A stretch of DNA of 64,000 bases from positions 4,223,501 through 4,287,500 of the forward strand of contig NZ_JAOVZQ010000001.1 of NCBI RefSeq assembly GCF_026619435.1, read 5' to 3'. This DNA comes from Hoeflea ulvae (GTDB lineage Bacteria; Pseudomonadota; Alphaproteobacteria; Rhizobiales; Rhizobiaceae). A model generated the notes under the pieces. That model saw only the letters and a list, made by a program, of their open reading frames with translations, made no database searches and was not told the origin of the DNA. The position numbers were made by a program, and so were the translations under genes. Shown in pieces: positions 1 through 64,000 of this stretch. Each line of letters begins with the position of its first letter. Within the stretch, counting starts at the first letter, position 1.

Positions 1-2249
1 TCGCCCTGCGCCCTTTCGGCTGACGACAACACCTTGTCGCGGTGGTCGATTTCACCATCGAGCACCCGCACCTCGCAACTGCCGCACAGGCCTTCCTCGC
101 AATCGCTCGGCACATCAATCCCGGCGGCGCGCACGGCCTGAAGCAGCGTCTGCCCGGCGGCAACCGACAGTGTCAGGTCGGAATCCGCGAGTTCCACGGC
201 GAAACCGGTGTCGTCAGCTTGCGCGAGACCTTCATCGCTGCTGAAGGCCTCGCAGGTGTAGCGCCCCTCGGGCAGATCCGCACACAGACGCCCGAGCTCA
301 TCAAGCATGCGCTGAGGACCGCAGGCATGGATCCTCGCGCCCTCGCTGGCAGACGCGATGATCGATGCCAGATCGGCGCGTCTGCCTTCGCTTGAGACAT
401 GCAGCACGAGGCTGGCGCCGTGGTCGGCAACGAGGCGGTCGACAAAGGCCATATGGTCGCGCGCGCGGCCGGCGTAATGCACCACGTAATTGCGCCCCAG
501 CGCCTTGAGCCGGTCAGCCATCGCCACGATCGGCGTGATGCCGATCCCGCCAGCAATCAGCACATGCTGATCGGCCGCGTCCCCAAGCCGGAAATAATTC
601 TTCGGGCCACGCATCCGCACGACCATGCCCGGCGCCAGCCGGGTGTGGACGAACGCGGAGCCGCCACGCCCCTCCGCCTCGCGCAACACCGCAACCGTGT
701 AATTCGATGCCGACGGGTCACCGCACAGCGAATATTTGCGGGTAAAGTCACCGAGTACCAGATCGATATGGGCGCCCGGCGTCCAGGCCGGCAGCGGCAA
801 CCCGTCCGGGTCTTCAAGCCTCAGCAGCTTGATCCCCTGGGCGGCATCCTCAATGGCCGCAATGCGGACGCTGCGGGCGATTTCCTTGCTCGACGGCGCG
901 CCGACCGGGAATGAAATGCTGGAGGCTGCAAGCGACGCGTCGGCGCGTTCCGGATTGCTGGCCGGGTCCCACTCGACAAAAAGCTTGTCCGGCCCGTGAA
1001 ACGCCAGGCTGGGGAGGTAATCGTATTGCTGATCCTCGACCAGCCGCATATGCGGCAGCCGCCGGGCCAGCTCCTCGATGAAGATCCGCATCTCCAGCCG
1101 GGCGAAATTCTTGCCCATGCATTGATGGCTGCCATAGCCGAAGGTCAGGTGTTCGACAGCGCTGTCGCGATAGATATCGAGAAAATCGCCATTCTCGAAA
1201 TGCCGCGGGTCGTGATTGGCCGAGGCGCTGACAATCAACAATTTGGCGTCCTTCGGGATAGTGACACCGGAAATCTCGCATTCCCGCGTCGCCTGCCGGC
1301 GCCAGGCCACCACCGAACCATCAAGCCGCAGGCACTCCTCCACGGCATTGGGGATCAGCGCCGGGTCCTTGCAGATCCGGTCCCAGACAAGCCGGTTGGA
1401 CAACAGCAGCTTGAGCGCATTGGCGCTGGCCAGCGACGTGGTTTCATGTCCGGCGACGATGATCGCCATCATCATCGAGTGCAGATAGGAATCGGTGACG
1501 ATGTCGGGGATTTCGGCATTCTTGCGGATGGCGTAGTGCATCCAGCCGGTACCGTCGGGTTGCCGGCGCATCCGGTCGAGCACCTGTCCCGAAAATTGCC
1601 AGAAACGGCCGACCGTATCGGCGACCTTGAGTTGCTCGTCCGGTGTCGGCTTGCCCCAGGTGTTGACGGTATGGGCGACCGAAAACTCCTTGAGCGTCTC
1701 CATGTCCTCCTTCGGCACGCCGAGAAAATGCAGCGCCACGGTCAGCGGTATTTCCCAAAACATCGCCTCGACCAGATCGGCCCGGCCGCTGTCGATGAAG
1801 GCATCGACCTTTTCGCGGGTGAGCCTGCGGATCATGTCCTCGTGTTCTGCGAGATTGGCCGGCAGAAAGTGATCCATCAGCGCCCGCCGCCGCTCCATAT
1901 GCGCCGGTTCGTCCTCGTTCACCAGGGTCCGGTTCATGGCGTAATTGTAGCGTTTGAGCGTCTCGATCGCTACCGCACTTGGCGGCACCACTCGCTCCAG
2001 CGCAATTGACGGGGAGAAGGTGACATTGTCGCGAAACACCGCCTTGACGTCATCATAGCGGCTGACCACCCAGTATCCCAGTTGCGGGCTGTAAAACACC
2101 GGCTCCTGCTCGCGCGACCATTTCAGCGCCTCCGCCGGATTGGCCAGATAGGCAGGCGCAAAGGGATCGAATGCAGCGGCCTGCGGCGACACCGGACATC
2201 CGCCCGCCCCTGCATGCGCCGGGCAGCCCATCGCCTTGTCATCCGTCAT
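1..2249 (-). CDS. Self-sufficient cytochrome P450 fused to FMN reductase and ferredoxin (CYP116B type), partial
   Basis: One chain carries the haem oxygenase, an NAD(P)H:FMN reductase and a plant-type ferredoxin, so electrons reach the haem without partner proteins. The organic substrate cannot be predicted. Seen in order: P450 domain (about 1-440; I-helix AGHETT near 265, EECLR with the ExxR pair near 304, haem loop FGYGSHQCMG with the Cys ligand near 376); phthalate-dioxygenase-reductase-like domain (RKYS FMN motif near 502, GGIGITP nucleotide motif near 566); [2Fe-2S] domain (CEEGLCGSC near 715). Domain order and haem loop match class VII CYP116B (P450 RhF) enzymes. The gene runs off the left edge, so the last 2Fe-2S Cys and roughly 25-35 residues are missing. 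The start at 2249 follows GGAGG by 8 nt; ATGs at 2273 and 2291 would add 8 and 14 residues. Confidence 0.93.
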   Translation of the reverse strand, partial: MTDDKAMGCPAHAGAGGCPVSPQAAAFDPFAPAYLANPAEALKWSREQEPVFYSPQLGYWVVSRYDDVKAVFRDNVTFSPSIALERVVPPSAVAIETLKRYNYAMNRTLVNEDEPAHMERRRALMDHFLPANLAEHEDMIRRLTREKVDAFIDSGRADLVEAMFWEIPLTVALHFLGVPKEDMETLKEFSVAHTVNTWGKPTPDEQLKVADTVGRFWQFSGQVLDRMRRQPDGTGWMHYAIRKNAEIPDIVTDSYLHSMMMAIIVAGHETTSLASANALKLLLSNRLVWDRICKDPALIPNAVEECLRLDGSVVAWRRQATRECEISGVTIPKDAKLLIVSASANHDPRHFENGDFLDIYRDSAVEHLTFGYGSHQCMGKNFARLEMRIFIEELARRLPHMRLVEDQQYDYLPSLAFHGPDKLFVEWDPASNPERADASLAASSISFPVGAPSSKEIARSVRIAAIEDAAQGIKLLRLEDPDGLPLPAWTPGAHIDLVLGDFTRKYSLCGDPSASNYTVAVLREAEGRGGSAFVHTRLAPGMVVRMRGPKNYFRLGDAADQHVLIAGGIGITPIVAMADRLKALGRNYVVHYAGRARDHMAFVDRLVADHGASLVLHVSSEGRRADLASIIASASEGARIHACGPQRMLDELGRLCADLPEGRYTCEAFSSDEGLAQADDTGFAVELADSDLTLSVAAGQTLLQAVRAAGIDVPSDCEEGLCGSCEVRVLDGEIDHRDKVLSSAERAQG

Positions 2250-2339
2250 CGCCAGTTCCTCCACCCGGTGCATAGAGCCGTAATACCGCATATTCACCCC
2301 TGATTTGCAAAGCAAACGGTGGAGATATGCGGCTGCGCC

Positions 2340-3479
2340 CTACCCGCGAAGACTGGTGCCGATTTCCTGCTCAAGGGCGAGATGATGCACCAGGTCGGAC
2401 AGCGAGATCACGCCCACCAGCCTTTGCCCCTCGACGATCATCAGCTTGCGCCGCGGCATCAGGCCGATGCGCTTGAACACCTGATCAAGCGGCGTAGCGG
2501 GTGCGGCGGTGTTTTCGGGGCTTGCCGGCACCAGAATATCGGCCACCCGCCGCATGCCCCACTCGCTCCGGTCGATCGATTGCGCCCCGGCAGTGTCGAC
2601 ATAGCCGAGCAGCCGTTCGCCCGAGACCACCGGTACGAAGCTCACGCCCTGGCGCAGCATCACATCGTCCACAAGCTCGGCAATGGAAGCGCCGGGATCA
2701 ATTGTGTGGACCCGGCTGCTCATCAGGTTCTGCGCCGTCTTGCCGCGCAAGGCGGATTTGATCAGCAGGTTCTGGTAGCTGCCATTGGAGGCGTTGAGAA
2801 TGAAGAAGCCGATCAGGATCTGCCAGAAACCGCCAATTCCGCCGCCGCTGAACATGGCGAATGCCCCGGTCAGCATCAGGAACAGCCCGAAGGCCGAGCC
2901 GATGCGGCTGGAGATGCGTGTGGCGCGCAACAGATCCCGGGTCATCTGCCAGATCACCGCCCTGAGCATCCGCCCGCCATCCAGCGGAAAGGCCGGGATC
3001 AGGTTGAACACCGCCAGCACCAGATTGATCAGCGCCAGATAGCCGAACACCGCGCCGGTCAGTCCAATCTCGGTCCCATCGGCAGCCAGCCGTGTCAGGC
3101 CGTAAAACAGCGCGGCCAGAAACAGGCTCATCAGCGGCCCGGCAACGGCGATGCGGAATTCGGATTTCGGGTCGTGCGGCTCCTCCTCGAGTTCCGCCAC
3201 ACCGCCGAAGATGAACAGCGTGATGCCGCCGACCTTGAGCCCGTAGGATCGCGCCACCAGCGAGTGCGACAGCTCATGCAGAATCAGCGACAAGAACATG
3301 CCGAGCATCGCGATGATGCCGAGCACCGTGTAGAGCGTGCGGGTTTCGCCCGGAACCGCCTCGGGAAAATAGGACGTCGACAGGCTCCAGACGATCAGCG
3401 CCGCAATCAGCAGCCAGCTCGGGTCAACCCTGAGCTTGAAGCCGAAGATCTCGAAAAGTTGGACAGCATTCTTGAACAT
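2340..3479 (-). CDS. Site-2-protease-like M50 zinc metalloprotease with C-terminal CBS domains
   Basis: Integral-membrane zinc protease of family M50 (SpoIVFB/Rip-like), 379 aa. Members of this family cleave substrates within the membrane; the substrate here is unknown. Several hydrophobic segments fill residues 20-225. The zinc motif HELSH is at 68-72 and the third ligand lies in NLIPAFPLDGGR (Asp168), the family's second signature. The C-terminal 140 residues look like a CBS pair, an adenine-nucleotide-sensing module common in this subgroup. An ATG 12 codons upstream is possible, but the ATG at 3479 has a well placed AGGAGA. It sits alone between a metabolic operon and the P450 gene, with about 125 bp upstream for its own promoter. 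No functional link to its neighbours is evident. Confidence 0.9.
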   Translation of the reverse strand: MFKNAVQLFEIFGFKLRVDPSWLLIAALIVWSLSTSYFPEAVPGETRTLYTVLGIIAMLGMFLSLILHELSHSLVARSYGLKVGGITLFIFGGVAELEEEPHDPKSEFRIAVAGPLMSLFLAALFYGLTRLAADGTEIGLTGAVFGYLALINLVLAVFNLIPAFPLDGGRMLRAVIWQMTRDLLRATRISSRIGSAFGLFLMLTGAFAMFSGGGIGGFWQILIGFFILNASNGSYQNLLIKSALRGKTAQNLMSSRVHTIDPGASIAELVDDVMLRQGVSFVPVVSGERLLGYVDTAGAQSIDRSEWGMRRVADILVPASPENTAAPATPLDQVFKRIGLMPRRKLMIVEGQRLVGVISLSDLVHHLALEQEIGTSLRG

Positions 3480-3604
3480 GACATCTCCTGCACGCAGACC
3501 TTGCCGGATGATCATGCATCAGGATGCGGGCAGCTGTATTGATCGATGTCAGTCCTGCACCCCGGCAGCCATGATCCCGCTTTTATCTGCGGTGCCATGC
3601 GCGC

Positions 3605-4510
3605 CTATTCAAGCCTTGACGGAAAGCCCGGCGCGCGCAGATCGGTCCCGAGCGCGTCCTCCAGCAGCTTGACGATCTGGGTCGACTGCGCCTCCCCACC
3701 ATAGGCCGCCTTGCCGCGCACGAATGTCTGGGCCGTCAGCCCGGCGAGGTCCATCGGCACCCCGAATTCGCGGCCGAAATTCATCGCGAAACCAAGATCC
3801 TTGAGCGCCAGATCCATGTTGAAGGCCACGTCATAACTGCCGTTCAAGATGAGCTGGCCTTCGGTCTCGTGCACGAAACTCGAGCCTGAACTCGCGGCGA
3901 TCGCTTCCCGGGCGGTCTTCAGATCCAGTCCGCCGCGCTTGGCCAGCATCAAGGCTTCGCCATCGGCCACCAGGTGGATGAAGGCCAGCATGTTGGTGAT
4001 CACCTTGATGATCGACGCCGAGCCGAGCGGACCCATGTGAAAGATCTTGTCGCCCATGGCTTCAAAAGCCTTGCGATGCCTGTCAAACAGATGCGCCTCG
4101 CCCCCGGCGAGCACGGTGATCTTGCCTTGGGCTGCCAGATGCACGCCGCCGGTCACCGGCGCCTCCATGGTTTCAACGCCCTTGGCCGAGGCCACCGTGG
4201 CCAGCCGCAGGATGTCGTCGCGACCGAGCGTCGACATCTCGATCCAGGTCGTGCCGGGCTTCGCCGTGGTCAGCATTTCGGTGAGCACCTTTTCAGACAC
4301 CGCCGGCGACGGCAGGCAGGTGATGATCGCGTCGCAGTCCCGCGCCAACTCCGCCGGGTTCTCGGCCCAGACGCAGCCCTTGCCCATGTCGAGATGACGC
4401 TTGCCGAGCGCGGGGTCGATATCGGTGACCGAGACCTCGAAACCGTGTTTCAACAGGTTGGCCGCCAGATGCCCGCCCAGATTGCCCAGGCCGATGAACC
4501 CATAACGCAT
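3605..4510 (-). CDS. NAD(P)-dependent beta-hydroxyacid dehydrogenase (3-hydroxyisobutyrate dehydrogenase family)
   Basis: Cytosolic NAD(P)-linked oxidoreductase of the 6-phosphogluconate/3-hydroxyisobutyrate dehydrogenase superfamily, 301 aa, the usual length. The Rossmann motif GLGNLG is at residues 7-12, the substrate-binding segment TGGVHLAAQGKITVLAGG at 120-137, and the catalytic Lys at 169 (IIKVITN). It is the last gene of a same-strand run with the aldehyde dehydrogenase, the MttB-like protein and two dimethylglycine-dehydrogenase-like genes, 48 bp after the aldehyde dehydrogenase, with GGAG before the ATG. Context suggests it handles a small hydroxyacid or semialdehyde formed from a methylated amine. 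The family also includes tartronate-semialdehyde reductase and succinic-semialdehyde reductases, so the substrate is open. Confidence 0.88.
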   Translation of the reverse strand: MRYGFIGLGNLGGHLAANLLKHGFEVSVTDIDPALGKRHLDMGKGCVWAENPAELARDCDAIITCLPSPAVSEKVLTEMLTTAKPGTTWIEMSTLGRDDILRLATVASAKGVETMEAPVTGGVHLAAQGKITVLAGGEAHLFDRHRKAFEAMGDKIFHMGPLGSASIIKVITNMLAFIHLVADGEALMLAKRGGLDLKTAREAIAASSGSSFVHETEGQLILNGSYDVAFNMDLALKDLGFAMNFGREFGVPMDLAGLTAQTFVRGKAAYGGEAQSTQIVKLLEDALGTDLRAPGFPSRLE

Positions 4511-4558
4511 GGTGTTGCTCCAGATTGTTCAGAAATAGAAGATGGGATGCGCTGACCT

Positions 4559-5995
4559 CTAGCCGTGGCCGATCAGCGCCTTGGTTTCGAGATAATCGCG
4601 CATGCCCCAGTCGGCATATTCCCGGCCATTGCCGGACTGCTTGTAGCCGCCGAACGGCGCGAACAGGTCCCAGTCGGGCGAATTGATATGCACCTGCCCG
4701 GCGCGCAGCTGCCGCGCAATCCTGCGCGCATGCTCGAGTTCGCCCGATTGCACATAGGCTGCGAGGCCATAGACCGTGTCATTGGCGATCTCGACCGCCT
4801 GTTCTTCGGTGTCATAGGGCATGATTGCCAGCACCGGCCCGAAAATTTCCTCGCGCGCAATCCGCATGTCAGGCGTCACGCCGCCAAATACGGTCGGCTT
4901 GACGTAATAGCCATGCGCCAGCCCGTCGGGCCGGTCGCGCCCGCCGGTGACCAGCGTTGCGCCGTCCTGAATGCCCGAAGCGATCAACGCTTGGATCTTG
5001 TCATACTGTACCTGGCTGATCACCGGGCCCAGATTGGTATTCGGATCGCGCGGATCTCCGGTCACCAGCTTCTCGGCGGTTTGCTTTGCAATCGCCAATG
5101 CTTCCTCGTGCCGGCCCCGCGGCACCAGCATCCGCGTCGGCGCGTCGCAGGACTGGCCGCTATTGCCGAAACAGGCTTCGACCCCGGAGGAAACAGCCGT
5201 TGCGAAATCCGCATCCGCCAGAATGATATTGGGCGACTTGCCGCCCAGTTCCTGCGCCACGCGCTTGACCGTATCGGCAGCTGACTTGGCCACCAGAATG
5301 CCGGCCCGCGTCGATCCGGTAAACGAGACAATGTCGATGTCCGGGTGGCTGGAAAGCATCTGCCCGACACCCGGCCCGTCGCCATTGACCAAGTTGAACA
5401 CGCCGGCGGGCACCCCGGCCTCGTGCAGAATCTCGGCAAACAGGATGCTGCTCAAAGGCGCGATCTCGCTCGGCTTGAGCACCACCGTACACCCGGCGGC
5501 AAGTGCGGGCGCCACCTTGCAGGCAATCTGGTTCATCGGCCAGTTCCATGGCGTGATCAGCCCGGCAACGCCAATCGCCTCATGCACGATCAGCGTTGTG
5601 GCGCGCTGCTCCTCGAACGCAAAATTCTCGAGCGCTGTCATCGTCGCTTCGATATGGCCCAGCCCCGACCATGCCTGATCGGATTTCGCCATGGCCAGCG
5701 GCGCCCCCATCTCGGTGCTGATCGCTTCGGCGATCTCGTCCATCCGGGATTTATATACATCGCTAATCCGGCCCAGCAGCGCCAGCCGGTCGGCAGCACT
5801 CCACGCGCTGAAGCCCGGGAAAGCTGCCCTCGCTGCGGCAATGGCCGTGATGGCATCGGCCTGCGATCCGAGCGCCACCCTGGCGACGCTCTCCTCGGTC
5901 GCCGGATTGATGACATCGGCAAACGACACACCGGCAGACGGGTCCACCCACGCTCCATTGATGTAAAAGCGTCCGATATTCTGCTCGATGGTCAT
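4559..5995 (-). CDS. NAD(P)-dependent aldehyde dehydrogenase
   Basis: Classical aldehyde dehydrogenase, 478 aa, oxidising an aldehyde to its acid in the cytosol. Catalytic residues are in place: Asn152 in TPWNWP, Glu249 in QELGGKSPN, Cys283 in GNSGQSCDAP; the cofactor loop FTGST is at 225-229 and EEIFGP lies near residue 390. It starts 10 bp after the MttB-family gene, so it is cotranscribed with the methylated-amine genes. Likely roles are oxidation of an aldehyde released from an amine (a betaine-aldehyde-like or semialdehyde substrate). Sequence alone does not separate betaine aldehyde dehydrogenase from other group members. The ATG at 5995 follows AGGGGC. Confidence 0.93.
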   Translation of the reverse strand: MTIEQNIGRFYINGAWVDPSAGVSFADVINPATEESVARVALGSQADAITAIAAARAAFPGFSAWSAADRLALLGRISDVYKSRMDEIAEAISTEMGAPLAMAKSDQAWSGLGHIEATMTALENFAFEEQRATTLIVHEAIGVAGLITPWNWPMNQIACKVAPALAAGCTVVLKPSEIAPLSSILFAEILHEAGVPAGVFNLVNGDGPGVGQMLSSHPDIDIVSFTGSTRAGILVAKSAADTVKRVAQELGGKSPNIILADADFATAVSSGVEACFGNSGQSCDAPTRMLVPRGRHEEALAIAKQTAEKLVTGDPRDPNTNLGPVISQVQYDKIQALIASGIQDGATLVTGGRDRPDGLAHGYYVKPTVFGGVTPDMRIAREEIFGPVLAIMPYDTEEQAVEIANDTVYGLAAYVQSGELEHARRIARQLRAGQVHINSPDWDLFAPFGGYKQSGNGREYADWGMRDYLETKALIGHG

Positions 5996-6005
5996 GGATC
6001 AGCCC

Positions 6006-7580
6006 CTAGACATAGATGTTGAACGCAGCCCGGATCGCGGCATCGACCTCGGGAGGAAGCTGCGGCGCGGTCGACTCTGCCAGGATCCGGTTCTTGCGCG
6101 CAATTGCCTTTTGAACAAGGTCCGGCTTGCCGATTTCCGCCCATTCCTTCGGACTGGTCCGGTCGGCCACCGCCGGATAGACATATTCGGTCTGCATCAC
6201 GCCGAGCGTTTGCGGGTGGCCGAGATAATGGCCGGGCCCTTCAAGGCAGACCTCGCGCATGGCCTCGAGGCTGACATTGTCCTCGGTGACATCGATCCCG
6301 CGCACGCAGCGCAGAACCTGGCCCAGAAGATCATCGCCCAGCACCAGAGATTCCAGGCAGAAGCCCAGCAGCGAGGCATGCATGCCGACCGCCTCATAGA
6401 CCATGTTGAGGCCGCTGAGCCCCGCCATGGTGTTGGAGATCGCCTGCTCCCATCCGGCTTGCATGTCGGGCAGTTTCGCATCGGCGATGCCTGCTGCGGC
6501 CCCACCCGGTAACCCGTAGAATCGGTGCATCTGGGCGCAGCCCGCCGTCAACAGCGCCTGCTCGCCGGAGCCGCCGGACATGGCGCCGGAGCGCAGGTCG
6601 GACACGAATGGCCAGGTGCCGAACACAGCCGGGTGCCCCGGCGCCATGGCGTTGACATAGACGACACCTGCCAGGCATTCCGCCACCGCCTGAACGATTG
6701 CGGTGGCCAGCGGCGCAGGAGCCGTGGCGCCCGCCTGCCCGGCTGAGAGCAACAGCACCGGCATGCCTGCGCGGATGCACTTCTCCATGGTGATGCAGCT
6801 TTCCTCGGCAAACTTCATCGGAGGAACCACAAAGCAATTGGAATTCGACACGAACGGCCGGGCACGCCAAGCTGCTTCACCGCCCGCAATCATGTGTAAG
6901 AGATCGAGGCAGCCTTCGAAATGCGACGGGTCGGAAAAACTGGTTCCGACATGTTTGGTGGTGCCGGCGCAGCAGGCATAGATGGTGTTGATGTCCATCT
7001 CGAAATTGTCGACCACATCGCGGCAGACCATGGCGCGCTGGAAGAAATGCACATTGTCGAGTGCATGGGTGATCCGCGCCGCGTCATAGAGATCCTGCGC
7101 GGTAGATTCGCGGTAGGTGCGGTTTTCCACATCGACCACATGCACCGCGGCACCCGCGGTGCCGTAATGCACCCGTGTGCCCGACAGATCGAGATCATGT
7201 TTGGGATCGCGGCCAAACAGCACCAGATCCTTGTTCGCCAGCGCCAGCATGTCTTCGACCAGAGCGCGCGGAAACCGGATGCGCCCGTCATCGCCCAGAA
7301 TGGCGCCGGCACGGGTGAGAATTTCCACGCCCGAGGGCGGCGCCTGCGACAGGCCGATGGTTTCCAGCGCGTCAAGTGCGGCTTCGTGAATGCGAAGCAC
7401 ATTGGCCTGTGACAACGGCGAATATTGCCCGCCGCTCATGCCTGCCCGGATCGGCCTGAGATTGTCGGCCAGTGGCGCGGTGCGGACCGCAACGCGTCCC
7501 GCCCGCCCGCCTGAACGGCGCCCCGGCTTTTCGATCGGAGGAGACTCAATTGCGGCACTGGTTTCAATTGCGATAGCCAT
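6006..7580 (-). CDS. Trimethylamine methyltransferase (MttB) family protein, non-pyrrolysine
   Basis: MttB-superfamily protein of about 524 aa. Family members transfer a methyl group from a quaternary or tertiary amine to a corrinoid protein; those lacking pyrrolysine include the glycine betaine methyltransferase MtgB. The frame is open from end to end with no amber codon, so this is a non-Pyl member. No corrinoid-protein (MtgC/MttC-like) gene is adjacent; the neighbours upstream are two flavin- and probably tetrahydrofolate-dependent demethylase-like genes, downstream an aldehyde dehydrogenase. That context points to methylated-amine catabolism, possibly of betaine or a related compound. The ATG at 7580 follows GGAG by 8 nt; an ATG at 7592 would add four residues. 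Family assignment is firm, reaction uncertain. Confidence 0.85.
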   Translation of the reverse strand: MAIAIETSAAIESPPIEKPGRRSGGRAGRVAVRTAPLADNLRPIRAGMSGGQYSPLSQANVLRIHEAALDALETIGLSQAPPSGVEILTRAGAILGDDGRIRFPRALVEDMLALANKDLVLFGRDPKHDLDLSGTRVHYGTAGAAVHVVDVENRTYRESTAQDLYDAARITHALDNVHFFQRAMVCRDVVDNFEMDINTIYACCAGTTKHVGTSFSDPSHFEGCLDLLHMIAGGEAAWRARPFVSNSNCFVVPPMKFAEESCITMEKCIRAGMPVLLLSAGQAGATAPAPLATAIVQAVAECLAGVVYVNAMAPGHPAVFGTWPFVSDLRSGAMSGGSGEQALLTAGCAQMHRFYGLPGGAAAGIADAKLPDMQAGWEQAISNTMAGLSGLNMVYEAVGMHASLLGFCLESLVLGDDLLGQVLRCVRGIDVTEDNVSLEAMREVCLEGPGHYLGHPQTLGVMQTEYVYPAVADRTSPKEWAEIGKPDLVQKAIARKNRILAESTAPQLPPEVDAAIRAAFNIYV

Positions 7581-7613
7581 CCTGGTCTCCATAAAGCCGA
7601 AGCAGATTTCAGA

Positions 7614-10061
7614 TCACATCCGGACGCGCAGCGAGCCGGGGTCGTAAAGCGGTTTCAGGGACGCCGTTGCTGAATGGCGCTCCCCGGCAATCTCGATTTC
7701 GTAAGTGGAGGCCAGCACCTCCTCGACGCTTTCGCCCTTGCAGGGCACATAGCCGAGCCCGATGGCGCCGCCGAGATGATGGCCGTAATTGCCCGAGGTG
7801 ATGATCGAGACGATCTCGCCATCACGCACGATCACCTCGTTGTGGAACATCAGCGGCTCTGGGTCCTTGAGCTGGAACTGCACCAGCCGGCGCGACAGGC
7901 CCTGCTCGCGCTTGGCAAGCACCGCATCGCGGCCGATGAACTCGCCCTTCTTGGTTTTCACCGCAAAGCCCAGACCGGCTTCCAGCACGTGATCCTCGTC
8001 GGTGATGTCATGGCCGAAATGCCGGAAGCCCTTTTCGATCCTGCAGGAATCTAGCGTATGCAGCCCGCAGAGCTTCAGCCCGTGATCACCACCGGCATCA
8101 GCCAGCGCCTCGAACACATGCGCGGTCTGGTCGGAGGACACATAGATTTCCCAGCCCAGCTCGCCGACATAGGTGACGCGGTGAGCGCGCGCCAATCCCA
8201 TGCCGATCTCGATCTCCCTGGCAACGCCAAACGGGTGTGCCTCATTGGAAAAATCATTCGGGCTGACTGACTGCAGCAGCGACCGCGCATTCGGACCCAT
8301 AACGCAAAGCACCGATTCACCCGCCGTCACATCGGTGATGACAACGAACTCGTCATCCAGATGCCGCCGCAGCCAGGCCAGATCGCGTTGCAGGGTGAAG
8401 CCCGGAACAATCAGCAGGAACGCTGTGTCCGACAGCCGCGTCACTGTCAGATCGCATTCGATGCCGGCGCGGGTATTGAGCATCTGGGTGTAGACAATCT
8501 TGCCCGGCTCGACATTCATCTCATTGGCGCAGAGCCGCTGCATGAAGGAAACCGCATCGCGCCCCTCGACCCGGATCTTGCCGAACGAGGTCATGTCGAA
8601 CAGGCCGACGGCTTCGCGCACCGCCATGTGTTCGCGCTTCTGGTTGTCGAACCAGTTCTGCCGCTTCCAGGAGTATTTGTATTCGCGCTCCTGACCTTCA
8701 TCGGCGAACCAGTTGGCCCGCTCCCAGCCGGCCATTTCGCCAAACACCGCGCCGCGCGCCTTGAGATGCTCATGGATCGGCGAACGGCGGATGCCGCGTG
8801 CAGTCTCCATCTGCAGGTAGGGGTAGTGATCGGCGTAAAGCAGGCCAAGCGTTTCGGTAACCCGCTCGCGCAGATAATGCCGGTTCTTCTGGAACGGCTG
8901 CGCCCGGCGGATATCGACTTCCCAAAGGTCGAACAGCGGCTCGCCATCATTCATCCATTGCGCCAGCGCGAATCCTGCGCCTCCGGATGAGACGATGCCG
9001 ACGGAATTGTACCCGGCAGCAACCCAGTAGCCTTTGATCTCCGGCGCTTCGCCGAGATAATAGCGGTCGTCGGGGGTAAAACTCTCCGGCCCGTTGAAGA
9101 AGGTGTGAATGCCGGTGGTGGCCAGCAGCGGCAGCCGGTTGACCGCCTGTTCAAGGATGGGCTCAAAGTGATCGAAATCCTCCGGCAATTGGTCAAAGCA
9201 GAAATCCTCCGGGATCCCCTGCATGCCCCAGGCCTTGGCTTTCGGCTCGAACGCGCCGAGCAGCATCTTGCCGGCGTCTTCCTTGTAATAGGCGCATTCA
9301 TCCGGCACCCGAAGCACCGGCAGCCGCGGCAGGCCTTCGATCGCCTCAGTAACGATGTAGAAATGCTCGCAGGCATGAAGCGGCAGCGTCACACCGGATT
9401 GCGCAGCAAGATCGCGGCCCCACATGCCACCGCAATTGACCACGATGTCAGCCGCGATCGAGCCGGTTTCCTCGCCCTGTTGCCAGTCGACCCCGGTCAC
9501 CTGCCCGTCGGCACTGGTGATTGCCGTCACCTTGACACCCTCGATGATGCGGGCGCCGTTCTGGCGCGCACCCTTGGCCAGCGCCATGGCGATATTGGCC
9601 GGATCGCATTGGCCATCCAATGGCAGATGCACCGCCGCGGTAACGTCGGAGATATTGAGATGCGGATACATCTTCAGCACCTCTTCGGGGCTGACCTCCT
9701 GCACATCGATGTCGAAGGCGCGGGCCAGCGAGGCCTGGCGGTAGATTTCCTCCTTGCGCGCTTCCGTCAGCGCCACGGTGATCGAACCGCATTGCCGCAT
9801 CCCGGTGGCGACACCGGTTTCTTCCTCAAGCTTGATGTAGAGATCGGCCGAATATTTGGCGAGACGGGTCATGTTGAGCGAAGCGCGCAACTGTCCGATC
9901 AGGCCTGCGGCATGCCAGGTGGTGCCGCAGGTCAGTTGCTTGCGTTCCAAGAGCACGATGTCGCGCCAGCCGAGCTTGGCCAGATGATAGGCCACCGAAC
10001 AGCCCGACACGCCGCCGCCGACAATCACGACGCGGGCCTTGTCTGGAACTGCCACACTCAT
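7614..10061 (-). CDS. Dimethylglycine/sarcosine dehydrogenase-like flavoprotein with GcvT domain (copy 1)
   Basis: 815-aa flavoprotein: an N-terminal FAD-dependent DAO domain (dinucleotide motif VVIVGGGVSG at 11-20), a central FAD-dependent-oxidoreductase segment, and a C-terminal aminomethyltransferase (GcvT-like, folate-binding) module from about residue 430. His50 in CGTTWHAAG aligns with the His that binds FAD covalently in mitochondrial dimethylglycine and sarcosine dehydrogenases. The expected reaction is oxidative N-demethylation with the one-carbon unit passed to tetrahydrofolate. Its ATG overlaps the stop of the paralogous upstream gene by 4 bp (ATGA). The two copies differ enough to suggest sequential or distinct substrates (dimethylglycine, sarcosine or other N-methyl amines). 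Confidence 0.9.
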   Translation of the reverse strand: MSVAVPDKARVVIVGGGVSGCSVAYHLAKLGWRDIVLLERKQLTCGTTWHAAGLIGQLRASLNMTRLAKYSADLYIKLEEETGVATGMRQCGSITVALTEARKEEIYRQASLARAFDIDVQEVSPEEVLKMYPHLNISDVTAAVHLPLDGQCDPANIAMALAKGARQNGARIIEGVKVTAITSADGQVTGVDWQQGEETGSIAADIVVNCGGMWGRDLAAQSGVTLPLHACEHFYIVTEAIEGLPRLPVLRVPDECAYYKEDAGKMLLGAFEPKAKAWGMQGIPEDFCFDQLPEDFDHFEPILEQAVNRLPLLATTGIHTFFNGPESFTPDDRYYLGEAPEIKGYWVAAGYNSVGIVSSGGAGFALAQWMNDGEPLFDLWEVDIRRAQPFQKNRHYLRERVTETLGLLYADHYPYLQMETARGIRRSPIHEHLKARGAVFGEMAGWERANWFADEGQEREYKYSWKRQNWFDNQKREHMAVREAVGLFDMTSFGKIRVEGRDAVSFMQRLCANEMNVEPGKIVYTQMLNTRAGIECDLTVTRLSDTAFLLIVPGFTLQRDLAWLRRHLDDEFVVITDVTAGESVLCVMGPNARSLLQSVSPNDFSNEAHPFGVAREIEIGMGLARAHRVTYVGELGWEIYVSSDQTAHVFEALADAGGDHGLKLCGLHTLDSCRIEKGFRHFGHDITDEDHVLEAGLGFAVKTKKGEFIGRDAVLAKREQGLSRRLVQFQLKDPEPLMFHNEVIVRDGEIVSIITSGNYGHHLGGAIGLGYVPCKGESVEEVLASTYEIEIAGERHSATASLKPLYDPGSLRVRM

Positions 10062-12520
10062 GCCCGCAACCTTTCATTCCTGGGATCCCACAAGGGTTCA
10101 TCAGGAGCCACCGTGGCGACAAAACGCTCGCCGAATATTTCTACTTCCAGCACTGTGCCGGGCTCAGCCAGCTCCGCGCGGACCATGCCGAGCGCGATCG
10201 ATTTGCCGATCCTGTGCCCCCAGCCGCCCGACGTGGTTTCACCCACCACCTTGCCGTCATGCCAGAGCGTCGACATGTAGGGCGCATCGCAATCACCGGC
10301 ATCGACCAGCAGCGTGACAAAACGCTTGGTGACGCCGCGCTGGCGTTCAGCCAACAGCGCCTGCTTGCCGATGAACTCCGGCTTTTCGAATTTGACAAAG
10401 CGCTCGAGTCCGCCCTGCAGCATCGTGTAATCGGTCGACAGATCACCCTTCCAGGCCCGGTAGCTTTTTTCCAGCCGCAGCGAATTGAGCGCGAACATGC
10501 CAAACGGCTTCAGGCCATGGGCCTGCCCCGCCTGCATCACCGCATCAAAGACCGGCGCTGTGTCCTCGACCTTGGTGTGGATTTCCCAGCCCAGTTCACC
10601 TGCGAAAGAGACCCGCACCAGCTGGCACCATGTCCCTGCAATCTGCGCCGACTGGTGGGTCAGCCATGATTTGCTCAGATCAGCCTCGGTGACCGCGGAC
10701 AGGATTTCGCGCGATTTCGGCCCGGTCAGGATCTGGCAGGCAAACGCCTCGGTCACATCCTCGATTATAATCTCGGATCCGGCCGGCAGGTTTTTGATCA
10801 GCCATTCGAAATCATGCCATTGCGCGGTGGCAGCCGTGATCAGGAAGAAGAAATCCTCATCCAGCGCCATCAGCGACATCTCGGTGACGATGCGTCCCCT
10901 TTCGTCGGCGAAATAGCCAAGTCCGATCCGGCCCGGCTTTGGCGCCATGCCGGTGATCAGCGTGTTAAGCCAGTCGCGCGCGCCGGGTCCCTGAACCTTG
11001 AACCGCGAAAACCCCGGAAGATCGAGGATACCGGCGGCATCGCGCACAGCCAGGCATTCTTCGCGGACGGCTTCGAACCAGGCCCCCTCGCGCGCCCAGG
11101 TCTGGGTCGCTTCTTCGCTTGTGTCATCACCGGGCCGCGCATACCAGTTGGCCCGCTCCCAGCCATTATAGGCCCCGAACTGCGCACCAAGATCCGCGAT
11201 CCGGTCATGCACCGGCGAGAGTTTCTTGTTGCGTCCGGCAGGCCAGGCGTGATGCGGGAAATGCATGCCATATTCATGGCCATAGACTTCCTTGCCCTTG
11301 GCGATCGAGTAATCCTGGTCGCAGAACCCAGTGAAGCGGCGCGGGTCGCAGGACCACATGTCCCACTCGGTCTCGCCATGCATCACCCATTCGGCCAGCA
11401 CCTTGCCTGCACCGCCGCCCTGGCAGATGCCGAAGGTGAAAACGCAGGCCTCGAAGGCATTGGGAACACCGGGCATCGGGCCGATCAGCGGATTGCCGTC
11501 AGGTGTGTAGGGGATCGGACCGTTGATGGTCTTGGTAAGGCCTGCAGTGCCCAACAGCGGCACGCGCTCGACCGCGTCATTGATGTACCATTCCAGCCGG
11601 TCCAGATCGTCGGGGAACAGCTGGAACGAGAAGTCTCCCGGCATCGGATCATCCGGCGTCGTCCAATGGGCCCGGCAATTGAGCTCATAGGGGCCGAGGT
11701 TGAAGCCGTTCTTTTCCTGACGGAGATAGTAGGAACTGTCGACGTCGCGCACCAGCGGCAGCTTCTTGCCGTTTTCCTTGCTCCAGGCTTCGACTTCCGG
11801 CACCTCGTCAAACAGCATGTATTGATGGCTCATCACCATCATCGGCATGTCGCGGCCGAACATCTTGCCGACCTCGCGGGCATAATAGCCTGCGGCATTG
11901 ACCACATATTCGCAGCGGATCTCGCCCTTTTCGGTGGAGATCACCCATTCATCGTTTTCGCGGCGCACGCCGGTGGCGGGACAGAAGCGGTAGATCTTGG
12001 CGCCGAGATCGCGCGCGCCCTTGGCCAGCGCCTGGGTCAATTGCGCCGGATCGATATCGCCATCATAGGGATCGTAAAGCGCACCAGTCAGATCATGGGT
12101 TTCGGCAAACGGGTATCGTGACGTGATCTCGTCCGGCGACAGAATATCGAGGTCCATGCCCTGATAGCGGCCCATTCCGGCCACACGCTGGAACTCGCGC
12201 AAGCGCTCCTTGGAATGCCCCAGCCGGATCGACCCGGTGACGTGATAATTCATCGGGTAATCGACTTCTTCGGCCAGCCCGCGGTAGAGCTCGGTCGAAT
12301 AGCGCTGCATGTTCATGACCGACCAGGACGACGAGAATGTCGGCACATTGCCGGCAGCATGCCAGGTGGAACCGGCGGTCAGCTCGTTCTTTTCCAGAAG
12401 CACGCAATCGGTCCAGCCGGCCTTGGCCAGATGGTAAAGCGCCGAGACTCCGACCACGCCCCCTCCGATGATGACCACCCGTGCATGTCCTGCAATCTCG
12501 CCCACACGTCTCTCCTGCAA
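10058..12520 (-). CDS. Dimethylglycine/sarcosine dehydrogenase-like flavoprotein with GcvT domain (copy 2)
   Basis: 820-aa paralogue of the next gene with the same architecture: FAD-binding DAO domain (VVIIGGGVVGVSALYHLAKAGW near 15-36), middle oxidoreductase region, GcvT-like C-terminal half. His54 in AGSTWHAAGN is the candidate covalent-FAD ligand. It is the first gene of the minus-strand operon that continues through copy 1, the MttB-like gene, the aldehyde dehydrogenase and the hydroxyacid dehydrogenase. It is divergent from a LysR gene, and the shared upstream region holds a perfect 19-bp palindrome. Expected role: N-demethylation of a methylated glycine or related amine, delivering formaldehyde-level carbon to folate. 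The exact substrate is not determinable here. Confidence 0.9.
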   Translation of the reverse strand: MQERRVGEIAGHARVVIIGGGVVGVSALYHLAKAGWTDCVLLEKNELTAGSTWHAAGNVPTFSSSWSVMNMQRYSTELYRGLAEEVDYPMNYHVTGSIRLGHSKERLREFQRVAGMGRYQGMDLDILSPDEITSRYPFAETHDLTGALYDPYDGDIDPAQLTQALAKGARDLGAKIYRFCPATGVRRENDEWVISTEKGEIRCEYVVNAAGYYAREVGKMFGRDMPMMVMSHQYMLFDEVPEVEAWSKENGKKLPLVRDVDSSYYLRQEKNGFNLGPYELNCRAHWTTPDDPMPGDFSFQLFPDDLDRLEWYINDAVERVPLLGTAGLTKTINGPIPYTPDGNPLIGPMPGVPNAFEACVFTFGICQGGGAGKVLAEWVMHGETEWDMWSCDPRRFTGFCDQDYSIAKGKEVYGHEYGMHFPHHAWPAGRNKKLSPVHDRIADLGAQFGAYNGWERANWYARPGDDTSEEATQTWAREGAWFEAVREECLAVRDAAGILDLPGFSRFKVQGPGARDWLNTLITGMAPKPGRIGLGYFADERGRIVTEMSLMALDEDFFFLITAATAQWHDFEWLIKNLPAGSEIIIEDVTEAFACQILTGPKSREILSAVTEADLSKSWLTHQSAQIAGTWCQLVRVSFAGELGWEIHTKVEDTAPVFDAVMQAGQAHGLKPFGMFALNSLRLEKSYRAWKGDLSTDYTMLQGGLERFVKFEKPEFIGKQALLAERQRGVTKRFVTLLVDAGDCDAPYMSTLWHDGKVVGETTSGGWGHRIGKSIALGMVRAELAEPGTVLEVEIFGERFVATVAPDEPLWDPRNERLRA

Positions 12521-12585
12521 CAGTTCGAATGAGGCGAGTATCAGGTGCGGTTTGCAGTTGCGCTATTGTGCCGAAAAGCCTTTAT

Positions 12586-12604
12586 TAATCGGAAAATCCG
12601 ATTA
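12586..12604. promoter_or_regulatory. Perfect palindrome, candidate LysR operator
   Basis: TAATCGGAAAATCCGATTA has 8-bp arms around a 3-bp centre and contains ATC-N9-GAT, within the T-N11-A pattern bound by LysR regulators. It lies in the divergent region between the methylated-amine operon (start 12520) and the lysR gene (start 12637). Sequence observation; binding is inferred. Confidence 0.6.
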
Positions 12605-12636
12605 GGGTGCAGAGCAGCAAATTCAAAGGGTCGGCC

Positions 12637-13488
12637 ATGCAAATCGAGCATCTGGAAACTTTCCTCGACCTGATGGAAACCAACAGCTTCAACCGCACCG
12701 CCGAGCGGCTGAACCTGACCCAGTCAACCGTATCCGGCCGCATCCAGGCGCTGGAAACCACGCTTGGGCGCAAGCTGTTTACGCGAAGCCGCGCCGGGAC
12801 CCAGCCGACGCCGGCGGGCTTCAAGCTGCTCGATCATGCCCGCACCTTGCGCCACCAATGGACCGAAGCGCGGCGGTCGGTGCAAAACACAGGCAATTTC
12901 GCCCATTCGATGCGGATCGGCATGCAGCATGATCTGGCCTCCAGCCACATCGCCGACTGGGTGAGCGGGTTCAGGAAAGTCCTGCCCGATGCTGCCTTCT
13001 ACATCGATCTCGATTTTTCCAACCAGATGAGCATCGACCTGCTGGCTGGCGAAATCGATCTGTCGATCATGTTCACCCCGAAGAACCTGCCCGATCTGCA
13101 TTATGAACACATCGGCGAACTCGCCTACCGGATGATCAGCTCGACGGCGGTGCACCTCAACGACATCGAGCCGCAAAGCTACATCTTCACCAGCTATTCG
13201 CCGGCATTCGAGAAGGTGCACCGTCAGATCGTCGCCAATCTGGCCGAAACGCCGCTCTCGAGCGGACAGAACATCACCGTGTGCGGTCTGCTCCTGGCTC
13301 TGGGCGGCACCGCTTACGTGCTGGAGGATTCCGCCGAGGAAATGGTGGCCTCAGGCAGTTTCGGTTTTGTCAGGGGTGCACCACGCATCCCCCAATCGGT
13401 CTATTTCGCGGTGCATCTGCGCAACCGCCATTCCCACATCCACCGCCGCCTGCTCGCCAGCGCCCGCAAGCACCTGTCGGGACAATGA
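12637..13488 (+). CDS. LysR-family transcriptional regulator
   Basis: 283-aa regulator with an N-terminal winged helix-turn-helix (about residues 1-60; NSFNRTAERLNLTQSTVSGR reads as the HTH) and a C-terminal periplasmic-binding-protein-like effector domain. It is transcribed away from the dimethylglycine-dehydrogenase-like operon, and such divergent LysR proteins usually control the neighbouring operon in response to its substrate. The candidate operator is the palindrome 33-51 bp upstream of the chosen ATG. An upstream GTG at 12607 would overlap the palindrome's downstream side and lacks a good ribosome site, so ATG 12637 is preferred. The effector is unknown; a methylated amine is the obvious guess. 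Confidence 0.88.
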   Translation: MQIEHLETFLDLMETNSFNRTAERLNLTQSTVSGRIQALETTLGRKLFTRSRAGTQPTPAGFKLLDHARTLRHQWTEARRSVQNTGNFAHSMRIGMQHDLASSHIADWVSGFRKVLPDAAFYIDLDFSNQMSIDLLAGEIDLSIMFTPKNLPDLHYEHIGELAYRMISSTAVHLNDIEPQSYIFTSYSPAFEKVHRQIVANLAETPLSSGQNITVCGLLLALGGTAYVLEDSAEEMVASGSFGFVRGAPRIPQSVYFAVHLRNRHSHIHRRLLASARKHLSGQ

Positions 13489-13572
13489 CGCGCATGGCAA
13501 GGCATGCGTTGCGGCAATTCAAGACGGTAACATGAAAACGGCGCCAGTGCTTTCGCGCTGACGCCGGATCTC

Positions 13573-13605
13573 TGATGGGCGCGCGTGAGCCGCCCATCAT
13601 GTTTT
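13573..13605 (+). terminator. Rho-independent terminator after lysR
   Basis: Perfect 9-bp inverted repeat TGATGGGCG / CGCCCATCA with a 9-nt loop, followed by TGTTTT on the plus strand. It lies 85 bp after the lysR stop. Confidence 0.65.
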
Positions 13606-13630
13606 CGCGATCAAGCTTGCCTGTTGATCT

Positions 13631-13680
13631 GGTGCGGCGATATCTCCTGACAAATGAAAGCCATCTGTCAGGATCGCACC
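13631..13680 (-). terminator. Bulged hairpin just downstream of the symporter gene
   Basis: Nested inverted repeats GGTGCG...CGCACC and TCCTGACA...TGTCAGGA immediately follow the symporter stop on the minus strand. There is no clear U-tract, so this may be a 3' stabilising structure or a Rho-assisted end rather than a classical terminator. Confidence 0.4.
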
Positions 13681-13681
13681 A

Positions 13682-15235
13682 CTAGTGCTTGAACCTGCGG
13701 ATCTCGCCGGCCTTGAGCCGTGTCGCGTAGGAATTAAGCTCCTTCTTCACCAGTCCCATCAGGAAGTAGAGGCAGAAGATGTTGACCACGGCCATGGCAA
13801 AGATTGCGGCATCGGAGAAGTCGATGACCGGGCCGAGGCTTGCTGCCGCACCGATAACGATGAACACGCAGAAGATGACCTTGAAGGTCAGCTCCGAGTT
13901 CTTGCCTTCGCCGAACAGGTAGGTCCAGCTCTTCAGCCCGTAATAGGACCAGGAGATCATGGTCGAGAAGGCAAACAGCACCACCGCGATGGCCAGCACA
14001 TATGGGAACCAGCTGATCGCGGATCCAAATGCTGCCGAGGTCAGGGCAACGCCGCTGACATCGCCGACAGTGGCGATCGACGTCCCGGCTTCATTGAGCA
14101 CATAGAGCCCTGTGGCCTGATCGACGATCAGTTGCTGCGAGATGGTGATGACCAGCGCGGTCATCGTGCAGATCACGACGGTGTCGATCAGGGGTTCGAG
14201 AAGCGACACGAAGCCTTCGGTGATCGGCTCCTTGGTCCTGACCGCGGAGTGGGCGATTGCCGCCGAGCCGACACCGGCTTCGTTGGAAAAGGCTGCCCGC
14301 TTGAAGCCCTGGATCAGGGCGCCGACAAAGCCGCCAGCAACGCCGAGGCCGGTAAAGGCGCCGCCGAAGATCTGGCCAAAGGCCCAGCCGATCTTGTCGT
14401 AGTTCACCAGCAGGATGACCAGCGCTGCGCCGACATAGAGAATCCCCATGAACGGAACAACCTTCTCGGTGACATTGGCGATCGACTTGATGCCGCCGAC
14501 GATGACCGCAAAGACCACTGCTGCGAAGACAATGCCCGTGATCCAGCCCGGATAGTCACCGACAATGCCGGAAATCTGGGCATGTGCCTGGTTGGCCTGG
14601 AACATGTTGCCGCCGCCGAGCGCGCCGAGAATACAGAAGATCGAGAACATCACCGCCAGGAACTTGCCGCCGGGAAGACCCAGTTCCTTGAAGCCCTTGG
14701 AGATGTAATACATCGGACCGCCGGAAACCGTGCCGTCCTCATATTCGTTGCGGTATTTCACACCGAGCGTACATTCGGTGAACTTGGACGCCATGCCGAG
14801 CAATCCGGCAAGGATCATCCAGAACGTCGCGCCGGGTCCGCCGATGCCAACGGCAACCGCCACACCGGCGATGTTGCCAAGCCCCACGGTGCCTGACAAC
14901 GCAGTTGCCAGCGCCTGGAAGTGGCTGACCTCACCCGCATCATTGGGATCGGAATAGTCGCCCTTCACCAGGCCGATGGCATGACCAAAGAACCGGAACT
15001 GGACGAAGCCGAAATAGATCGTGAAGATCGAGGCAGCAATCACCAGCCACATCACGATCCAGGGAAAGCTGGTACCCGGAAGCGGTGCGAAGATGAGGTT
15101 GACGAAGGGCCCGGTGACGGCCGCGAAAATCTCGTTGACCTTCTGGTCGAGGGTCATGGCTTCCTGCGCCTGGGCAGCGCCTGCAAGCCCGGCTGTTGAA
15201 AGTGCCAACAGCATCATTTTTCTAAAAAGCATCAT
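13682..15235 (-). CDS. Alanine/glycine:cation symporter (AGCS family)
   Basis: 517-aa secondary transporter importing alanine or glycine with Na+ (or H+) across the inner membrane. It has the family's many hydrophobic segments and signatures such as ALSGTVGLGNIAGVAVA and the ASKFTECTLGVKYR region. The first 25 residues resemble a signal peptide ending AQAQ, seen in some AGCS members. ATG 15235 is preferred because GAGGG precedes it; an upstream TTG would add seven residues. It follows the universal-stress-protein gene by 10 bp on the same strand, so the two are probably cotranscribed, with an Lrp/AsnC gene divergent from them. Glycine is the end product of dimethylglycine/sarcosine demethylation encoded next door, a possible but unproven link. 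Confidence 0.93.
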   Translation of the reverse strand: MMLFRKMMLLALSTAGLAGAAQAQEAMTLDQKVNEIFAAVTGPFVNLIFAPLPGTSFPWIVMWLVIAASIFTIYFGFVQFRFFGHAIGLVKGDYSDPNDAGEVSHFQALATALSGTVGLGNIAGVAVAVGIGGPGATFWMILAGLLGMASKFTECTLGVKYRNEYEDGTVSGGPMYYISKGFKELGLPGGKFLAVMFSIFCILGALGGGNMFQANQAHAQISGIVGDYPGWITGIVFAAVVFAVIVGGIKSIANVTEKVVPFMGILYVGAALVILLVNYDKIGWAFGQIFGGAFTGLGVAGGFVGALIQGFKRAAFSNEAGVGSAAIAHSAVRTKEPITEGFVSLLEPLIDTVVICTMTALVITISQQLIVDQATGLYVLNEAGTSIATVGDVSGVALTSAAFGSAISWFPYVLAIAVVLFAFSTMISWSYYGLKSWTYLFGEGKNSELTFKVIFCVFIVIGAAASLGPVIDFSDAAIFAMAVVNIFCLYFLMGLVKKELNSYATRLKAGEIRRFKH

Positions 15236-15245
15236 GATAATACCC

Positions 15246-15683
15246 TCAATTGACAACGGTGACCGGCACGGGCGCGTGCATCACAAGATTGGAGGTCGCG
15301 CTGCCGAAGAAACGTTTGGCAAAACCGCCTTCAGATGACCGGGCCACAACAATCTGCTCGGCCTTTTCCTCTTCCGCGATGCTCATCAGGATCGATGCGA
15401 CATCGCCATGCCGCACTTTGCCGGTGGCCTTGAGCCCGCTCGCATGCACCTTCGCAACGGCCGGATCGATGACCCGCTGAGTCGCGGTCGAGATCTCTTC
15501 TTCACGGCGCTTGTGGCGCTGGGCGTTTTCTTCCGCCGTCTGGAAGGAATAGGGCGACCATTCCACCACATAGACGATCATCAATTCGCAATCGCCGATG
15601 AGCTTGGCCAACCGTTCGGCATAGGCCAGGGCGCGCTCGCCTGACCCGTGGCCATCAAGGCCAACAACCAGTTTAGTTGTCAT
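15246..15683 (-). CDS. Universal stress protein (UspA family)
   Basis: 145-aa single-domain Usp. The N-terminal strand KLVVGLDGHGSGERAL and the C-terminal ATP-loop-like segment ending GSATSNLVMHAPVPVTVV (short glycine-rich loop, then GS) mark the family. Usp proteins bind nucleotides and modulate stress physiology or partner transporters. Its stop lies 10 bp before the symporter gene, so it is probably coexpressed and may act on transporter activity; usp genes beside transporters are a known arrangement. ATG 15683 follows GAGAGGG by about 8 nt; ATG 15716 lacks such a site. Confidence 0.88.
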   Translation of the reverse strand: MTTKLVVGLDGHGSGERALAYAERLAKLIGDCELMIVYVVEWSPYSFQTAEENAQRHKRREEEISTATQRVIDPAVAKVHASGLKATGKVRHGDVASILMSIAEEEKAEQIVVARSSEGGFAKRFFGSATSNLVMHAPVPVTVVN

Positions 15684-15811
15684 TTCATGTCCCTCTCTTA
15701 TCGTTTTCTTAACCACACCGACTGTCGGCCAAACAACGCAACACTGCCAACAAAAAATTCATCCCCGGCGCAGAATCACAGATGCAATGCGGACACCCCG
15801 CCCAACAACTT

Positions 15812-15851
15812 TAGTCGAAAAGACTAGTCAATGGACCTTTTCTTGGTCCAT
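15812..15851. promoter_or_regulatory. Two inverted repeats between usp and the Lrp/AsnC gene
   Basis: TAGTC-GAAAA-GACTA (15812-15826) and ATGGACC-TTTTCTT-GGTCCAT (15831-15851) lie in tandem in the 217-bp divergent region between usp-agcS and the Lrp gene. Spaced AT-rich dyads of this kind fit Lrp/AsnC binding, where several dimers wrap DNA. The repeats are visible; the function is inferred. Confidence 0.5.
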
Positions 15852-15900
15852 ATTCAAAACAATTGGCCACAAAACAGGATATCTAAGGAAAAAAGACCAT

Positions 15901-16371
15901 ATGCGAAGGAATTTGGACCCCATTGATCGCCGCATCGTCAATGAACTGCAGACACATGGCAGACAGTCCATTGTTGATCTTGCCGACCGCGTGCACCTGA
16001 CCAAGACGCCCTGCTCCGAACGCGTCAAACGGCTCGAGCGCGACGGCATCATCACCGGCTACAGCGCCAAGATCGATCCCGGCGAAGTGGATATGGGCCA
16101 TGTCATGATCGTGCATGTGAACCTGTCAAAGACCAGCGACAGCTCCCTCGAGGACTTCAACCGGGCGGTACGGCTCATTCCCGAAGTTCAAAGCTGCCTG
16201 ATGATTGCCGGCCCCTTCGACTACATGCTGAAGGTGCGCACCCGCGACATCACCCAGTTCCGCGAACTGCTCGGCGAACGGATCAGCAAGCTGCCGTCGG
16301 TCATGCAGACCCATTCCTTCGCCGTCATGGAAACGGTGAAGGAGACCAGCATGATCGAGATGAGCCTCTGA
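15901..16371 (+). CDS. Lrp/AsnC-family transcriptional regulator
   Basis: 156-aa regulator with an N-terminal helix-turn-helix (RQSIVDLADRVHLTKTPCSERV near residues 20-42) and a C-terminal RAM (amino-acid-binding) domain. Lrp-family proteins bind an amino acid and switch transport or catabolic genes. It is divergent from usp and the alanine/glycine symporter, so these are its likely targets together with its own gene. ATG 15901 follows AAGGAA; an in-frame ATG at 15787 would add 38 atypical residues and read through the two inverted repeats, so the shorter form is chosen. The amino-acid effector is not identifiable from sequence; alanine or glycine is the contextual guess. Confidence 0.9.
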   Translation: MRRNLDPIDRRIVNELQTHGRQSIVDLADRVHLTKTPCSERVKRLERDGIITGYSAKIDPGEVDMGHVMIVHVNLSKTSDSSLEDFNRAVRLIPEVQSCLMIAGPFDYMLKVRTRDITQFRELLGERISKLPSVMQTHSFAVMETVKETSMIEMSL

Positions 16372-16402
16372 CACGAGCCGGCGATCCGGCAGGCGACCGG
16401 TC

Positions 16403-17590
16403 TCAGTGACTGCCATGCCGGGGGTGGGACAGGCTGGCAACGACGCCGCGCAGTTCGGCAAGGCCGCGCATGCGGCCGACCAGCGGATAGCCCGGATGGG
16501 TGTTGCGCGCCGCATCGTCGAGCAATTCATGGCCGTGATCGGGCCGGAACGGGATTTCCCATTGCATTTCCCCGGCGGAACGGCGCCGCGCCTCTTCCTG
16601 CAAGAGCGCGGCAACCAGGTCGACCATGTCGGTATCGCCCGCAAGATGCTCCGCTTCCTCGAACGAACCGTCGGCGTCCTTGCGCACATTGCGCAGATGC
16701 GCAAACCAGATGCGCGAAGCGAATTTCCGCGCGATCGCAGGCACGTCATTGTCCGGATTGGCGCCTAGCGATCCCGCACACAGGGTCAGGCCGTTGGCCG
16801 GACTGTCGACGGCGCCCAGGATCCAGGCGATGTCATCGGCGTCGGAGACGATCCGCGGCAAGCCCAGAATGTCGCGCGGCGGATCGTCGGGGTGAACACA
16901 CATCCGCATGCCGAGCTCCTCGGCCGTCGGAATGATTTCCTCGAGAAACTGCTTGTAGTTGTCCCGCAGCGCCTGACGGTCGATGCCTTCATACTGCTTC
17001 AATGCCGTCTTCAGCCCGTCCGCGTCGTAACGGTCATAAGCGCCCGGCAGGCCCGACATCACCGAGCGCATCAATTCGCCGCGATCGGCATCGGAGGAGG
17101 CCTGGAACCAGCGCTCGGCGGCCTTGATCACATCGGCCGGATAGTCGTTCCGCGCGGCATCGCGGCCCAACATGTAGAGCTCCAGCGCAGCCATCCTGGG
17201 CGCGGAAAACCGCAGGCAGGTGCCGCCATTGGCAACCGGGGCAGCAAGGTCGGTCCGGGTCCAGTCCAGCAATGGCATGAAATTGTAGCAGATCGTGGTG
17301 ATGCCCTCGGCCGCGAGATTGGCCATGGATCGCCGGTAATTGGCAAACAGCTCCGACAAATCGCCGTCATTGCGCTTGATGCGCTCGTGAATTGGCAGGC
17401 TTTCCACCACAACCCAGTCGAACCCGGCAGCCGTCAGGCCGGCCTTGCGTTCGGCAATCGCCGCGCGGGGCCAGACCTCGCCATAGGCGATCTCGTGCAG
17501 GGCGGTGACAATGCCGCTTGCGCCGGTCTGCGCAACCTCACCGAGCGAGATCCTGTCGAGCGGACCATACCAGCGCCAGCTTTCCTTCAT
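16403..17590 (-). CDS. uxuA: Mannonate dehydratase
   Basis: 395-aa enzyme dehydrating D-mannonate to 2-keto-3-deoxy-D-gluconate, the converging step of glucuronate degradation. The family motif MCVHPDDPP is at 230-238 (His233 among the metal/catalytic residues), followed by SLGAN and HLRNV segments typical of UxuA. Length matches the family. Its ATG overlaps the stop of the fructuronate reductase gene by 4 bp. It is the last gene of the uxaC-dctPQM-kdgF-kduI-kduD-uxuB-uxuA operon. The reading frame extends upstream to 18058, but that extension lies inside uxuB in another frame and is not coding. Confidence 0.95.
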   Translation of the reverse strand: MKESWRWYGPLDRISLGEVAQTGASGIVTALHEIAYGEVWPRAAIAERKAGLTAAGFDWVVVESLPIHERIKRNDGDLSELFANYRRSMANLAAEGITTICYNFMPLLDWTRTDLAAPVANGGTCLRFSAPRMAALELYMLGRDAARNDYPADVIKAAERWFQASSDADRGELMRSVMSGLPGAYDRYDADGLKTALKQYEGIDRQALRDNYKQFLEEIIPTAEELGMRMCVHPDDPPRDILGLPRIVSDADDIAWILGAVDSPANGLTLCAGSLGANPDNDVPAIARKFASRIWFAHLRNVRKDADGSFEEAEHLAGDTDMVDLVAALLQEEARRRSAGEMQWEIPFRPDHGHELLDDAARNTHPGYPLVGRMRGLAELRGVVASLSHPRHGSH

Positions 17591-19053
17591 GTGATGTCCT
17601 CTGCAGCTCGCCGCGCACCAAGGCGGCACAATTCCTGATAGGCGTGAGTGACCGGTTCCAGCAATTGCGCAGCCAGCTCGGCACTGAAAATCTCCCGCAC
17701 CGAGAGCAAGGCGGCCACCTTTTCGGCCGGTGTTTCTGCCGCATCCGACAGGCCGCGCAGCCGCCCGGCCAGCGGGTCCTTGACCTCGATCGACTGGCCC
17801 TTTTCGTCGACGCCGCCGACATAGCGCATCCATGCCGCAACCGCGAGCATCAGGCCGGGGCTTGCCCGTCCGGCGGCCAGGTTGTCGGCGATGGTGCCGA
17901 GAATGCGTTGCGGCAGTTTCTGGCTGCCATCCATGGCGATCTGCCAGGTGCGGTGGCGGATCGCCGGGTTGGAATAACGCTTGAACAGGGCGTCGGCATA
18001 ATCGGCCAGGTTCACCCCTTCGGGCGGGCTGAAGGAGGGCATGATTTCCTCCTGCCACAGCCGTTTGGCAAATCCTGCAAACACCGGGTCCGCCACGGTC
18101 TCGGCGATGGTCTCATGGCCTGCGAGATAGCCCAGATAGGCAAGCGAGGAATGGGTGCCATTGAGCATTCTGAGCTTCATGTGTTCGAACGGCGTCACGT
18201 CGGCCACCATCTCGACACCGGCCGCGGCCAGATCAGGATAGGCCTCCGCCCCGTCGTAGGCCGGAACGAAATCATCCTCCACCACCCATTGCCGGAAAGG
18301 TTCGCACAGCACCGGCGCTTCGTCGCGAATACCGATTTTCTGGGCCAAGCGCTCAACGTCCTCGGGCTTGGTCGCAGGCGTGATGCGGTCGACCATGGTC
18401 GAGGGGAACCGGCCTTCGGTTTCGATCCAGCCGGCAAGCTCCGGGTCGAGCGCACGGGCGAAATCCAGCACCACGCCGCGCACCAGCTTGCCGTTTTCGG
18501 GAAGATTGTCGCAGGTCAGCACCGTAAACGGCGGATCGCCGGCATCGCGCCGCCGCTGCAATGCCCGGACAAGATAGCCGATCGCGGTTCTGGGCTTTGC
18601 GTGGGTCAGGTCATGCTCGATGTCGGGATGGGAAAAATTCAACCGGCCGCTGGCCGGATCATGGCAATAGCCCTTTTCCGTCACCGTCAGAGTGACAATG
18701 CGGATGGCAGGATCGGTCATCCGGGCAAGCACAGCGTCGGGATCTTCCGGCGCAACCAGCACCGTTTCCAGGATTTCGATTCTGCGGAACGTCTCGCCGC
18801 CATCGGGGTCCTGTGACACGGTGGTGTAGACGAAATCCTGCGGCGCAAGCTTGTCGCGCGTCCCCGGGCTCTGCAGGCTGACGCCGACAATGCCCCAGTC
18901 GCCGCCGGACACCCGCACCGCGTCATCGATATAGATCGCGCCGAACGCCCGGAAGAAGGCTCCGAGCCCGAGATGGACAATTCCGGATTTCGGTTTCGGA
19001 CGGTCCTTGCTGCGACCCAGTCTTTCCATTTCAGCGGGCAAGCCAGCCTCCAT
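17587..19053 (-). CDS. uxuB: D-fructuronate reductase (mannitol dehydrogenase family)
   Basis: 488-aa NAD(P)H-dependent long-chain polyol dehydrogenase. An N-terminal dinucleotide fold (HLGLGAFFRA) and the family's KxxxxNxxH catalytic signature (KLRMLNGTH, near residue 285) are present. Between kduD and uxuA, its role is reduction of D-fructuronate to D-mannonate. Mannitol or arabinitol dehydrogenases share the fold, but the operon argues for UxuB. It overlaps kduD by 22 bp and uxuA by 4 bp, suggesting translational coupling. ATG 19053 is used; an ATG eight codons later is an alternative. Confidence 0.88.
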   Translation of the reverse strand: MEAGLPAEMERLGRSKDRPKPKSGIVHLGLGAFFRAFGAIYIDDAVRVSGGDWGIVGVSLQSPGTRDKLAPQDFVYTTVSQDPDGGETFRRIEILETVLVAPEDPDAVLARMTDPAIRIVTLTVTEKGYCHDPASGRLNFSHPDIEHDLTHAKPRTAIGYLVRALQRRRDAGDPPFTVLTCDNLPENGKLVRGVVLDFARALDPELAGWIETEGRFPSTMVDRITPATKPEDVERLAQKIGIRDEAPVLCEPFRQWVVEDDFVPAYDGAEAYPDLAAAGVEMVADVTPFEHMKLRMLNGTHSSLAYLGYLAGHETIAETVADPVFAGFAKRLWQEEIMPSFSPPEGVNLADYADALFKRYSNPAIRHRTWQIAMDGSQKLPQRILGTIADNLAAGRASPGLMLAVAAWMRYVGGVDEKGQSIEVKDPLAGRLRGLSDAAETPAEKVAALLSVREIFSAELAAQLLEPVTHAYQELCRLGARRAAEDIT

Positions 19054-19759
19054 CTACGTTCAATACAGCACCATGAATATACTTTGCGGCCGGTGACGCC
19101 AGGAAAACCGCGGCTGCGCCGATATCGTCGGGCTCGCCCCAGCGTCCGGCGGGAATGCGATCCAGAATTGCCTGGTTCCGGTCCGGATCGTCTCTGAGTG
19201 CTTCGGTGTTGTTGGTGGCGATATAGCCCGGCGCAATCGCATTGACATTGATGCCGCTGGCCGCCCACTCATTGGCAAGCGCCTTGGTGACGCCGGCCAC
19301 ACCGTGTTTGGCGGCTGTATAGGAGGCCACCCGGATACCGCCCTGAAATGACAGCAGCGAGGCAACATTGACCACGCTGCCGGTGCCCCTGCGTTCGAAC
19401 ACGGCTCGGGCGAAGGCCTGGGTGGTGAAGAACACCGCCTTCAGATTGATGTCGACGACATCGTCCCAGTCCGCCTCGCTAAAATCGACGGCATCGCTGC
19501 GCCGGATGATCCCGGCATTGTTGATCAGAATGTCGATGTGGTTCTCGCAAAACACGTCACGCGCCGCCATCGGATCGGAAAAATCGAGCAGGATCTCGCG
19601 GCCATCCGGGATCTCGGCCAGGGTCTTTGCACTGGACCTTCGCCCCGCGCAAATGACCGCGGCGCCCGCCCTGCCCATGGCGATGGCCGTGGCTCGGCCG
19701 ATGCCGGTATTGGCTCCTGTGACCAGCACGGTTTTGCCGGACAGCGAAAATGGGTTCAC
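19031..19759 (-). CDS. kduD: 2-dehydro-3-deoxy-D-gluconate 5-dehydrogenase (SDR)
   Basis: 242-aa short-chain dehydrogenase converting 3-deoxy-D-glycero-2,5-hexodiulosonate to 2-keto-3-deoxygluconate. Cofactor motif TGANTGIG is at 14-21, NNAG at 80-83, catalytic Tyr147/Lys151 in YTAAK, and the C-terminal NVDGG is typical of KduD. The start is GTG at 19759: it overlaps the kduI stop as GTGA, and the sequence from there begins at the expected N-terminus. A longer in-frame ATG at 19858 reads through the end of kduI and is rejected. It acts after KduI in breakdown of unsaturated uronates from pectin, alginate-like or glycosaminoglycan oligosaccharides. Confidence 0.93.
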   Translation of the reverse strand: MNPFSLSGKTVLVTGANTGIGRATAIAMGRAGAAVICAGRRSSAKTLAEIPDGREILLDFSDPMAARDVFCENHIDILINNAGIIRRSDAVDFSEADWDDVVDINLKAVFFTTQAFARAVFERRGTGSVVNVASLLSFQGGIRVASYTAAKHGVAGVTKALANEWAASGINVNAIAPGYIATNNTEALRDDPDRNQAILDRIPAGRWGEPDDIGAAAVFLASPAAKYIHGAVLNVDGGWLAR

Positions 19760-20581
19760 CGAAGATCTCCCATGGCGACCATGTCCATGTCGGTGAAATC
19801 GACATTGTCGCCGGCCATCGCCCAGCAGAAGGTGTAGGCGCCGGTCCCTGCCCCGCAATGGATCGACCAGGGCGGCGAGATCACCACCTCTTCATTGGCC
19901 ATGACGATGTGCCGGGTCTCGTCCGGCTGGCCCATGAAATGGAACACCCGCTGCTCCGGTCCGAGTTCGAAATAGAGATAGGCCTCCATGCGGCGGTCAT
20001 GCAGATGCGCCGGCATGGTGTTCCAGACCGAGCCCGAGGCAAACTGGGTGTAGCCCATCAGCAACTGGCAGCTGTCAGCCACTTCCGGATGCAGGAACTG
20101 CAGGATGACGCGTTCGTTCGAAGTTTCGGCCGAGCCCATTTCGACCCGGCGCGCATCCTCGATGCGGATCAGCTTGCTCGGGCAGCTCCGGTGCGCCGGC
20201 GCAGAAAGCACGTAGAAGCGGCCATTGCCGGAGAACGTCACCGCGCCCGATCCCATGCCGAGATAGAGCACATCGCCCTTGTTGACCTCGTAGTCGGTGC
20301 CGCCGGCGAGACACGGTGCCGCTGTCGCCGATATTGAGGATGCCCATCTCGCGGCGGTCGAGGATCGACGGCGTGCCACTTTCCTCGACCCTGTCAAGCG
20401 TCAGCTTGCCGCCGGCAGGAACGGCGCCGCCGACGATCATCCGGTCATAATGGGTGTAGAGGAGGCGGATTTCGCCATCAGCAAACAGACCGCCGGCGTG
20501 AAAATGCGACCGCAGCCCTGTGGTATCGAGGCCCTTGGCCGTGGCCGGGTCAATGGCGTGGCGGGTTTCAACTGTCAGCAT
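19756..20581 (-). pseudogene. kduI: 5-keto-4-deoxyuronate isomerase, frameshifted
   Basis: KduI (DKI isomerase) converts 5-keto-4-deoxyuronate to 3-deoxy-D-glycero-2,5-hexodiulosonate. The N-terminal part, from MLTVETRHAIDP to NIGDSGTV, is read in one frame from 20581, and the remainder (LAGGTDYEVNKGDV to MVAMGDLR) in another frame down to 19756. The switch is at about 20311: the total length is 3n+1, and removing one base near GTGTCTCGCC restores a full-length protein of about 274 aa. Metal ligands are intact in the second part (His, His and Glu of HLHDRRME; His of SIHCG). It lies 13 bp after kdgF and overlaps kduD. This is either a true recent frameshift or a sequence error; the otherwise intact operon favours error. 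Confidence 0.85.
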
Positions 20582-20594
20582 GAGAAATCTCCCT

Positions 20595-20921
20595 TCAGGA
20601 GTTGGAAGTCAGAAAATCGTCACGGCGCGGCGTGAATGTGTCGATCAGGGTCCCGGGCTGCAGACACTTGCAGCCATGCACGGCATTGGACGGGATGACG
20701 AAGCTGTCGCCGCGGGCCACCTCGAATGTCTCCTCCGCCACGGTGAAGGAAAAGCGCCCGGACTCGACATAGGTGGATTGCACATGCGGATGATTGTGCA
20801 GCTTGCCTTCCGCCCCTTCGGTCTGGAACCGGAACGCCACCACCATCAGCTCCGGACTGTCGCTCAACACCTGCCGGGTCACGCCTGGATCGGCAGGCAC
20901 TTCTGGAAATTTCTTGATCAT
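20595..20921 (-). CDS. kdgF: KdgF-like cupin, unsaturated-uronate linearising enzyme
   Basis: 108-aa single-domain cupin. The metal-site motif has His42, His44 and Gln48 (Gln in place of the usual cupin Glu) with His82 on the second motif, matching KdgF, which opens unsaturated galacturonate/mannuronate to linear ketones that KduI then isomerises. Its position directly before kduI and kduD supports this. No signal peptide, so it acts in the cytosol on monomers imported by the adjacent TRAP transporter. Spacing is 7 bp from dctM and 13 bp from kduI. Small cupins are hard to separate by sequence alone; context carries much of the call. Confidence 0.82.
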   Translation of the reverse strand: MIKKFPEVPADPGVTRQVLSDSPELMVVAFRFQTEGAEGKLHNHPHVQSTYVESGRFSFTVAEETFEVARGDSFVIPSNAVHGCKCLQPGTLIDTFTPRRDDFLTSNS

Positions 20922-20928
20922 GGGAACC

Positions 20929-22209
20929 TCAATGGAACTGGGCAGGCAGCCACAGGGACAGCTGCGGGATATAGGTGACGAGCATCAGCGTGGCGAATGC
21001 TGCGCCATAGAACGGCCAGATCGTGCGCATTGCCTGCCAGATCGGGATCTTGCCCACCGCGCATCCGACGAACAGCACCGCCCCCACCGGTGGCGTGCAC
21101 AGGCCGATGCCCAGATTGAGCACCAGGATAACGCCGAAATGCACCGGATCGACGCCGAAGGCGACCGCCACGGGCAGGAAGATCGGTGTGGTGATGACGA
21201 TCAGCGGCGACATGTCCATGAATGTGCCCAGCACCAGCAGCACCAGGTTCATCAGCAGCAGGATGACGATCGGATTGTCGGAAATGCCCTTGAGCATCAT
21301 CACCATCGAGGCCGGCACCCGGGTATAGGCCAGCAACCAGCCGAAGGCCCCGGCGCAACCGATCACCATCAGCACCATCGCCGTGGTGCGCACCGCGGCC
21401 ATGGTGGCGGCGACGAAATCGGCCCAGCTTAGCGATCGGTAGACAAAGAAGGTGACGAACATCGCGTAGACCACGGCGATGTTGGAGGATTCCGACGCGG
21501 TGAAAATGCCCGAGCGCACCCCGCCGAAGATGATCGCGACCAGGACCAGGCCGGGCACCGCATTGGCAAGCAGCCCGAGCATGGCGCGGCCGCCGGGAAA
21601 CGGTTCGGTCGGGTAGCCGCGGCTCTTGGCGACGAAATAGGCAGCCACCATCAGCGACAATGCCAGCACGGCGCCGGGAATGATGCCGGCGGTGAACAGG
21701 TCGGCGATCGAGATCTTGCCGCCTGCCGAGATCGAATAGATGATCATGTTGTGCGAGGGCGGGATCATCAGCGCGATGATCGAGCCGACCACGGTGATGT
21801 TGACGGCATAGTCGACATCATAGCCGCGCTCCTTCATCTGCGGCACCATCAGCCCGCCGACGGCACTGGCATCGGCCGCAGCCGAGCCGGAGACGCCTCC
21901 GAACATGACGCTGGCGAGAATATTGACCTGGCCCAGGCCACCGCGCAGATGGCCGACCAGGGCGCCGGCCAGCGCAACCAGCCGCCGGGCGATGTCGCCG
22001 CGCACCATCAGGTCGCCGGCAAAGATGAAGAACGGGATCGCCATCAGCGCGAACACCGAGACACCCGAATTCATCCGCTGGAACACCACCACCGGCGGCA
22101 GGCCGAGATAGGCGATCGTGGCAAAGCTCGACACGCCGAGGCAAAAGGCGACCGGCGTGCCGATCAGCAGCAGCACCACGAAGGTGCCGAAAAGTACCCA
22201 GAGTTCCAT
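20929..22209 (-). CDS. dctM: TRAP transporter large permease (DctM)
   Basis: 426-aa polytopic membrane protein of the TRAP DctM family. It supplies the substrate path of a Na+-coupled uptake system working with the DctP binding protein and DctQ. The hydrophobic segments run from the N-terminus (MELWVLFGTFVVLLLIGTP) to the end, with family patterns such as SGSAAADASAVGG and PPSHNMIIYS. It starts 4 bp after dctQ; ATG 22209 is used because the longer frame back to 22236 lies inside dctQ. The operon context (uxaC, kdgF, kduID, uxuBA) indicates uptake of uronates, for example glucuronate, galacturonate or unsaturated uronates. Confidence 0.95.
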   Translation of the reverse strand: MELWVLFGTFVVLLLIGTPVAFCLGVSSFATIAYLGLPPVVVFQRMNSGVSVFALMAIPFFIFAGDLMVRGDIARRLVALAGALVGHLRGGLGQVNILASVMFGGVSGSAAADASAVGGLMVPQMKERGYDVDYAVNITVVGSIIALMIPPSHNMIIYSISAGGKISIADLFTAGIIPGAVLALSLMVAAYFVAKSRGYPTEPFPGGRAMLGLLANAVPGLVLVAIIFGGVRSGIFTASESSNIAVVYAMFVTFFVYRSLSWADFVAATMAAVRTTAMVLMVIGCAGAFGWLLAYTRVPASMVMMLKGISDNPIVILLLMNLVLLVLGTFMDMSPLIVITTPIFLPVAVAFGVDPVHFGVILVLNLGIGLCTPPVGAVLFVGCAVGKIPIWQAMRTIWPFYGAAFATLMLVTYIPQLSLWLPAQFH

Positions 22210-22213
22210 CGTC

Positions 22214-22735
22214 TCAATCCTCGATCTCGGTTTCACCGAAGCGTGCGGTTGGCATGCCGGCCATGCGCCGGGCGATCCGTTCTATCGAGAACAGGACCAC
22301 CAGCACGCCGCCGGCCACGATGGGCATGAAATCAAACGCCCCGGATATTCCGAGGCTCGGAAGCACATTGGGCGCGGCGTTGATCGCCAGCTGAGTGCCA
22401 TAGACCACCATGCCCGCGCCAAAGGCGATCACCACGATATCCGAGGTGGTATGCAGCATCAGCTTCACCCTGTGCGACACGACGTGCAGCAGGATGTCGA
22501 AGGACAAGTGATAGCCTTCCCGGATGCCCACAGCGGCCCCGAGGAAAATGAACCAGCCCATGATCATCACCGATCCCGGCTCGGTCCAGGAAATACTGTC
22601 GTTGAGCACATAGCGCCAGAATACCTGGCAGGCGATCAGGACTGTCATCAGCACCAGACCGGCTCCCGACACCCAGAGCGACACCCTTGCCATGACGCTG
22701 GTCACCCGCGCCACGCTTATCATCCGGTCCTGCAC
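22214..22735 (-). CDS. dctQ: TRAP transporter small permease (DctQ)
   Basis: About 173 aa with four predicted membrane segments, typical of DctQ, the small integral subunit that pairs with DctM. The FWRYVLNDSISWTEPGSVMIM region is characteristic (conserved W-x-E). The start is uncertain: GTG 22735 lies about 6 nt after GGAGGGG, ATG 22723 is four codons further, and an ATG at 22780 would overlap the upstream hairpin and is unlikely. It is separated from dctP by a strong terminator-like hairpin, which probably lowers permease relative to binding-protein expression. Confidence 0.9.
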   Translation of the reverse strand: MQDRMISVARVTSVMARVSLWVSGAGLVLMTVLIACQVFWRYVLNDSISWTEPGSVMIMGWFIFLGAAVGIREGYHLSFDILLHVVSHRVKLMLHTTSDIVVIAFGAGMVVYGTQLAINAAPNVLPSLGISGAFDFMPIVAGGVLVVLFSIERIARRMAGMPTARFGETEIED

Positions 22736-22750
22736 GACCACCCCTCCACC

Positions 22751-22785
22751 AAAAAAACCGGCCCGCGGGATTTCTCCCACGGGCC
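22751..22785 (-). terminator. Hairpin with GAAA tetraloop and U-run between dctP and dctQ
   Basis: On the minus strand an 11-bp stem (arms 22775-22785 and 22760-22770, one G-U pair) closes a GAAA loop and is followed by seven T. It follows the dctP stop by 10 bp and precedes dctQ, so it should act as a partial terminator and 3' protector of dctP mRNA. Confidence 0.75.
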
Positions 22786-22795
22786 GCCTGTCAGA

Positions 22796-23782
22796 CTATT
22801 CGGTTGCCTGAATGCGGGCGACCATGTCCTTGAGCTTTTCGGACGTGACATATTTCTCGTACACCGGCTTCATCGCTTCGATGAACGGGGTCTTGTCGAT
22901 GTCGGTAATGATTTCACTGCCGGCAGCCCGGACCTTTTCTTCGGACTTCTTTTCCTGGGCGACCCAGAGCTCGCGCATCACGGGCACGGAATCCCTGGCT
23001 GCAGCCTTGACCGCGACCTGGTCTTCCGGGCTCAGCTTGTCCCAGGACTTCTTCGACATCACCAGGACTTCCGGCACGATCAGATGCTGGTCGAGCGTGT
23101 AGTATTTCGCCACTTCGAAATGGCCCGACGTGTCATAGGACGGCCAGTTGTTTTCGGCACCGTCGATAACGCCGGTCTGGATCGACGAATAGACTTCGCC
23201 GTAAGGCAGCGGCGTCGCATTGGCGCCCAAGGCGCTGACCATGTCGACAAACATGTCCGACTGCATGACACGGAACTTCATGCCCTTGAGGTCTTCCATC
23301 GACTTGATCGGCTTCTCCTTGTTGTAGAAGCTGCGCGATCCGCCATCGTAGAAGCCCAGGCCGATCAGATCGTGCTCGGCAAAGGCATCAAGGATTTCCT
23401 GGCCGATCGGGCCGTCCATCACCGTGTGCATGTGCTCGACCGAACGGAAGATGTAAGGCAGCGACGGGATCTGTGTCTCTTCGATGATGTTGTTGAAGGG
23501 TCCAAGGCTCACCCGGTTGAGGTCGATCGCGCCGAACTGGGTCTGCTCGATGGTGTCCTTTTCCTCGCCCAGCTGGGCCGAGTGGAATATCTCGATGCAG
23601 AGCCGGCCGTCGGTGCGCTCTTCGAGCGATTTCGACATTGCCTTGACGGCTTCAACTGTCGGATAGCCATCCGGATGCGTGTCGGACGACTTGAGCGTGG
23701 TTTCGCAGGCTCCGGCTGCCATTGCCATGGCGGCCGTTGCCAGCAACATGCCTGTAAGCGTTTTGATCAGTCTCATCTTCAT
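22796..23782 (-). CDS. dctP: TRAP transporter substrate-binding protein (DctP), probable uronate binder
   Basis: 328-aa periplasmic binding protein of the DctP family with an N-terminal signal peptide (about residues 1-24, cleaved near AAGA). It captures the ligand and delivers it to DctQM. The conserved Arg in [11 protein letters not shown], which pairs with substrate carboxylate in DctP proteins, and the [13 protein letters not shown] segment are present. It sits 20 bp after uxaC and before dctQM, so the ligand is probably a hexuronate or unsaturated uronate. The ATG at 23782 follows GGAGG by about 6 nt. Confidence 0.93.
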
Positions 23783-23802
23783 TTTCCTCCCAGAAATGGC
23801 TC

Positions 23803-25204
23803 TCAGAGCCGATAGGCTTGCTTGGCAAGCCGGTATGCGAGGTCGTGAGCGACCTCGAATGCCTCATCCTCGGCCAGTCGTCCCGTGGCGACCAGCGTGG
23901 CGAGATAAGCGCAATCCACCCGCCGGGCCACGTCGTGACGGGCCGGAATCGAACAGAAGGCGCGGGTGTCGTCATTGAACCCGACGGTGTTGTAGAACCC
24001 CGCGGTCTCCGTGGTCATTTCGCGGAAACGGCGCATGCCCTCGGGGCTGTCATGGAACCACCAGGCCGGGCCGAGCTTCAGCGCCGGATAGGCGCCGGCG
24101 AGCGGCGCCAGTTCGCGGGCATAGCTGGTCTCGTCGAGCGTAAACACGATGATCGAGAGATCCTTCTCCAGCCCGACCGCATCCAGCAGCGGCTTCAGCG
24201 CCCGCACATAATCGGTCCGGGTGGGAATATCGAAGCCCTTGTCGCGACCGAAGGCTGACATGATCGGATCCGAATGATTGCGGAAACTGCCCGGGTGGAT
24301 CTGCAGCACGAGCCCATCGTCGAGGCTCATCCGCGCCATTTCGGTGAGCATGTGACCGCGAAAGGCATCCGCCTCCTCGGCGGTGCAGGTCCCTTTGAGC
24401 GCCTTGACAAACAGCCCCGCCGCCTCGACCGGCGCCAGATTTTCGGTCCGGGCGGACGGATGGCCATGATCCGATGAGGTTGCGCCGAATTCCTTGAAAT
24501 AGGCGCGGCGGATCCGGTGAGCCTGAAGATAGCCCTCCCAGGTCGAGCTGTCTTCGCCCGTCAGCGCGCCGAATTGCGCGACATTGTCGGCGAGATCCTG
24601 CAAATTCCGGATCAATCACGGCGTCGGGCCGGTAGGCCGTCACCACCCGACCGGTCCAGTCGCTGTCGCGGATCATCCGGTGCCAGCGCAGATCGTCAAG
24701 CGGGCTTTCGGTGGTGGCGATCACCTCGATATTGAAACGCTCGAACAGGGCCCGCGGGCGGAATTCGGGTTTTGCCAGACACTCGGCGATATGATCATAG
24801 CTCTGGTCCGCCGTCTCCTTCGACAAGCGCTCGGTGAGGTCGAACAGGTCCTCAAATGCGTGATCGAGCCACATCCGCGAGGGCGTGCCGCGAAACAGGT
24901 GATAATTCTCAGCCAGCAGCCGCCAGATGTTGCGTCCGTCGGTTTCGGTTTGCCCGCCATCGGCCCTTGGAACGCCAAGGCTTTCGAGACTGACGCCCTG
25001 CGAGTGCAGCATCCGGAAGACGTAGTGATCCGGGGTGACGAACAATTGCGCCGGGTCGGAAAAGGCCTCGTTTTCGGCATACCAGCGCGGATCGGTGTGG
25101 CCATGCGGGCTGATGATCGGCAATTCGGCAACGGTCTGGTAGAGTGCGCGCGCGATTCCCCGCGTTTGCGGGTCAACAGGAAACAATCTATCAGCGAGCA
25201 ACAT
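23803..25204 (-). pseudogene. uxaC: Glucuronate/galacturonate isomerase, frameshifted
   Basis: UxaC isomerises D-glucuronate to D-fructuronate (and D-galacturonate to D-tagaturonate). The N-terminal part (from MLLADRLFPVDPQTRG at 25204, with SPHGHTDP carrying the metal-binding HxH) is in one frame to about 24595. The C-terminal part (from DLADNVAQFGALTGED onward) continues in another frame to the stop at 23803. Total length is 3n+1. Removing one C from GGATCTCGCC at about 24594 gives PEFAGFADN, as expected for the family, and a 466-aa protein (E. coli UxaC is 470). All other family regions (ATSSDHGHP, DETSYAREL) are intact. First gene of the uronate operon; either a genuine frameshift or a sequence error. 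Confidence 0.88.
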
Positions 25205-25253
25205 TGCCGGAATTCTCCTCCCCAGGATGCCTAATCGGATAGGCCTTTCAATC

Positions 25254-25278
25254 ATGCTAGTAATGTAATATGCTAGTA
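25254..25278. promoter_or_regulatory. Direct repeat ATGCTAGTA, candidate GntR operator
   Basis: ATGCTAGTA occurs twice (25254-25262 and 25270-25278), 16 bp apart, in the 101-bp divergent region between uxaC and gntR. AT-rich repeats placed over both promoters fit autoregulation and repression by the adjacent GntR protein. The repeats are seen; binding is inferred. Confidence 0.5.
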
Positions 25279-25305
25279 TTCTTACCGAGTCAACGGAGTG
25301 CTTGT

Positions 25306-26010
25306 ATGTCCGTATCGTCCCCATTGCGGGCCCTTGAACCACTCAACCGACCCTCGGTCGCCGACACCGTATTTGAGGAATTGCACAGTCAGATCCTTCT
25401 GCTGGAACTGCCGCCGGGAACCAAGATGTCGGAGGCGGAAGTCGCCAAGGCGCTCGGCGTGTCACGACAGCCGGTCCGGGATGCATTCTACCGCCTGTCG
25501 AAGCTCGGTTTCCTGTCGATCCGGCCACAACGCTCGACCATGGTTTCGCAGATTTCCTCGATCGGCGTGCTGCAGGCGCGCTTTGTGCGCAGCGCCATCG
25601 AAGCCGAAACCGTGCGCACCGCCTGCCGGATTCTCACCGAGGACGACCACGCCGCCCTGGATGTGATCCTTGAAAAGCAGCGCCAGGCGGTCAAGGACAA
25701 TGATCCGGTCGCCTTTCACGGCTTTGACGACCAGTTCCACAAGGAAATCTGCGAACGCGCCGGGCTGAGCTTTGCCTGGGACATCATCCGCGAAAACAAG
25801 GCGCATATGGACCGGGTGCGATTCCTGTCCCTGTCCTTCGCCTCCCAGGATGCGTTCAACGACCATCTGAAGGTGATGGAGGCCATCCGGGCCCGCGACG
25901 AAACCCAGGCGATGCACCACATGCGCATCCACCTCTCACGCATCAAGGAGCAGATCGTGCGCATAAGGGCTGACCATCTTCGCTATTTCGCCGACGAGCC
26001 CGACACATGA
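25306..26010 (+). CDS. GntR-family (FadR/FCD) regulator, probable uronate-regulon repressor
   Basis: 234-aa regulator: an N-terminal winged helix (about 20-85; MSEAEVAKALGVSRQPVRDAFYRL is the recognition part) and a C-terminal all-helical FCD ligand domain (DDQFHKEIC supplies the D...H metal/ligand residues). FCD-type GntR proteins such as UxuR and ExuR respond to uronates or their breakdown products. It is divergent from the uxaC operon and overlaps kdgK by 4 bp, so control of both is likely, with induction by a uronate or 2-keto-3-deoxygluconate. ATG 25306 follows GGAG by 8 nt; an upstream ATG at 25270 falls in the repeats and is rejected. Confidence 0.9.
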   Translation: MSVSSPLRALEPLNRPSVADTVFEELHSQILLLELPPGTKMSEAEVAKALGVSRQPVRDAFYRLSKLGFLSIRPQRSTMVSQISSIGVLQARFVRSAIEAETVRTACRILTEDDHAALDVILEKQRQAVKDNDPVAFHGFDDQFHKEICERAGLSFAWDIIRENKAHMDRVRFLSLSFASQDAFNDHLKVMEAIRARDETQAMHHMRIHLSRIKEQIVRIRADHLRYFADEPDT

Positions 26011-26903
26011 CGCGCCGGTTCCTGTCGATAGGCGAATGCATGGTCGAAATGGCGCCCACGGCCGACGGCACCTACAGCCTGGGCTTTGCCGGCGACACGC
26101 TCAACACCGCCTGGTATGCGCGCAAGATCTTCAATCCGGACTGGGATGTCGCCTATCTCACCGCGGTCGGCGACGACGCCATTTCGGGACGGATGGCCAG
26201 CTTCATCGCCGATGCCGGGATCGAGACCGAGTTCATCCGGAAAGTGCCGGGCTGCACCGTCGGGCTCTACCTCATCCAGCTCGACAATGGCGAGCGCAGC
26301 TTTGCCTATTGGCGCTCGGATTCGGCGGCACGCCGGCTGGCCAATGATACCGGCTTGCTCGACGCGGCACTGGCCAGTGCCAGCCTGATCTACCTCTCGG
26401 GCATCACCCTGGCGATCCTGTCACCGCAAAGCCGCACGGCGCTGTTTGACGCGCTGGCCACAGCCCGGCGCAACGGCGCCACCGTCGCATTCGACCCGAA
26501 CCTGCGATTGCGCCTGTGGGACAGCTCCGAGACCATGCGGCAGACGGTGATGGCGGCCGCGGGCGTCAGCGACATCCTGCTTCCCTCATTCGAGGACGAG
26601 GCGACCTTCTTTGGCGATGCGACACCGTCTGACACCGCCAGCCGCTATTCCGGCGCCGGCGTGCCGCTGATTGTGGTCAAGAATGGCGGCGGCGAGGTGC
26701 TGTCGCTCTGTCGCGGGCAGACCGGCAGCTTCACCCCGGCGAAGGTCGACAATGTCGTCGATTCGACCGCTGCCGGCGACAGCTTCAATGCCGCATTTCT
26801 GGCCAGCTATCTCGACTGCACCGATCTCGGGACGGCGATTGCCGCGGGCTCGGCCCTGGCGGCCCGGGTGATCACCAGGCGAGGTGCGCTGGTCGAGCTC
26901 TGA
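26007..26903 (+). CDS. kdgK: 2-keto-3-deoxygluconate kinase (PfkB family)
   Basis: 298-aa PfkB sugar kinase phosphorylating KDG, the product of UxuA and KduD, to 2-keto-3-deoxy-6-phosphogluconate. Seen: N-terminal IGECMVEMAP, the substrate region GFAGDTLNTAWYARK typical of KdgK, and the C-terminal signature DSTAAGDSFNAAF with catalytic Asp258. It overlaps gntR (ATGA), so kinase and regulator are coexpressed. The aldolase that would split the product is not in this window. Confidence 0.94.
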   Translation: MTRRFLSIGECMVEMAPTADGTYSLGFAGDTLNTAWYARKIFNPDWDVAYLTAVGDDAISGRMASFIADAGIETEFIRKVPGCTVGLYLIQLDNGERSFAYWRSDSAARRLANDTGLLDAALASASLIYLSGITLAILSPQSRTALFDALATARRNGATVAFDPNLRLRLWDSSETMRQTVMAAAGVSDILLPSFEDEATFFGDATPSDTASRYSGAGVPLIVVKNGGGEVLSLCRGQTGSFTPAKVDNVVDSTAAGDSFNAAFLASYLDCTDLGTAIAAGSALAARVITRRGALVEL

Positions 26904-26910
26904 GAACCAG

Positions 26911-26932
26911 TCCGGCAGGTCAGCCTGCCGGA
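26911..26932. terminator. Perfect inverted repeat between convergent kdgK and gntR/fadR genes
   Basis: TCCGGCAGG-TCAG-CCTGCCGGA fills the 29-bp gap between two convergent stops. It can form on either transcript; no U-tract is present on either side, so termination strength is uncertain. Confidence 0.5.
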
Positions 26933-27652
26933 TCACGACAGCTTGCTGGACAGCCTTTCAAAACCTTCCTTGATCACCTGCTCCATGGCGGAGGAGGCCG
27001 CATCCGCGTCCTTTCGCTCGATTGCCTCGACGATCAGGCGGTGCCGGTTCGCAGTGGCGACATGCCGGTCGGCCTCGCCATAGGGCGAGCTCATCTTGAA
27101 GCTGGTCACCAGCGCCGCCTCGATCAGATTGCCCACCGACAACATGAACGGATTGCCCGACGCCCCATGCAAGGCGAGATGGAATTTCAGATCCGCGAGC
27201 GCGAAATTCTCGTTGGAATCAGCGTTGCTCATCTCGTCGGCATATTTGTAGAGCTCGGCGATCTCGTCCTTGCTGGCCCGCTGTGCAGCCAGCCGGGCGG
27301 CATAGGGCTCGATCGCGTGCCGCATGTCGGAGAGATGCCTGAGAAAGGTCACGTCGACGCCGGTCTCGATGTGCCAGACCAGAACATCGGCATCGAACAT
27401 GTTCCAGTGCGAGCGGTTGGTGACCCGCGTGCCGATGCGGGCCTTGGGCACAATCATGCCCTTGGCCGTGAGTGTCTTCATCGCCTCGCGCAGCACCGTG
27501 CGGGAGACCCCGAAACGTTCCTCCAGCTCGTTGTCCTTGGGCAGCAGGGTTCCACAGGCATAGGTTCCCAGGACGATCTCCTTGCCAAGCTCGTTGACGA
27601 CAAAGGAGTGCTGGCTGCGACTTGCGCGTCCGGAAAATGTGGAAGTGAGCAA
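26933..27652 (-). CDS. FadR-subfamily GntR transcriptional regulator
   Basis: 239-aa regulator with an N-terminal winged helix (LPKDNELEERFGVSRTVLREAMKTL near 37-62) and a C-terminal FCD domain (DLKFHLALHGASGN near 150-165, with the Asp and His of the ligand/metal site). It is the last gene of the YtfQRT-YjfF-like operon, so it probably regulates that sugar transporter in response to its sugar or a sugar acid. The start is a TTG at 27652, 7 nt after AAGGAG; no better ATG is available. The upstream permease frame overlaps its first 175 bp in a different frame, which is probably an indel consequence. Confidence 0.87.
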   Translation of the reverse strand: MLTSTFSGRASRSQHSFVVNELGKEIVLGTYACGTLLPKDNELEERFGVSRTVLREAMKTLTAKGMIVPKARIGTRVTNRSHWNMFDADVLVWHIETGVDVTFLRHLSDMRHAIEPYAARLAAQRASKDEIAELYKYADEMSNADSNENFALADLKFHLALHGASGNPFMLSVGNLIEAALVTSFKMSSPYGEADRHVATANRHRLIVEAIERKDADAASSAMEQVIKEGFERLSSKLS

Positions 27653-28644
27653 CCGTGTTCTCCTTGGCCGGTTCTACCCCCGGCTGCGCGTCTCTTGCCC
27701 GTTGTCCAGACAAGGCCCTTCTGCAATACAATAAATGCGAAAAGCAACATGCCGATCAGAATTTTGGTCCACCAACTCGACAGCGTTCCGTCGAAGATGA
27801 TGTAGGTCTGTATAAGACCCATGATCAGAACGCCAATCAATGAGCCCGCGACAAATCCGCTGCCTCCGGTCAGCAATGTCCCGCCGATGACGACCGCGGC
27901 AATCGCATCAAGCTCGACGCCAACCGTCGCCAGCGAATAGCCCGCGGATGTGTAGATGGAAAACACGATCCCCGCCAAACCTGCCAGCAGTCCCGAAAGC
28001 GCATAAATCGCGATCGTGGTGCGCCCCAGCGACACCCCCATCAGCCCGGCGGTGTGGGCGCCGCCGCCGATCGCATAGACATTCATGCCGAAGCGGGTGC
28101 GGTGCGCCAGAACCATGCCGCCGGCAAACACCAAGAGCATCAGCCCGCCGATCAGCGTCAGCCGGCCCTTGCCGGGCATCAGCCAATACAGGCGTTGCAG
28201 GTAGTCGTAATACTCATGCGTGATCGGCACCGCATCGATCGACAGCACATAGGCCATGCCGCGGGCCAGGAACATCCCGGCCAGGGTGACGATGAAGGGC
28301 GGCATTTCCAGAAAATGGATGATCGCTCCCATGGCCGCGCCAAACAGGGTCGTCAGCATCAGCAGGAGCGCGAAGACGGCCAGCGGGTGTAGGCCGGTGT
28401 CGCGCAGGATCACGGCAATGAACACGCCCGAGAATGCGATCACCGATCCGACCGACAGATCGATGCCGCCCGAAATGATGACGAAGGTCATGCCGACCGC
28501 AACGATGCCCAAAAAGGCATTGTCGGTCAGCAGATTGCCGATCACCCGCGTCGACAGCATTGCCGGATATTGTGCGTAGCAGATCGCATAGGCCACCAGA
28601 AAGATCGCCAGCGTGGCAAGCAGGGGCAGAAAGCGCGCGTTCAT
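27478..28644 (-). CDS. Sugar ABC transporter permease (YjfF-like), C-terminus probably frame-extended
   Basis: Ribose/galactofuranose-type membrane permease paired with the preceding gene. About ten hydrophobic segments and the permease motif GIDLSVGSV are seen. As written the frame is 388 aa, but the transporter domain ends near residue 320 (FIVLQKGLVWTTGKRR) and the last 60 residues are read out of frame through the start of the next gene. Adding one G to the G5 run at 27677-27681 (C5 on the plus strand) would create TAG at 27676-27674. That gives a normal protein of about 323 aa ending 21 bp before the regulator's start (E. coli YjfF is 331 aa). The ATG at 28644 overlaps the previous stop (ATGA). 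Confidence 0.85.
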   Translation of the reverse strand: MNARFLPLLATLAIFLVAYAICYAQYPAMLSTRVIGNLLTDNAFLGIVAVGMTFVIISGGIDLSVGSVIAFSGVFIAVILRDTGLHPLAVFALLLMLTTLFGAAMGAIIHFLEMPPFIVTLAGMFLARGMAYVLSIDAVPITHEYYDYLQRLYWLMPGKGRLTLIGGLMLLVFAGGMVLAHRTRFGMNVYAIGGGAHTAGLMGVSLGRTTIAIYALSGLLAGLAGIVFSIYTSAGYSLATVGVELDAIAAVVIGGTLLTGGSGFVAGSLIGVLIMGLIQTYIIFDGTLSSWWTKILIGMLLFAFIVLQKGLVWTTGKRRAAGGRTGQGEHGCSLPHFPDAQVAASTPLSSTSLARRSSWEPMPVEPCCPRTTSWRNVSGSPARCCARR

Positions 28645-29669
28645 GGGACCACCGTTTCTTTCTCGGGCTCGGCCGCGACAGCCGGTTCACGGCTGAAAAA
28701 CACCAGCACAGTTCGCATCGTCGGAGATTGCAGAACCAGAATGATCAGGATGATGACCGCCTTGATGATCAGGTTGAACTCGGGCGGAAACCCCGACAGC
28801 AGAATGCCGGTATTGATGGATTGAATGATCAGCGCGCCGATCAGCGAGGCAATCAGCGAGAACCGGCCGCCAAGCAGCGACGTGCCACCCACGACCACCG
28901 CCAGGATCGCATCGAGTTCCAGCCACAATCCGGCATTGTTGGCATCGGCGCCGCGAATATCGGCTGCGGCGATGATCCCGGCCAGCGCGGCACACAGGCC
29001 CGAGGTCATGTAGACCGCGATCAGCAGAACGCGGGTATTGACCCCGGCCAATGTGCTGGCGCGCAGATTGATCCCGATCGCCTCGATCAGCATGCCCAGC
29101 GCCGAGCGCCGCACGATCAGCGTCACCAGCGCGCCGGCCAGCACGCCGATGATCACCGGCGTGGGGATGGTGAACAGCGATCCGGAACCGAAGAAGATCA
29201 GCCCTTCGTCGTTGAAGGTCAGGATGGCGCCCTCGGTGATCAGCTGCGCGATGCCGCGTCCCGCCACCATCAGGATCAGCGTCGCGACAATCGGCTGAAT
29301 GCCCAGCACCGCCACCAGAATGCCGTTCCACAACCCGCACAAAAGACCCGCAGCCAGCGCCATCGCCAGGGTGGCCGCCAGGCCATAGCCTTCGGTGATT
29401 CCCCAGGCGGCCATGGCGCCGCAAATGGCCATCACCGCGCCGACCGAGAGATCGATGCCGCGCGTGGCGATCACCAGGGTCATGCCGATGGCAAGCAGCG
29501 CCACCGGGGCGCCACGATTGAGGATGTCGATCGGGCTGCCATAAAGCCGGCCATTGGCAATCGAGATCTCGAAGAAGCCGGGATAGACGAAGGAAATCAG
29601 CCCGACGATGACGGCCAGCGTGATCAGTTGCGGCAGGATCCTGCGCAGAAAAGGGGCAAGCCCGGTCAC
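28641..29669 (-). CDS. Sugar ABC transporter permease (YtfT-like)
   Basis: 342-aa inner-membrane permease of the RbsC family, first of a heterodimeric pair with the YjfF-like gene. It carries the conserved GIDLSVGAVMAICGA segment and the GTSLLGGRFSLIASLIGALII C-terminal region. The start is GTG 29669, overlapping the ATPase stop as GTGA. In E. coli YtfQRT-YjfF imports galactofuranose; the same gene order here supports uptake of a related aldose, though alphaproteobacterial homologues may carry other pentoses or hexoses. Confidence 0.9.
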   Translation of the reverse strand: MTGLAPFLRRILPQLITLAVIVGLISFVYPGFFEISIANGRLYGSPIDILNRGAPVALLAIGMTLVIATRGIDLSVGAVMAICGAMAAWGITEGYGLAATLAMALAAGLLCGLWNGILVAVLGIQPIVATLILMVAGRGIAQLITEGAILTFNDEGLIFFGSGSLFTIPTPVIIGVLAGALVTLIVRRSALGMLIEAIGINLRASTLAGVNTRVLLIAVYMTSGLCAALAGIIAAADIRGADANNAGLWLELDAILAVVVGGTSLLGGRFSLIASLIGALIIQSINTGILLSGFPPEFNLIIKAVIILIILVLQSPTMRTVLVFFSREPAVAAEPEKETVVP

Positions 29670-31195
29670 GTGACGATCTCCTTTTCAGGCGCGGCGATGG
29701 CGCGGACCATATTGTCGGTGGTGATCTCGCCGCCGACCAGTTCGGCGACATGGTGCCGGTCACGCACGACGATGACCCGATGGCTGTAGGCGACAAGCTC
29801 ATCGAGTTCGGACGAGATCACCAGCAACGACATGCCTTCGACGCACAGCCCTTCGATCAGGCGGATGATCTCGGCATGGGCGCCGACATCGATGCCCCGG
29901 GTCGGCTCGTCGAGAATGAGAAAGGAGGGATTGGTCACCAGCCACCGCGCCAGCATCACCTTCTGCTGGTTGCCGCCCGACAGCAGGCCGACGGGTTTTT
30001 CCGCGTCGGAGGTGCGGATGTCGAGCTTGCGGATATAGTCATTGGCCATGGCCTTCTGCTCGCGGTCGGGAATGCGGCGCATCCAGCCAATCCGCGCCTG
30101 CAGGGCCAGCGCAATGTTCTCACGCACGCTCAGATCGGCGATCACCCCGTCGGTCTTGCGGTCTTCGGGGCAGAAGCCGAAGCCGGCTGCGATCGCGTCA
30201 CGGGGCGAATTCAGATGCAGCGCCGTCCCGTCAGCGCCCCTCGCCTCGCCGCTGTCATGATGGGCCACGCCAAACAGCACTTCGGCGGTCTCGGTGCGGC
30301 CTGAACCCAGCAGACCGGCAACACCGACCACTTCGCCGGCATGAATGGAAAGATCAAACGGCTCGATGCTGCCCTTGCGGCCAAAGCCGGTGAAACTCAG
30401 CCGCGGCGCGCCGGCCGCCATGTGGGTCTTTCCCTGCGGCCGGACTTCCTGCTCCAGTTCCCGGCCCAGCATGAGATTGACCAGATGGACCCGGTCGATC
30501 TCGCTGGTGGTTTCGGTCCCGACCAGCTGGCCATTGCGCAGCACGGTGATCCGGTCGGAGATCTCGAAGATCTGGTCGAGAAAATGCGAGATGAAGACAA
30601 TGCCGAGACTGCGCTGCTTGAGCGAGCGGACCACGTCAAACAGCATCCGGACTTCATGGGCGTCGAGGCTTGCCGTCGGCTCGTCGAGAATAAGCACCTT
30701 GCCCGACAACATGACCGCGCGGGCAATGGCGATGACCTGCTGCACGGCGACCGAATAGCTGCCCAGATTGCGCGTCACATCGATCTGCAGGTCATATTGC
30801 GCCAGGATCTCGCGGGCCCGCATGTTCATGGCGCGCGTGGAGATCATGCCGAACCGGGTCGGCTGGTGGCCGAGCGACAGGTTTTCCGCCACCGTCAGAT
30901 TGGCCAGCAGATTGACCTCCTGGTAAACCGTGCCGATGCCGTAGGCCTGGGCGTCAATCGTGCCCTTGGGATCGATTTCCGTCCCCTCGAGCAGAATTTC
31001 GCCGCCATCGCGCCGATAGGCGCCGGTCAGGCATTTGATCAGGGTGGACTTGCCGGCACCATTTTCCCCCAGAAGCGCGTGCACTTCCCCGGCCTGAAGC
31101 GCAAAATCCACGCCATCAAGCGCAATGGTGCCTGGAAATATCTTGCGTACACCCCGGGCGCGAAGCAGCGGTGGACTGGCGTCGCTCTGCCGCAT
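29666..31195 (-). CDS. Sugar ABC transporter double ATPase (YtfR/RbsA-like)
   Basis: 509-aa ATPase with two tandem nucleotide-binding domains that energises the YtfT/YjfF-like pair. N-half: Walker A GENGAGKST, a diverged signature SVAVQQ, Walker B LILDEPTASLD. C-half: degenerate Walker A (GLLGSGRTE), canonical LSGGNQQK, Walker B LILDEPTRGIDV. This asymmetry is normal for RbsA-type proteins, giving one competent ATP site. ATG 31195 follows GGGAGG by 5 nt; ATG 31246 is less likely. A strong hairpin separates it from the binding-protein gene upstream. Compare the split version of this ATPase at 33873-35356. Confidence 0.93.
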   Translation of the reverse strand: MRQSDASPPLLRARGVRKIFPGTIALDGVDFALQAGEVHALLGENGAGKSTLIKCLTGAYRRDGGEILLEGTEIDPKGTIDAQAYGIGTVYQEVNLLANLTVAENLSLGHQPTRFGMISTRAMNMRAREILAQYDLQIDVTRNLGSYSVAVQQVIAIARAVMLSGKVLILDEPTASLDAHEVRMLFDVVRSLKQRSLGIVFISHFLDQIFEISDRITVLRNGQLVGTETTSEIDRVHLVNLMLGRELEQEVRPQGKTHMAAGAPRLSFTGFGRKGSIEPFDLSIHAGEVVGVAGLLGSGRTETAEVLFGVAHHDSGEARGADGTALHLNSPRDAIAAGFGFCPEDRKTDGVIADLSVRENIALALQARIGWMRRIPDREQKAMANDYIRKLDIRTSDAEKPVGLLSGGNQQKVMLARWLVTNPSFLILDEPTRGIDVGAHAEIIRLIEGLCVEGMSLLVISSELDELVAYSHRVIVVRDRHHVAELVGGEITTDNMVRAIAAPEKEIVT

Positions 31196-31260
31196 CTGGG
31201 CCTCCCGAACAGTTGAAGTCTCATCATCCCTCTGTGCGCAGATCATGGCACATCAGCTCC

Positions 31261-31306
31261 CCGGCAAGAATGGCGGCCGGAGCATTCCCCGGCCGCCCTT
31301 TGCCGG
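31261..31306 (-). terminator. Long GC-rich hairpin between ytfQ-like and ytfR-like genes
   Basis: Outer arms CCGGCAA / TTGCCGG and inner arms GGCGGCCGG / CCGGCCGCC form an interrupted 16-bp stem right after the binding-protein stop. There is no U-tract on the minus strand, so it more likely protects the upstream mRNA from 3' decay than terminates. Confidence 0.6.
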
Positions 31307-31309
31307 ATC

Positions 31310-32272
31310 TCAGTAGCCGAGATCTTTCTTCTGCTCGTAGACAGCCATGGGGTCGTCTTTCATGGTGTAGAGCTTGGACTCGGTCTGGATAAATTTCGGC
31401 GGCATGGTGCCGTCCTTCATATAGGCTTCCAGCGCATCGAAGGCCGGACCTGCCATGTTCGGGGTCAGTTCCACCGTTGCATTGGCTTCACCCGCTGCCA
31501 TGGCCTGGAAAATGTCCGGCACGGCGTCGATTGAAACAACCAGGATGTCTTCGCCTGGCTTCAGACCGGCTTCCTTGATTGCCTGGATGGCGCCGACGGC
31601 CATGTCATCATTATGCGCGTAGAGCGCACAGATGTTCTTGCCGCTATCTTCGGCCTTGAGGAAGCTTTCCATGACTTCTTTACCCTTGGTGCGGGTAAAG
31701 TCGCCGGTCTGGCTGCGGATCAGCTTGACGTTGTCATGGCCGGCAATCGCCTGCTCGAACCCGTTCTTGCGGTCAATTGCCGGTGAAGAGCCGGTGGTGC
31801 CCTGCAATTCGACGACGTTGCAGTCCTTGCCTGCAAGCGTGTCGACCAGCCACTGGCCGGCGACGCTGCCCTCATGCACCAGGTCGGACCCGACGGCAGT
31901 CAGATACAGATCATCCGACGAATCCACCATGCGGTCGAGCAGGATGACCGGAATTTCGGCTTCCTTGGCTTCTTCCAGCACGGAATCCCAACCGGTTGCG
32001 ACAACCGGTGCGATCAGGATGGCGTCGACGCCCTGGGCGATGAACGACTTCAGCGCCTTGATCTGGTTTTCCTGCTTCTGCTGCGCATCGGCAAATTTCA
32101 GATCGATACCGCGATCCTTGGCCTGCTGAAGCGTCAGCGTGGTTTCCGCCGCACGCCAACCGGATTCGGATCCGATCTGCGAGAATCCGACAGTCTGCGC
32201 CAGGGCGCTGGACGACATGATGAGCATGGACGCGAGAACACCCGCTCCAAACATGGCTTTGGTAGATTTCAT
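31310..32272 (-). CDS. Sugar-binding periplasmic protein (YtfQ-like)
   Basis: 320-aa periplasmic binding protein, signal peptide about 1-25 (cleaved after SALA-Q). It is strongly similar from memory to E. coli YtfQ (galactofuranose binder) along the whole length: TVGFSQIGSESGWRAAE, AQGVDAILIAPVVATGW, NVVELQGTTG, ICALYAHNDDMAVGAIQAIKEAGLKPG and VELTPNMAGPAFDALE. First gene of the transporter operon, divergent from another sugar-binding-protein gene. The ligand is probably a furanose or pyranose aldose; the E. coli ligand is a reasonable first guess, not a proof. Confidence 0.93.
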   Translation of the reverse strand: MKSTKAMFGAGVLASMLIMSSSALAQTVGFSQIGSESGWRAAETTLTLQQAKDRGIDLKFADAQQKQENQIKALKSFIAQGVDAILIAPVVATGWDSVLEEAKEAEIPVILLDRMVDSSDDLYLTAVGSDLVHEGSVAGQWLVDTLAGKDCNVVELQGTTGSSPAIDRKNGFEQAIAGHDNVKLIRSQTGDFTRTKGKEVMESFLKAEDSGKNICALYAHNDDMAVGAIQAIKEAGLKPGEDILVVSIDAVPDIFQAMAAGEANATVELTPNMAGPAFDALEAYMKDGTMPPKFIQTESKLYTMKDDPMAVYEQKKDLGY

Positions 32273-32647
32273 AACTTCCTCCCGAAAAAAGGGCTCCTGC
32301 CCGGCGGCAATAAAATCATACTATATTATTTAAGTAAACACGCCGACCGTGCCTTATCGCATCCTGCACGCAACACCCCTATGCCGGGGATGACGGCAGG
32401 CATCTCGATACACGCGCGAAAAAATTCGATTAGCGGGGCACAAGGGTCACATCTGGTCTTGCCAAATTGAATTGCATATGAAAATAATTATCATATACGA
32501 AAGCTTACGTGCCGGAAAAGGGAGGAGTTCCGGCATCAAGACGCGGCCCGTGCCCGCGCCGCGCACCCGAATTCACATCATCCTCAATCTAATCCCTGTC
32601 ACCGTCGCCGGCGGCAGGAGGGCGCCATATCAACCGGGAGAAGAACC
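32273..32647. other. Divergent intergenic region between two sugar-transporter operons
   Basis: 375 bp with no convincing gene. It must hold both promoters. An AT-rich stretch (32310-32340) lies 40-70 bp upstream of the ytfQ-like start. Around 32475-32497 there is a dyad, CATATGA...TCATATA, with 9 nt between the arms, a plausible operator. A good ribosome site (GGGAGAAG) precedes the ATG at 32648. Short open frames here overlap the downstream gene and look spurious. Confidence 0.5.
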
Positions 32648-33817
32648 ATGTCCAAGATCAAGTATATTGTGCCGGCACTGCTGCTTGCGAGCAGCACTGC
32701 CTTTGCCGACGAGGCGCTTTACAAGGATTTGCCGGGCGAATTGTCCGGGCTTTATCTCGGCGCATCCTCGGAAATGTTTCCCTCCGCCTATGATGATTTC
32801 AAGGTGGCAGACGGCGACTGGAAATGGTGCCATTCGGAATCCTACCAGGGCAATCCCTGGCGCGTGACCGTCACCAATGAATTGAAGCGCCTGGTCGAGG
32901 GCCTGTCCGAGGCCGGCATCAATGCCACCTTCGAGATTTCAGATTCCAACGGTGATGTCGGCCAGCAGATCAACCAGATCCGCACCTTCATCGACCGCAA
33001 ATGCACCGTCATCACCTCCATCGTCAGCTCGTCGACGGCGCTCAACGACGCCATCAAGGCCGCCTATGATGCGGGCATTCCCTTCATCACCGCCGCCGGC
33101 GCGGTGACAAGCCCCTATGCGATCAATGTCGATTCCAATTACTACCGCTGGGGCTATGACATGATCAAAGCCATCGCCGGAACGGTCGGCGAAGACGCCA
33201 CCATCATGATGGTCGAAGGCCTTGCCGGTCACCCGATCGTGCTGCAGGAAAAAGCCGGCGCGGACGCGGCCCTGGCCGAGCATCCCGGCATCAAGGTGGC
33301 CCGCACCGTCAACGGCAACTGGACCGCCAATGTCACCAAGAGCGTGCTCCTGCAGGCGTTGGCCACCTATCCCGGCCAGATCGATGCGGTCTGGACCACC
33401 GGCTCGGAATCGCGCACCGTTGCCGAAGCCTTCAAGCAGGCCGGCCGCGATGCGCCGCTGATCACCGGCTCGATCACCGGCGACGCGCTGGGCTACTGGA
33501 ACGAGAACAAGGACACCTACCGCTTCGAAGGCCATGGCGTGCTGCCGCACATGACCGCGCAGACCCTGTTCCGCGCAGCCGTCCGCGTGCTGCAGGGCCA
33601 GGCGCCCAAGCTCAACACCCTGATGGTGCCGCTTCCGGTGATTTCAGGATCTGATCTGGCCGGCATGTATGAGAGCTGCATGACACCGGATGCCGTCTCG
33701 GTGTTCCCGGTTCCGGCCACCGACCCGCTGCCGGCCGATCAAATGGACGGGTATTTCAACAACCCTGCTCCGGTTCCCGGCTGGGATTACGCAAAGTCTC
33801 CCAAGGCTTGCAACTGA
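32648..33817 (+). CDS. Sugar ABC transporter substrate-binding protein (ribose type)
   Basis: 389-aa periplasmic binding protein of the ribose/galactose (Peripla_BP_4) class, signal peptide about 1-20 (STAFADEA). It is longer than typical RbsB and begins with an extra approx. 60-residue region (LPGELSGLYLGASSEMFPSAYDDFK) before the Rossmann-like half (NQIRTFIDRKCTVITSIVSSSTALNDAIKAAYDAGIPFITAAG). It heads an operon with two half-size ATPases and two permeases. The ligand is unknown; the downstream lactonase and CoA-transferase genes suggest a sugar or sugar acid. A hairpin follows the stop. Confidence 0.9.
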   Translation: MSKIKYIVPALLLASSTAFADEALYKDLPGELSGLYLGASSEMFPSAYDDFKVADGDWKWCHSESYQGNPWRVTVTNELKRLVEGLSEAGINATFEISDSNGDVGQQINQIRTFIDRKCTVITSIVSSSTALNDAIKAAYDAGIPFITAAGAVTSPYAINVDSNYYRWGYDMIKAIAGTVGEDATIMMVEGLAGHPIVLQEKAGADAALAEHPGIKVARTVNGNWTANVTKSVLLQALATYPGQIDAVWTTGSESRTVAEAFKQAGRDAPLITGSITGDALGYWNENKDTYRFEGHGVLPHMTAQTLFRAAVRVLQGQAPKLNTLMVPLPVISGSDLAGMYESCMTPDAVSVFPVPATDPLPADQMDGYFNNPAPVPGWDYAKSPKACN

Positions 33818-33829
33818 CGCCATCAATAC

Positions 33830-33855
33830 CCCGGTCCGGCGCAAGCCGGGCCGGG
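33830..33855 (+). terminator. Hairpin with GCAA tetraloop after binding-protein gene
   Basis: CCCGGTCCGGC-GCAA-GCCGGGCCGGG, an 11-bp stem with one G-U pair and a GNRA loop, follows the stop by 12 bp and precedes the ATPase gene by 17 bp. No U-run follows, so an mRNA-stabilising role is likelier than full termination. Confidence 0.6.
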
Positions 33856-33872
33856 CTTTGGGAATTCCGGTC

Positions 33873-34619
33873 ATGATCAAAGTTGAAGCCCTCTCCAAGT
33901 CCTATGGCGAAACCGTCGCGCTGCGCGATGTTTCGATCGACTTCAAACCCGGCACTGTTCATTGCGTTCTGGGTGAAAACGGCTCGGGCAAAAGCACGCT
34001 GGTCAAGATCCTCTCCGGCATTGTCACCCCCGACAGCGGGTCGATCCGGCTCGACGGACAGCCTTTGCCGCTGGGCCGCCTGCGTGACCTGCTCGATCTC
34101 GGCTTCGCCACCGTGTTTCAGGAAGTGCTGATTGCACCCGACCGGAGCGTCGCCGACAACATTATTCTTGGCCTCGACGGCCCCTTCCGCCACCGCGCCA
34201 GCAAGGCTGAACGCACAGCGCTGATCGAGAGCGTGCTCGACACGCTGGGCGCGCGCCAACTGCCGCTCGATCTGGAGGCCGGCAAATTGCCGCTTGCCGC
34301 CCAGCAAATCGTGGTGATCGCCCGCGCGCTGGCCCGCAACCCGAAAATCCTCATCCTCGACGAGGCCACCGCCGCGCTCGACCATGGTGACCGCGAAGCC
34401 GTGTTCGCGGTGATGGAGCGCATGGCCGCAGAGGGCAAACTGGTGATCTTCATTTCGCATCGCATGGAGGAAGTCATGCGCCTGTCCGACGATGTGTCGA
34501 TCCTGCGCAGCGGCATGCATGCCGGCTCGTTTTCCCGCGGCAGCTTCACCGCCGCCGATCTGCTGGCAAAAATGGCGCCACCCGCACGCGGTCTCGTCGA
34601 AAAGGCCGCCGCGCAATGA
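33873..34619 (+). CDS. ABC transporter ATPase, half 1 of a split RbsA-type protein
   Basis: 248-aa single nucleotide-binding domain corresponding to the N-terminal half of RbsA-like ATPases. Walker A GENGSGKST (34-42), Q-loop Gln near 83, Walker B ILILDEA (159-165) and switch His196 are intact, but the signature is LPLAAQQ (139-145) rather than LSGGQ. It should therefore supply the ATP-binding face of one competent site and need the partner's signature. The ATG at 33873 is chosen because earlier frame lies inside the binding-protein gene. It overlaps half 2 by 4 bp. A one-base error fusing or splitting the pair cannot be excluded, but the ATGA overlap looks natural. Confidence 0.88.
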   Translation: MIKVEALSKSYGETVALRDVSIDFKPGTVHCVLGENGSGKSTLVKILSGIVTPDSGSIRLDGQPLPLGRLRDLLDLGFATVFQEVLIAPDRSVADNIILGLDGPFRHRASKAERTALIESVLDTLGARQLPLDLEAGKLPLAAQQIVVIARALARNPKILILDEATAALDHGDREAVFAVMERMAAEGKLVIFISHRMEEVMRLSDDVSILRSGMHAGSFSRGSFTAADLLAKMAPPARGLVEKAAAQ

Positions 34620-35356
34620 ACCAGACCTCGCTCGCAACCGCTGATCTGGTGCACAGTCCCGGCGCCACACCGGTGACACTCGATTTCCCGGCCGGACAGA
34701 TCATCTGCCTGGCGGGACTCGACGGCCAAGGCCAGGAACGCTTTCTCGAAACATTGGCAGGCTGGAACAGACCGGCCTCCGGCGGCGTTTTCACGCCCGG
34801 CGCCAAGGGGGCCGAAAAGCTCCGCGGCGGCCGCCATGCCCACAGGCTCGGCGTTGCCTTCCTGCCCCGCGACCGGCGCGAGAACGGCATTTTTCCAAGC
34901 CAGTCGATCCTCGACAATTTCGCAATCAGCTCGTCTGCACGCGATTCATTCTTCGGGCTGATCAGCCAGAAGCAGCGCAACGAACGCTTCGCCCACTACC
35001 AGCAACTGCTCGGCATCGTCGCCGACAATCCGCGCAATCCGATCACCTCGCTGTCGGGCGGCAACCAGCAAAAGGTACTCGTGGCCCGGCTTCTGGCCAG
35101 TGAGCCGCGGGTGCTGCTGCTCAATGATCCGACCCGCGGCGTCGATGTGGCAACCCGAACCATGCTCTACCAGCTGTTTCGCGACCTCGCCGCCAAGGGC
35201 ATGACCCTGGTGATCGTCTCCACCGAGATCGAGGAAGCCATCAACCTGGCTGACCGGGTCATCGTCTTCCGCGATCAGGATATTTCGGTGGAACTGTCGG
35301 GCAATGACAAGACCAATGCGCGCGTTCTTGCGGGCATGTTCGGAGAGGCCGCATGA
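34616..35356 (+). CDS. ABC transporter ATPase, half 2 of a split RbsA-type protein
   Basis: 246-aa domain corresponding to the C-terminal half of RbsA. It keeps a canonical signature, LSGGNQQ (146-152), but Walker A is degenerate (GLDGQGQER at 34-42, no Lys/Thr) and Walker B reads LLLNDPTRG, with Asn for the Mg-coordinating Asp and Asp for the catalytic Glu. It is thus a non-hydrolysing partner that completes half 1's site. It starts inside the last codons of half 1 and ends 4 bp into the first permease gene (ATGA overlaps on both sides), which points to tight stoichiometry. Confidence 0.88.
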   Translation: MNQTSLATADLVHSPGATPVTLDFPAGQIICLAGLDGQGQERFLETLAGWNRPASGGVFTPGAKGAEKLRGGRHAHRLGVAFLPRDRRENGIFPSQSILDNFAISSSARDSFFGLISQKQRNERFAHYQQLLGIVADNPRNPITSLSGGNQQKVLVARLLASEPRVLLLNDPTRGVDVATRTMLYQLFRDLAAKGMTLVIVSTEIEEAINLADRVIVFRDQDISVELSGNDKTNARVLAGMFGEAA

Positions 35357-36354
35357 CCGCATCGACCAACAGCTTGCCGCAAGAGAATGCAACAGGTCAT
35401 AGCCGGATGCTGTCCCTGCGCAGCCTGCTCGCCCGCATCGGCTTTGGCGGCACCATTCTCATCGTCCTGCTGATCCTCAATATCTGGTTCAACCCGCAAC
35501 GCTTCATGCCGTCGGCCTGGGGCACGGTGATTGGGCTGGCGGCACCGCTGATCGGCGCGGCCCTCGCCTCAAGCCCCTCGATCCTGTCGGGCCGCGGCGG
35601 GCTCGACATTTCCATCGGACCGCTGATGGGCTTCATCAATGTCATCATCGTGGTCTTTGTCATGGGCCAGGCGGGGCTGACCGGACCGGTGCCGGTTATC
35701 GCCGCCAGTGTCACCATTGGTGCTGCCTTCGGGGCCTTCAACGGCTTTCTCGTCACCATCATGCGCATCCAGCCCATCGTTGCCACATTGGGCACCTTCC
35801 TTATCCTTGGCGGCCTGACCACGACCCTCGTTCCTTCCCCCAGCGGCACCATCCCCGACTGGCTCAGAACGCTCTCGGGCGGCTGGTCGGTGCTGCCGCT
35901 CGCCGGCATCGGCCTCATCTGGTTCGGCCTGACGCGAATACCCTATATCGCGCTGCTGATGGCCTGCGGCAGCGACGATCGCGCAGCCTACACCGCCGGC
36001 GTCAATGTCACGCTGGTGCGGTTTCTCGCCTATGTGCTCGGCGGCGTCTTTGCCGGTTTTGCCGCCCTGTCGCTGACCGCCCTGATCGGCTCGGCAGACC
36101 CCAATATCGGTGCCAATTACACCCTGCTGGCAATTTCGGCGGTGGCGCTTGGCGGCATCAGCCTGGCCGGGGGGCGCGGCGGACCGCTTCACGCCGTCAC
36201 CGGGGCCGCGGCGATCTTCCTGCTGCAGAGCCTGCTGGTCTATTTCAACGTCTCCACCTTCATCCTGCAGATGGCCTACGGCACCATTCTGGTGATCGCC
36301 GTATCGGCCACGCAGATCGAACAGTGGCTGTTTCCCAAAGGAGACCGGTCATGA
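35353..36354 (+). CDS. Sugar ABC transporter permease (RbsC family) 1
   Basis: 333-aa inner-membrane permease with about ten hydrophobic segments; GGLDISIGPLMGFINVI is the RbsC-type conserved loop, and GGISLAGGRGGPLHAVTGAAAIFLLQ the C-terminal counterpart. The N-terminus has a polar 35-residue extension before the first membrane helix. It pairs with the next permease and the split ATPase. Start and stop overlap the neighbours by 4 bp each. Confidence 0.9.
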   Translation: MTASTNSLPQENATGHSRMLSLRSLLARIGFGGTILIVLLILNIWFNPQRFMPSAWGTVIGLAAPLIGAALASSPSILSGRGGLDISIGPLMGFINVIIVVFVMGQAGLTGPVPVIAASVTIGAAFGAFNGFLVTIMRIQPIVATLGTFLILGGLTTTLVPSPSGTIPDWLRTLSGGWSVLPLAGIGLIWFGLTRIPYIALLMACGSDDRAAYTAGVNVTLVRFLAYVLGGVFAGFAALSLTALIGSADPNIGANYTLLAISAVALGGISLAGGRGGPLHAVTGAAAIFLLQSLLVYFNVSTFILQMAYGTILVIAVSATQIEQWLFPKGDRS

Positions 36355-37319
36355 TGCAGGCTGTCACGACCGCATTCAAACGCAACCGGCTCTACGGCGC
36401 GCTGCTGATGGTGGTGATCCTCCATCTCACCGGCATCGCCCTGATCGACGGTTACGGATCGATCTTCACCCTACGATCCATGCTGGTGCTCAGTGCGCTG
36501 CTCGCCGTCGCCTCCGTCGGCCAGACGCTGGTCATCATCCTTGGCGGCATCGACCTTTCGATCCCCTTTGTTGTCGGCGTCGCCAATGTCGTCGCCGCCC
36601 AGCTCTACGGCGACGGCATGGATTTCGCGCTGGTCTTCGTCATCGTCTCGCTGCTGGCAATGGGCATCGGCGCGCTGAACGGGCTGATTTCCGCCGGCCT
36701 CGGCGTTCATCCGCTGATTGTCACGCTTGGCGTCGGCACCGTCGCGCTGGGCGCCGTGCAGGAGTGGACCGGCGGCTTCCCCTCGGGCAGCGCGCCGCAA
36801 TTCATCTCCGACTTCGTCTCCATCGGCGGCACACTTGGCCCGCTGCCGTTTCCCGGACTGGTTCCCGCCGTGTTCGTGCTGATTGCGCTGGTGGTGCTGG
36901 TGCTCAGGCGCACCACATTCGGCCGCCAGCTCTATGCGCTGGGCAGCAATCCGAGTGCGGCGCGCTACGCGCTGATCCGCCCGGTCTTCACCTGGACGGT
37001 GACCTTTGCCATCAGCGGCTTCTTTGCGGCCCTCGCCGGCATCCTGCTGCTCGGCTTTTCCGGCTCGGCCTATGCCGGTGTCGGCGAGCCCTATCTGTTC
37101 CAGACCATCGCCGCCGTGGTGATTGGCGGCACCGCGCTGGTTGGCGGCAGCGGCTCCTATGTCGGCACGGCCATCGGCGCGGCAGTGCTGATCGAGGTCA
37201 ACACATTGCTGATCGGCCTGGGCTTCAACCCGTCCGCCGTGCAGGCGGGCCTCGGACTTGGCATTCTGGTCCTGGTCAGCCTTTATGGCCGGGAACGCAC
37301 AGTGGCACAGGATATTTGA
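36351..37319 (+). CDS. Sugar ABC transporter permease (RbsC family) 2
   Basis: 322-aa permease, second of the pair, with the conserved GGIDLSIPFVVGVANVV loop and GTALVGGSGSYVGTAIGAAVLIEVNT region. Two ATG codons in a row open the gene at 36351, overlapping the previous stop; an earlier in-frame ATG at 36324 lies inside the upstream gene. It completes the transporter operon and is followed 2 bp later by the lactonase-like gene, so transport and first catabolic step are probably cotranscribed. Confidence 0.9.
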   Translation: MMQAVTTAFKRNRLYGALLMVVILHLTGIALIDGYGSIFTLRSMLVLSALLAVASVGQTLVIILGGIDLSIPFVVGVANVVAAQLYGDGMDFALVFVIVSLLAMGIGALNGLISAGLGVHPLIVTLGVGTVALGAVQEWTGGFPSGSAPQFISDFVSIGGTLGPLPFPGLVPAVFVLIALVVLVLRRTTFGRQLYALGSNPSAARYALIRPVFTWTVTFAISGFFAALAGILLLGFSGSAYAGVGEPYLFQTIAAVVIGGTALVGGSGSYVGTAIGAAVLIEVNTLLIGLGFNPSAVQAGLGLGILVLVSLYGRERTVAQDI

Positions 37320-37321
37320 CC

Positions 37322-38431
37322 ATGACCATCACCGATCTTTTCGTCAGCGGCTGCAATCATCCCACCGGCTATTTCGCCACGTCGGATTCACCGGGGATCT
37401 CGATCTTCCGGATTGATCCGGAGCATGGATCAGCCGACCTGCTGTCGCGGTTCGCAGAGATCGAGAACCCCACCTTCGTGATTGCCAGTTCGTCCGGAGA
37501 CCGGCTTTACGCAAGCTGCGAAATGCCCCTGTGGCCCGAAGGGGCGGTCACCGGTTTCGCGCTGTCGCCGGACCGCCGGACCATCACGCAGCTCAAGCGC
37601 CAGTCCTCGGCCGGCTCCATCACCGCCCATCTCAGTCTCGACCGGACCGGCCGCTTCGTTCTGGTCACCAATCATGGCTGGGACGAGGATCTCGGCGGCC
37701 GCGACCAGGCGCTGGCAATTGTCGCCGTCGATGCTGAAACCGGCGTCGGCGAGATTGCGGCCAGCGCCCGCCAGACCGGCACCGGCCCGCAATTGCCGCG
37801 CCAGGGCCGTTCGCATCCCCATGCGGCGCTGACAACGGCCGACAACCGGCATGTCATCGTCTCTGACCTGGGCGCCGACGCGCTGATGGTCTATCGCTTT
37901 GACGATCAAGACGGCATGATTGCCCTGGCGCACACCATTGCGCTCGAGCCCCGCACCGGCCCGCGCCACCTCGCATTCTCGCATGGCGGCGCCTTTGTTC
38001 ATGTCTGTGGCGAACTGGATTCCTCGGTCACCAGCCTGAAGGTGGATCTCGAGACCGGCATGCTGGAGATCATCGGCCGATGCAGCACCATCCCCGCGGA
38101 CTGTTCGCTCCTCAACCACACCTCGGAAATCGCCCTCGCCCCGTCAGGCCAGCATCTTTATGTCGCCAATCGCGGCCATGATTCGATCAGCCGGATCGCC
38201 ATCGATGCCAAGACAGGCATGCCGCGGCTGATCGAAAACGTGGCCAGCGGCGGCAAGACGCCACGGCACTTTGCCTGTTCGCCCGACGGCGAGGTCATGG
38301 CGATCGCCAATCAGGACAGCGACCGGGTCAGTTTCCTTGCCATCAGCCGGGACGACGCGCTGCAGCCGCTGGATTTCCACCTCGACATCGGCACGCCGAC
38401 CTGTGTCGGCTTCCTGCCCGCGAAATCATGA
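37322..38431 (+). CDS. Beta-propeller lactonase family protein (6-phosphogluconolactonase/carboxymuconate cyclase type)
   Basis: 369-aa seven-bladed propeller (Pfam lactonase, YbhE-like). Blade-repeat patterns such as HLSLDRTGRFVLVTNHG, HPHAALTTADNRHVIVSDLGADALMVYRF, GPRHLAFSHGGAFVHVCGE and SEIALAPSGQHLYVANRGHDSISRI recur. No signal peptide, so cytosolic. Family members hydrolyse sugar lactones; here the likely substrate is the lactone formed after oxidation of the sugar imported by the genes upstream. Spacing of 2 bp from the permease gene supports a single operon. Some family members have no known activity, so lactonase function is an inference. Confidence 0.85.
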   Translation: MTITDLFVSGCNHPTGYFATSDSPGISIFRIDPEHGSADLLSRFAEIENPTFVIASSSGDRLYASCEMPLWPEGAVTGFALSPDRRTITQLKRQSSAGSITAHLSLDRTGRFVLVTNHGWDEDLGGRDQALAIVAVDAETGVGEIAASARQTGTGPQLPRQGRSHPHAALTTADNRHVIVSDLGADALMVYRFDDQDGMIALAHTIALEPRTGPRHLAFSHGGAFVHVCGELDSSVTSLKVDLETGMLEIIGRCSTIPADCSLLNHTSEIALAPSGQHLYVANRGHDSISRIAIDAKTGMPRLIENVASGGKTPRHFACSPDGEVMAIANQDSDRVSFLAISRDDALQPLDFHLDIGTPTCVGFLPAKS

Positions 38432-38532
38432 CATGAGCAGCGTTCCCCTCCCTGTCGGCCGAGATCCGCCAATTTGCAAAGCCACCCGATTTCGGGCAAA
38501 GCGATGGCTGGGTTTGACCGGACGAGGATCGC

Positions 38533-39333
38533 ATGAACGACACACCGGAATCAGATGACGTGAAGAGCGGCAAATACACCGCACCCGCTCTGTCCAAGGG
38601 GCTCGACATTCTGGAGCTGCTGGCCTCCGATGCCGACGGCATGCGCAAGAGCGATATCGCCAAGGCGCTGGACCGCTCGATCAGCGAGATCTTCCGCATG
38701 CTGGCGGTGCTGACCGAGCGGGGTTATGTCTCCTTCGAGCCGTCGACGGAACGCTATGCCCTGACCACCAAGCTGTTCGAGATCGCCCACCGGCATCCGC
38801 CGATCCGGCGCCTGTCCTCGGTCGCCATCGAAACCATGCGCAAGCTGGCGCTTGAGGTGAACCAGTCGATCCATCTGGCGATCCAGCATGGCGACGACAT
38901 CCTGATTATCGCCCAGGTTGACGCGCCCGGAAACAATGTCACCAGCGTGCGGCTCGGCGCGCGCGTGCCGATGCTGCAGACCGCGTCGGGCGCGGTTCTG
39001 TTTGGCGCGCTGAGCCAGAGCGAGAGCAAGAAATTCCTGCAGCGCGCCAAGAATGGCGAGCCGGACATCCTCCAGTCCTTCCTCGAAAATGTCCGGACCT
39101 TCGAGGAGCGCGGCTATTGCGAAAGCCGCTCGGCGGTGATCGAGGGGGTTTTCAACATCTCGGTCCCCTTGCGGGACTATTCCGGCGCCATCATCGCCGC
39201 GCTGACCATCCCCTTCATCACCCGCCTGCGGACGCCCCATTTCGTGTCGCGCGAAGAGACCCGCGCAAGGCTGGTGGAAGCCGGCCAGGAAGTCACCGCT
39301 TTGCTGGGTGGCAATGCCTTTACCGGGGCCTGA
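38533..39333 (+). CDS. IclR-family transcriptional regulator
   Basis: 266-aa regulator with an N-terminal winged helix (LSKGLDILELLASDADGMRK, then SDIAKALDRSISEIFRMLAVL) and a C-terminal GAF-like effector domain. IclR proteins often control aromatic or sugar-acid catabolism. Located between the lactonase and the SBP-like/CoA-transferase pair, it may regulate both sides. An AT-rich element downstream (39346-39362) resembles one upstream of the transporter gene at 52240 and could be its site. The ATG at 38533 follows a purine-rich GGACGAGGA. Confidence 0.9.
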   Translation: MNDTPESDDVKSGKYTAPALSKGLDILELLASDADGMRKSDIAKALDRSISEIFRMLAVLTERGYVSFEPSTERYALTTKLFEIAHRHPPIRRLSSVAIETMRKLALEVNQSIHLAIQHGDDILIIAQVDAPGNNVTSVRLGARVPMLQTASGAVLFGALSQSESKKFLQRAKNGEPDILQSFLENVRTFEERGYCESRSAVIEGVFNISVPLRDYSGAIIAALTIPFITRLRTPHFVSREETRARLVEAGQEVTALLGGNAFTGA

Positions 39334-39345
39334 CCGACAAACAAT

Positions 39346-39368
39346 ATATAAAATCTACTTTCGCAGAT
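39346..39368. promoter_or_regulatory. AT-rich element upstream of the SBP-like/CoA-transferase pair
   Basis: ATATAAAATCTACTTTC (39346-39362), followed by GCAGAT, resembles ATATAAACGTAAGTTTC plus AGAT at 52311-52330 (12 of the first 17 positions match). It lies 44-66 bp upstream of the ATG at 39412. A shared regulator site is inferred. Confidence 0.35.
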
Positions 39369-39411
39369 GAAATATTTCGGCTAGGTTGGCTTCGGTTCTG
39401 TGGAGGTCCGA

Positions 39412-40560
39412 ATGGCTGATTTGGTAGTGTTGAAGGGGATGACCTGGTCGGACCCGCGCGGGTATGATCCGGTGGTGGCGGCAGCCCGTGAATTCGGCAA
39501 ATTGCATCCCGGCGTGTCCATCGAATGGGACAAACGCTCGCTGCAGGGCTTTGAGACCACGCCGGTCGAGGAGCTTGCCGCGCAATATGATCTGATGGTT
39601 ATCGACCATCCCCATGTCGGCTCGGTGGCGGACCGCGGCTGCCTGCTGCCGCTCGAAACCCATGCAAGCGAAAATGCCCTCGCGGAACTGGCCAACCAGT
39701 CGGTGGGGCGCAGCTTTCAGAGCTATTTCCTGCACGGGCATCAATGGGCCCTGCCGATCGATGCGGCCACCCAGGTGCAGGCGCACCGGGCCGACCTGTC
39801 GCCGCGCGTGAATAGCTGGGCCGAGGTGATCCGCAAGGCCGAGCACGGCCATGTCATCTGGCCCTTGCGCTCGCCGCATGTGCTGATGAATTTCTACACG
39901 CTCACCGCCAATATCGGCCGCCCCTGCGCCACCAGCTTCGGCGATCTAATCGACCCGGAAACCGGCCGTCACGCGCTCGAGCAACTCCGCGCCGTCTCGC
40001 GCCACATGGACGAAGCTTTTTACAAGATGGACCCGATCGCCGTGCTCGACGAGCTGTCCTCTTCGGACCGCTACCACCTGGCGCCGCTGGTCTATCTCTA
40101 CAAGGGCTACGCCAATGAGGGCTACCGCAAGCACCGGATCCATTTCACCGACATGCCGGTGCTTGGCCGCAACGGACCGCTGGGCTCGGCGCTCGGCGGC
40201 ACCGGCATGGCGATCTCGGCTAAAACCGTACACCCGGAATTGTGCACCGAATTCGCCCTCTGGGTGGCCGGTGCCGCGTGTCAGCGCGGGTTGTATGTCG
40301 AGGCCAATGGCCAGCCGGGCAATGCGCTCGCCTGGAGTGATCCCGCCGTCAACGCCGCAACGCTGGACGCCTATTTCAACACCCGGCTGACCCATGAAAC
40401 CGCCTGGCTGCGGCCGCGCCATGACGGCTACATGCAATTTCAGGAAGAAGGCTCCGAAATTGTCGCCGAAGCGCTGCGCGGCCGGATTGAGCCGGATCGG
40501 GCTGTTGCCCAGCTGAACGAACGGTTTCGCGCCAGCTTCGCCAATGGAGACCAGTCATGA
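39412..40560 (+). CDS. Solute-binding-protein-like protein without signal peptide
   Basis: 382-aa protein with the look of a family-1 extracellular solute-binding protein (start LVVLKGMTWSDPRGYDPVVAAAREF; LGGTGMAISAKT and CTEFALWVAGAACQRG late). It has no signal peptide, lipobox or hydrophobic N-terminus. An in-frame TAG at 39382 and the ribosome site TGGAGG just before ATG 39412 rule out a longer secreted form. No permease or ATPase is adjacent; instead its stop overlaps the CaiB CoA-transferase start (ATGA). It probably works in the cytosol, perhaps binding the substrate or product of the CoA-transferase. I do not know an experimentally characterised homologue. Confidence 0.8.
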   Translation: MADLVVLKGMTWSDPRGYDPVVAAAREFGKLHPGVSIEWDKRSLQGFETTPVEELAAQYDLMVIDHPHVGSVADRGCLLPLETHASENALAELANQSVGRSFQSYFLHGHQWALPIDAATQVQAHRADLSPRVNSWAEVIRKAEHGHVIWPLRSPHVLMNFYTLTANIGRPCATSFGDLIDPETGRHALEQLRAVSRHMDEAFYKMDPIAVLDELSSSDRYHLAPLVYLYKGYANEGYRKHRIHFTDMPVLGRNGPLGSALGGTGMAISAKTVHPELCTEFALWVAGAACQRGLYVEANGQPGNALAWSDPAVNAATLDAYFNTRLTHETAWLRPRHDGYMQFQEEGSEIVAEALRGRIEPDRAVAQLNERFRASFANGDQS

Positions 40561-41696
40561 CCATGTCGGATCTGCCGCTCGAAGGCGTGCGCGTCCTCGA
40601 TTTCAGCCAGTTTCTCGCCGGGCCTTACGCCTCGCTGCGGCTGGCCGATCTGGGCGCCGATGTGGTCAAGGTGGAGCGCGCCGGCAAGGGCGACCTGTCG
40701 CGTTATCTCTATGTCTCGAATGTCTCCGTCGAGGGCGAAAGCACCATTTTCCACGCCATCAACCGCGGCAAGCGCTCGCTCGAAATCAACCTCAAGGCCG
40801 ATACCGACCGGGCCCGGCTGCAGGATCTCGTCGCCGGCGCGGACATCGTCATCCAGAATTTCCGACCCGGCGTCATCGAAAGGCTGGGTTTCGGCTATGA
40901 GGCGGTCAAAGCGCTCAACCCGAAAATCATCTATGGCTCGATCAGCGGCTACGGCGCGGACACCGCCTGGAATGCCCTGCCCGGCCAGGACCTGCTCACC
41001 CAGGCCCGCTCCGGCGTGATGTGGCTCAGCGGCGGCGCCGATGACGGCCCGGTCGCCATAGGCCTGCCGGTGGCCGACATGCTCGCGGGCGCGGCACTGG
41101 CACAAGGTCTGCTGGCGCTGCTGTTTCGCCGCGAACGCACCGGCAAGGGCGGGCTGGTCGAAACCAGCCTGCTGGAAGCCATCACCGATCTGCAGTTCGA
41201 ACTGCTGACCACCCATCTCAACGACGGCGGCCGCCTGCCCGAGCGGCAACGCGAGAACCCCGCCCATGCCTATCTGGCGGCGCCCTATGGCGTCTATCGC
41301 ACCGCCGACGGCCACATTGCGCTGGGCATGAATGATCTTGGCGAGCTGTGGACCCATTTCGGCGTAGAGACGCCGCTTGCCGGGCTCGATGCATTTCGCG
41401 ACCGGGATGCCGTGTCCGCAGCCCTCGGCACGGCGCTGGCCCGACACCCGACCGGGCACTGGATGGACATTGCCATGGCGCAGGATTTCTGGGCCGCACC
41501 GGTGCTGAGCTGGGACGAGACGCTGGCCTCCGGCGTGCTGCAGCAACTCGACATGCTGCAATCGGTGGCGCTCAAGGACGGCCCGTTGCACACAACCGCC
41601 ATTCCGATGCGGATTGACGGCGCCAGGCCAAAATCGGAACTGGCGGCGCCCCGGCTGGGCACCGCCAATGCATTGCTGAAAAGCGGCTGGAGCTGA
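40557..41696 (+). CDS. CaiB/BaiF (class III) CoA-transferase, copy 1
   Basis: 379-aa class III CoA-transferase, which moves CoA between carboxylic acids via an aspartyl-CoA anhydride. The N-terminal LEGVRVLDFSQFLAGPYASLRLADLGADVVKVE signature, NFRPGVIERLG and GQDLLTQARSG are seen; the candidate nucleophile is Asp174 (PVADMLAG). It is translationally coupled to the SBP-like gene and close to sugar-acid enzymes. A divergent paralogue lies at 53059-54210. Acid and CoA donor are unknown; the context suggests a sugar-derived hydroxyacid. A hairpin follows the stop, before the convergent FAH gene. Confidence 0.92.
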   Translation: MTMSDLPLEGVRVLDFSQFLAGPYASLRLADLGADVVKVERAGKGDLSRYLYVSNVSVEGESTIFHAINRGKRSLEINLKADTDRARLQDLVAGADIVIQNFRPGVIERLGFGYEAVKALNPKIIYGSISGYGADTAWNALPGQDLLTQARSGVMWLSGGADDGPVAIGLPVADMLAGAALAQGLLALLFRRERTGKGGLVETSLLEAITDLQFELLTTHLNDGGRLPERQRENPAHAYLAAPYGVYRTADGHIALGMNDLGELWTHFGVETPLAGLDAFRDRDAVSAALGTALARHPTGHWMDIAMAQDFWAAPVLSWDETLASGVLQQLDMLQSVALKDGPLHTTAIPMRIDGARPKSELAAPRLGTANALLKSGWS

Positions 41697-41703
41697 AGAT
41701 GCC

Positions 41704-41724
41704 GGCGCGCTGTTCAAGCGCGCC
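41704..41724. terminator. Hairpin between convergent CoA-transferase and FAH genes
   Basis: GGCGCGCT-GTTCA-AGCGCGCC, a perfect 8-bp stem 7 bp after the CoA-transferase stop, 24 bp before the FAH stop on the other strand. No U-tract on either side; possibly a bidirectional structure. Confidence 0.45.
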
Positions 41725-41748
41725 GCGTCCCCAAAACCCCGAATCCGG

Positions 41749-42588
41749 TCAGATGTCTGCGACCACGTCCTGACGCTGCGCGCCAAGACCTTCGATGCCA
41801 AGTTCGACAACATCGCCGGCCTTGAGAAACTGCGGCGGCTTCATGCCGAGGCCGACGCCGGGAGGCGTCCCGGTGGAGATGATGTCGCCCGGATGCAGGG
41901 TGAAGAACTGGCTCAGATAGCTGATCAGATGGGCGACGCCATAGACCATGGTTTTGGACGAGCCGTCCTGCATGCGCTTGCCGTTGACATCCAGCCACAT
42001 GCCGAGGGCTTGCGGATCGGCGACCTCGTCCGGGGTGACCAGCCAGGGGCCGGTCTGGCCGAAATTGTCGCAGGACTTGCCCTTGGTCCACTGCCCGGCG
42101 CGTTCAGCCTGAAAGGCCCGCTCGGAGACGTCGTTGATGACGCAATAGCCGGCAACATGGTTGAGCGCATCGGCTTCCGAGACATATTTCGCCGGCTTGC
42201 CGATGACCACGCCGAGTTCGACCTCCCAGTCGGTCTTTTCCGAGCCGCGCGGCACGATGATCGGATCATTTGGACCGCAAATGGCGCTGTTGGCCTTCAT
42301 GAAGATGATCGGCTCCGGCGGCACCTGCGCACCGGTTTCGGCAGCGTGGTCGGAATAGTTCAGGCCGATGCAGACGAACTTGCTGGTTCCGGCAACGCAA
42401 GGGCCCAGGCGCGGAGAGCCCGAGACCAGCGGCAGGCTTTCGATATCGACCGACTTGAGCGCATCAAGATCGGTCAGGACCGCGCCCGACAGGTCCGAAA
42501 CCTTGCCGGAAAGATCCCGGATATTGCCGTTTGTGTCCAGAACACCGGGCTTTTCCTGACCCGCTTCACCAAAACGCACGAATTTCAT
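41749..42588 (-). CDS. Fumarylacetoacetate hydrolase family protein, probable 2,4-diketo-3-deoxy sugar acid hydrolase
   Basis: 279-aa FAH-fold metal-dependent enzyme. Metal ligands are Glu122 and Glu124 (DWEVELGVVIG) and Asp153 (INDVSERAFQ); GTPPGVG lies near the end. In non-phosphorylative L-fucose and L-rhamnose pathways a close relative cleaves 2,4-diketo-3-deoxy-L-fuconate/rhamnonate to pyruvate and lactate. The nearby 2-keto-3-deoxyfuconate-dehydrogenase-like SDR and mutarotase support that reading; ureidoglycolate lyase and other FAH activities remain possible. ATG 42588 follows GGAG; the longer frame to 42705 is unlikely. It is probably transcribed from its own promoter, since a terminator follows the SDR gene upstream. 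Confidence 0.88.
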   Translation of the reverse strand: MKFVRFGEAGQEKPGVLDTNGNIRDLSGKVSDLSGAVLTDLDALKSVDIESLPLVSGSPRLGPCVAGTSKFVCIGLNYSDHAAETGAQVPPEPIIFMKANSAICGPNDPIIVPRGSEKTDWEVELGVVIGKPAKYVSEADALNHVAGYCVINDVSERAFQAERAGQWTKGKSCDNFGQTGPWLVTPDEVADPQALGMWLDVNGKRMQDGSSKTMVYGVAHLISYLSQFFTLHPGDIISTGTPPGVGLGMKPPQFLKAGDVVELGIEGLGAQRQDVVADI

Positions 42589-42747
42589 ACCATTCTCCTG
42601 TTTAAACACGGACCCTGCTGACGCTTCTGACAGCAGCTCCTCCATGATGACGTTGCCCGCGTTTGCAAGCATGGTCCGAACGCCGGCCCTGCGAGCAAAA
42701 TACACATTCTGTGACTTATTGCAGGTCCGGAAATCAACCTTGACCTG

Positions 42748-42768
42748 TAAAAATCCGATACCGGATTG
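42748..42768 (-). terminator. Short terminator after the SDR gene
   Basis: On the minus strand AATCCG-GTAT-CGGATT followed by TTT lies directly after the SDR stop. The stem is only 6 bp, so termination may be partial. Confidence 0.5.
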
Positions 42769-43506
42769 TCAGGTGGTCCACCCGCCATCGATCACATGCA
42801 ACTGGCCGGTGGTAAAGCCTGCCTCGTCGCTGGCCAGATAGGTTGCGAGTGCTGCAATCTCTTCGGGTTTGCCCAGGCGGCCCATCGGCTGGCGGTCCAG
42901 AAACGCCTTGCGGGCGGTTTCATAGTCGCCCATGGCCCGCATCCGGTCTTCCAGTGACGGGCTTTCGACAGTGCCAGGGCAGATCGCGTTGCAGCGGATG
43001 CCTTCCTTGATGAAATCGGCCGCGACCGATTTGGTCAGCCCGGCGACAGCTGCCTTGGTGGCGCTGTAGGTGAAGCGGTTGGGCGGCCCGGTGACGGCGC
43101 CCGCCACCGACGACATGTTGACGATCGAGCCGCCGCCGGCAGCCCGCATGCCCGGCAGCACGGCGCGGATCATGTGGAACATCGACTTGACGTTGAGATC
43201 GAAGGCGAAATCCCATTCCTCCTCGGTGGCATCAAGGATCGAGCCGGCATGGACGAAGCCCGCGCAGTTGAACAGCACATCGATCTGGCCGATATCCGCC
43301 ACCAGGGCTGCGATTGCGACCTTGTCGGTCACGTCGAGACGGCGGGTTTCGATTCCGGTCTCGCCATCCAATCCGGCCAGCACCTTGTCGTTGATGTCGG
43401 TGGCGATGACCCGGGCGCCTTCCTGGGCCATGCGCAACGCCGTGGCCTTGCCGATGCCCTGGGCACTTGCTGTTGCAAGAACGGTCTTGCCCTTCAATCT
43501 CTGCAT
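42769..43506 (-). CDS. Short-chain dehydrogenase, 2-keto-3-deoxy-L-fuconate dehydrogenase-like
   Basis: 245-aa NAD(P)-dependent SDR. ASAQGIG (cofactor loop) is at 13-19, Ser near 133, Tyr147 and Lys151 in YSATK, and it ends in VIDGGW. The sequence resembles human DHRS6/BDH2 and bacterial 2-keto-3-deoxy-L-fuconate dehydrogenases (TRRLDVTDK, FNCAGFVHAGSILD, IRCNAICPGTVESPSLEDRM). Expected reaction: oxidation of a 2-keto-3-deoxy sugar acid at C4, feeding the FAH hydrolase next door. ATG 43506 follows GGAG; a TTG at 43518 is rejected. Last gene of the minus-strand run that begins with the binding-protein gene at 52240. Confidence 0.88.
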   Translation of the reverse strand: MQRLKGKTVLATASAQGIGKATALRMAQEGARVIATDINDKVLAGLDGETGIETRRLDVTDKVAIAALVADIGQIDVLFNCAGFVHAGSILDATEEEWDFAFDLNVKSMFHMIRAVLPGMRAAGGGSIVNMSSVAGAVTGPPNRFTYSATKAAVAGLTKSVAADFIKEGIRCNAICPGTVESPSLEDRMRAMGDYETARKAFLDRQPMGRLGKPEEIAALATYLASDEAGFTTGQLHVIDGGWTT

Positions 43507-43529
43507 TTCAGTCTCCAAGAAAAACGGAT

Positions 43530-44729
43530 CTACGCGGCCGGAAGGCAGGCAGGCCCGATGGGGTCAAATGATTTATAGGTCAGAATGAATTCCCGGTGTC
43601 CCAGGGCTTCCGATTTTGTCGGCGCGCCCGCAGCCACATTGACCACAGTGTCATAAATCTCGCGACCGACCTGATCAAGGCTGGCCAGGCCTTCAATGAT
43701 GGCGCCGGCATTGACATCCATGTCGTCACTCATGGCGCTCCAGGTGTCGGGATTGGCGCAGATCTTGATCACCGGCGAGATTGCCGATCCGACCACCGAC
43801 CCGCGCCCGGTGACAAACAGGGTCAGATGCGCGCCGCTGGCGATCATCTCGACGATCTCGGCATTGTCGGAAATATTGGGAAAGCCGAAGCGCACCTCGC
43901 CGTCGGGAACAACATCCATAAGATAAAGCCCGCCACGCGGCGGCACATCGCCGGGTTTGATCAGCCCCGAGATCGGCGAATCGCCGGATTTCACATAGGC
44001 GCCGAGCGATTTCTCCTCGATTGTCGAGAGCCCGCCGGTGGCATTGCCGGCAGCGAAACTGCCATAGCCGAGCGTGTCGTAATAATGCGCCGCCTTGGCC
44101 ACGGCAGCGCGCAGCTCATCGGCCAGTTCCGGCGTTTCGGCCCGCGCGGCCATCACCTCCTCGCAGCCGATCAGTTCGCCGGTCTCCTCGAAAATGCAGG
44201 CCGCCCCTTGCGCCACCAGCAGGTCGAACGCCTTGCCGGCGGCCGGATTGCCGCTGATGCCGCTGGTGCCGTCCGAGCCGCCGCAGATGGTGCCGACCAC
44301 CAGTTCGCTGATCGCCATCGGAACGCGCGGCACGTCGGCAACCTTGTCCAGCGCCTCCCTCACCCATTCGCGCCCGGTGGCAATGGACTTGGCCGTACCC
44401 TTGTTCATCTGGATCACCAGCGTCCTGACCGGCCGGCCGGAGGCCTCGATGGCATTGTGCAGCCGTGGCTTGTTGAAGCTCTCGCAGCCCAGCGAAATCA
44501 GCAGCGCGCCGGCCACATTCGGATGCGTGCACAGTCGCTCCATCATCACCTGGGCATATTCATTGGGGAAACAGCCGGGAAAGCCGATGACCTGGACATC
44601 GTGATCGCGGAAATCCTGGGCGATTTCCGAGGCGACGAAATGCGCGCATTCGACCAGATAGGCCACGACGATGGTGTTGCGGATGCCCTTGCGGCCGTCC
44701 TTGCGCTGGTAGCCGATGATGCCGCTCAT
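43530..44729 (-). CDS. UxaA-family sugar-acid dehydratase, large subunit
   Basis: 399-aa protein of the altronate/galactarate dehydratase C-terminal family (UxaA/GarD large part). Typical elements are GYQRKDGRKGIRNTIVV at the N-terminus, GCESFNKP, GTICGGSDGTSGISGNPAAG and the GAHLTLFVTGRGSVVGSAISPVIKICANP region. UxaA enzymes use iron to dehydrate sugar acids. Here the small SAF domain is a separate gene directly upstream (ATGA overlap), as also seen in (2R)-sulfolactate sulfo-lyase SuyAB. In this sugar-acid cluster dehydration of an aldonate is the likelier role. Substrate unknown. Confidence 0.88.
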   Translation of the reverse strand: MSGIIGYQRKDGRKGIRNTIVVAYLVECAHFVASEIAQDFRDHDVQVIGFPGCFPNEYAQVMMERLCTHPNVAGALLISLGCESFNKPRLHNAIEASGRPVRTLVIQMNKGTAKSIATGREWVREALDKVADVPRVPMAISELVVGTICGGSDGTSGISGNPAAGKAFDLLVAQGAACIFEETGELIGCEEVMAARAETPELADELRAAVAKAAHYYDTLGYGSFAAGNATGGLSTIEEKSLGAYVKSGDSPISGLIKPGDVPPRGGLYLMDVVPDGEVRFGFPNISDNAEIVEMIASGAHLTLFVTGRGSVVGSAISPVIKICANPDTWSAMSDDMDVNAGAIIEGLASLDQVGREIYDTVVNVAAGAPTKSEALGHREFILTYKSFDPIGPACLPAA

Positions 44730-45037
44730 GATGCTTCCCTTTCCACGCCGTCATTGTCGCGCAGCGAATAGGTCGGCGTGTAGTCGCTGCGGATATTGTG
44801 GACATGCACATGCCGACCGGCCGCGATGTCGGCGGTGGCGCGGCCGATCGGCATGCCGTATTTGACGATGACATCGCCGGAGGCAATCGCTCTGGCGGCC
44901 ACCTTGTGGGCGCGCGCAATGGTCTCGGCCAGCACCAGGTCGTGGCCGTCCACAGAGATCGAGGTGCCCGCTTCCACCGTCTTCAGGGCCACTAGCACAT
45001 TGTCGTCTGCATGCAGGCGCAAAAACGCATTCATCAT
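44726..45037 (-). CDS. UxaA-family dehydratase, small subunit (SAF domain)
   Basis: 103-aa SAF-domain protein equivalent to the N-terminal part of altronate dehydratase. It contains [15 protein letters not shown] and the metal-site region [11 protein letters not shown] near 42-52, with HVHVHNI close to the C-terminus. It overlaps the large-subunit gene and the MaoC gene by 3-4 bp. Either of two consecutive ATGs (45037, 45034) could start it; the first is used. Probably forms a two-subunit dehydratase with the next gene. Confidence 0.87.
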
Positions 45038-45486
45038 CCGGCGTCCTTCATCTCGACCAGCAGGATATGATCGGTCGCCAGAACCGTCTCGCCCTTCTGG
45101 TTGATGATCTCGCAGCGTTCGATCACCTGTCCCTGCCCGGGCCGTTTCGGATCCGGCTTTTTCTCCGAGATCGTCACCCGGGTGTGGATCGTGTCGCCGA
45201 TGAACACCGGCCGGATGAAGCGCAGCCGGTCATAGCCATAGGAGAAGGCCACCGGATTGATAACGCTGGCGGTGAGCCCGATGCCGATGGAAAACACCAT
45301 CGTGCCATGTGCAATGCGCTGGCCGAACGGCAGCGTCTTGCAGAATTCGGCATCTAGATGATGCGGAAAGAAATCACCGGTATGGCCGGCATGGACCACG
45401 AAATCGGTTTCGGTCATGGTCCGCCCCACGGTCTCGCGGGTGGCGCCAAGCTGGTAGTCTTCGTAATAGGTCTTTTCGGTATGCAT
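45034..45486 (-). CDS. MaoC-like (hotdog) dehydratase, copy 1
   Basis: 150-aa single hotdog domain of the MaoC/R-specific enoyl-CoA hydratase type. The hydratase-2 motif is intact: GDFFPHHLD with Asp38 and His43 (D-x4-H). The segment [23 protein letters not shown] is nearly identical to one in the second MaoC protein at 52475-52978. The family reversibly dehydrates hydroxyacyl-CoA esters (for example mesaconyl-CoA hydratase). Its presence among sugar-acid genes with CoA-transferases suggests a CoA-thioester step. It overlaps the small dehydratase subunit and follows the oxidoreductase by 3 bp, so it is cotranscribed. Confidence 0.88.
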
Positions 45487-45489
45487 GTT

Positions 45490-46569
45490 CTAGTCCTTGC
45501 TGGCCAGCGGCGTGGCGGGGGATGCGCTGCTGCGGTAGGCGGCCTCGACCAGCGCCATGGTGTCCCGGGCATCCTCGACACTCGAGATCAGGCTCTCCTC
45601 CTCGCCGGTGGCAAAGCGCTGCATCTGCGCCATCCGGTGGGTGAAGGCGTCCGGGAACCAGGCGCCCTCAAGCGGGATCTGCTGCCAGTCTCCGCCGGTG
45701 TTGAGCCACAGCTCATCGGGCTCGCCGCGCGGATAGTCGAGATTGACGCCGAGCTTGACATAGGCGGCGCCCTCGAGCCCGCAGATGCGGAACTCGCAGG
45801 CCTGGAACTTGCGCCCGAAGGAATGGTTGTGGTTGATCGACAGCGCACAACGTACCCGGTCGCCATAATCGAGGATCGCCGATGTCCGGGTCTGGGCGAT
45901 CGTCGATGAGGGATGGCCGATGCTCTTGGCGTGCACGCCCTCGGGATTGCCCAGAATGCTGCGGACGAAATCGAGATAATGGATCGAATGCAGCGAGAGC
46001 TCCACCCGTGGAGCCTTTTCCAGAAATGTCCACAAATGCCAGGGCGTGTCGAGCGCCAGCCAGGCGTCGAAATCCACCACTTCACCAAGCAGGCCCTGGT
46101 CGATGGCATCGCGCAAAGCCAGCATCATCGGCGAAAACCGCAGCTGGAAATTTACCGCGGCGCGGAGCTTGCGGGCGCGGCAGATGTGAAGGATCTCGCT
46201 GGCGCCGGCCAGATCACTGCCCATCGGCTTTTGCAACAGCACCGGCGCGCCTTCGGGCAACAGCCGCAGGATGCCGGCATGGGCGTCGGGCGGTGTCGCC
46301 AGATCAAACACCACGCCATCCTGGGAGGCAGCGGCTTCGGGCGTGTCATAGGCGGTGATGCCCCAGACCTCGGCCAGCGCCCGCGCCTTGGCGAGGTCGG
46401 GATCATAGATGCCGCGCACCGGGAAACCGCCATTGCGGTAGGCCGGCAAATGCGCGTCGGTGACAATCGAACCGGCGCCGAAGATGACGACCGGCATCGG
46501 CTGCGCCAGGCGCGGCCAGCTCTGCCTGAGTTCGGGTATTGATGGTTTCTCAGTCAAGGTGAAACACAT
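45490..46569 (-). CDS. Gfo/Idh/MocA-family oxidoreductase
   Basis: 359-aa NAD(P)-dependent sugar/inositol dehydrogenase-type protein. A Rossmann motif (VVIFGAGSIVTDAHLPAY, residues 27-44), LLQKPMG in place of the usual EKP motif, and a His-rich catalytic segment SLHSIHYLDF are seen. Family members oxidise or epimerise sugars. In this cluster it could oxidise the imported aldose or its mutarotated form to a lactone. The Gln-for-Glu change in EKP is noteworthy but not disqualifying. The start overlaps the mutarotase gene by 20 bp; GGAGG abuts the ATG, so a downstream TTG at 46557 or ATG near residue 25 are alternatives. Confidence 0.82.
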   Translation of the reverse strand: MCFTLTEKPSIPELRQSWPRLAQPMPVVIFGAGSIVTDAHLPAYRNGGFPVRGIYDPDLAKARALAEVWGITAYDTPEAAASQDGVVFDLATPPDAHAGILRLLPEGAPVLLQKPMGSDLAGASEILHICRARKLRAAVNFQLRFSPMMLALRDAIDQGLLGEVVDFDAWLALDTPWHLWTFLEKAPRVELSLHSIHYLDFVRSILGNPEGVHAKSIGHPSSTIAQTRTSAILDYGDRVRCALSINHNHSFGRKFQACEFRICGLEGAAYVKLGVNLDYPRGEPDELWLNTGGDWQQIPLEGAWFPDAFTHRMAQMQRFATGEEESLISSVEDARDTMALVEAAYRSSASPATPLASKD

Positions 46570-46879
46570 CCTCCATCATCGCCCACCACTCGCCGTCGGC
46601 GCGGCTTTCGAGCGGCGCCTGAAGCGGCATGCAGACATCCCACCAGCGCTGGGTTTCCGGGTCAGCCGCCATTTTCGCGGCATCGGCGGCGAAATCCTCG
46701 CCGTGATATTCCCAATAGCCGAACAGCAGGTTTTCCGGCTCACGCAGAAAGATCGTGTAGTTGCGGATATTGCATTCGCTGATCCTGGCCAGCACGCCCG
46801 GCCAGACATCGGCGTGGAGTGCCTTGTACTCGGCAATCGTCTCAGGCTTCAGTCCGATCACCATTCCCATGCGCTGCAT
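46550..46879 (-). CDS. L-rhamnose/L-fucose mutarotase family protein
   Basis: 109-aa small ferredoxin-like-fold protein (RhaM/YiiL, formerly DUF718). It shows MGMVIGLKPETIAEYKALHADVWPGVL with the conserved Tyr and His, NYTIFLREPENLLFGYWEYHG, and WWDVCMPLQAPL. These enzymes interconvert alpha and beta anomers of L-rhamnose or L-fucose. Its presence with 2-keto-3-deoxyfuconate-like enzymes is the main sequence hint that the cluster's substrate is a 6-deoxyhexose or a stereochemically similar sugar. It lies 9 bp after the enolase-superfamily gene. Confidence 0.88.
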   Translation of the reverse strand: MQRMGMVIGLKPETIAEYKALHADVWPGVLARISECNIRNYTIFLREPENLLFGYWEYHGEDFAADAAKMAADPETQRWWDVCMPLQAPLESRADGEWWAMMEDVFHLD

Positions 46880-46888
46880 GATGTCCTC

Positions 46889-48001
46889 CTAGGCCCTGAT
46901 GTCGACAGACAGGCCGTCAATCTTCGAAGCGGCAATTGCGTCCCAGTCCCAGGCAATGCCGAGGCCCGGCTCGGAGGACGGAATGGCCCGGCCATCCTCC
47001 ATCTCCATCCCCTGCGTGGTCAGTGTATCAAGCTGCGGAATGTATTCCAGCCAGGGCGCATTGGGGATGGCGCAGACCAGGCTGACATGCAGTTCCATCA
47101 GGAAATGCGGACAGACCGGCACATTCTGCGCTTCGGCCATGTGGGCAACCTTGAGCCAGGGCGTGATGCCGCCGATGCGGGCGACGTCGACCTGCACGAT
47201 CGACGCGCCGCCGAGTGTCAGGTAATCCTTGAACTGGCTGATTGAATACATGCTCTCGCCGACTGCGATCGGAACACTTGTGGATGCGGCCAGCCGCACA
47301 TGCTCCATCACGTCATCAGCCGGCATCGGTTCCTCGAACCAGGCAATGTCATGCCGCTCGAGCATGCGGGCGCGCCGCATTGCCTCGGCCCGGGTAAAGC
47401 CCTGATTGGCGTCGGTCATGATCTCGTAGCCGGGGCCGACGGCCTCGCGCACGGCGCGCAACCGGGCGTCATCCTCGCTCAGATGCGGACGGCCGATCTT
47501 GATTTTCGAGCCGGAAAATCCCTTGGCCTGCGCTTCCAGCGCATCATCGACCAGCGCCTGGGTTTCGATATGCAGCCAGCCGCCCTCGGTGGTGTACATC
47601 GGTACGCTGTCCTTGGCGCCGCCGGCCATCTTGTAAAGCGGCAGCCGCGCCCGGCGGCAACGCAGATCCCACAGCGCGGTATCGACTGCGGCCAGCGCCA
47701 GCGAGGTGATCGCGCCAACCGCCGTGGCATGGGTGGAAAACAGCAATGTGCGCCAGATGCGCTCGATGTTGTCGGCATCCATCCCCAGCAATTGCGGCAC
47801 CAGCGTATCGCGCAGCAGAGACATGATCGCCGGCCCGCCCTGCCCGATCGTGTAGCTGTAGCCGGTCCCGGTGGCGCCGTCGGAATCGGTGATGCGCAGG
47901 ATCGGCGTTTCCTGGCTGACAAAGGACTGGATCGCGTCGGTGCGGCGGACCTTGGGCTTGAGGTCGACCATGGAGATTTCAATGCGCTCGATAATGGCCA
48001 T
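46889..48001 (-). CDS. Enolase-superfamily sugar-acid dehydratase (mandelate racemase group)
   Basis: 370-aa mandelate racemase/muconate-lactonising-enzyme family protein. The whole mandelate-racemase-type active site can be read: Lys166 and Lys168 (KIKIG), metal ligands Asp197 (DANQG), Glu223 (FEEP), Glu249 (GES), the Asp272-His299 dyad, and Glu319. The two-Lys/His-Asp pattern is shared by sugar-acid dehydratases such as fuconate, rhamnonate and talarate/galactarate dehydratases, so abstraction of an alpha proton from an aldonate or aldarate is expected. True racemases and cycloisomerases share it too. It starts 2 bp after the ABC ATPase gene. Confidence 0.9.
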   Translation of the reverse strand: MAIIERIEISMVDLKPKVRRTDAIQSFVSQETPILRITDSDGATGTGYSYTIGQGGPAIMSLLRDTLVPQLLGMDADNIERIWRTLLFSTHATAVGAITSLALAAVDTALWDLRCRRARLPLYKMAGGAKDSVPMYTTEGGWLHIETQALVDDALEAQAKGFSGSKIKIGRPHLSEDDARLRAVREAVGPGYEIMTDANQGFTRAEAMRRARMLERHDIAWFEEPMPADDVMEHVRLAASTSVPIAVGESMYSISQFKDYLTLGGASIVQVDVARIGGITPWLKVAHMAEAQNVPVCPHFLMELHVSLVCAIPNAPWLEYIPQLDTLTTQGMEMEDGRAIPSSEPGLGIAWDWDAIAASKIDGLSVDIRA

Positions 48002-48003
48002 GA

Positions 48004-49095
48004 CTACCTCAGCGATTGTCCGGTTTCGGAATCAAACAGATGGCACTTGCTCAGATCGAGCTGGAACCGCAGCGTCTCGTCAATCGCGACGGGCCGCGGA
48101 TTGAGCATCTTGGCCTGCACCTGCTCCCCGGAGATTTCGCCGAACAGCAGCGTCTCGGCGCCCAGCGGTTCGGTCAGCGAAACGCACATCTCTATCTCGG
48201 CGCTTTCGCTGCCCTGCGGCAAGGCATGGCCCATCGGCATCAGATTGTCGGCCCTGAACCCCAGAATGACCTTGCGCCCGGCCTCGACGCCCCTGAAAGC
48301 CGAGGGCACCGGCAACCGCACATCCGAGGCCATCTCCAGCGTCTCGCCATCAGCGGCAATGGTCGCCGGGATCAGGTTCATCGGCGGCGAGCCGATAAAG
48401 GTGGCGACAAAGGTGTTGACCGGGTTCTCGAACACTTCGAGCGGCGTGCCCTGCTGCTCGATATGGCCGTCACGCATGATGACGATGCGGTCCGCAAGCG
48501 TCATCGCCTCGACCTGGTCATGGGTGACATAGATGATGGTGGTCTTGATCTTCTGGTGCAGCTTCTTGATTTCCACCCGCATCTGGGCGCGCAGCTTGGC
48601 ATCGAGATTGGACAGCGGCTCGTCAAACAGGAACACGTCGGGATGCCGGACAATGGCGCGGCCCATCGCGACCCGCTGGCGCTGCCCGCCCGAGAGTTCG
48701 GCAGGCCGGCGGTCGAGATAGTCACTGAGGCTCAGGATGGTGGCTGCCTCGTGAACCGCCGCATCAATCTCGTCTTGTGATTTCTTGGCGATTTTCAGTG
48801 TGAAGCCGAGATTTTCGCGCACCGTCATATGCGGATAGAGCGCGTAGTTCTGAAACACCATCGAGATATTGCGCGACCGCGGCGGCAGGTCATTGACCAG
48901 CGCGTCACCGATATAGACCTCGCCACCGGATATTTTCTCCAGGCCCGCAATCATCCGCAAGGTGGTGGACTTGCCGCAACCGGAGGGGCCAACGAGAACG
49001 ACGAATTCGCCATGCGCAATATCGAGATCGATGCCGTGAACGACGCGCAGCGATCCATATTTCTTTTCTACTTCTTTGAGCTGAACCTGAGCCAT
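48004..49095 (-). CDS. Sugar ABC transporter ATPase (UgpC/MalK type)
   Basis: 363-aa ATPase with an N-terminal nucleotide-binding domain (Walker [10 protein letters not shown] at 36-44, LSGGQRQR, Walker [12 protein letters not shown], switch His in YVTHDQ) and a C-terminal OB-fold (MalK/TOBE) regulatory domain from about residue 240. It energises the adjacent permease for a sugar or sugar acid. It lies 2 bp after the permease gene and 2 bp before the enolase-superfamily gene. ATPases of this class are sometimes shared among transporters. Confidence 0.94.
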
Positions 49096-49097
49096 GA

Positions 49098-50864
49098 CTA
49101 TCCCTTGACGCCTCCGAATGTGAGGCCTGCAATGAGGTGCTTCTGGATGATGAAGGTGAGGATCAAGGCGGGGATGATCATCACCACCGCCAATGCCGAC
49201 ATGCCGCCCCAGTTCAGCGTGAACTCCGAGGTGAAGTCGAGCAGCCCGACCGGCATGGTCTTGGAGTTCACCGAGCGGGTGAGCTGGCTGGCCAGCGCAT
49301 ATTCATTCCAGGAGGTGAGGAAGGCGAAAATGCCGGCCGAGGCGACGCCTGCCTTGGCGACAGGAAACTCGACTTTCCAGAACGCCTGCCAGCGTGTGCA
49401 GCCATCGATCTCGGCGGCTTCGGCCAGTTCGCGCGGCACCTGTCGGAAGAACCCGTCGATGAGCCAGATCGTGAACGGCACATTCATGGCGACATAGGCC
49501 AGGATCAGCCCGAAATGAGTGTCGATGATGCCGAGCCGGGCGAAGACGATGAAGAGCGGCAGCGACAGCGCGATGCCGGGAACGGCGCGGGTCAGCATCA
49601 TGCCGACAAAGATCGCCGCCTTGCCGCGAAACTGGTAGCGCGCAAAGGCATAGCCGCCGGCCATGCCGACAAAGATGGCAATAACGGTCGAGGTGATCGA
49701 GATGATCAGCGAATTGGTGAAATAGCGGACCACCGGAATACCGCCCTCGCCAAGTGCTCCGAACATGGCGCGGTAATGATCGAGATTGAGCTCGTTGGGA
49801 ATCCAGACCGGCGGCTTGGCCATGATCTCGACCGTCGGGCGGAACGAATTGAGCACCACCCAGAGCCCCGGCAGGCAGATGATCGACATCGCCACGAACA
49901 GGGTAACGAAATGCAGGATGGCAAGAGCCCGACGGTTCAGCCGATGTTTGGCGTTGAGTTCCATCTGATCAGCCCCCATTCCGACAATTTGACGCGACGC
50001 ACTGAGCTTGCGGAAGAAGAAGATGGTGAAGAAGATCGCCAGCACGATGGAGATATAGCCCATGGCATTGGCCAGCCCCATCTTGGCGTCGACATAGCCG
50101 GTGCGCGCCAGCATGGTCCAGATCAGTTCGGTGCGGTGCGCCGGACCGCCATTGGTCATGATCTTGACGATGTCATAGGCCCGCGCCACATCCAGGCTGC
50201 GGATGGCCAGCGCAATATTGATGAACGGCATGATGAAGGGCAGCGTGATGTGGCGAAAGGTCTGCCACGAAGTGCATCCATCCACCTGGGCCGCCTCCAG
50301 CGGATCCCGCGGCACGGCGAAAAGCCCGGCCAGGATGAGGATCGCGAAGACCGAGGTCGACATCCACACCTCGGCAAAGATGATGGCGAACATCGCCAGC
50401 TTGCCATCGACCAGCCAGGGGATGGCGGCTTCGGTCAGGCCCAGAGATTGCAGGGCATTGTTCATCAGGCCGATATTGTCATTGAAGATGAACTTGAACT
50501 GGAAGCCGACCAGGATCGGCGAAAACATCATCGGAAACATCATGATGGTTCGCAGGCCGCGCTGGCCCCACGTCACCTTGTTGACCAGCAGCGCCAGTCC
50601 GAGACCCAGCAGCATTTCCAGATTGAGCGCCACGGTGAGCAGGAAAACGGTCCGGCCGAAGGCCCACCAGAACCCGGCATCGCCGAACAGCCGCACATAG
50701 TTGCGCAGGCCGATCCAGGAGAAGATGCTCTCCGGCCGGGTCAGGCGGTAGGCGGTGAAGCTCGAATAGAATGAGAAAAGCAGTGGCACCAGCACCACCG
50801 CCGCCAGGATGATCAGCGCCGGCAACAGGAGGCTAAGCCAGGGCGGCAAATTGAACCGTCGCAT
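49098..50864 (-). CDS. Sugar ABC transporter permease, MalF-like and MalG-like domains in one frame
   Basis: 588-aa frame containing two complete binding-protein-dependent permease domains: a MalF-like part (about 1-295, EAA loop [11 protein letters not shown] at 190-200) and a MalG-like part (about 301-588, EAA loop [11 protein letters not shown] from 482). Each has six or so hydrophobic segments. Normally these are separate genes. The join passes a G5 run (C5 at 49973-49977). One extra G would end the first protein at TGA 49971-49969 (298 aa) and leave ATG 49964, 4 bp later, as a normal start for a 288-aa second permease ([12 protein letters not shown]). So either a real fusion or a one-base deletion. 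Function as the membrane channel of this sugar transporter is secure either way. Confidence 0.88.
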
Positions 50865-50883
50865 TTGATATCCCGCATTGCAT

Positions 50884-50922
50884 GAGAAAAGGGCGGAGCC
50901 GGCCGCTTGGGTCGGCTCCGCC
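50884..50922 (-). terminator. Hairpin with U-rich tail between binding-protein and permease genes
   Basis: Perfect 10-bp stem (arms 50913-50922 and 50892-50901; CGGCTCCGCC on the plus strand pairs with GGCGGAGCCG). On the minus strand it is followed by CTTTTCTC. It lies 16 bp after the binding-protein stop, so a partial terminator lowering permease expression is likely. Confidence 0.65.
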
Positions 50923-50938
50923 AGCCTTGGGAGGCCGG

Positions 50939-52240
50939 TCAGTAGACGCCGTTGTCCCGCATCATTTCGTCAACGGCTTCCGATGCCGAGGCCAGTGCTT
51001 CGTCGACGGTCTTGTCGCCGAGAATGGCTGCCTGCAGTTCCGGGAAGATCAGGTTGCCTGCCTCGATCCAGTAGGGCGTCGGCGGCACCGGGAAAGCCGT
51101 CTTGGCGGTTTCCTGGAAGGCCTGCAGAACTTCGTTCTTGTAGGCATCATCCTTGGCCTGCTCGATCACATAGTCCCAGACCGCGGTGCGTGTCGGCAGC
51201 GGGCCGGCACTTGATTCGAGCTTCTGGCTTTCCTCGCTGGTCAGGAAATCGACCAGTGAAGCGGCCGCTTCCTTGTGGGCGCAATCCTCCGTGACCGAGA
51301 AGCCGTGGAAGCCGGACCATCCGGTGCGCACGCCGGCCGAACCCTTGGGCGCGGGCGCTACGCCGACATTGCCGGCCACCTTGGAGGCCGAAGGATCATT
51401 GAAAAAGCCCGACCAGCCCGGCCAGTCGAGATTGAGCGCGATGGTGCCGGAGGCAAAGCCGTTGCCGAGATCATCCCACAGATAGTTGGTCGTGCCGGGC
51501 GGAACCGCGCCGGCCTTGTAGAGATCGACGAACCACTGCAATGCTTCCTTGCCGGCATCCGAATTGAACGCGGGCGAGAAATCGTCATTGAGCATCTTGC
51601 CGCCATTGGCGACGATCAGCTCATAGAAGCGGCCGTTGATGGCCTCGTCCTTGCCCGCATATTGCGTGCCGTAGAAATTCGGCGGATCGGCGAAGAATTC
51701 GGCCTGCTCGCGGAACTGGTCCCAGGTCTCGGGCGGAGCCAGATCATAGCCATATTCGGTCTTGAAGGCTGCGGCCTTGTCAGCGTCCTCATAGAGGCTC
51801 TTCTGATAATACAGCGCCGAGACGTCGAACTGCGCCCTCGGCAGCATCACCAGCTTGCCGTCCAGTGTCGCGGCACTGATATTGGCCTGGACGAATTCGG
51901 CAACCGTGTCCGCCGGGATCAGAGCCGACAGATCGGTGTAGAGCGCCGGATATTGCGAGGCGAAGGACGAGTGGTTCGAGCCCACGCACCAGCCGGTGGT
52001 TCCGGCGGCGATGTCGGACTTGAACTCCTTGTCGAGCTCGAAATGGTTCTTCTTCGAGATGATCGTGACCGTGGCGCCGGTGTCTTTCTCCCATTCGGCA
52101 ATACGGCCATACAGCTTTTCATACTGCTCGCCGCCAATCAGCTTGGCCTCGAGCGTCACTCCGTCAAACTCACCTGCGCCGGCGGATGCGGTACTCAGCA
52201 ACAGCGCGGCAAGGATCAATTGCAAATTCGAACGTTTCAT
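50939..52240 (-). CDS. Sugar ABC transporter substrate-binding protein (family 1)
   Basis: 433-aa extracellular solute-binding protein of the maltose/UgpB class, signal peptide about 1-22 (LLLSTASAGAGEF). Features include a typical central segment (WDQFREQAEFFADPPNFYGTQYAGKDEAINGRFYELIVANGG) and a C-terminal HKEAAASLVDFLTSEESQKL motif. It captures an unidentified sugar, sugar acid or polyol for the adjacent permease and ATPase. ATG 52240 follows GGGAGGAACC; a longer frame to 52339 is rejected. It heads the minus-strand operon that ends with the SDR at 42769. Confidence 0.92.
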   Translation of the reverse strand: MKRSNLQLILAALLLSTASAGAGEFDGVTLEAKLIGGEQYEKLYGRIAEWEKDTGATVTIISKKNHFELDKEFKSDIAAGTTGWCVGSNHSSFASQYPALYTDLSALIPADTVAEFVQANISAATLDGKLVMLPRAQFDVSALYYQKSLYEDADKAAAFKTEYGYDLAPPETWDQFREQAEFFADPPNFYGTQYAGKDEAINGRFYELIVANGGKMLNDDFSPAFNSDAGKEALQWFVDLYKAGAVPPGTTNYLWDDLGNGFASGTIALNLDWPGWSGFFNDPSASKVAGNVGVAPAPKGSAGVRTGWSGFHGFSVTEDCAHKEAAASLVDFLTSEESQKLESSAGPLPTRTAVWDYVIEQAKDDAYKNEVLQAFQETAKTAFPVPPTPYWIEAGNLIFPELQAAILGDKTVDEALASASEAVDEMMRDNGVY

Positions 52241-52310
52241 CGGTTCCTCCCAATTTCCATCCTCTGCGGCGCGGTTTGGCCAGGGCCTCCAGCCCATCAG
52301 GGATTTTTGT

Positions 52311-52333
52311 ATATAAACGTAAGTTTCAGATAT
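52311..52333. promoter_or_regulatory. AT-rich dyad upstream of the binding-protein gene
   Basis: ATATAAACGTAAGTTTC followed by AGATAT has AAAC/GTTT and ATAT/ATAT arms, about 70-95 bp upstream of the ATG at 52240. It resembles elements at 39346 and 53016. The remainder of the 52241-52474 spacer shows no gene. Confidence 0.4.
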
Positions 52334-52474
52334 GTTCAAGGCGAAAAATTCCGAAGGGTGGAAAACCCGCTTCCCGGCCCCTGAGAGCAGGCCGGCAAAG
52401 ACAATGCGGAATCGCTGCCTTCACCGCCTTGCAAAAGCAGACAAACCCTGCCGGGTATGGGCTCGGCGCCGGTG

Positions 52475-52978
52475 TCAGGCGGTATCGGCGGGGCGACCGT
52501 TGCGGTATTTCACCGTCTGCAGATGCTCGCAGTAGAGCACCAGTTCATCCTCGCCCTTGAACACCTCGTAGCTGACCCGCACATTGCCCAGTTCATCGGT
52601 GCGCGGCGTCTTTTCCAGATTGGTGCGGACCGTGTGAATGGTGTCGCCGATGAACACCGGCGCGATGAAGCGCAGCCGGTCATAGCCATAGCTGAAGGCA
52701 TGGATATTGTTGTTGGCCATCAGCCCGAGACCATAGGAAAACACCATGGCCCCGGCCACCAGGCGGCGCTTGAACAGCCCGTCTTCGACCGCGAAAATCT
52801 CGTCGGCGACATAGGGATGGTTGTCCATCACCAGGCAGTTGAAGCTCATCGCCTCGCCTTCGGAAATGGTCCGACGGATCGAGCGGACCTTCTGGCCGAC
52901 CTCGAACTCCTCATACATCCAGGTCTCGACATTGTACAAAGGGATGTCGCGTTTGTCGGTGTAGTAGCCGTCTGCCAT
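52475..52978 (-). CDS. MaoC-like (hotdog) protein, copy 2, catalytic His replaced
   Basis: 167-aa hotdog protein paralogous to the MaoC at 45034-45486; both share the block [10 protein letters not shown](R/A)[10 protein letters not shown]. In the hydratase motif Asp52 is kept, but the position of the catalytic His is Val57 ([10 protein letters not shown] against [11 protein letters not shown] in copy 1), so ordinary enoyl-CoA hydration is doubtful. It may be a thioesterase-like, regulatory or altered-chemistry hotdog, or partner another subunit. It is divergent from the CoA-transferase gene across an 80-bp spacer carrying a palindrome. The start at 52978 follows GAGGAG. Confidence 0.85.
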
Positions 52979-53015
52979 GGTTCCGAATCTCCTCTGGGCG
53001 CTTGACGTTTTTCTT

Positions 53016-53037
53016 ATACAAAACTAGTTTTTGCATA
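53016..53037. promoter_or_regulatory. Palindrome AAAACTAGTTTT between divergent maoC and caiB genes
   Basis: A perfect 12-bp palindrome (53020-53031) with partly symmetric flanks (ATAC before, GCATA after) lies midway between the two divergent starts. Its AAAC-TA-GTTT core resembles the element at 52311. Candidate operator controlling both genes. Confidence 0.45.
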
Positions 53038-53058
53038 CAAACAATAGGGGCTGCGCCG

Positions 53059-54210
53059 ATGACTGACACGAACACACCTGTGATCCTGCCACTGGAGGGG
53101 CTGCGGGTTCTCGATTTCGCGCAGTTCCTGGCAGGCCCGATGGCCGCCCTGCGGCTGGCGGATCTGGGCGCCGAGGTCATCAAGGTCGAGCGTCCGCAAG
53201 GTGGAGAACTGTGCCGCAAGCTGGTTGTGGCCGACCAGATGTTCGAGGGCGACAGCCTCTTGTTCCACACCATCAACCGCAACAAGCGCAGCATGGCCGC
53301 CGACCTCAAGAGTGCCGATGATCTTGAAAAAGTGCGCAAACTGATCGCCTCGGCCGATGTGATGATCCACAATTTCCGTCCCGGCGTGATGGAGCGCATC
53401 GGGCTCGACCACAAAAGCGTGAAGGCCATCAATCCGCGCCTCGTCTACGGCACGGTCACGGGATATGGCGACAAGGGTCCGTGGCGCGACAAGCCCGGGC
53501 AGGATCTTCTGGTCCAGTCGCTCTCCGGACTGACCTGGCTATCGGGCAATCGCGATGACGGGCCCGTCCCGGTGTCCTTTGCGGTGCTCGACATGGCAAC
53601 CGGCAATCATCTGGTTCAGGGCATTCTCGCCGCTCTCGTCCGCCGCGGCGTCACCGGCAAGGGCGGGCTGGTCGAGGTCGATCTGATGAGTTCTGCCATC
53701 GACGCGCAGTTCGAGCAGCTCACATCCTTCTTCAATGGCGACAGGACGCAGCCGCCGCGCAGCGCCATTGCCAATGCCAGCGTCCATGCAGCTGCGCCCT
53801 ACGGCATTTACCAGACCTCAGATGGCCATATCGCCATTGCCATGACACCGATCGCCGCGCTGGCCGACCTGCTGCAGTGCGAGGCCTTGGCGCCCTATCG
53901 CGACCCGGATCTGGCATTCGTCAGGCGCGACGAGATCAAGGCGATCCTTGCCGATTTCCTGAAGACCGGGACGACCGCCACCTGGCTGTCCCGGCTTGAG
54001 CCGGCCGATGTCTGGTGCGCGGAAGTGCTCGACTGGCCGAAATTCTGCCGGACCGAGGGCTTTGCCGCGCTCGATCCCTTGCAGGAAGTCGTTGCCGGCA
54101 ATGGCGCGACCATGACCACCACGCGTTGCCCGATCCGGATCGACGGCCAGACGCTGACTTCGCCGCGTGGCGCGCCCAGGCTCGGAGAATATGGCGGCGA
54201 TCAGACCTGA
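53059..54210 (+). CDS. CaiB/BaiF (class III) CoA-transferase, copy 2
   Basis: 383-aa class III CoA-transferase and paralogue of the enzyme at 40557-41696. Shared blocks are LEGLRVLDFAQFLAGP, LRLADLGAEVIKVE, NFRPGVMERIG and GQDLLVQSLSG; the candidate nucleophile is Asp178 (AVLDMATG). Divergent from the MaoC copy 2 gene, it forms a second CoA-transferase/hotdog module. It probably activates a hydroxy or dicarboxylic acid as a CoA ester; donor and acceptor are unknown. ATG 53059 follows AGGGG by 8 nt; the in-frame upstream extension crosses the promoter palindrome and is rejected. It converges on dppF 21 bp downstream. Confidence 0.92.
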   Translation: MTDTNTPVILPLEGLRVLDFAQFLAGPMAALRLADLGAEVIKVERPQGGELCRKLVVADQMFEGDSLLFHTINRNKRSMAADLKSADDLEKVRKLIASADVMIHNFRPGVMERIGLDHKSVKAINPRLVYGTVTGYGDKGPWRDKPGQDLLVQSLSGLTWLSGNRDDGPVPVSFAVLDMATGNHLVQGILAALVRRGVTGKGGLVEVDLMSSAIDAQFEQLTSFFNGDRTQPPRSAIANASVHAAAPYGIYQTSDGHIAIAMTPIAALADLLQCEALAPYRDPDLAFVRRDEIKAILADFLKTGTTATWLSRLEPADVWCAEVLDWPKFCRTEGFAALDPLQEVVAGNGATMTTTRCPIRIDGQTLTSPRGAPRLGEYGGDQT

Positions 54211-54231
54211 CCGGGAGAAGTCACGCCTCGC

Positions 54232-55218
54232 TCACCTGAGGAAACAGGCATAAGCGTGATCGGCTTCATTGCGCCTGAGCGCCGGCTTCTCCTCGGCACA
54301 GCGCGGCTCGCGGATCGGGCAGCGGGTAACAAAGGGGCAGCCCTTCGGCGGGTTGAGCGGGCTTGGCAGATCGCCTTCGAGCAGCACCCGTTTCTTCGAG
54401 CGTTCGGCCAGCGGATCCGGCAGCGGAATCGCCGACAGCAGTGCCTCGGTATAGGGATGCCGCGGGCTTGAAAACACGATGTCTGACGGGCCGTCCTCGA
54501 CGATATTGCCGAGATACATGACGATCACCCGGTCGGCGATGTGCCGGACCACCGACAGATCGTGGGAGATGAACAGATAGGCCAGCCCCAGTTCGCGCTG
54601 CAGCTTCATCAAAAGGTTGAGAATCTGCGACTGGATCGACACATCGAGCGCCGACACCGGCTCGTCGCAGATGATGACATCAGGCTCCAAAGCCAGCGCC
54701 CGGGCAATCACCACACGCTGGCGCTGCCCGCCTGACAATTCATTGGGATAGCGGTCGCTCTGGCTGGGATTGAGGCCGACCAGATCGAGCAGTTCGGCGA
54801 CCCGTTCGGCCTGGCGATGCTTGGGGATGTCATTGATCGCCAGCGGTTCGGCGATCGACTGGCCGATGGTCCGCTTCGGATTGAGCGCGGCGACCGGATC
54901 CTGAAACACCACCTGCAGATTGCGCCACATCGAAGCGCGCTGTTCGGGCGCCAGATCGGCGATGTCCTGGCCGCGGAAGGCCACCCGCCCGGCAGTCACC
55001 GGCGCCAGTCCGAGAATGGCATTGCCGGTGGTCGACTTGCCGCAGCCTGATTCCCCGACGATCGCCACGGTCTCGCCCTCGTGGACGCGAAACGACACGC
55101 CGTCGACCGCCTTGACATATTGTTGCTCGGCGAAAAAGCCCGGCTTTCCGGCCTTGAAATGGACCTTGAGGTCTTCCACCTCGAGCAGGATCTTGCGGGC
55201 GTCGGGTTGCGGGCTCAT
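54232..55218 (-). CDS. dppF: Peptide ABC transporter ATPase (DppF/OppF type)
   Basis: 328-aa ATPase with Walker A GESGCGKST (near 54-62), LSGGQRQRV, Walker B VIICDEPVSALDV, and the C-terminal oligopeptide-transporter region with the Cys-rich CPFVTRCPIREPRC motif that binds an Fe-S cluster in DppD/OppF-type ATPases. It pairs with the DppD-like ATPase, whose stop it overlaps by 4 bp. Last gene of the peptide-transport operon. It may import dipeptides or gamma-glutamyl peptides, given the gamma-glutamyltransferase-like gene in the same operon. Confidence 0.93.
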   Translation of the reverse strand: MSPQPDARKILLEVEDLKVHFKAGKPGFFAEQQYVKAVDGVSFRVHEGETVAIVGESGCGKSTTGNAILGLAPVTAGRVAFRGQDIADLAPEQRASMWRNLQVVFQDPVAALNPKRTIGQSIAEPLAINDIPKHRQAERVAELLDLVGLNPSQSDRYPNELSGGQRQRVVIARALALEPDVIICDEPVSALDVSIQSQILNLLMKLQRELGLAYLFISHDLSVVRHIADRVIVMYLGNIVEDGPSDIVFSSPRHPYTEALLSAIPLPDPLAERSKKRVLLEGDLPSPLNPPKGCPFVTRCPIREPRCAEEKPALRRNEADHAYACFLR

Positions 55219-56207
55219 AGCAGCGCCTCGGTCTTGTCATGATGCCAGCAGGCCACCAGCCCCTCATCGCTGTCCGCCCCCACGGGAACCATCGGGGGCG
55301 TGTGCACACATTGCGCATCGGCCAGCGGGCAGCGGGTTCTGAACCGGCAGCCTTCCGGCCAGCCGCTGATATCGGGCACGGTGCCCTTGATCGAATAGAG
55401 TTCCTGCTTGGGCGCATCGGTCAGCTTCGGGATCGTCGCCAGCAGCAGCTTTGTATAGGGGTGGCGCGGGGTCTTGAACAGCTGGTGCACTTCCGCCTGC
55501 TCGACCACCCGGCCGCCATACATGACGCAGACCCGGTCGGCGATCGACGCGACAACGCCCATGTCATGGGTGATGATCAGCACCGAGGTTCCGGTCTCGT
55601 CGCGCAGGCGCCGGATCAGGTCGAGGATCTGCGCCTGGACCGTGACATCAAGCGCCGTGGTCGGCTCGTCGGCGATCAGCAGGTCGGGCTGGGCAATCAG
55701 CGCCGAAGCGATCATCACCCGCTGGCACATACCGCCGGAAAGTTCAGCAGCAAACTGCCTGGCGCGCTTTTCCGGCTCCGGAATGCCGACATCGGCCAGC
55801 ATCTGGATTGCCCGCTTCCAGGCCTCCGCCGGCGTGGCGCGACCATGCACGATCAGGCTTTCGGCCACCTGCGCGCCGACGCTGAGCAAGGGATTGAGCG
55901 AAGCCACCGGCTCCTGAAAGATCATCGACATGCTTGTGCCGCGCAAGCCGTTCATCTCGACATTGTCTGCCGTGTCGATGGGCCGGCCGTTGAGCTCTAC
56001 CTCGCCTTCGGTCTGGCGGACACGGCCGGCCAGGAGGCCCATCAGCGACAATGCGGTCAGGCTCTTGCCCGAGCCGCTCTCACCGACCAGGGCGACGATC
56101 TCGCCCTCTTCGATCTCCAGATCCACGCCGTCGACAACCGAATAGGGGCCGACCGACACCTTGAGTCCGGAAATGCGCAGCGTTGCGGCGACCGGCCCCT
56201 CACGCAT
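55215..56207 (-). CDS. dppD: Peptide ABC transporter ATPase (DppD/OppD type)
   Basis: 330-aa ATPase: Walker A GESGSGKS, signature reading LSGGMCQRVMIA, Walker B LLIADEPTTALDV, and C-terminal CRFRTRCPLADAQC cluster motif. The signature has Met-Cys where OppD usually has Met-Arg or Gln-Arg, a small deviation. ATG 56207 overlaps the gamma-glutamyltransferase-like stop by 8 bp and follows GAGG by about 9 nt. The frame stays open upstream to 56480, but that part lies inside the neighbouring gene. Works with DppF, DppB, DppC and the tandem binding proteins. Confidence 0.93.
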   Translation of the reverse strand: MREGPVAATLRISGLKVSVGPYSVVDGVDLEIEEGEIVALVGESGSGKSLTALSLMGLLAGRVRQTEGEVELNGRPIDTADNVEMNGLRGTSMSMIFQEPVASLNPLLSVGAQVAESLIVHGRATPAEAWKRAIQMLADVGIPEPEKRARQFAAELSGGMCQRVMIASALIAQPDLLIADEPTTALDVTVQAQILDLIRRLRDETGTSVLIITHDMGVVASIADRVCVMYGGRVVEQAEVHQLFKTPRHPYTKLLLATIPKLTDAPKQELYSIKGTVPDISGWPEGCRFRTRCPLADAQCVHTPPMVPVGADSDEGLVACWHHDKTEALL

Positions 56208-57759
56208 CGCCGGTATCCTCCGCGACCGCGGCGGTCCATGGATTGACCGGATGCACCATGCCGTAACGCCGGCCCGAGGTCCGGTCACTGAGAACCGCCG
56301 ACGGAATGGCAAAACAGACCGGATGCAGCGTGTTGCTGGTGATCCGCACCGGGAAATGCTCGGCAACGCTGGCCGCCACATCCGCCGGCGCATCGCGGTC
56401 GACAACGATGGTCGGGCCGCTTCCGTCCAGGCGCGGCGTGTGAAATGCCTCATGCAGCGACATGCCGCCATCAACCACATAGGAAATCAGCTGGGTCAGG
56501 GCCGGAAAGATCTGCCGTCCCCCGGCCGCACCGATGGCAAGCCAGGGCCTGCCGTCGCGGAGCAGGATGACGGGAGACATATTGGCCAGCGGCTGCGCGC
56601 CGGGCGCAATCGAGTTCGGCACCCCCTCGCGCGGGTCGAACCACATCATGCCGTTGTTCATCAGGATGCCGCTTTGCGGCAGCAGCACCTTGGAGCCGAA
56701 ACGCGAAAGCAGCGTATTGGTCAGTGACACCATGTTGCCGGCCGCATCGACCACAGAGACATGGCTGGTGCAGTCCTCGCCCTTCTTGCTCGCATGCCCC
56801 ATGGTCTTGAGCCGGTCCTGGTAGGTGCCGCGGATGGCACGCGCATAGGCGGAAGCGGCACCGGCACCGGTGACTGCGCCATCGGGCAGGCTCTCCCGCA
56901 GTGTGTCCATGGTCTGCAGCAGGCTTGGACCGCCACACAGGCCGGGAACAACATGCACATCGCAGTCGCGATAGGCACTGCTCTGCGACGTGGCCCAGCG
57001 CGGCGCATAGACGGCGAGATCCTCAAGGTCGATGACGGAGCCACCGGCCTGCAGGTCCTCGACAAGCCCGCGGGCGATCTCGCCCTCGTAGAAGTCGCGG
57101 GCGCCCCGCTGCGCCAGCTTGCGCAGCATTTTCGCCTTGGCCGGCATCGGCAGATAGGTTTCCTCGCCGGTCTGCGCCACCTTGCGAGGTTTGCCCTCGT
57201 CCAGAAACAGCGCCGCGGTATCGGGAAACTGAGACAGGCCGGCAAGATCGATGGTCAGGCACAGAGAGGTGAACCAGTCGACGATCATGCCGCGTTCGGC
57301 AAGCGCGATCGCCGGTTCGAGCGCTTCGGCCCAGCTCAGCGTGCCGTATTTTTCAAGCGCTGCGGCAAAGCCGGCAATGGCGCCGGGCACACCGATCGAT
57401 GTGTAGCCGGTGATGTTGCGGTCACCCTCGACCGCCGGCCAGTCGAACCAGTCTCCGTCCCGACCGCCCTTGAGCGGGTACTGTTCGCGCGAGACATTGC
57501 GGCTGGCGCGGACATTGAAGTCGAGCGTGTCGACGGTTGTCCCGTCCGCATCGGCCCACAGCAACAGGCCGCCGCCACCGACGCCGCTGAGCCAGGGCTC
57601 GACCACAGACAGCACAAGCGCGGTGACCACCGCCGCATCCATGGCATTGCCGCCATCCGCCAGCACCTTGGCGCCGGCTTCGGCGGCCTCGAAATGCTGG
57701 GCTGCGACAATCCCCTTGCCGGTTTCCATCTGGCGCTTGTCTATGTTCCAGGTTTGCAT
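56200..57759 (-). CDS. Gamma-glutamyltransferase-like Ntn hydrolase
   Basis: 519-aa member of the gamma-glutamyltransferase family, made as a precursor that cleaves itself before a Thr. The nucleophile is Thr331 in CTSHVSVVDAAGNMVSLTNTL, which fits the family signature T-[STA]-H except for Leu at the usual Asn/Glu position. GGRQIFPALTQ and SGVGGGG supply other family loops. No signal peptide is seen, so unlike E. coli Ggt it is probably cytosolic. Embedded in the peptide transporter operon, it may hydrolyse imported gamma-glutamyl compounds or a related amide. ATG 57759 is preferred over 57774; it abuts the previous stop (TGATG). Confidence 0.88.
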   Translation of the reverse strand: MQTWNIDKRQMETGKGIVAAQHFEAAEAGAKVLADGGNAMDAAVVTALVLSVVEPWLSGVGGGGLLLWADADGTTVDTLDFNVRASRNVSREQYPLKGGRDGDWFDWPAVEGDRNITGYTSIGVPGAIAGFAAALEKYGTLSWAEALEPAIALAERGMIVDWFTSLCLTIDLAGLSQFPDTAALFLDEGKPRKVAQTGEETYLPMPAKAKMLRKLAQRGARDFYEGEIARGLVEDLQAGGSVIDLEDLAVYAPRWATSQSSAYRDCDVHVVPGLCGGPSLLQTMDTLRESLPDGAVTGAGAASAYARAIRGTYQDRLKTMGHASKKGEDCTSHVSVVDAAGNMVSLTNTLLSRFGSKVLLPQSGILMNNGMMWFDPREGVPNSIAPGAQPLANMSPVILLRDGRPWLAIGAAGGRQIFPALTQLISYVVDGGMSLHEAFHTPRLDGSGPTIVVDRDAPADVAASVAEHFPVRITSNTLHPVCFAIPSAVLSDRTSGRRYGMVHPVNPWTAAVAEDTGDA

Positions 57760-58652
57760 CACGCGCCTTTCCAAGCCGGGTGATTGAACAGCGTCTCGGG
57801 GATGTCCGGCGACACATCATTGAGCCCCGGCGCCACCGCCCGGTGATGGGCGGCGACCTCCCCCACCGTTGCCACCCAGACATCGGAGCGCGACATCACC
57901 TCGGCCAGCAGCTTGTCGAGCATGGCCACCCGCGCACCCCGCCCGGAAATCCAGTCATGCACCGTCAGCATGAACAGCGATCCGAAGTCGAAACTGGCGA
58001 AGAGCTCTTCCTTCCAGGCGCCGAGCACCTGGTCGGTGCCGACCGGCGGCCAGCTGTCCATGCCGGGGCCGCCGAGAAACTTGAAGAAGATCGCATCATC
58101 CGTGGCCCAGTTGACCGGCACCTCGGTGATGCCGTCGACCGAATAGGGCGTGTCGTAACCCATCAGCGAACTGTCGTAGAAACCGTGGCGCTTGATCTCG
58201 GCCAGCATGTGCGGCGTCATTTCCCAGGCCGGAGACCTGAACCCTGCCGGTTTTGCCCCGGTCTGGGCGACGAAGAGATCGATCGAGGCCTCGAGCACGC
58301 GGGAAAACTCCTCGTTCTCGGTCTGGGTGACGAGCTCGTGGAAATAGCCGTGCAATCCGACCTCGTGGCCGGCGGCAACCAGTTCCGGCAGCATCCAGGG
58401 ATGCGCTTCGGCAACCGCACCCGGCACGAAGAAACTGCCCTTGATGCCATAGCGCTCAAGCAATTGCGCAAACCGCGCCATGCCGACCCGCGGGCCGAAA
58501 TGACGCTGCTCGAGCTGCGACAGCAGTGCCGGCGGATTGTCGCGATTGTTCCACATCCATGGCGAATGCGCGTCGACATCGACCGAGAAACAGAAGGCGG
58601 ATGTCTTGTTGTCAGGCCACGGATAGGCTGCGGGAGGGGTCAGGCTGCTCAT
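57759..58652 (-). CDS. Polysaccharide-deacetylase-family amidohydrolase
   Basis: 297-aa NodB-type metal-dependent hydrolase without signal peptide. Motif 1 is SVDVDAH (Asp25/Asp27), motif 2 HGYFH (His101, His105), motif 3 RSPAWEMT. The fused VDVDA motif and cytosolic location resemble the PgdA/allantoinase PuuE/cyclic-imidase branch rather than secreted chitin or peptidoglycan deacetylases. A role on a small amide or imide is therefore likelier than cell-wall editing. It overlaps the SDR gene (ATGA) and the GGT-like gene (TGATG), so it is tightly coexpressed with peptide transport. Substrate unknown. Confidence 0.87.
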   Translation of the reverse strand: MSSLTPPAAYPWPDNKTSAFCFSVDVDAHSPWMWNNRDNPPALLSQLEQRHFGPRVGMARFAQLLERYGIKGSFFVPGAVAEAHPWMLPELVAAGHEVGLHGYFHELVTQTENEEFSRVLEASIDLFVAQTGAKPAGFRSPAWEMTPHMLAEIKRHGFYDSSLMGYDTPYSVDGITEVPVNWATDDAIFFKFLGGPGMDSWPPVGTDQVLGAWKEELFASFDFGSLFMLTVHDWISGRGARVAMLDKLLAEVMSRSDVWVATVGEVAAHHRAVAPGLNDVSPDIPETLFNHPAWKGA

Positions 58653-59437
58653 AGCGGTGTCTTCTTGTCCTGGTACACATCAAGGGTGCCGATCGAATTG
58701 CCGCCATCCACCGTCAGCGTCGCGCCGGTGATGTAGCCGGCATAGTCGCTGGCCAGATACATGGCAGCCGGCCCGATATCATCCATCGTGGTCGGGCGGC
58801 CGAGCGGGATCGCCTTGGTGACGCGAGCAACGTGTTCTTCCGACAATTTCGATACTTCCGAACCGGCGGAGAAGCCCGGCTCCAGTGCATTGACGCGAAT
58901 GCCGAACAGCGCCAGTTCCTGGCCCATGCCCTTGGTCAGCCGGTCGAGCGCTGTCTTGGAGATGCAATAGGGCGCCGCCGTCAGCCGCATCTTGCGCGAG
59001 GCGCCGGAGCCAATATTGATGATGCTGCCCTTCACGCCCTTGCCGATCATCTGCTTGCCGAAGCCGCGGGTGAGGATGAAGGGCGCGCGCAGATTGACGC
59101 TCATCATCTGGTCCCAGTCCTCGATCTCCATGTCGAGCATGAAGTAGCTCGGATAGATCGCCGCATTGTTGATGACGACATCGGGCGCGCCCCAGTGTTC
59201 ACCCACGGCGTCGATCAACCCGTTGAGATCATCGGTGTCGGTGAGGTCGCCGGCATGGGCAAAGGAGCCCTCGACACCCAGCTCTTCCACCAGCTTTTCA
59301 AGCCCCGCCTGGTCACGGTCGGTGACGCAGACTTTTGCACCCGCCCCGGCGAATGTTTCAGCCAGGCCGCGGCCGAAGAGCCCGAGCGCTCCGGTGATCA
59401 CGACACCCTTGCCGTTGAAATGGTCTTTGAAGTCCAT
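58649..59437 (-). CDS. Short-chain dehydrogenase/reductase
   Basis: 262-aa SDR. Cofactor loop TGALGLFG at 15-22, NNAA at 90-93, catalytic Tyr157 and Lys161 (YCISK), and a C-terminal TVDGGNSIG. It resembles generic classical SDRs with 3-oxoacyl/glucose dehydrogenase-like sequence; the substrate cannot be named. Located between the permease gene dppC (5-bp gap) and the deacetylase-family gene (4-bp overlap), it belongs to the operon and may modify the compound delivered by the transporter. Confidence 0.88.
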   Translation of the reverse strand: MDFKDHFNGKGVVITGALGLFGRGLAETFAGAGAKVCVTDRDQAGLEKLVEELGVEGSFAHAGDLTDTDDLNGLIDAVGEHWGAPDVVINNAAIYPSYFMLDMEIEDWDQMMSVNLRAPFILTRGFGKQMIGKGVKGSIINIGSGASRKMRLTAAPYCISKTALDRLTKGMGQELALFGIRVNALEPGFSAGSEVSKLSEEHVARVTKAIPLGRPTTMDDIGPAAMYLASDYAGYITGATLTVDGGNSIGTLDVYQDKKTPL

Positions 59438-59442
59438 GGTAC

Positions 59443-60309
59443 CTACCGCGATTTTGGATTGAGATATTCGCTCAGCCGGTCACCGATGAGGTTGACCGAG
59501 AGCACGAGAAGAAACAGGCAGATGCCGGGGAATGTGGCGATCCACCAGGCATTGGTGACATAGTTGCGGCCAACGCTGAGCATCGCGCCCCAGCTTGCCG
59601 TCGGCGGCTGGACGCCGAGTCCGAGGAACGACAATCCGGCCTCGAACAGCACCATCAGACCGAATTCGAGCGTTGCCACCACCGCCATGGCGGCAATGAT
59701 GTTGGGAAGGATGTGCAACAGCAGAACCCGCGGCCAGCGCGCCCCCATTGCGCGGGCGAGCCGCACATAGGGCATGCTCGACACCGTCAGCGTCTGGCCA
59801 TAGGCCACCCGGGCGTAACGCGGCCAGCGGGTCAGGGCCAGCACCAGGATGACATTGATGAAGCCGGGTCCGAGCACCGCGACTGTGATGATCGCCAGCA
59901 GGATCGCCGGGATCGACAGGAAGACATCGACCAGCCGCATGATGATGGTTTCGGTCCAGCCGCGCATGTAGCCCGCGGCCATGCCCAGCACGGTGCCGAC
60001 ACAACCCGACAGCAGCACCGACAGGAACGCCACCGACAGCGAGATCCGCGCGCCATAGATCAGGCGGCTGAGCAGATCCCGGCCGAGTTCGTCGGAGCCG
60101 AGGATGTAGAGCACGCCGCGTGCTTCCGTGCCCGGCGCCTTGAGCCGGCCCATCAGGTTTTGCGAATTGGGCCCTTCCGGCGCCAGCAGCGGCGCAAAGA
60201 TGGCAATCAGCACCAGTGCGGCGACAATGATGACGAAGACGCCGACCGGAATGCCGCTTGAGTCGCGCGGAAACAGGGCCGCGCGGATTTTGCCCAGGGT
60301 CGCGCTCAT
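59443..60309 (-). CDS. dppC: Peptide ABC transporter permease (DppC type)
   Basis: 288-aa inner-membrane permease with an N-terminal cytoplasmic stretch, an early membrane helix ([22 protein letters not shown]), the [20 protein letters not shown] loop typical of DppC/OppC, and the EAA-type segment [22 protein letters not shown]. It forms the channel with DppB. The start overlaps the dppB stop (ATGA). Confidence 0.93.
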
Positions 60310-61235
60310 CCGTCTGCTCCACCCAGGCGAATGCGCGGGTCGACGAGGCTGTAGAGAACATCGGCGAAGAAATTCATCAGGATCGTCACCAGCGCGCCGA
60401 GAAGCACCACGCCCTGCACCACCACGAAATCGCGCGAGACCACCGACTGGACGGTGAGCAGGCCGAGACCCGGCCAGGCAAACACCGTTTCCACGATGAC
60501 CGCGCCGGCAAGCAGCTGCGAGATTTCCAGAGCCGTGATCGAGATCACCGGAATGGCCGAATTGCGAAGGAGATGATGGGTTACCAGCCGGCTCGTGCCG
60601 ACGCCACGGGCGCGGGCGGAGCGGACATAGTCCTTGGACAGCTCTTCAAGCACCGAGCTGCGCATGATCCGGGCATAGGTGGCCATCGACAACAGCCCCA
60701 GCGCCACCGAGGGCATGATCATGTGCGACAGCGTTCCCGAGCCCGACGGCGGCAGCCAGCCGAGCCAGACGCCGAAGAACAGGATCATCAGGATGCCGCT
60801 CCAGAAGGTCGGCATGCTCTGGGCCGCCAGGACGATGCCCATCAGGCCATTGGTCCAGCGCTGCTTTCTGGCCAGGCCGAGAAGCAGGCCGACGGGAATG
60901 CCGATGGCGACGGCCACCACCAGCGCACCGCCTGCAAGCTGCAGCGTATAGGGCAGACGCGAGGCGATGATCGTGGTGACCGAAACATTCTGGATGAAGG
61001 ATTTTCCGAAATCCAGATGCAGCGTGTTCCACAGGAAATCGAGATATTGCACCACCAGCGCCCGGTCGAGACCGAGTGCATGGCGCATGGCTTCAATGTC
61101 CTCCTGCGTGGCTGTTTCGGGCACAAGCAGGTAAGTCGGGTCTCCGGTCAGGCGCTGGATGAAGAACACCAGCGTCATCACCCCGAAGAGCGCAACCAGG
61201 GACTGGCCCAGCCGTCGCAGGAGGAATCTTGTCAT
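60306..61235 (-). CDS. dppB: Peptide ABC transporter permease (DppB type)
   Basis: 309-aa inner-membrane permease: short N-terminal MTRFLLRRLGQSLVALFGVMTLVFF helix typical of DppB/OppB, a periplasmic segment with LGLDRALVVQYLDFLWNTLHLDFGKS, and the cytoplasmic EAA-type loop DYVRSARARGVGTSRLVTHHLLRN. It starts 11 bp after the binding-protein gene and overlaps dppC. Confidence 0.93.
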   Translation of the reverse strand: MTRFLLRRLGQSLVALFGVMTLVFFIQRLTGDPTYLLVPETATQEDIEAMRHALGLDRALVVQYLDFLWNTLHLDFGKSFIQNVSVTTIIASRLPYTLQLAGGALVVAVAIGIPVGLLLGLARKQRWTNGLMGIVLAAQSMPTFWSGILMILFFGVWLGWLPPSGSGTLSHMIMPSVALGLLSMATYARIMRSSVLEELSKDYVRSARARGVGTSRLVTHHLLRNSAIPVISITALEISQLLAGAVIVETVFAWPGLGLLTVQSVVSRDFVVVQGVVLLGALVTILMNFFADVLYSLVDPRIRLGGADG

Positions 61236-61246
61236 GCTTTCGTTCC

Positions 61247-62749
61247 TCAGTCCGACCAGGACATGCGATTGAGGAAGAGGCTCTCATTGGCAGTCGGCTG
61301 CCATTTCAGGCCGGCATTGGCACCGTAGAGAACGGCTGCCTGATAGAGCGGCAGGATATAGGTGTTCTCTTCGACGATCTTCTGCACCTGGGCATAGGCC
61401 GCAAGACGGGCTTCCTCGTCGAGCGTGGTGCGTCCGGTTTCAAGCAGCTTGTCGAGTTCCGGATCATTGACGCGCGACCAGTTGGACGAGGAATGCAGCA
61501 GCGGATACTGCACGCCGTCGACATCCTGGCACGCACAGGACCAGCGGCCGAAGCTGAGATCGGGACGCTGGTCCTGCTCGGGGCTCTGGGCCAGCTTGAG
61601 ATAGGTCGCCATGTCGGTCATCGAGATCTCGACATTGAAGCCGGCCTCGTTGAGCATCTGCTGGATCGCCTGGACAATGCGCTGGTCATAGACCGGCGAG
61701 GTCGCAAACTGCATCTGCACCTTGGCGGCATCACCCTTGGACGCGACGATCTCCTTGGCTTTTTCCAGATCGTATGGGATCGGTTCCGCACCTTCGACAA
61801 AGCCGAAATGGGAGGATGTGGCGAGCTGGGTGGCAACGCTTTCGCCACCCTGCAGAATGCCTTCGACGATGCCTTCACGGTCGATCGCCATGGCAACCGC
61901 ACGGCGCAGTTCCGGATCGTTGAGCGGCGCCCGCACGGTGTTCATGCCCATGAAGCCGACGCGTTCGGTGGCTGCAGTGAGCACCTGCGTGTCGGCATTG
62001 CCGTCCAGCTGCATGGCAATATCGCTGTCGAGCGACACAACCAGGTCAGCCGTGCCTGCGCGCAGGTTGGCAACGCGGGTCGACGCATCGGGAACCGCCT
62101 TGAAGACCACGGTTTCAAAAGCGCCGGCATCGCCCCAGTAATCGGCGTTGCGGGTGAGCGTCACCTGGACGCCGCGATCCCAGCTGCCGAACTTGTAGGG
62201 GCCGGATCCGACCGGCGCTTCGTTGAAGCCTTCCTTGCCGAGTTCGGAAGCGACATGTTCCGGCACCACCGAGAGCTTGACCAGCTGCGCCATCAGCGCA
62301 GGGTAAGGCTCGCTGGTCACCAGGACGACGGTGTCCTCATCGACCTTCCTGGCGTCGACGATGGAGTTGAACTGACCGAGCTGCGGGCTCGAGAAGTCCG
62401 GATCGGTGATCCGCTTGACCGAATAGACCACATCATCGGCCGTCAGCGCCTCGCCGTCGTGGAAGGTGATGCCTGAACGGATGTCCATTTCCAGTTCGGT
62501 ATCGGAAATCTGCTTCCAGCTTTCGGCCACCTGGGGAACGATCTTGCCGTCATTGTCGCGGGTGACGAGATTGTCGAAAATGTTGCGATAGACATAATAG
62601 CTGTCCGGATTCCACTGCATGTGGGGATCCAGCGTGGCTGGTTCATTGACCAGATTGATCACCAGTTCGTCCTTGGCAAGTGCTGCTTGCGCAGGCACGA
62701 GCGTCGCCAGGACGATGGCAATGGCTTTGAGTGAATTTGTGACAGACAC
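61247..62749 (-). CDS. Peptide ABC transporter substrate-binding protein (DppA type), copy 1
   Basis: 500-aa family-5 solute-binding protein with a signal peptide (about 1-26, ending AALAKDE). The family start ATLDPHMQWNPDSYYVYRNIFDNLV, APVGSGPYKFGSWDRGV and RRAVAMAIDREGIVEG are seen. It binds a peptide or similar solute in the periplasm for DppBCDF. The start is GTG 62749, 9 nt after AGGAG. Paralogous to the gene immediately upstream, with blocks such as PYPALMAQLVKLSVVPEHVAS repeated almost unchanged. Two receptors may widen the ligand range of one transporter. Confidence 0.92.
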   Translation of the reverse strand: MSVTNSLKAIAIVLATLVPAQAALAKDELVINLVNEPATLDPHMQWNPDSYYVYRNIFDNLVTRDNDGKIVPQVAESWKQISDTELEMDIRSGITFHDGEALTADDVVYSVKRITDPDFSSPQLGQFNSIVDARKVDEDTVVLVTSEPYPALMAQLVKLSVVPEHVASELGKEGFNEAPVGSGPYKFGSWDRGVQVTLTRNADYWGDAGAFETVVFKAVPDASTRVANLRAGTADLVVSLDSDIAMQLDGNADTQVLTAATERVGFMGMNTVRAPLNDPELRRAVAMAIDREGIVEGILQGGESVATQLATSSHFGFVEGAEPIPYDLEKAKEIVASKGDAAKVQMQFATSPVYDQRIVQAIQQMLNEAGFNVEISMTDMATYLKLAQSPEQDQRPDLSFGRWSCACQDVDGVQYPLLHSSSNWSRVNDPELDKLLETGRTTLDEEARLAAYAQVQKIVEENTYILPLYQAAVLYGANAGLKWQPTANESLFLNRMSWSD

Positions 62750-62805
62750 GTTTGAAGCTCCTGTTGTCAGTGCGAGCGCTTGGTGCGTTCGCTTGGGGCA
62801 GTTGC

Positions 62806-62829
62806 GGCCGGCGATGTGAACCGCCGGCC
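62806..62829 (-). terminator. Hairpin between the tandem binding-protein genes
   Basis: GGCCGGCG-ATGTGAAC-CGCCGGCC, a perfect 8-bp GC stem 11 bp after the stop of the upstream copy. No U-run, so stabilisation or partial attenuation rather than a full stop. Confidence 0.5.
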
Positions 62830-62839
62830 CGGATTCAGC

Positions 62840-64000
62840 CTATTCCGACCAGCCCATGCGGTTGAGGAACATGCTTTCATTCGAGGTCGGCTGCCATTCC
62901 AGCTGCTCCGACGCACCATAAAGGATGGCGGCCTGGTACAACGGCAGGATAGCAGCCTTTTCGAGCGCGATCTCATTGATCCTGGCATAGAGCGCAGCGC
63001 GCTTTTCGAGATCCAGTTCACCACGTGCCTCGTCCAGCATGGCGTCGACTTCGGGATCGGCGAAGCGCGACCAGGATGATGAGGAGTGCAGCAGCGGATA
63101 CATGATGCCGTCGGGATCCTGGCAGGCACAGGACCAGCGCGAGAATGTCAGCATCGGCGCCTGGTCATTGCTGGTCTGCTGATCCTTGAGCCAGGTGGCC
63201 ATGTCGACGGTTTCGATCGAGGCATTGAGACCGACCTCGGTCAGCATCTGCTGGATGGCCTGAACCACGCGCTGGTCGAAGACCGGCGAGGTGGCAAGCT
63301 TCATCTCGGCCTTCGCCGCATCGCCGAGACCGGAAATGATCTCCTTGGCCTTTTCCGGATCATAGGCATAGCCGGTGATCCCGTCTTTCCAGCCGAAATG
63401 CGCCGGCGACAGCATCTGGTCGACGACCTTCGGGAACCCGCCAAGCAGGCCCTCGACGATAGCTTCGCGGTCGATCGCATAGCCGATCGCGCGGCGCAAG
63501 TCGACATTGTCGAGCGGCGGCAATGTGCTGTTCATGGCAAAATAGGCGACACGCTCGGTGTTGACATTGAGCACCTTGCCGCGGCCGCTGGCTTCGAGCT
63601 GCTGGGCCAGGTCGGCATTGAGCGTGACCACCAGATCGGCGGTGCCGGCCTGAAGATTGGCCATGCGGGTCGAAGCATCCGGAACGCCCTTGAAGGCAAC
63701 GGTGTCGAAGGGTCCCTTGTCACCCCAATAGGCGTCGTTCTTCTCGACCACGACTTCGACGCCGCGGTCCCATTTGGCAAATTTATAGGGGCCGCTGCCG
63801 ACGGGGGCCGCGTTGAATTCTTCGCCGCTCATCGTCGAGGCCACATGTTCCGGCACGATCGAAAGCTTGACCAGCTGCGCCAGCAGCGCCGGGTAAGGGC
63901 CATCAGTGGTCAGCTTGACCTGGTAGTCGCCAAACGCTTCGGCCTTGATGATCTTGTTGAACTGGCCAAGCTGCGGGCTTGCAAAATCGGGATTGGTGAT
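62840..64000 (-). CDS. Peptide ABC transporter substrate-binding protein (DppA type), copy 2, partial
   Basis: C-terminal 386 or so residues of a second family-5 solute-binding protein; the N-terminus and signal peptide lie beyond the right edge. The frame is open to the last base (ITNPDFASPQLGQFNKI...). Shared blocks with copy 1 include YPALLAQLVKLSIVPEHVAS, AAPVGSGPYKF, RRAIGYAIDREAIVEG, SFSRWSCACQ-like SRWSCACQDPDG and the C-terminal SNESMFLNRMGWSE. The copies therefore arose by tandem duplication. An internal ATG at 63856 is not the start. Confidence 0.92.
   Translation of the reverse strand: MTNPDFASPQLGQFNKIIKAEAFGDYQVKLTTDGPYPALLAQLVKLSIVPEHVASTMSGEEFNAAPVGSGPYKFAKWDRGVEVVVEKNDAYWGDKGPFDTVAFKGVPDASTRMANLQAGTADLVVTLNADLAQQLEASGRGKVLNVNTERVAYFAMNSTLPPLDNVDLRRAIGYAIDREAIVEGLLGGFPKVVDQMLSPAHFGWKDGITGYAYDPEKAKEIISGLGDAAKAEMKLATSPVFDQRVVQAIQQMLTEVGLNASIETVDMATWLKDQQTSNDQAPMLTFSRWSCACQDPDGIMYPLLHSSSSWSRFADPEVDAMLDEARGELDLEKRAALYARINEIALEKAAILPLYQAAILYGASEQLEWQPTSNESMFLNRMGWSE

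What the first reader, a model, noticed from the sequence alone, without database searches (positions are those of the whole stretch)
37322..54210. Two CoA-transferase/hotdog modules built into a deoxysugar/sugar-acid catabolic island
Seen: two paralogous CaiB-type CoA-transferases (40557-41696, 53059-54210) and two paralogous MaoC-like proteins (45034-45486, 52475-52978) with a nearly identical SYGYDRLRFI-PVFIGDTIHT block. They lie within one run of lactonase, FAH hydrolase, 2-keto-3-deoxyfuconate-dehydrogenase-like SDR, UxaA-like and enolase-superfamily dehydratases, mutarotase and a sugar ABC transporter. Known: non-phosphorylative L-fucose/L-rhamnose routes use mutarotase, dehydrogenase, lactonase, dehydratase, KDF dehydrogenase and FAH hydrolase without any CoA ester; CaiB plus MaoC enzymes act on acids such as mesaconate. 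Inference: a branch may activate a sugar-derived acid as a CoA thioester and dehydrate it, a route I cannot match to a described pathway.
Basis: partly seen in the sequence, partly recalled or inferred. Interest (0 to 1): 0.78.

Follow-up and report, generated by a model that had tools for sequence, protein, structure and literature searches.

The report
CoA-thioester module inside a sugar-acid island
A bacterial gene island for oxidising sugars carries a conserved set of coenzyme-A enzymes plus a sugar-binding protein that seems to stay inside the cell, which suggests a way of breaking down sugar acids that we could not find described.

Summary
Two CaiB CoA-transferases (47% identical) and two MaoC hotdogs (39%) sit in a sugar-oxidation island. 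The first MaoC lies in a tight operon with mutarotase, Gfo dehydrogenase, split UxaA, SDR and FAH hydrolase.

In 80 genomes of the family (45 with MaoC1, 35 without), SBP8 is in 45 and 2, a close CaiB in 44 and 0, MaoC2 in 28 and 0. CaiB adjoins SBP8 in 48 of 57 regions. One SBP8-CaiB fusion protein was found. Nine paralogous regions have a crotonase beside SBP8 instead of MaoC. MaoC1 keeps the Asp/His dyad in 116 of 116 sequences; MaoC2 has Val for His in 39 of 39.

Best reading: CoA-transferase, hydratase and cytosolic binding protein dehydrate a sugar acid as its CoA thioester, like carnitine CaiB/CaiD. Linkage is shown; substrate and chemistry are inferred. Against it, an ordinary enolase dehydratase lies in 74 of 81 of the MaoC1 loci.

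The parts
37322..38431 (+). seven-bladed propeller lactonase
   Evidence: PF10282, 277 bits
38533..39333 (+). IclR-type regulator
   Evidence: PF01614 67 bits, PF09339 47.4 bits
39400..40560 (+). SBP8: MalE-type solute-binding protein without signal peptide; probable start at the ATG at 39412
   Evidence: translation; weak PF13416 27.9 bits, cut-off 27; AlphaFold2 pLDDT 94.2; Foldseek sugar-binding proteins; homologs start at the same motif
40557..41696 (+). CaiB1, class III CoA-transferase; overlaps SBP8 by 4 bp
   Evidence: PF02515 322.6 bits; Asp174 kept
41749..42705 (-). FAH-family hydrolase, nearest to L-2,4-diketo-3-deoxyrhamnonate hydrolase
   Evidence: NF053535 426.9 bits, cut-off 500; PDB 8gsr 355.7 bits
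42769..43518 (-). SDR dehydrogenase
   Evidence: PF13561 214.7 bits
43530..44729 (-). UxaA/GarD-like dehydratase, large part
   Evidence: PF20629 266.5 bits, PF04295 98.3 bits
44726..45037 (-). small partner of the UxaA-like enzyme (SAF-like; name recalled)
   Evidence: open frame overlapping both neighbours by 4 bp; no family scan
45034..45486 (-). MaoC1, hotdog hydratase with the Asp/His dyad (GDFFPHH)
   Evidence: PF01575 81.5 bits; PDB 4ffu E 7e-78; dyad in 116 of 116
45490..46569 (-). Gfo/Idh/MocA dehydrogenase
   Evidence: PF01408 48.3 bits
46550..46879 (-). mutarotase-like protein (RhaM type; name recalled)
   Evidence: open frame; conserved in relatives; no family scan
46889..48001 (-). 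enolase-superfamily sugar-acid dehydratase
   Evidence: PF13378 223.4 bits; NF047820 300.1 bits, cut-off 500
48004..52339 (-). sugar ABC transporter: ATPase, fused permeases, binding protein SBP1 with an export-like hydrophobic segment
52475..52978 (-). MaoC2, hotdog in which Val replaces the catalytic His
   Evidence: PF01575 43.1 bits; 39 of 39
53059..54210 (+). CaiB2, class III CoA-transferase (frame open from 53002)
   Evidence: PF02515 330.4 bits; Asp kept

Best explanation
CaiB, SBP8 and MaoC form one CoA-recycling dehydration module for a sugar acid. SBP8 holds the sugar acid in the cytoplasm. CaiB moves CoA onto its carboxylate. MaoC1, with MaoC2 as a non-catalytic partner where present, removes water from the 3-hydroxyacyl-CoA. 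For a 2,3-dihydroxy acid this gives the enol of a 2-keto-3-deoxy-acyl-CoA. CaiB then passes the CoA to the next molecule, as in carnitine dehydration by CaiB/CaiD (recalled), so no net CoA is spent. The product enters the ordinary 2-keto-3-deoxy route (SDR plus FAH hydrolase here). MaoC and crotonase (recalled as R- and S-specific) would serve opposite C3 configurations. Shown by computation: linkage, co-occurrence, kept catalytic residues, no signal peptide, one fusion, the crotonase variant. Inferred: substrate, reaction, CoA recycling, SBP8's role and the MaoC1-MaoC2 pairing.
For: Co-occurrence in 80 genomes, 45 with and 35 without MaoC1: SBP8 45 and 2, close CaiB 44 and 0, MaoC2 28 and 0. 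SBP8 on MaoC1's contig within 15 kb in 40 of 45, MaoC2 within 17 kb in 27 of 28. CaiB adjoins SBP8 on the same strand in 48 of 57 regions, and in 9 of the 10 loci printed from the phylum search. Gfo-CaiB-SBP8-MaoC1 as one run in L112 and L113. One SBP8-CaiB fusion, P0239. Crotonase beside SBP8 in nine paralogous regions. CaiB Asp in 92 of 92 rows; MaoC1 Asp/His in 116 of 116. In 9 of 10 SBP8-FAH2 loci no IlvD, enolase or UxaA dehydratase was seen nearby.
Against: An enolase dehydratase gene is in 74 of 81 MaoC1 loci, so the module is no simple substitute there. 28 of 40 FAH2 loci without SBP8 also show no recognised dehydratase, so the gap argument is weak. L256 (CaiB-MaoC-FAH2) and L262 (CaiB-crotonase-FAH2) have no SBP8 hit, and G151 has MaoC1 and CaiB but only a remote SBP8 on another contig. 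17 of 45 genomes have no MaoC2. None of 11 crotonases has both Glu motifs I looked for. In the window the CaiB genes are on the other strand from the MaoC operon. No substrate is known.
Confidence: 0.45

Rival explanations
1. The module acts on the sugar-derived acid but not as its dehydratase. Dehydration and rehydration of the CoA thioester inverts a carbon (an epimerase bypass), or it handles a side product, and the enolase or UxaA enzyme does the main dehydration.
For: Enolase is in 74 of 81 MaoC1 loci; the window holds enolase and UxaA as well.
Against: In L174-L182 FAH2 and the crotonase are present without IlvD or UxaA, and without enolase in all but L182, which leaves no other dehydratase seen there.
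Confidence: 0.25
2. The module is for an unrelated acid, such as mesaconate or another dicarboxylic acid, and merely shares the locus.
For: The best NCBIfam scores of CaiB1 and CaiB2 are mesaconate and glutarate CoA-transferases (191.5 and 204.6 bits), and both MaoCs resemble halves of beta-methylmalyl-CoA dehydratase 8hgn.
Against: Those scores lie far below the cut-offs of 700 and 750. A CitE-like lyase (PF03328) lies within 20 kb of SBP8 or MaoC1 in 1 of 32 genomes (my reading of the list). MaoC1 lies between sugar genes in the window operon.
Confidence: 0.17
3. MaoC1 and SBP8 do not work on CoA thioesters. MaoC1 is a hotdog enzyme or binding protein for a free sugar or lactone, and SBP8 is a sensor or buffer for the sugar.
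For: SBP8 has a sugar-binding fold; free-living MaoC-like proteins of unknown ligand exist (recalled); 4ffu has no assigned function in its title.
Against: Co-occurrence and adjacency with a CaiB, one fusion to CaiB, the kept Asp/His dyad, and crotonase in the MaoC place.
Confidence: 0.13

Closest known systems
Carnitine dehydration by CaiB and CaiD (recalled)
   Same: A class III CoA-transferase beside a hydratase; crotonase in one variant; activation, dehydration and CoA recycling is the proposed logic.
   Different: Sugar operon, MaoC instead of crotonase in the main variant, an added MalE-type protein; CaiB1 and CaiB2 score 80.3 and 74.5 bits against the L-carnitine CoA-transferase cut-off of 413.
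Mesaconate CoA-transferase with mesaconyl-CoA hydratase / beta-methylmalyl-CoA dehydratase (roles recalled)
   Same: CaiB plus MaoC; MaoC1 and MaoC2 align best to the N and C halves of the double hotdogs 8hgn and 4e3e.
   Different: Far below the cut-off (191.5 of 700); separate subunits; lyase nearby in 1 of 32 genomes; sugar genes around it.
Non-phosphorylative Route III of L-fucose, L-rhamnose and D-arabinose (PMC6336799, passages)
   Same: UxaA-superfamily or enolase dehydratase, SDR 4-dehydrogenase and FAH hydrolase are all in the window.
   Different: The passages read hold no CoA step: 'CoA' and 'MaoC' do not occur in that paper's main text.
Sugar-binding proteins of ABC transporters (SmoF, LpqY, MalE3)
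   Same: Fold, TM-scores 0.80 to 0.85 to the model.
   Different: No signal peptide, and the neighbour is a CoA-transferase; the transporter beside it has its own binding protein.
HadAB/HadBC-type hotdog heterodimers (recalled)
   Same: One hotdog with the dyad and one without.
   Different: Pairing here is inferred; 17 of 45 MaoC1 genomes have no MaoC2.

Membership tests
Class III (CaiB/Frc) CoA-transferases | Pfam family match | tested here: met
   322.6 and 330.4 bits, cut-off 23.3
Class III (CaiB/Frc) CoA-transferases | catalytic Asp (identified from recall of Frc) | tested here: met
   92 of 92 rows
Class III (CaiB/Frc) CoA-transferases | CoA transfer activity | not testable with these tools
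   needs an enzyme assay
MaoC/hotdog hydratases | Asp/His dyad | tested here: met
   MaoC1 116 of 116
MaoC/hotdog hydratases | Asp/His dyad in MaoC2 | tested here: not met
   Val in place of His in 39 of 39
L-carnitine CoA-transferase (NF002914) | curated score cut-off | tested here: not met
   80.3 and 74.5 of 413 bits
Succinyl-CoA:mesaconate CoA-transferase (NF041294) | curated score cut-off | tested here: not met
   191.5 and 174.7 of 700 bits
Mesaconate-type CoA route | CitE-like lyase nearby | tested here: not met
   1 of 32 genomes within 20 kb
Non-phosphorylative Route III | acid-sugar dehydratase, SDR dehydrogenase and FAH hydrolase together | tested here: met
   the FAH protein scores 426.9 of 500
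Non-phosphorylative Route III | substrate (fucose, rhamnose, arabinose) | not tested
   S. meliloti fucose link recalled only
ABC-transporter solute-binding proteins | fold | tested here: met
ABC-transporter solute-binding proteins | signal peptide | tested here: not met
   115 of 120 listed homologs have the first-strand motif within 20 residues of the start, 3 more start inside it, 2 are fragments
CoA-dependent acid-sugar dehydratase (proposed) | thioester formation and dehydration of a sugar acid | not testable with these tools
   needs an enzyme assay

The most novel reading that the evidence does not exclude
Some bacteria dehydrate sugar acids as CoA thioesters with a three-part enzyme: a class III CoA-transferase, a dedicated cytoplasmic MalE-type binding protein that recognises the sugar acid, and a hydratase chosen by C3 configuration (MaoC for one hand, crotonase for the other). 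It would be a further way to dehydrate acid sugars beside the enolase, IlvD and UxaA enzymes, and a transport-protein fold would have become an enzyme subunit.
Probability: 0.3. Interest if true: 0.88.

Novelty: new variant of a known kind. Interest (0 to 1): 0.72.

Why it matters
Oxidative sugar routes are taken to need no CoA ester before pyruvate or 2-oxoglutarate (general knowledge). A conserved CoA module inside them points to unknown sugar-acid chemistry in Alphaproteobacteria, rhizobia included. A sugar-binding protein kept in the cytoplasm as the regular partner of a CoA-transferase is unexpected. It also gives a testable job to a large protein family (2141 hits) whose named members in the list are called solute-binding, substrate-binding or hypothetical proteins.

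Tried and rejected
1. Testing whether SBP8-CaiB-hydratase replaces other dehydratases beside FAH2: inconclusive, since 28 of 40 FAH2 loci without SBP8 also show no IlvD, enolase or UxaA.

2. Reading the 120 listed long hits of the chimera search (194 in all) as SBP8-CaiB fusions: wrong for 119. They match CaiB but not SBP8; of the nine I printed, eight start like a CaiB, so they look like double CaiB proteins. Only P0239 is an SBP8-CaiB fusion.

3. Mesaconate-type pathway: weakened by the missing lyase and by scores.

4. The start positions printed were chosen by me near the motif, so they are no evidence on signal peptides; I used the database proteins instead. In a crude hydrophobicity scan the highest homolog value (2.17) is close to that of the exported SBP1 (2.22), but it lies in the first helix, after the motif.

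5. Literature (listings only unless said): locus tags of the S. meliloti cluster as I recall them, no paper. MaoC with L-fucose, CoA-transferase and dehydratase, none. Six aldonyl-CoA names, none. CaiB/MaoC with sugar-acid words: one sponge Chloroflexi paper with CaiB, and 13 papers of which none holds CaiB or MaoC. One search lists one paper with both MaoC and fucose, on seaweed-degrading bioplastic producers, not opened. Searches gave nothing on this module in their listings. The library holds open-licence papers only, and supplements could not be read.

6. The fucose link of the S. meliloti cluster (L038) is recalled from mutant-fitness work and was not confirmed. PMC11378808 (passages read) treats a different fucose transporter.
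Full report
What is there. The window lies in a 5.1 Mb genome in two contigs. Its SBP8 is 94% identical to a Hoeflea sp. IMCC20628 protein, so it probably comes from a Hoeflea relative. On the minus strand a run reads: mutarotase 46550-46879, Gfo dehydrogenase 45490-46569, MaoC1 45034-45486, small SAF-like protein 44726-45037, UxaA-like 43530-44729, SDR 42769-43518 and FAH hydrolase 41749-42705. Neighbours overlap or are 3 to 63 bp apart. Before it on the same strand come a sugar ABC transporter and an enolase-superfamily dehydratase. On the plus strand come an ABC transporter with permeases of ribose type, a propeller lactonase, an IclR regulator, SBP8 39400-40560 and CaiB1 40557-41696. MaoC2 52475-52978 and CaiB2 53059-54210 stand divergently.

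The known half. UxaA-superfamily dehydratase, 4-dehydrogenase and FAH-type hydrolase make up described routes for L-fucose, L-rhamnose and D-arabinose (PMC6336799, passages read). The FAH protein is nearest to L-2,4-diketo-3-deoxyrhamnonate hydrolase (355.7 bits to PDB 8gsr; 426.9 bits against a cut-off of 500). The enolase protein matches 3,6-anhydro-L-galactonate cycloisomerase (254.8 bits) and L-talarate/galactarate dehydratase (237.6) about equally, so its substrate is open.

The unknown half is conserved. A scan of named genomes with MaoC1 gave 540 relatives. The best 80 are, by their titles, Rhizobiales, Rhodobacterales and unnamed alphaproteobacterial or bacterial genomes. In most of the 80, MaoC1 follows Gfo and mutarotase downstream of SBP1, UgpC and enolase hits. 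In 247 genomes of the same family, 60 have a full-length MaoC1 of 60% identity or more and 2 a partial one (my count). I gave 45 of the 60 and 35 genomes without MaoC1 to three searches. SBP8 is in 45 of 45 and 2 of 35; the two are 37-40% paralogs, and G151 has only a 38% one. CaiB at E 1e-85 is in 44 of 45 and 0 of 35. MaoC2 is in 28 of 45 and 0 of 35. On MaoC1's contig lie 40 of 45 SBP8 genes, within 15 kb, and 27 of 28 MaoC2 genes, within 17 kb. The two sets were picked by hand and not balanced for relatedness. Two genomes of the window's own genus lack all four parts while a third has all.

The module. I fetched 57 of the 58 SBP8 places with 8 kb flanks or to the contig end; one at a contig end was left out. 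CaiB adjoins SBP8 on the same strand in 48 of 57 and lies in the region in 54 of 57. MaoC1, MaoC2 or crotonase lies within 5 kb in 43 of 57. Recurrent orders are MaoC2-CaiB-SBP8 and Gfo-CaiB-SBP8-MaoC1. In 398 genomes across the phylum, 18 have SBP8 (11 of 213 genera), three of them outside the class. Of the 22 loci of that search I printed ten; nine have CaiB next to SBP8.

The crotonase variant. In nine regions (L174-L182) the SBP8 is a 36-40% paralog followed by a crotonase. Gfo-like, DUF4432-like and SDR hits stand before it in seven of nine, CaiB in seven and FAH2 after it in eight. FAH2 of L174 matches the FAH protein 9kkt (379.6 bits) and 2-keto-3-deoxy-D-arabinonate dehydratase 2q18 (69.2 bits). 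The ALDH of L174 scores best on alpha-ketoglutaric semialdehyde dehydrogenase (539 bits, cut-off 770). Such a route needs an acid-sugar dehydratase, and 9 of 10 SBP8-FAH2 loci show no IlvD, enolase or UxaA nearby. L212, outside the class, repeats this with a 37% MaoC and a lactonase-like gene. L138 holds MaoC1, crotonase, CaiB, SBP8 and FAH2 together. The argument is weak, because 28 of 40 FAH2 loci without SBP8 also lack a recognised dehydratase. Two of those 40, L256 and L262, have CaiB with MaoC or crotonase and FAH2 but no SBP8.

The parts. CaiB keeps the catalytic Asp in 92 of 92 alignment rows. MaoC1 keeps Asp and His in 116 of 116 distinct sequences; MaoC2 keeps Asp but has Val for His in 39 of 39. 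MaoC1's best stretch on the double hotdogs 8hgn and 4e3e is the N half, while MaoC2 scores better on their C half (27.6 against 10.2 bits, 27.1 against 20.2). This suggests, but does not show, a heterodimer. None of 11 crotonases has both Glu motifs I searched for; the three printed have the first.

SBP8. Of 120 listed homologs, 115 carry the first-strand motif G-TW---RG within the first 20 residues, 3 more start inside it and 2 are fragments. This leaves no room for a signal peptide. AlphaFold2 gives pLDDT 94.2 and pTM 0.91. The best structural matches are sugar-binding proteins (SmoF TM 0.80, LpqY 0.85). The transporter beside it has its own binding protein with a hydrophobic export-like segment. 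A search with CaiB and SBP8 joined found one fusion among 120 listed hits, P0239, with SBP8 at 4-353 and CaiB at 384-751.

Mechanism. In carnitine dehydration (recalled) a CoA-transferase and a crotonase remove water from a 3-hydroxyacyl-CoA and recycle the CoA. The same logic on a 2,3-dihydroxy acid would give a 2-keto-3-deoxy acid, the entry to the known half. MaoC and crotonase are recalled as R- and S-specific, so the swap would match opposite C3 configurations. Against a simple dehydratase role, an enolase dehydratase is in 74 of 81 MaoC1 loci, so the module probably serves another stereoisomer or another step there.

Limits. No substrate, expression or activity was tested. Gene finding in fetched loci was by open frames and similarity to the window's genes, so names there are provisional. 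Literature was searched in an open-licence library only.

Noticed in passing
49098-50864: The two sugar-transporter permeases are one 588-residue protein here with two permease-domain stretches, while several relatives such as L001, L003 and L054 carry them as two genes.
   Followed up: partly
43530-45037: The UxaA-like dehydratase is split into a small and a large protein; the read passages of PMC6336799 name sulfolactate sulfo-lyase as the heteromeric member of this superfamily.
   Followed up: no
P0123-P0242: 119 of 120 listed long hits match CaiB but not SBP8, and eight of nine printed ones start like a CaiB: apparent double CaiB proteins, named from Hymenobacter, Planctomycetota and Pelagicoccus among others.
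   Followed up: partly
L114, L116, L117, L216 (after the mutarotase): A 216-residue RraA-like protein ends these clusters, where others have SDR and FAH; it may be an aldolase for the 2-keto-3-deoxy acid (function recalled).
   Followed up: no
L038:10001-10450: MaoC1 of S. meliloti 4H41 is identical in 143 of 146 residues to PDB 4ffu, titled only 'oxidase', so a solved structure of this family exists without a function.
   Followed up: partly
54232-57774: Oligopeptide-type ABC ATPases and a gamma-glutamyltransferase frame follow the island; they look unrelated to it.
   Followed up: no
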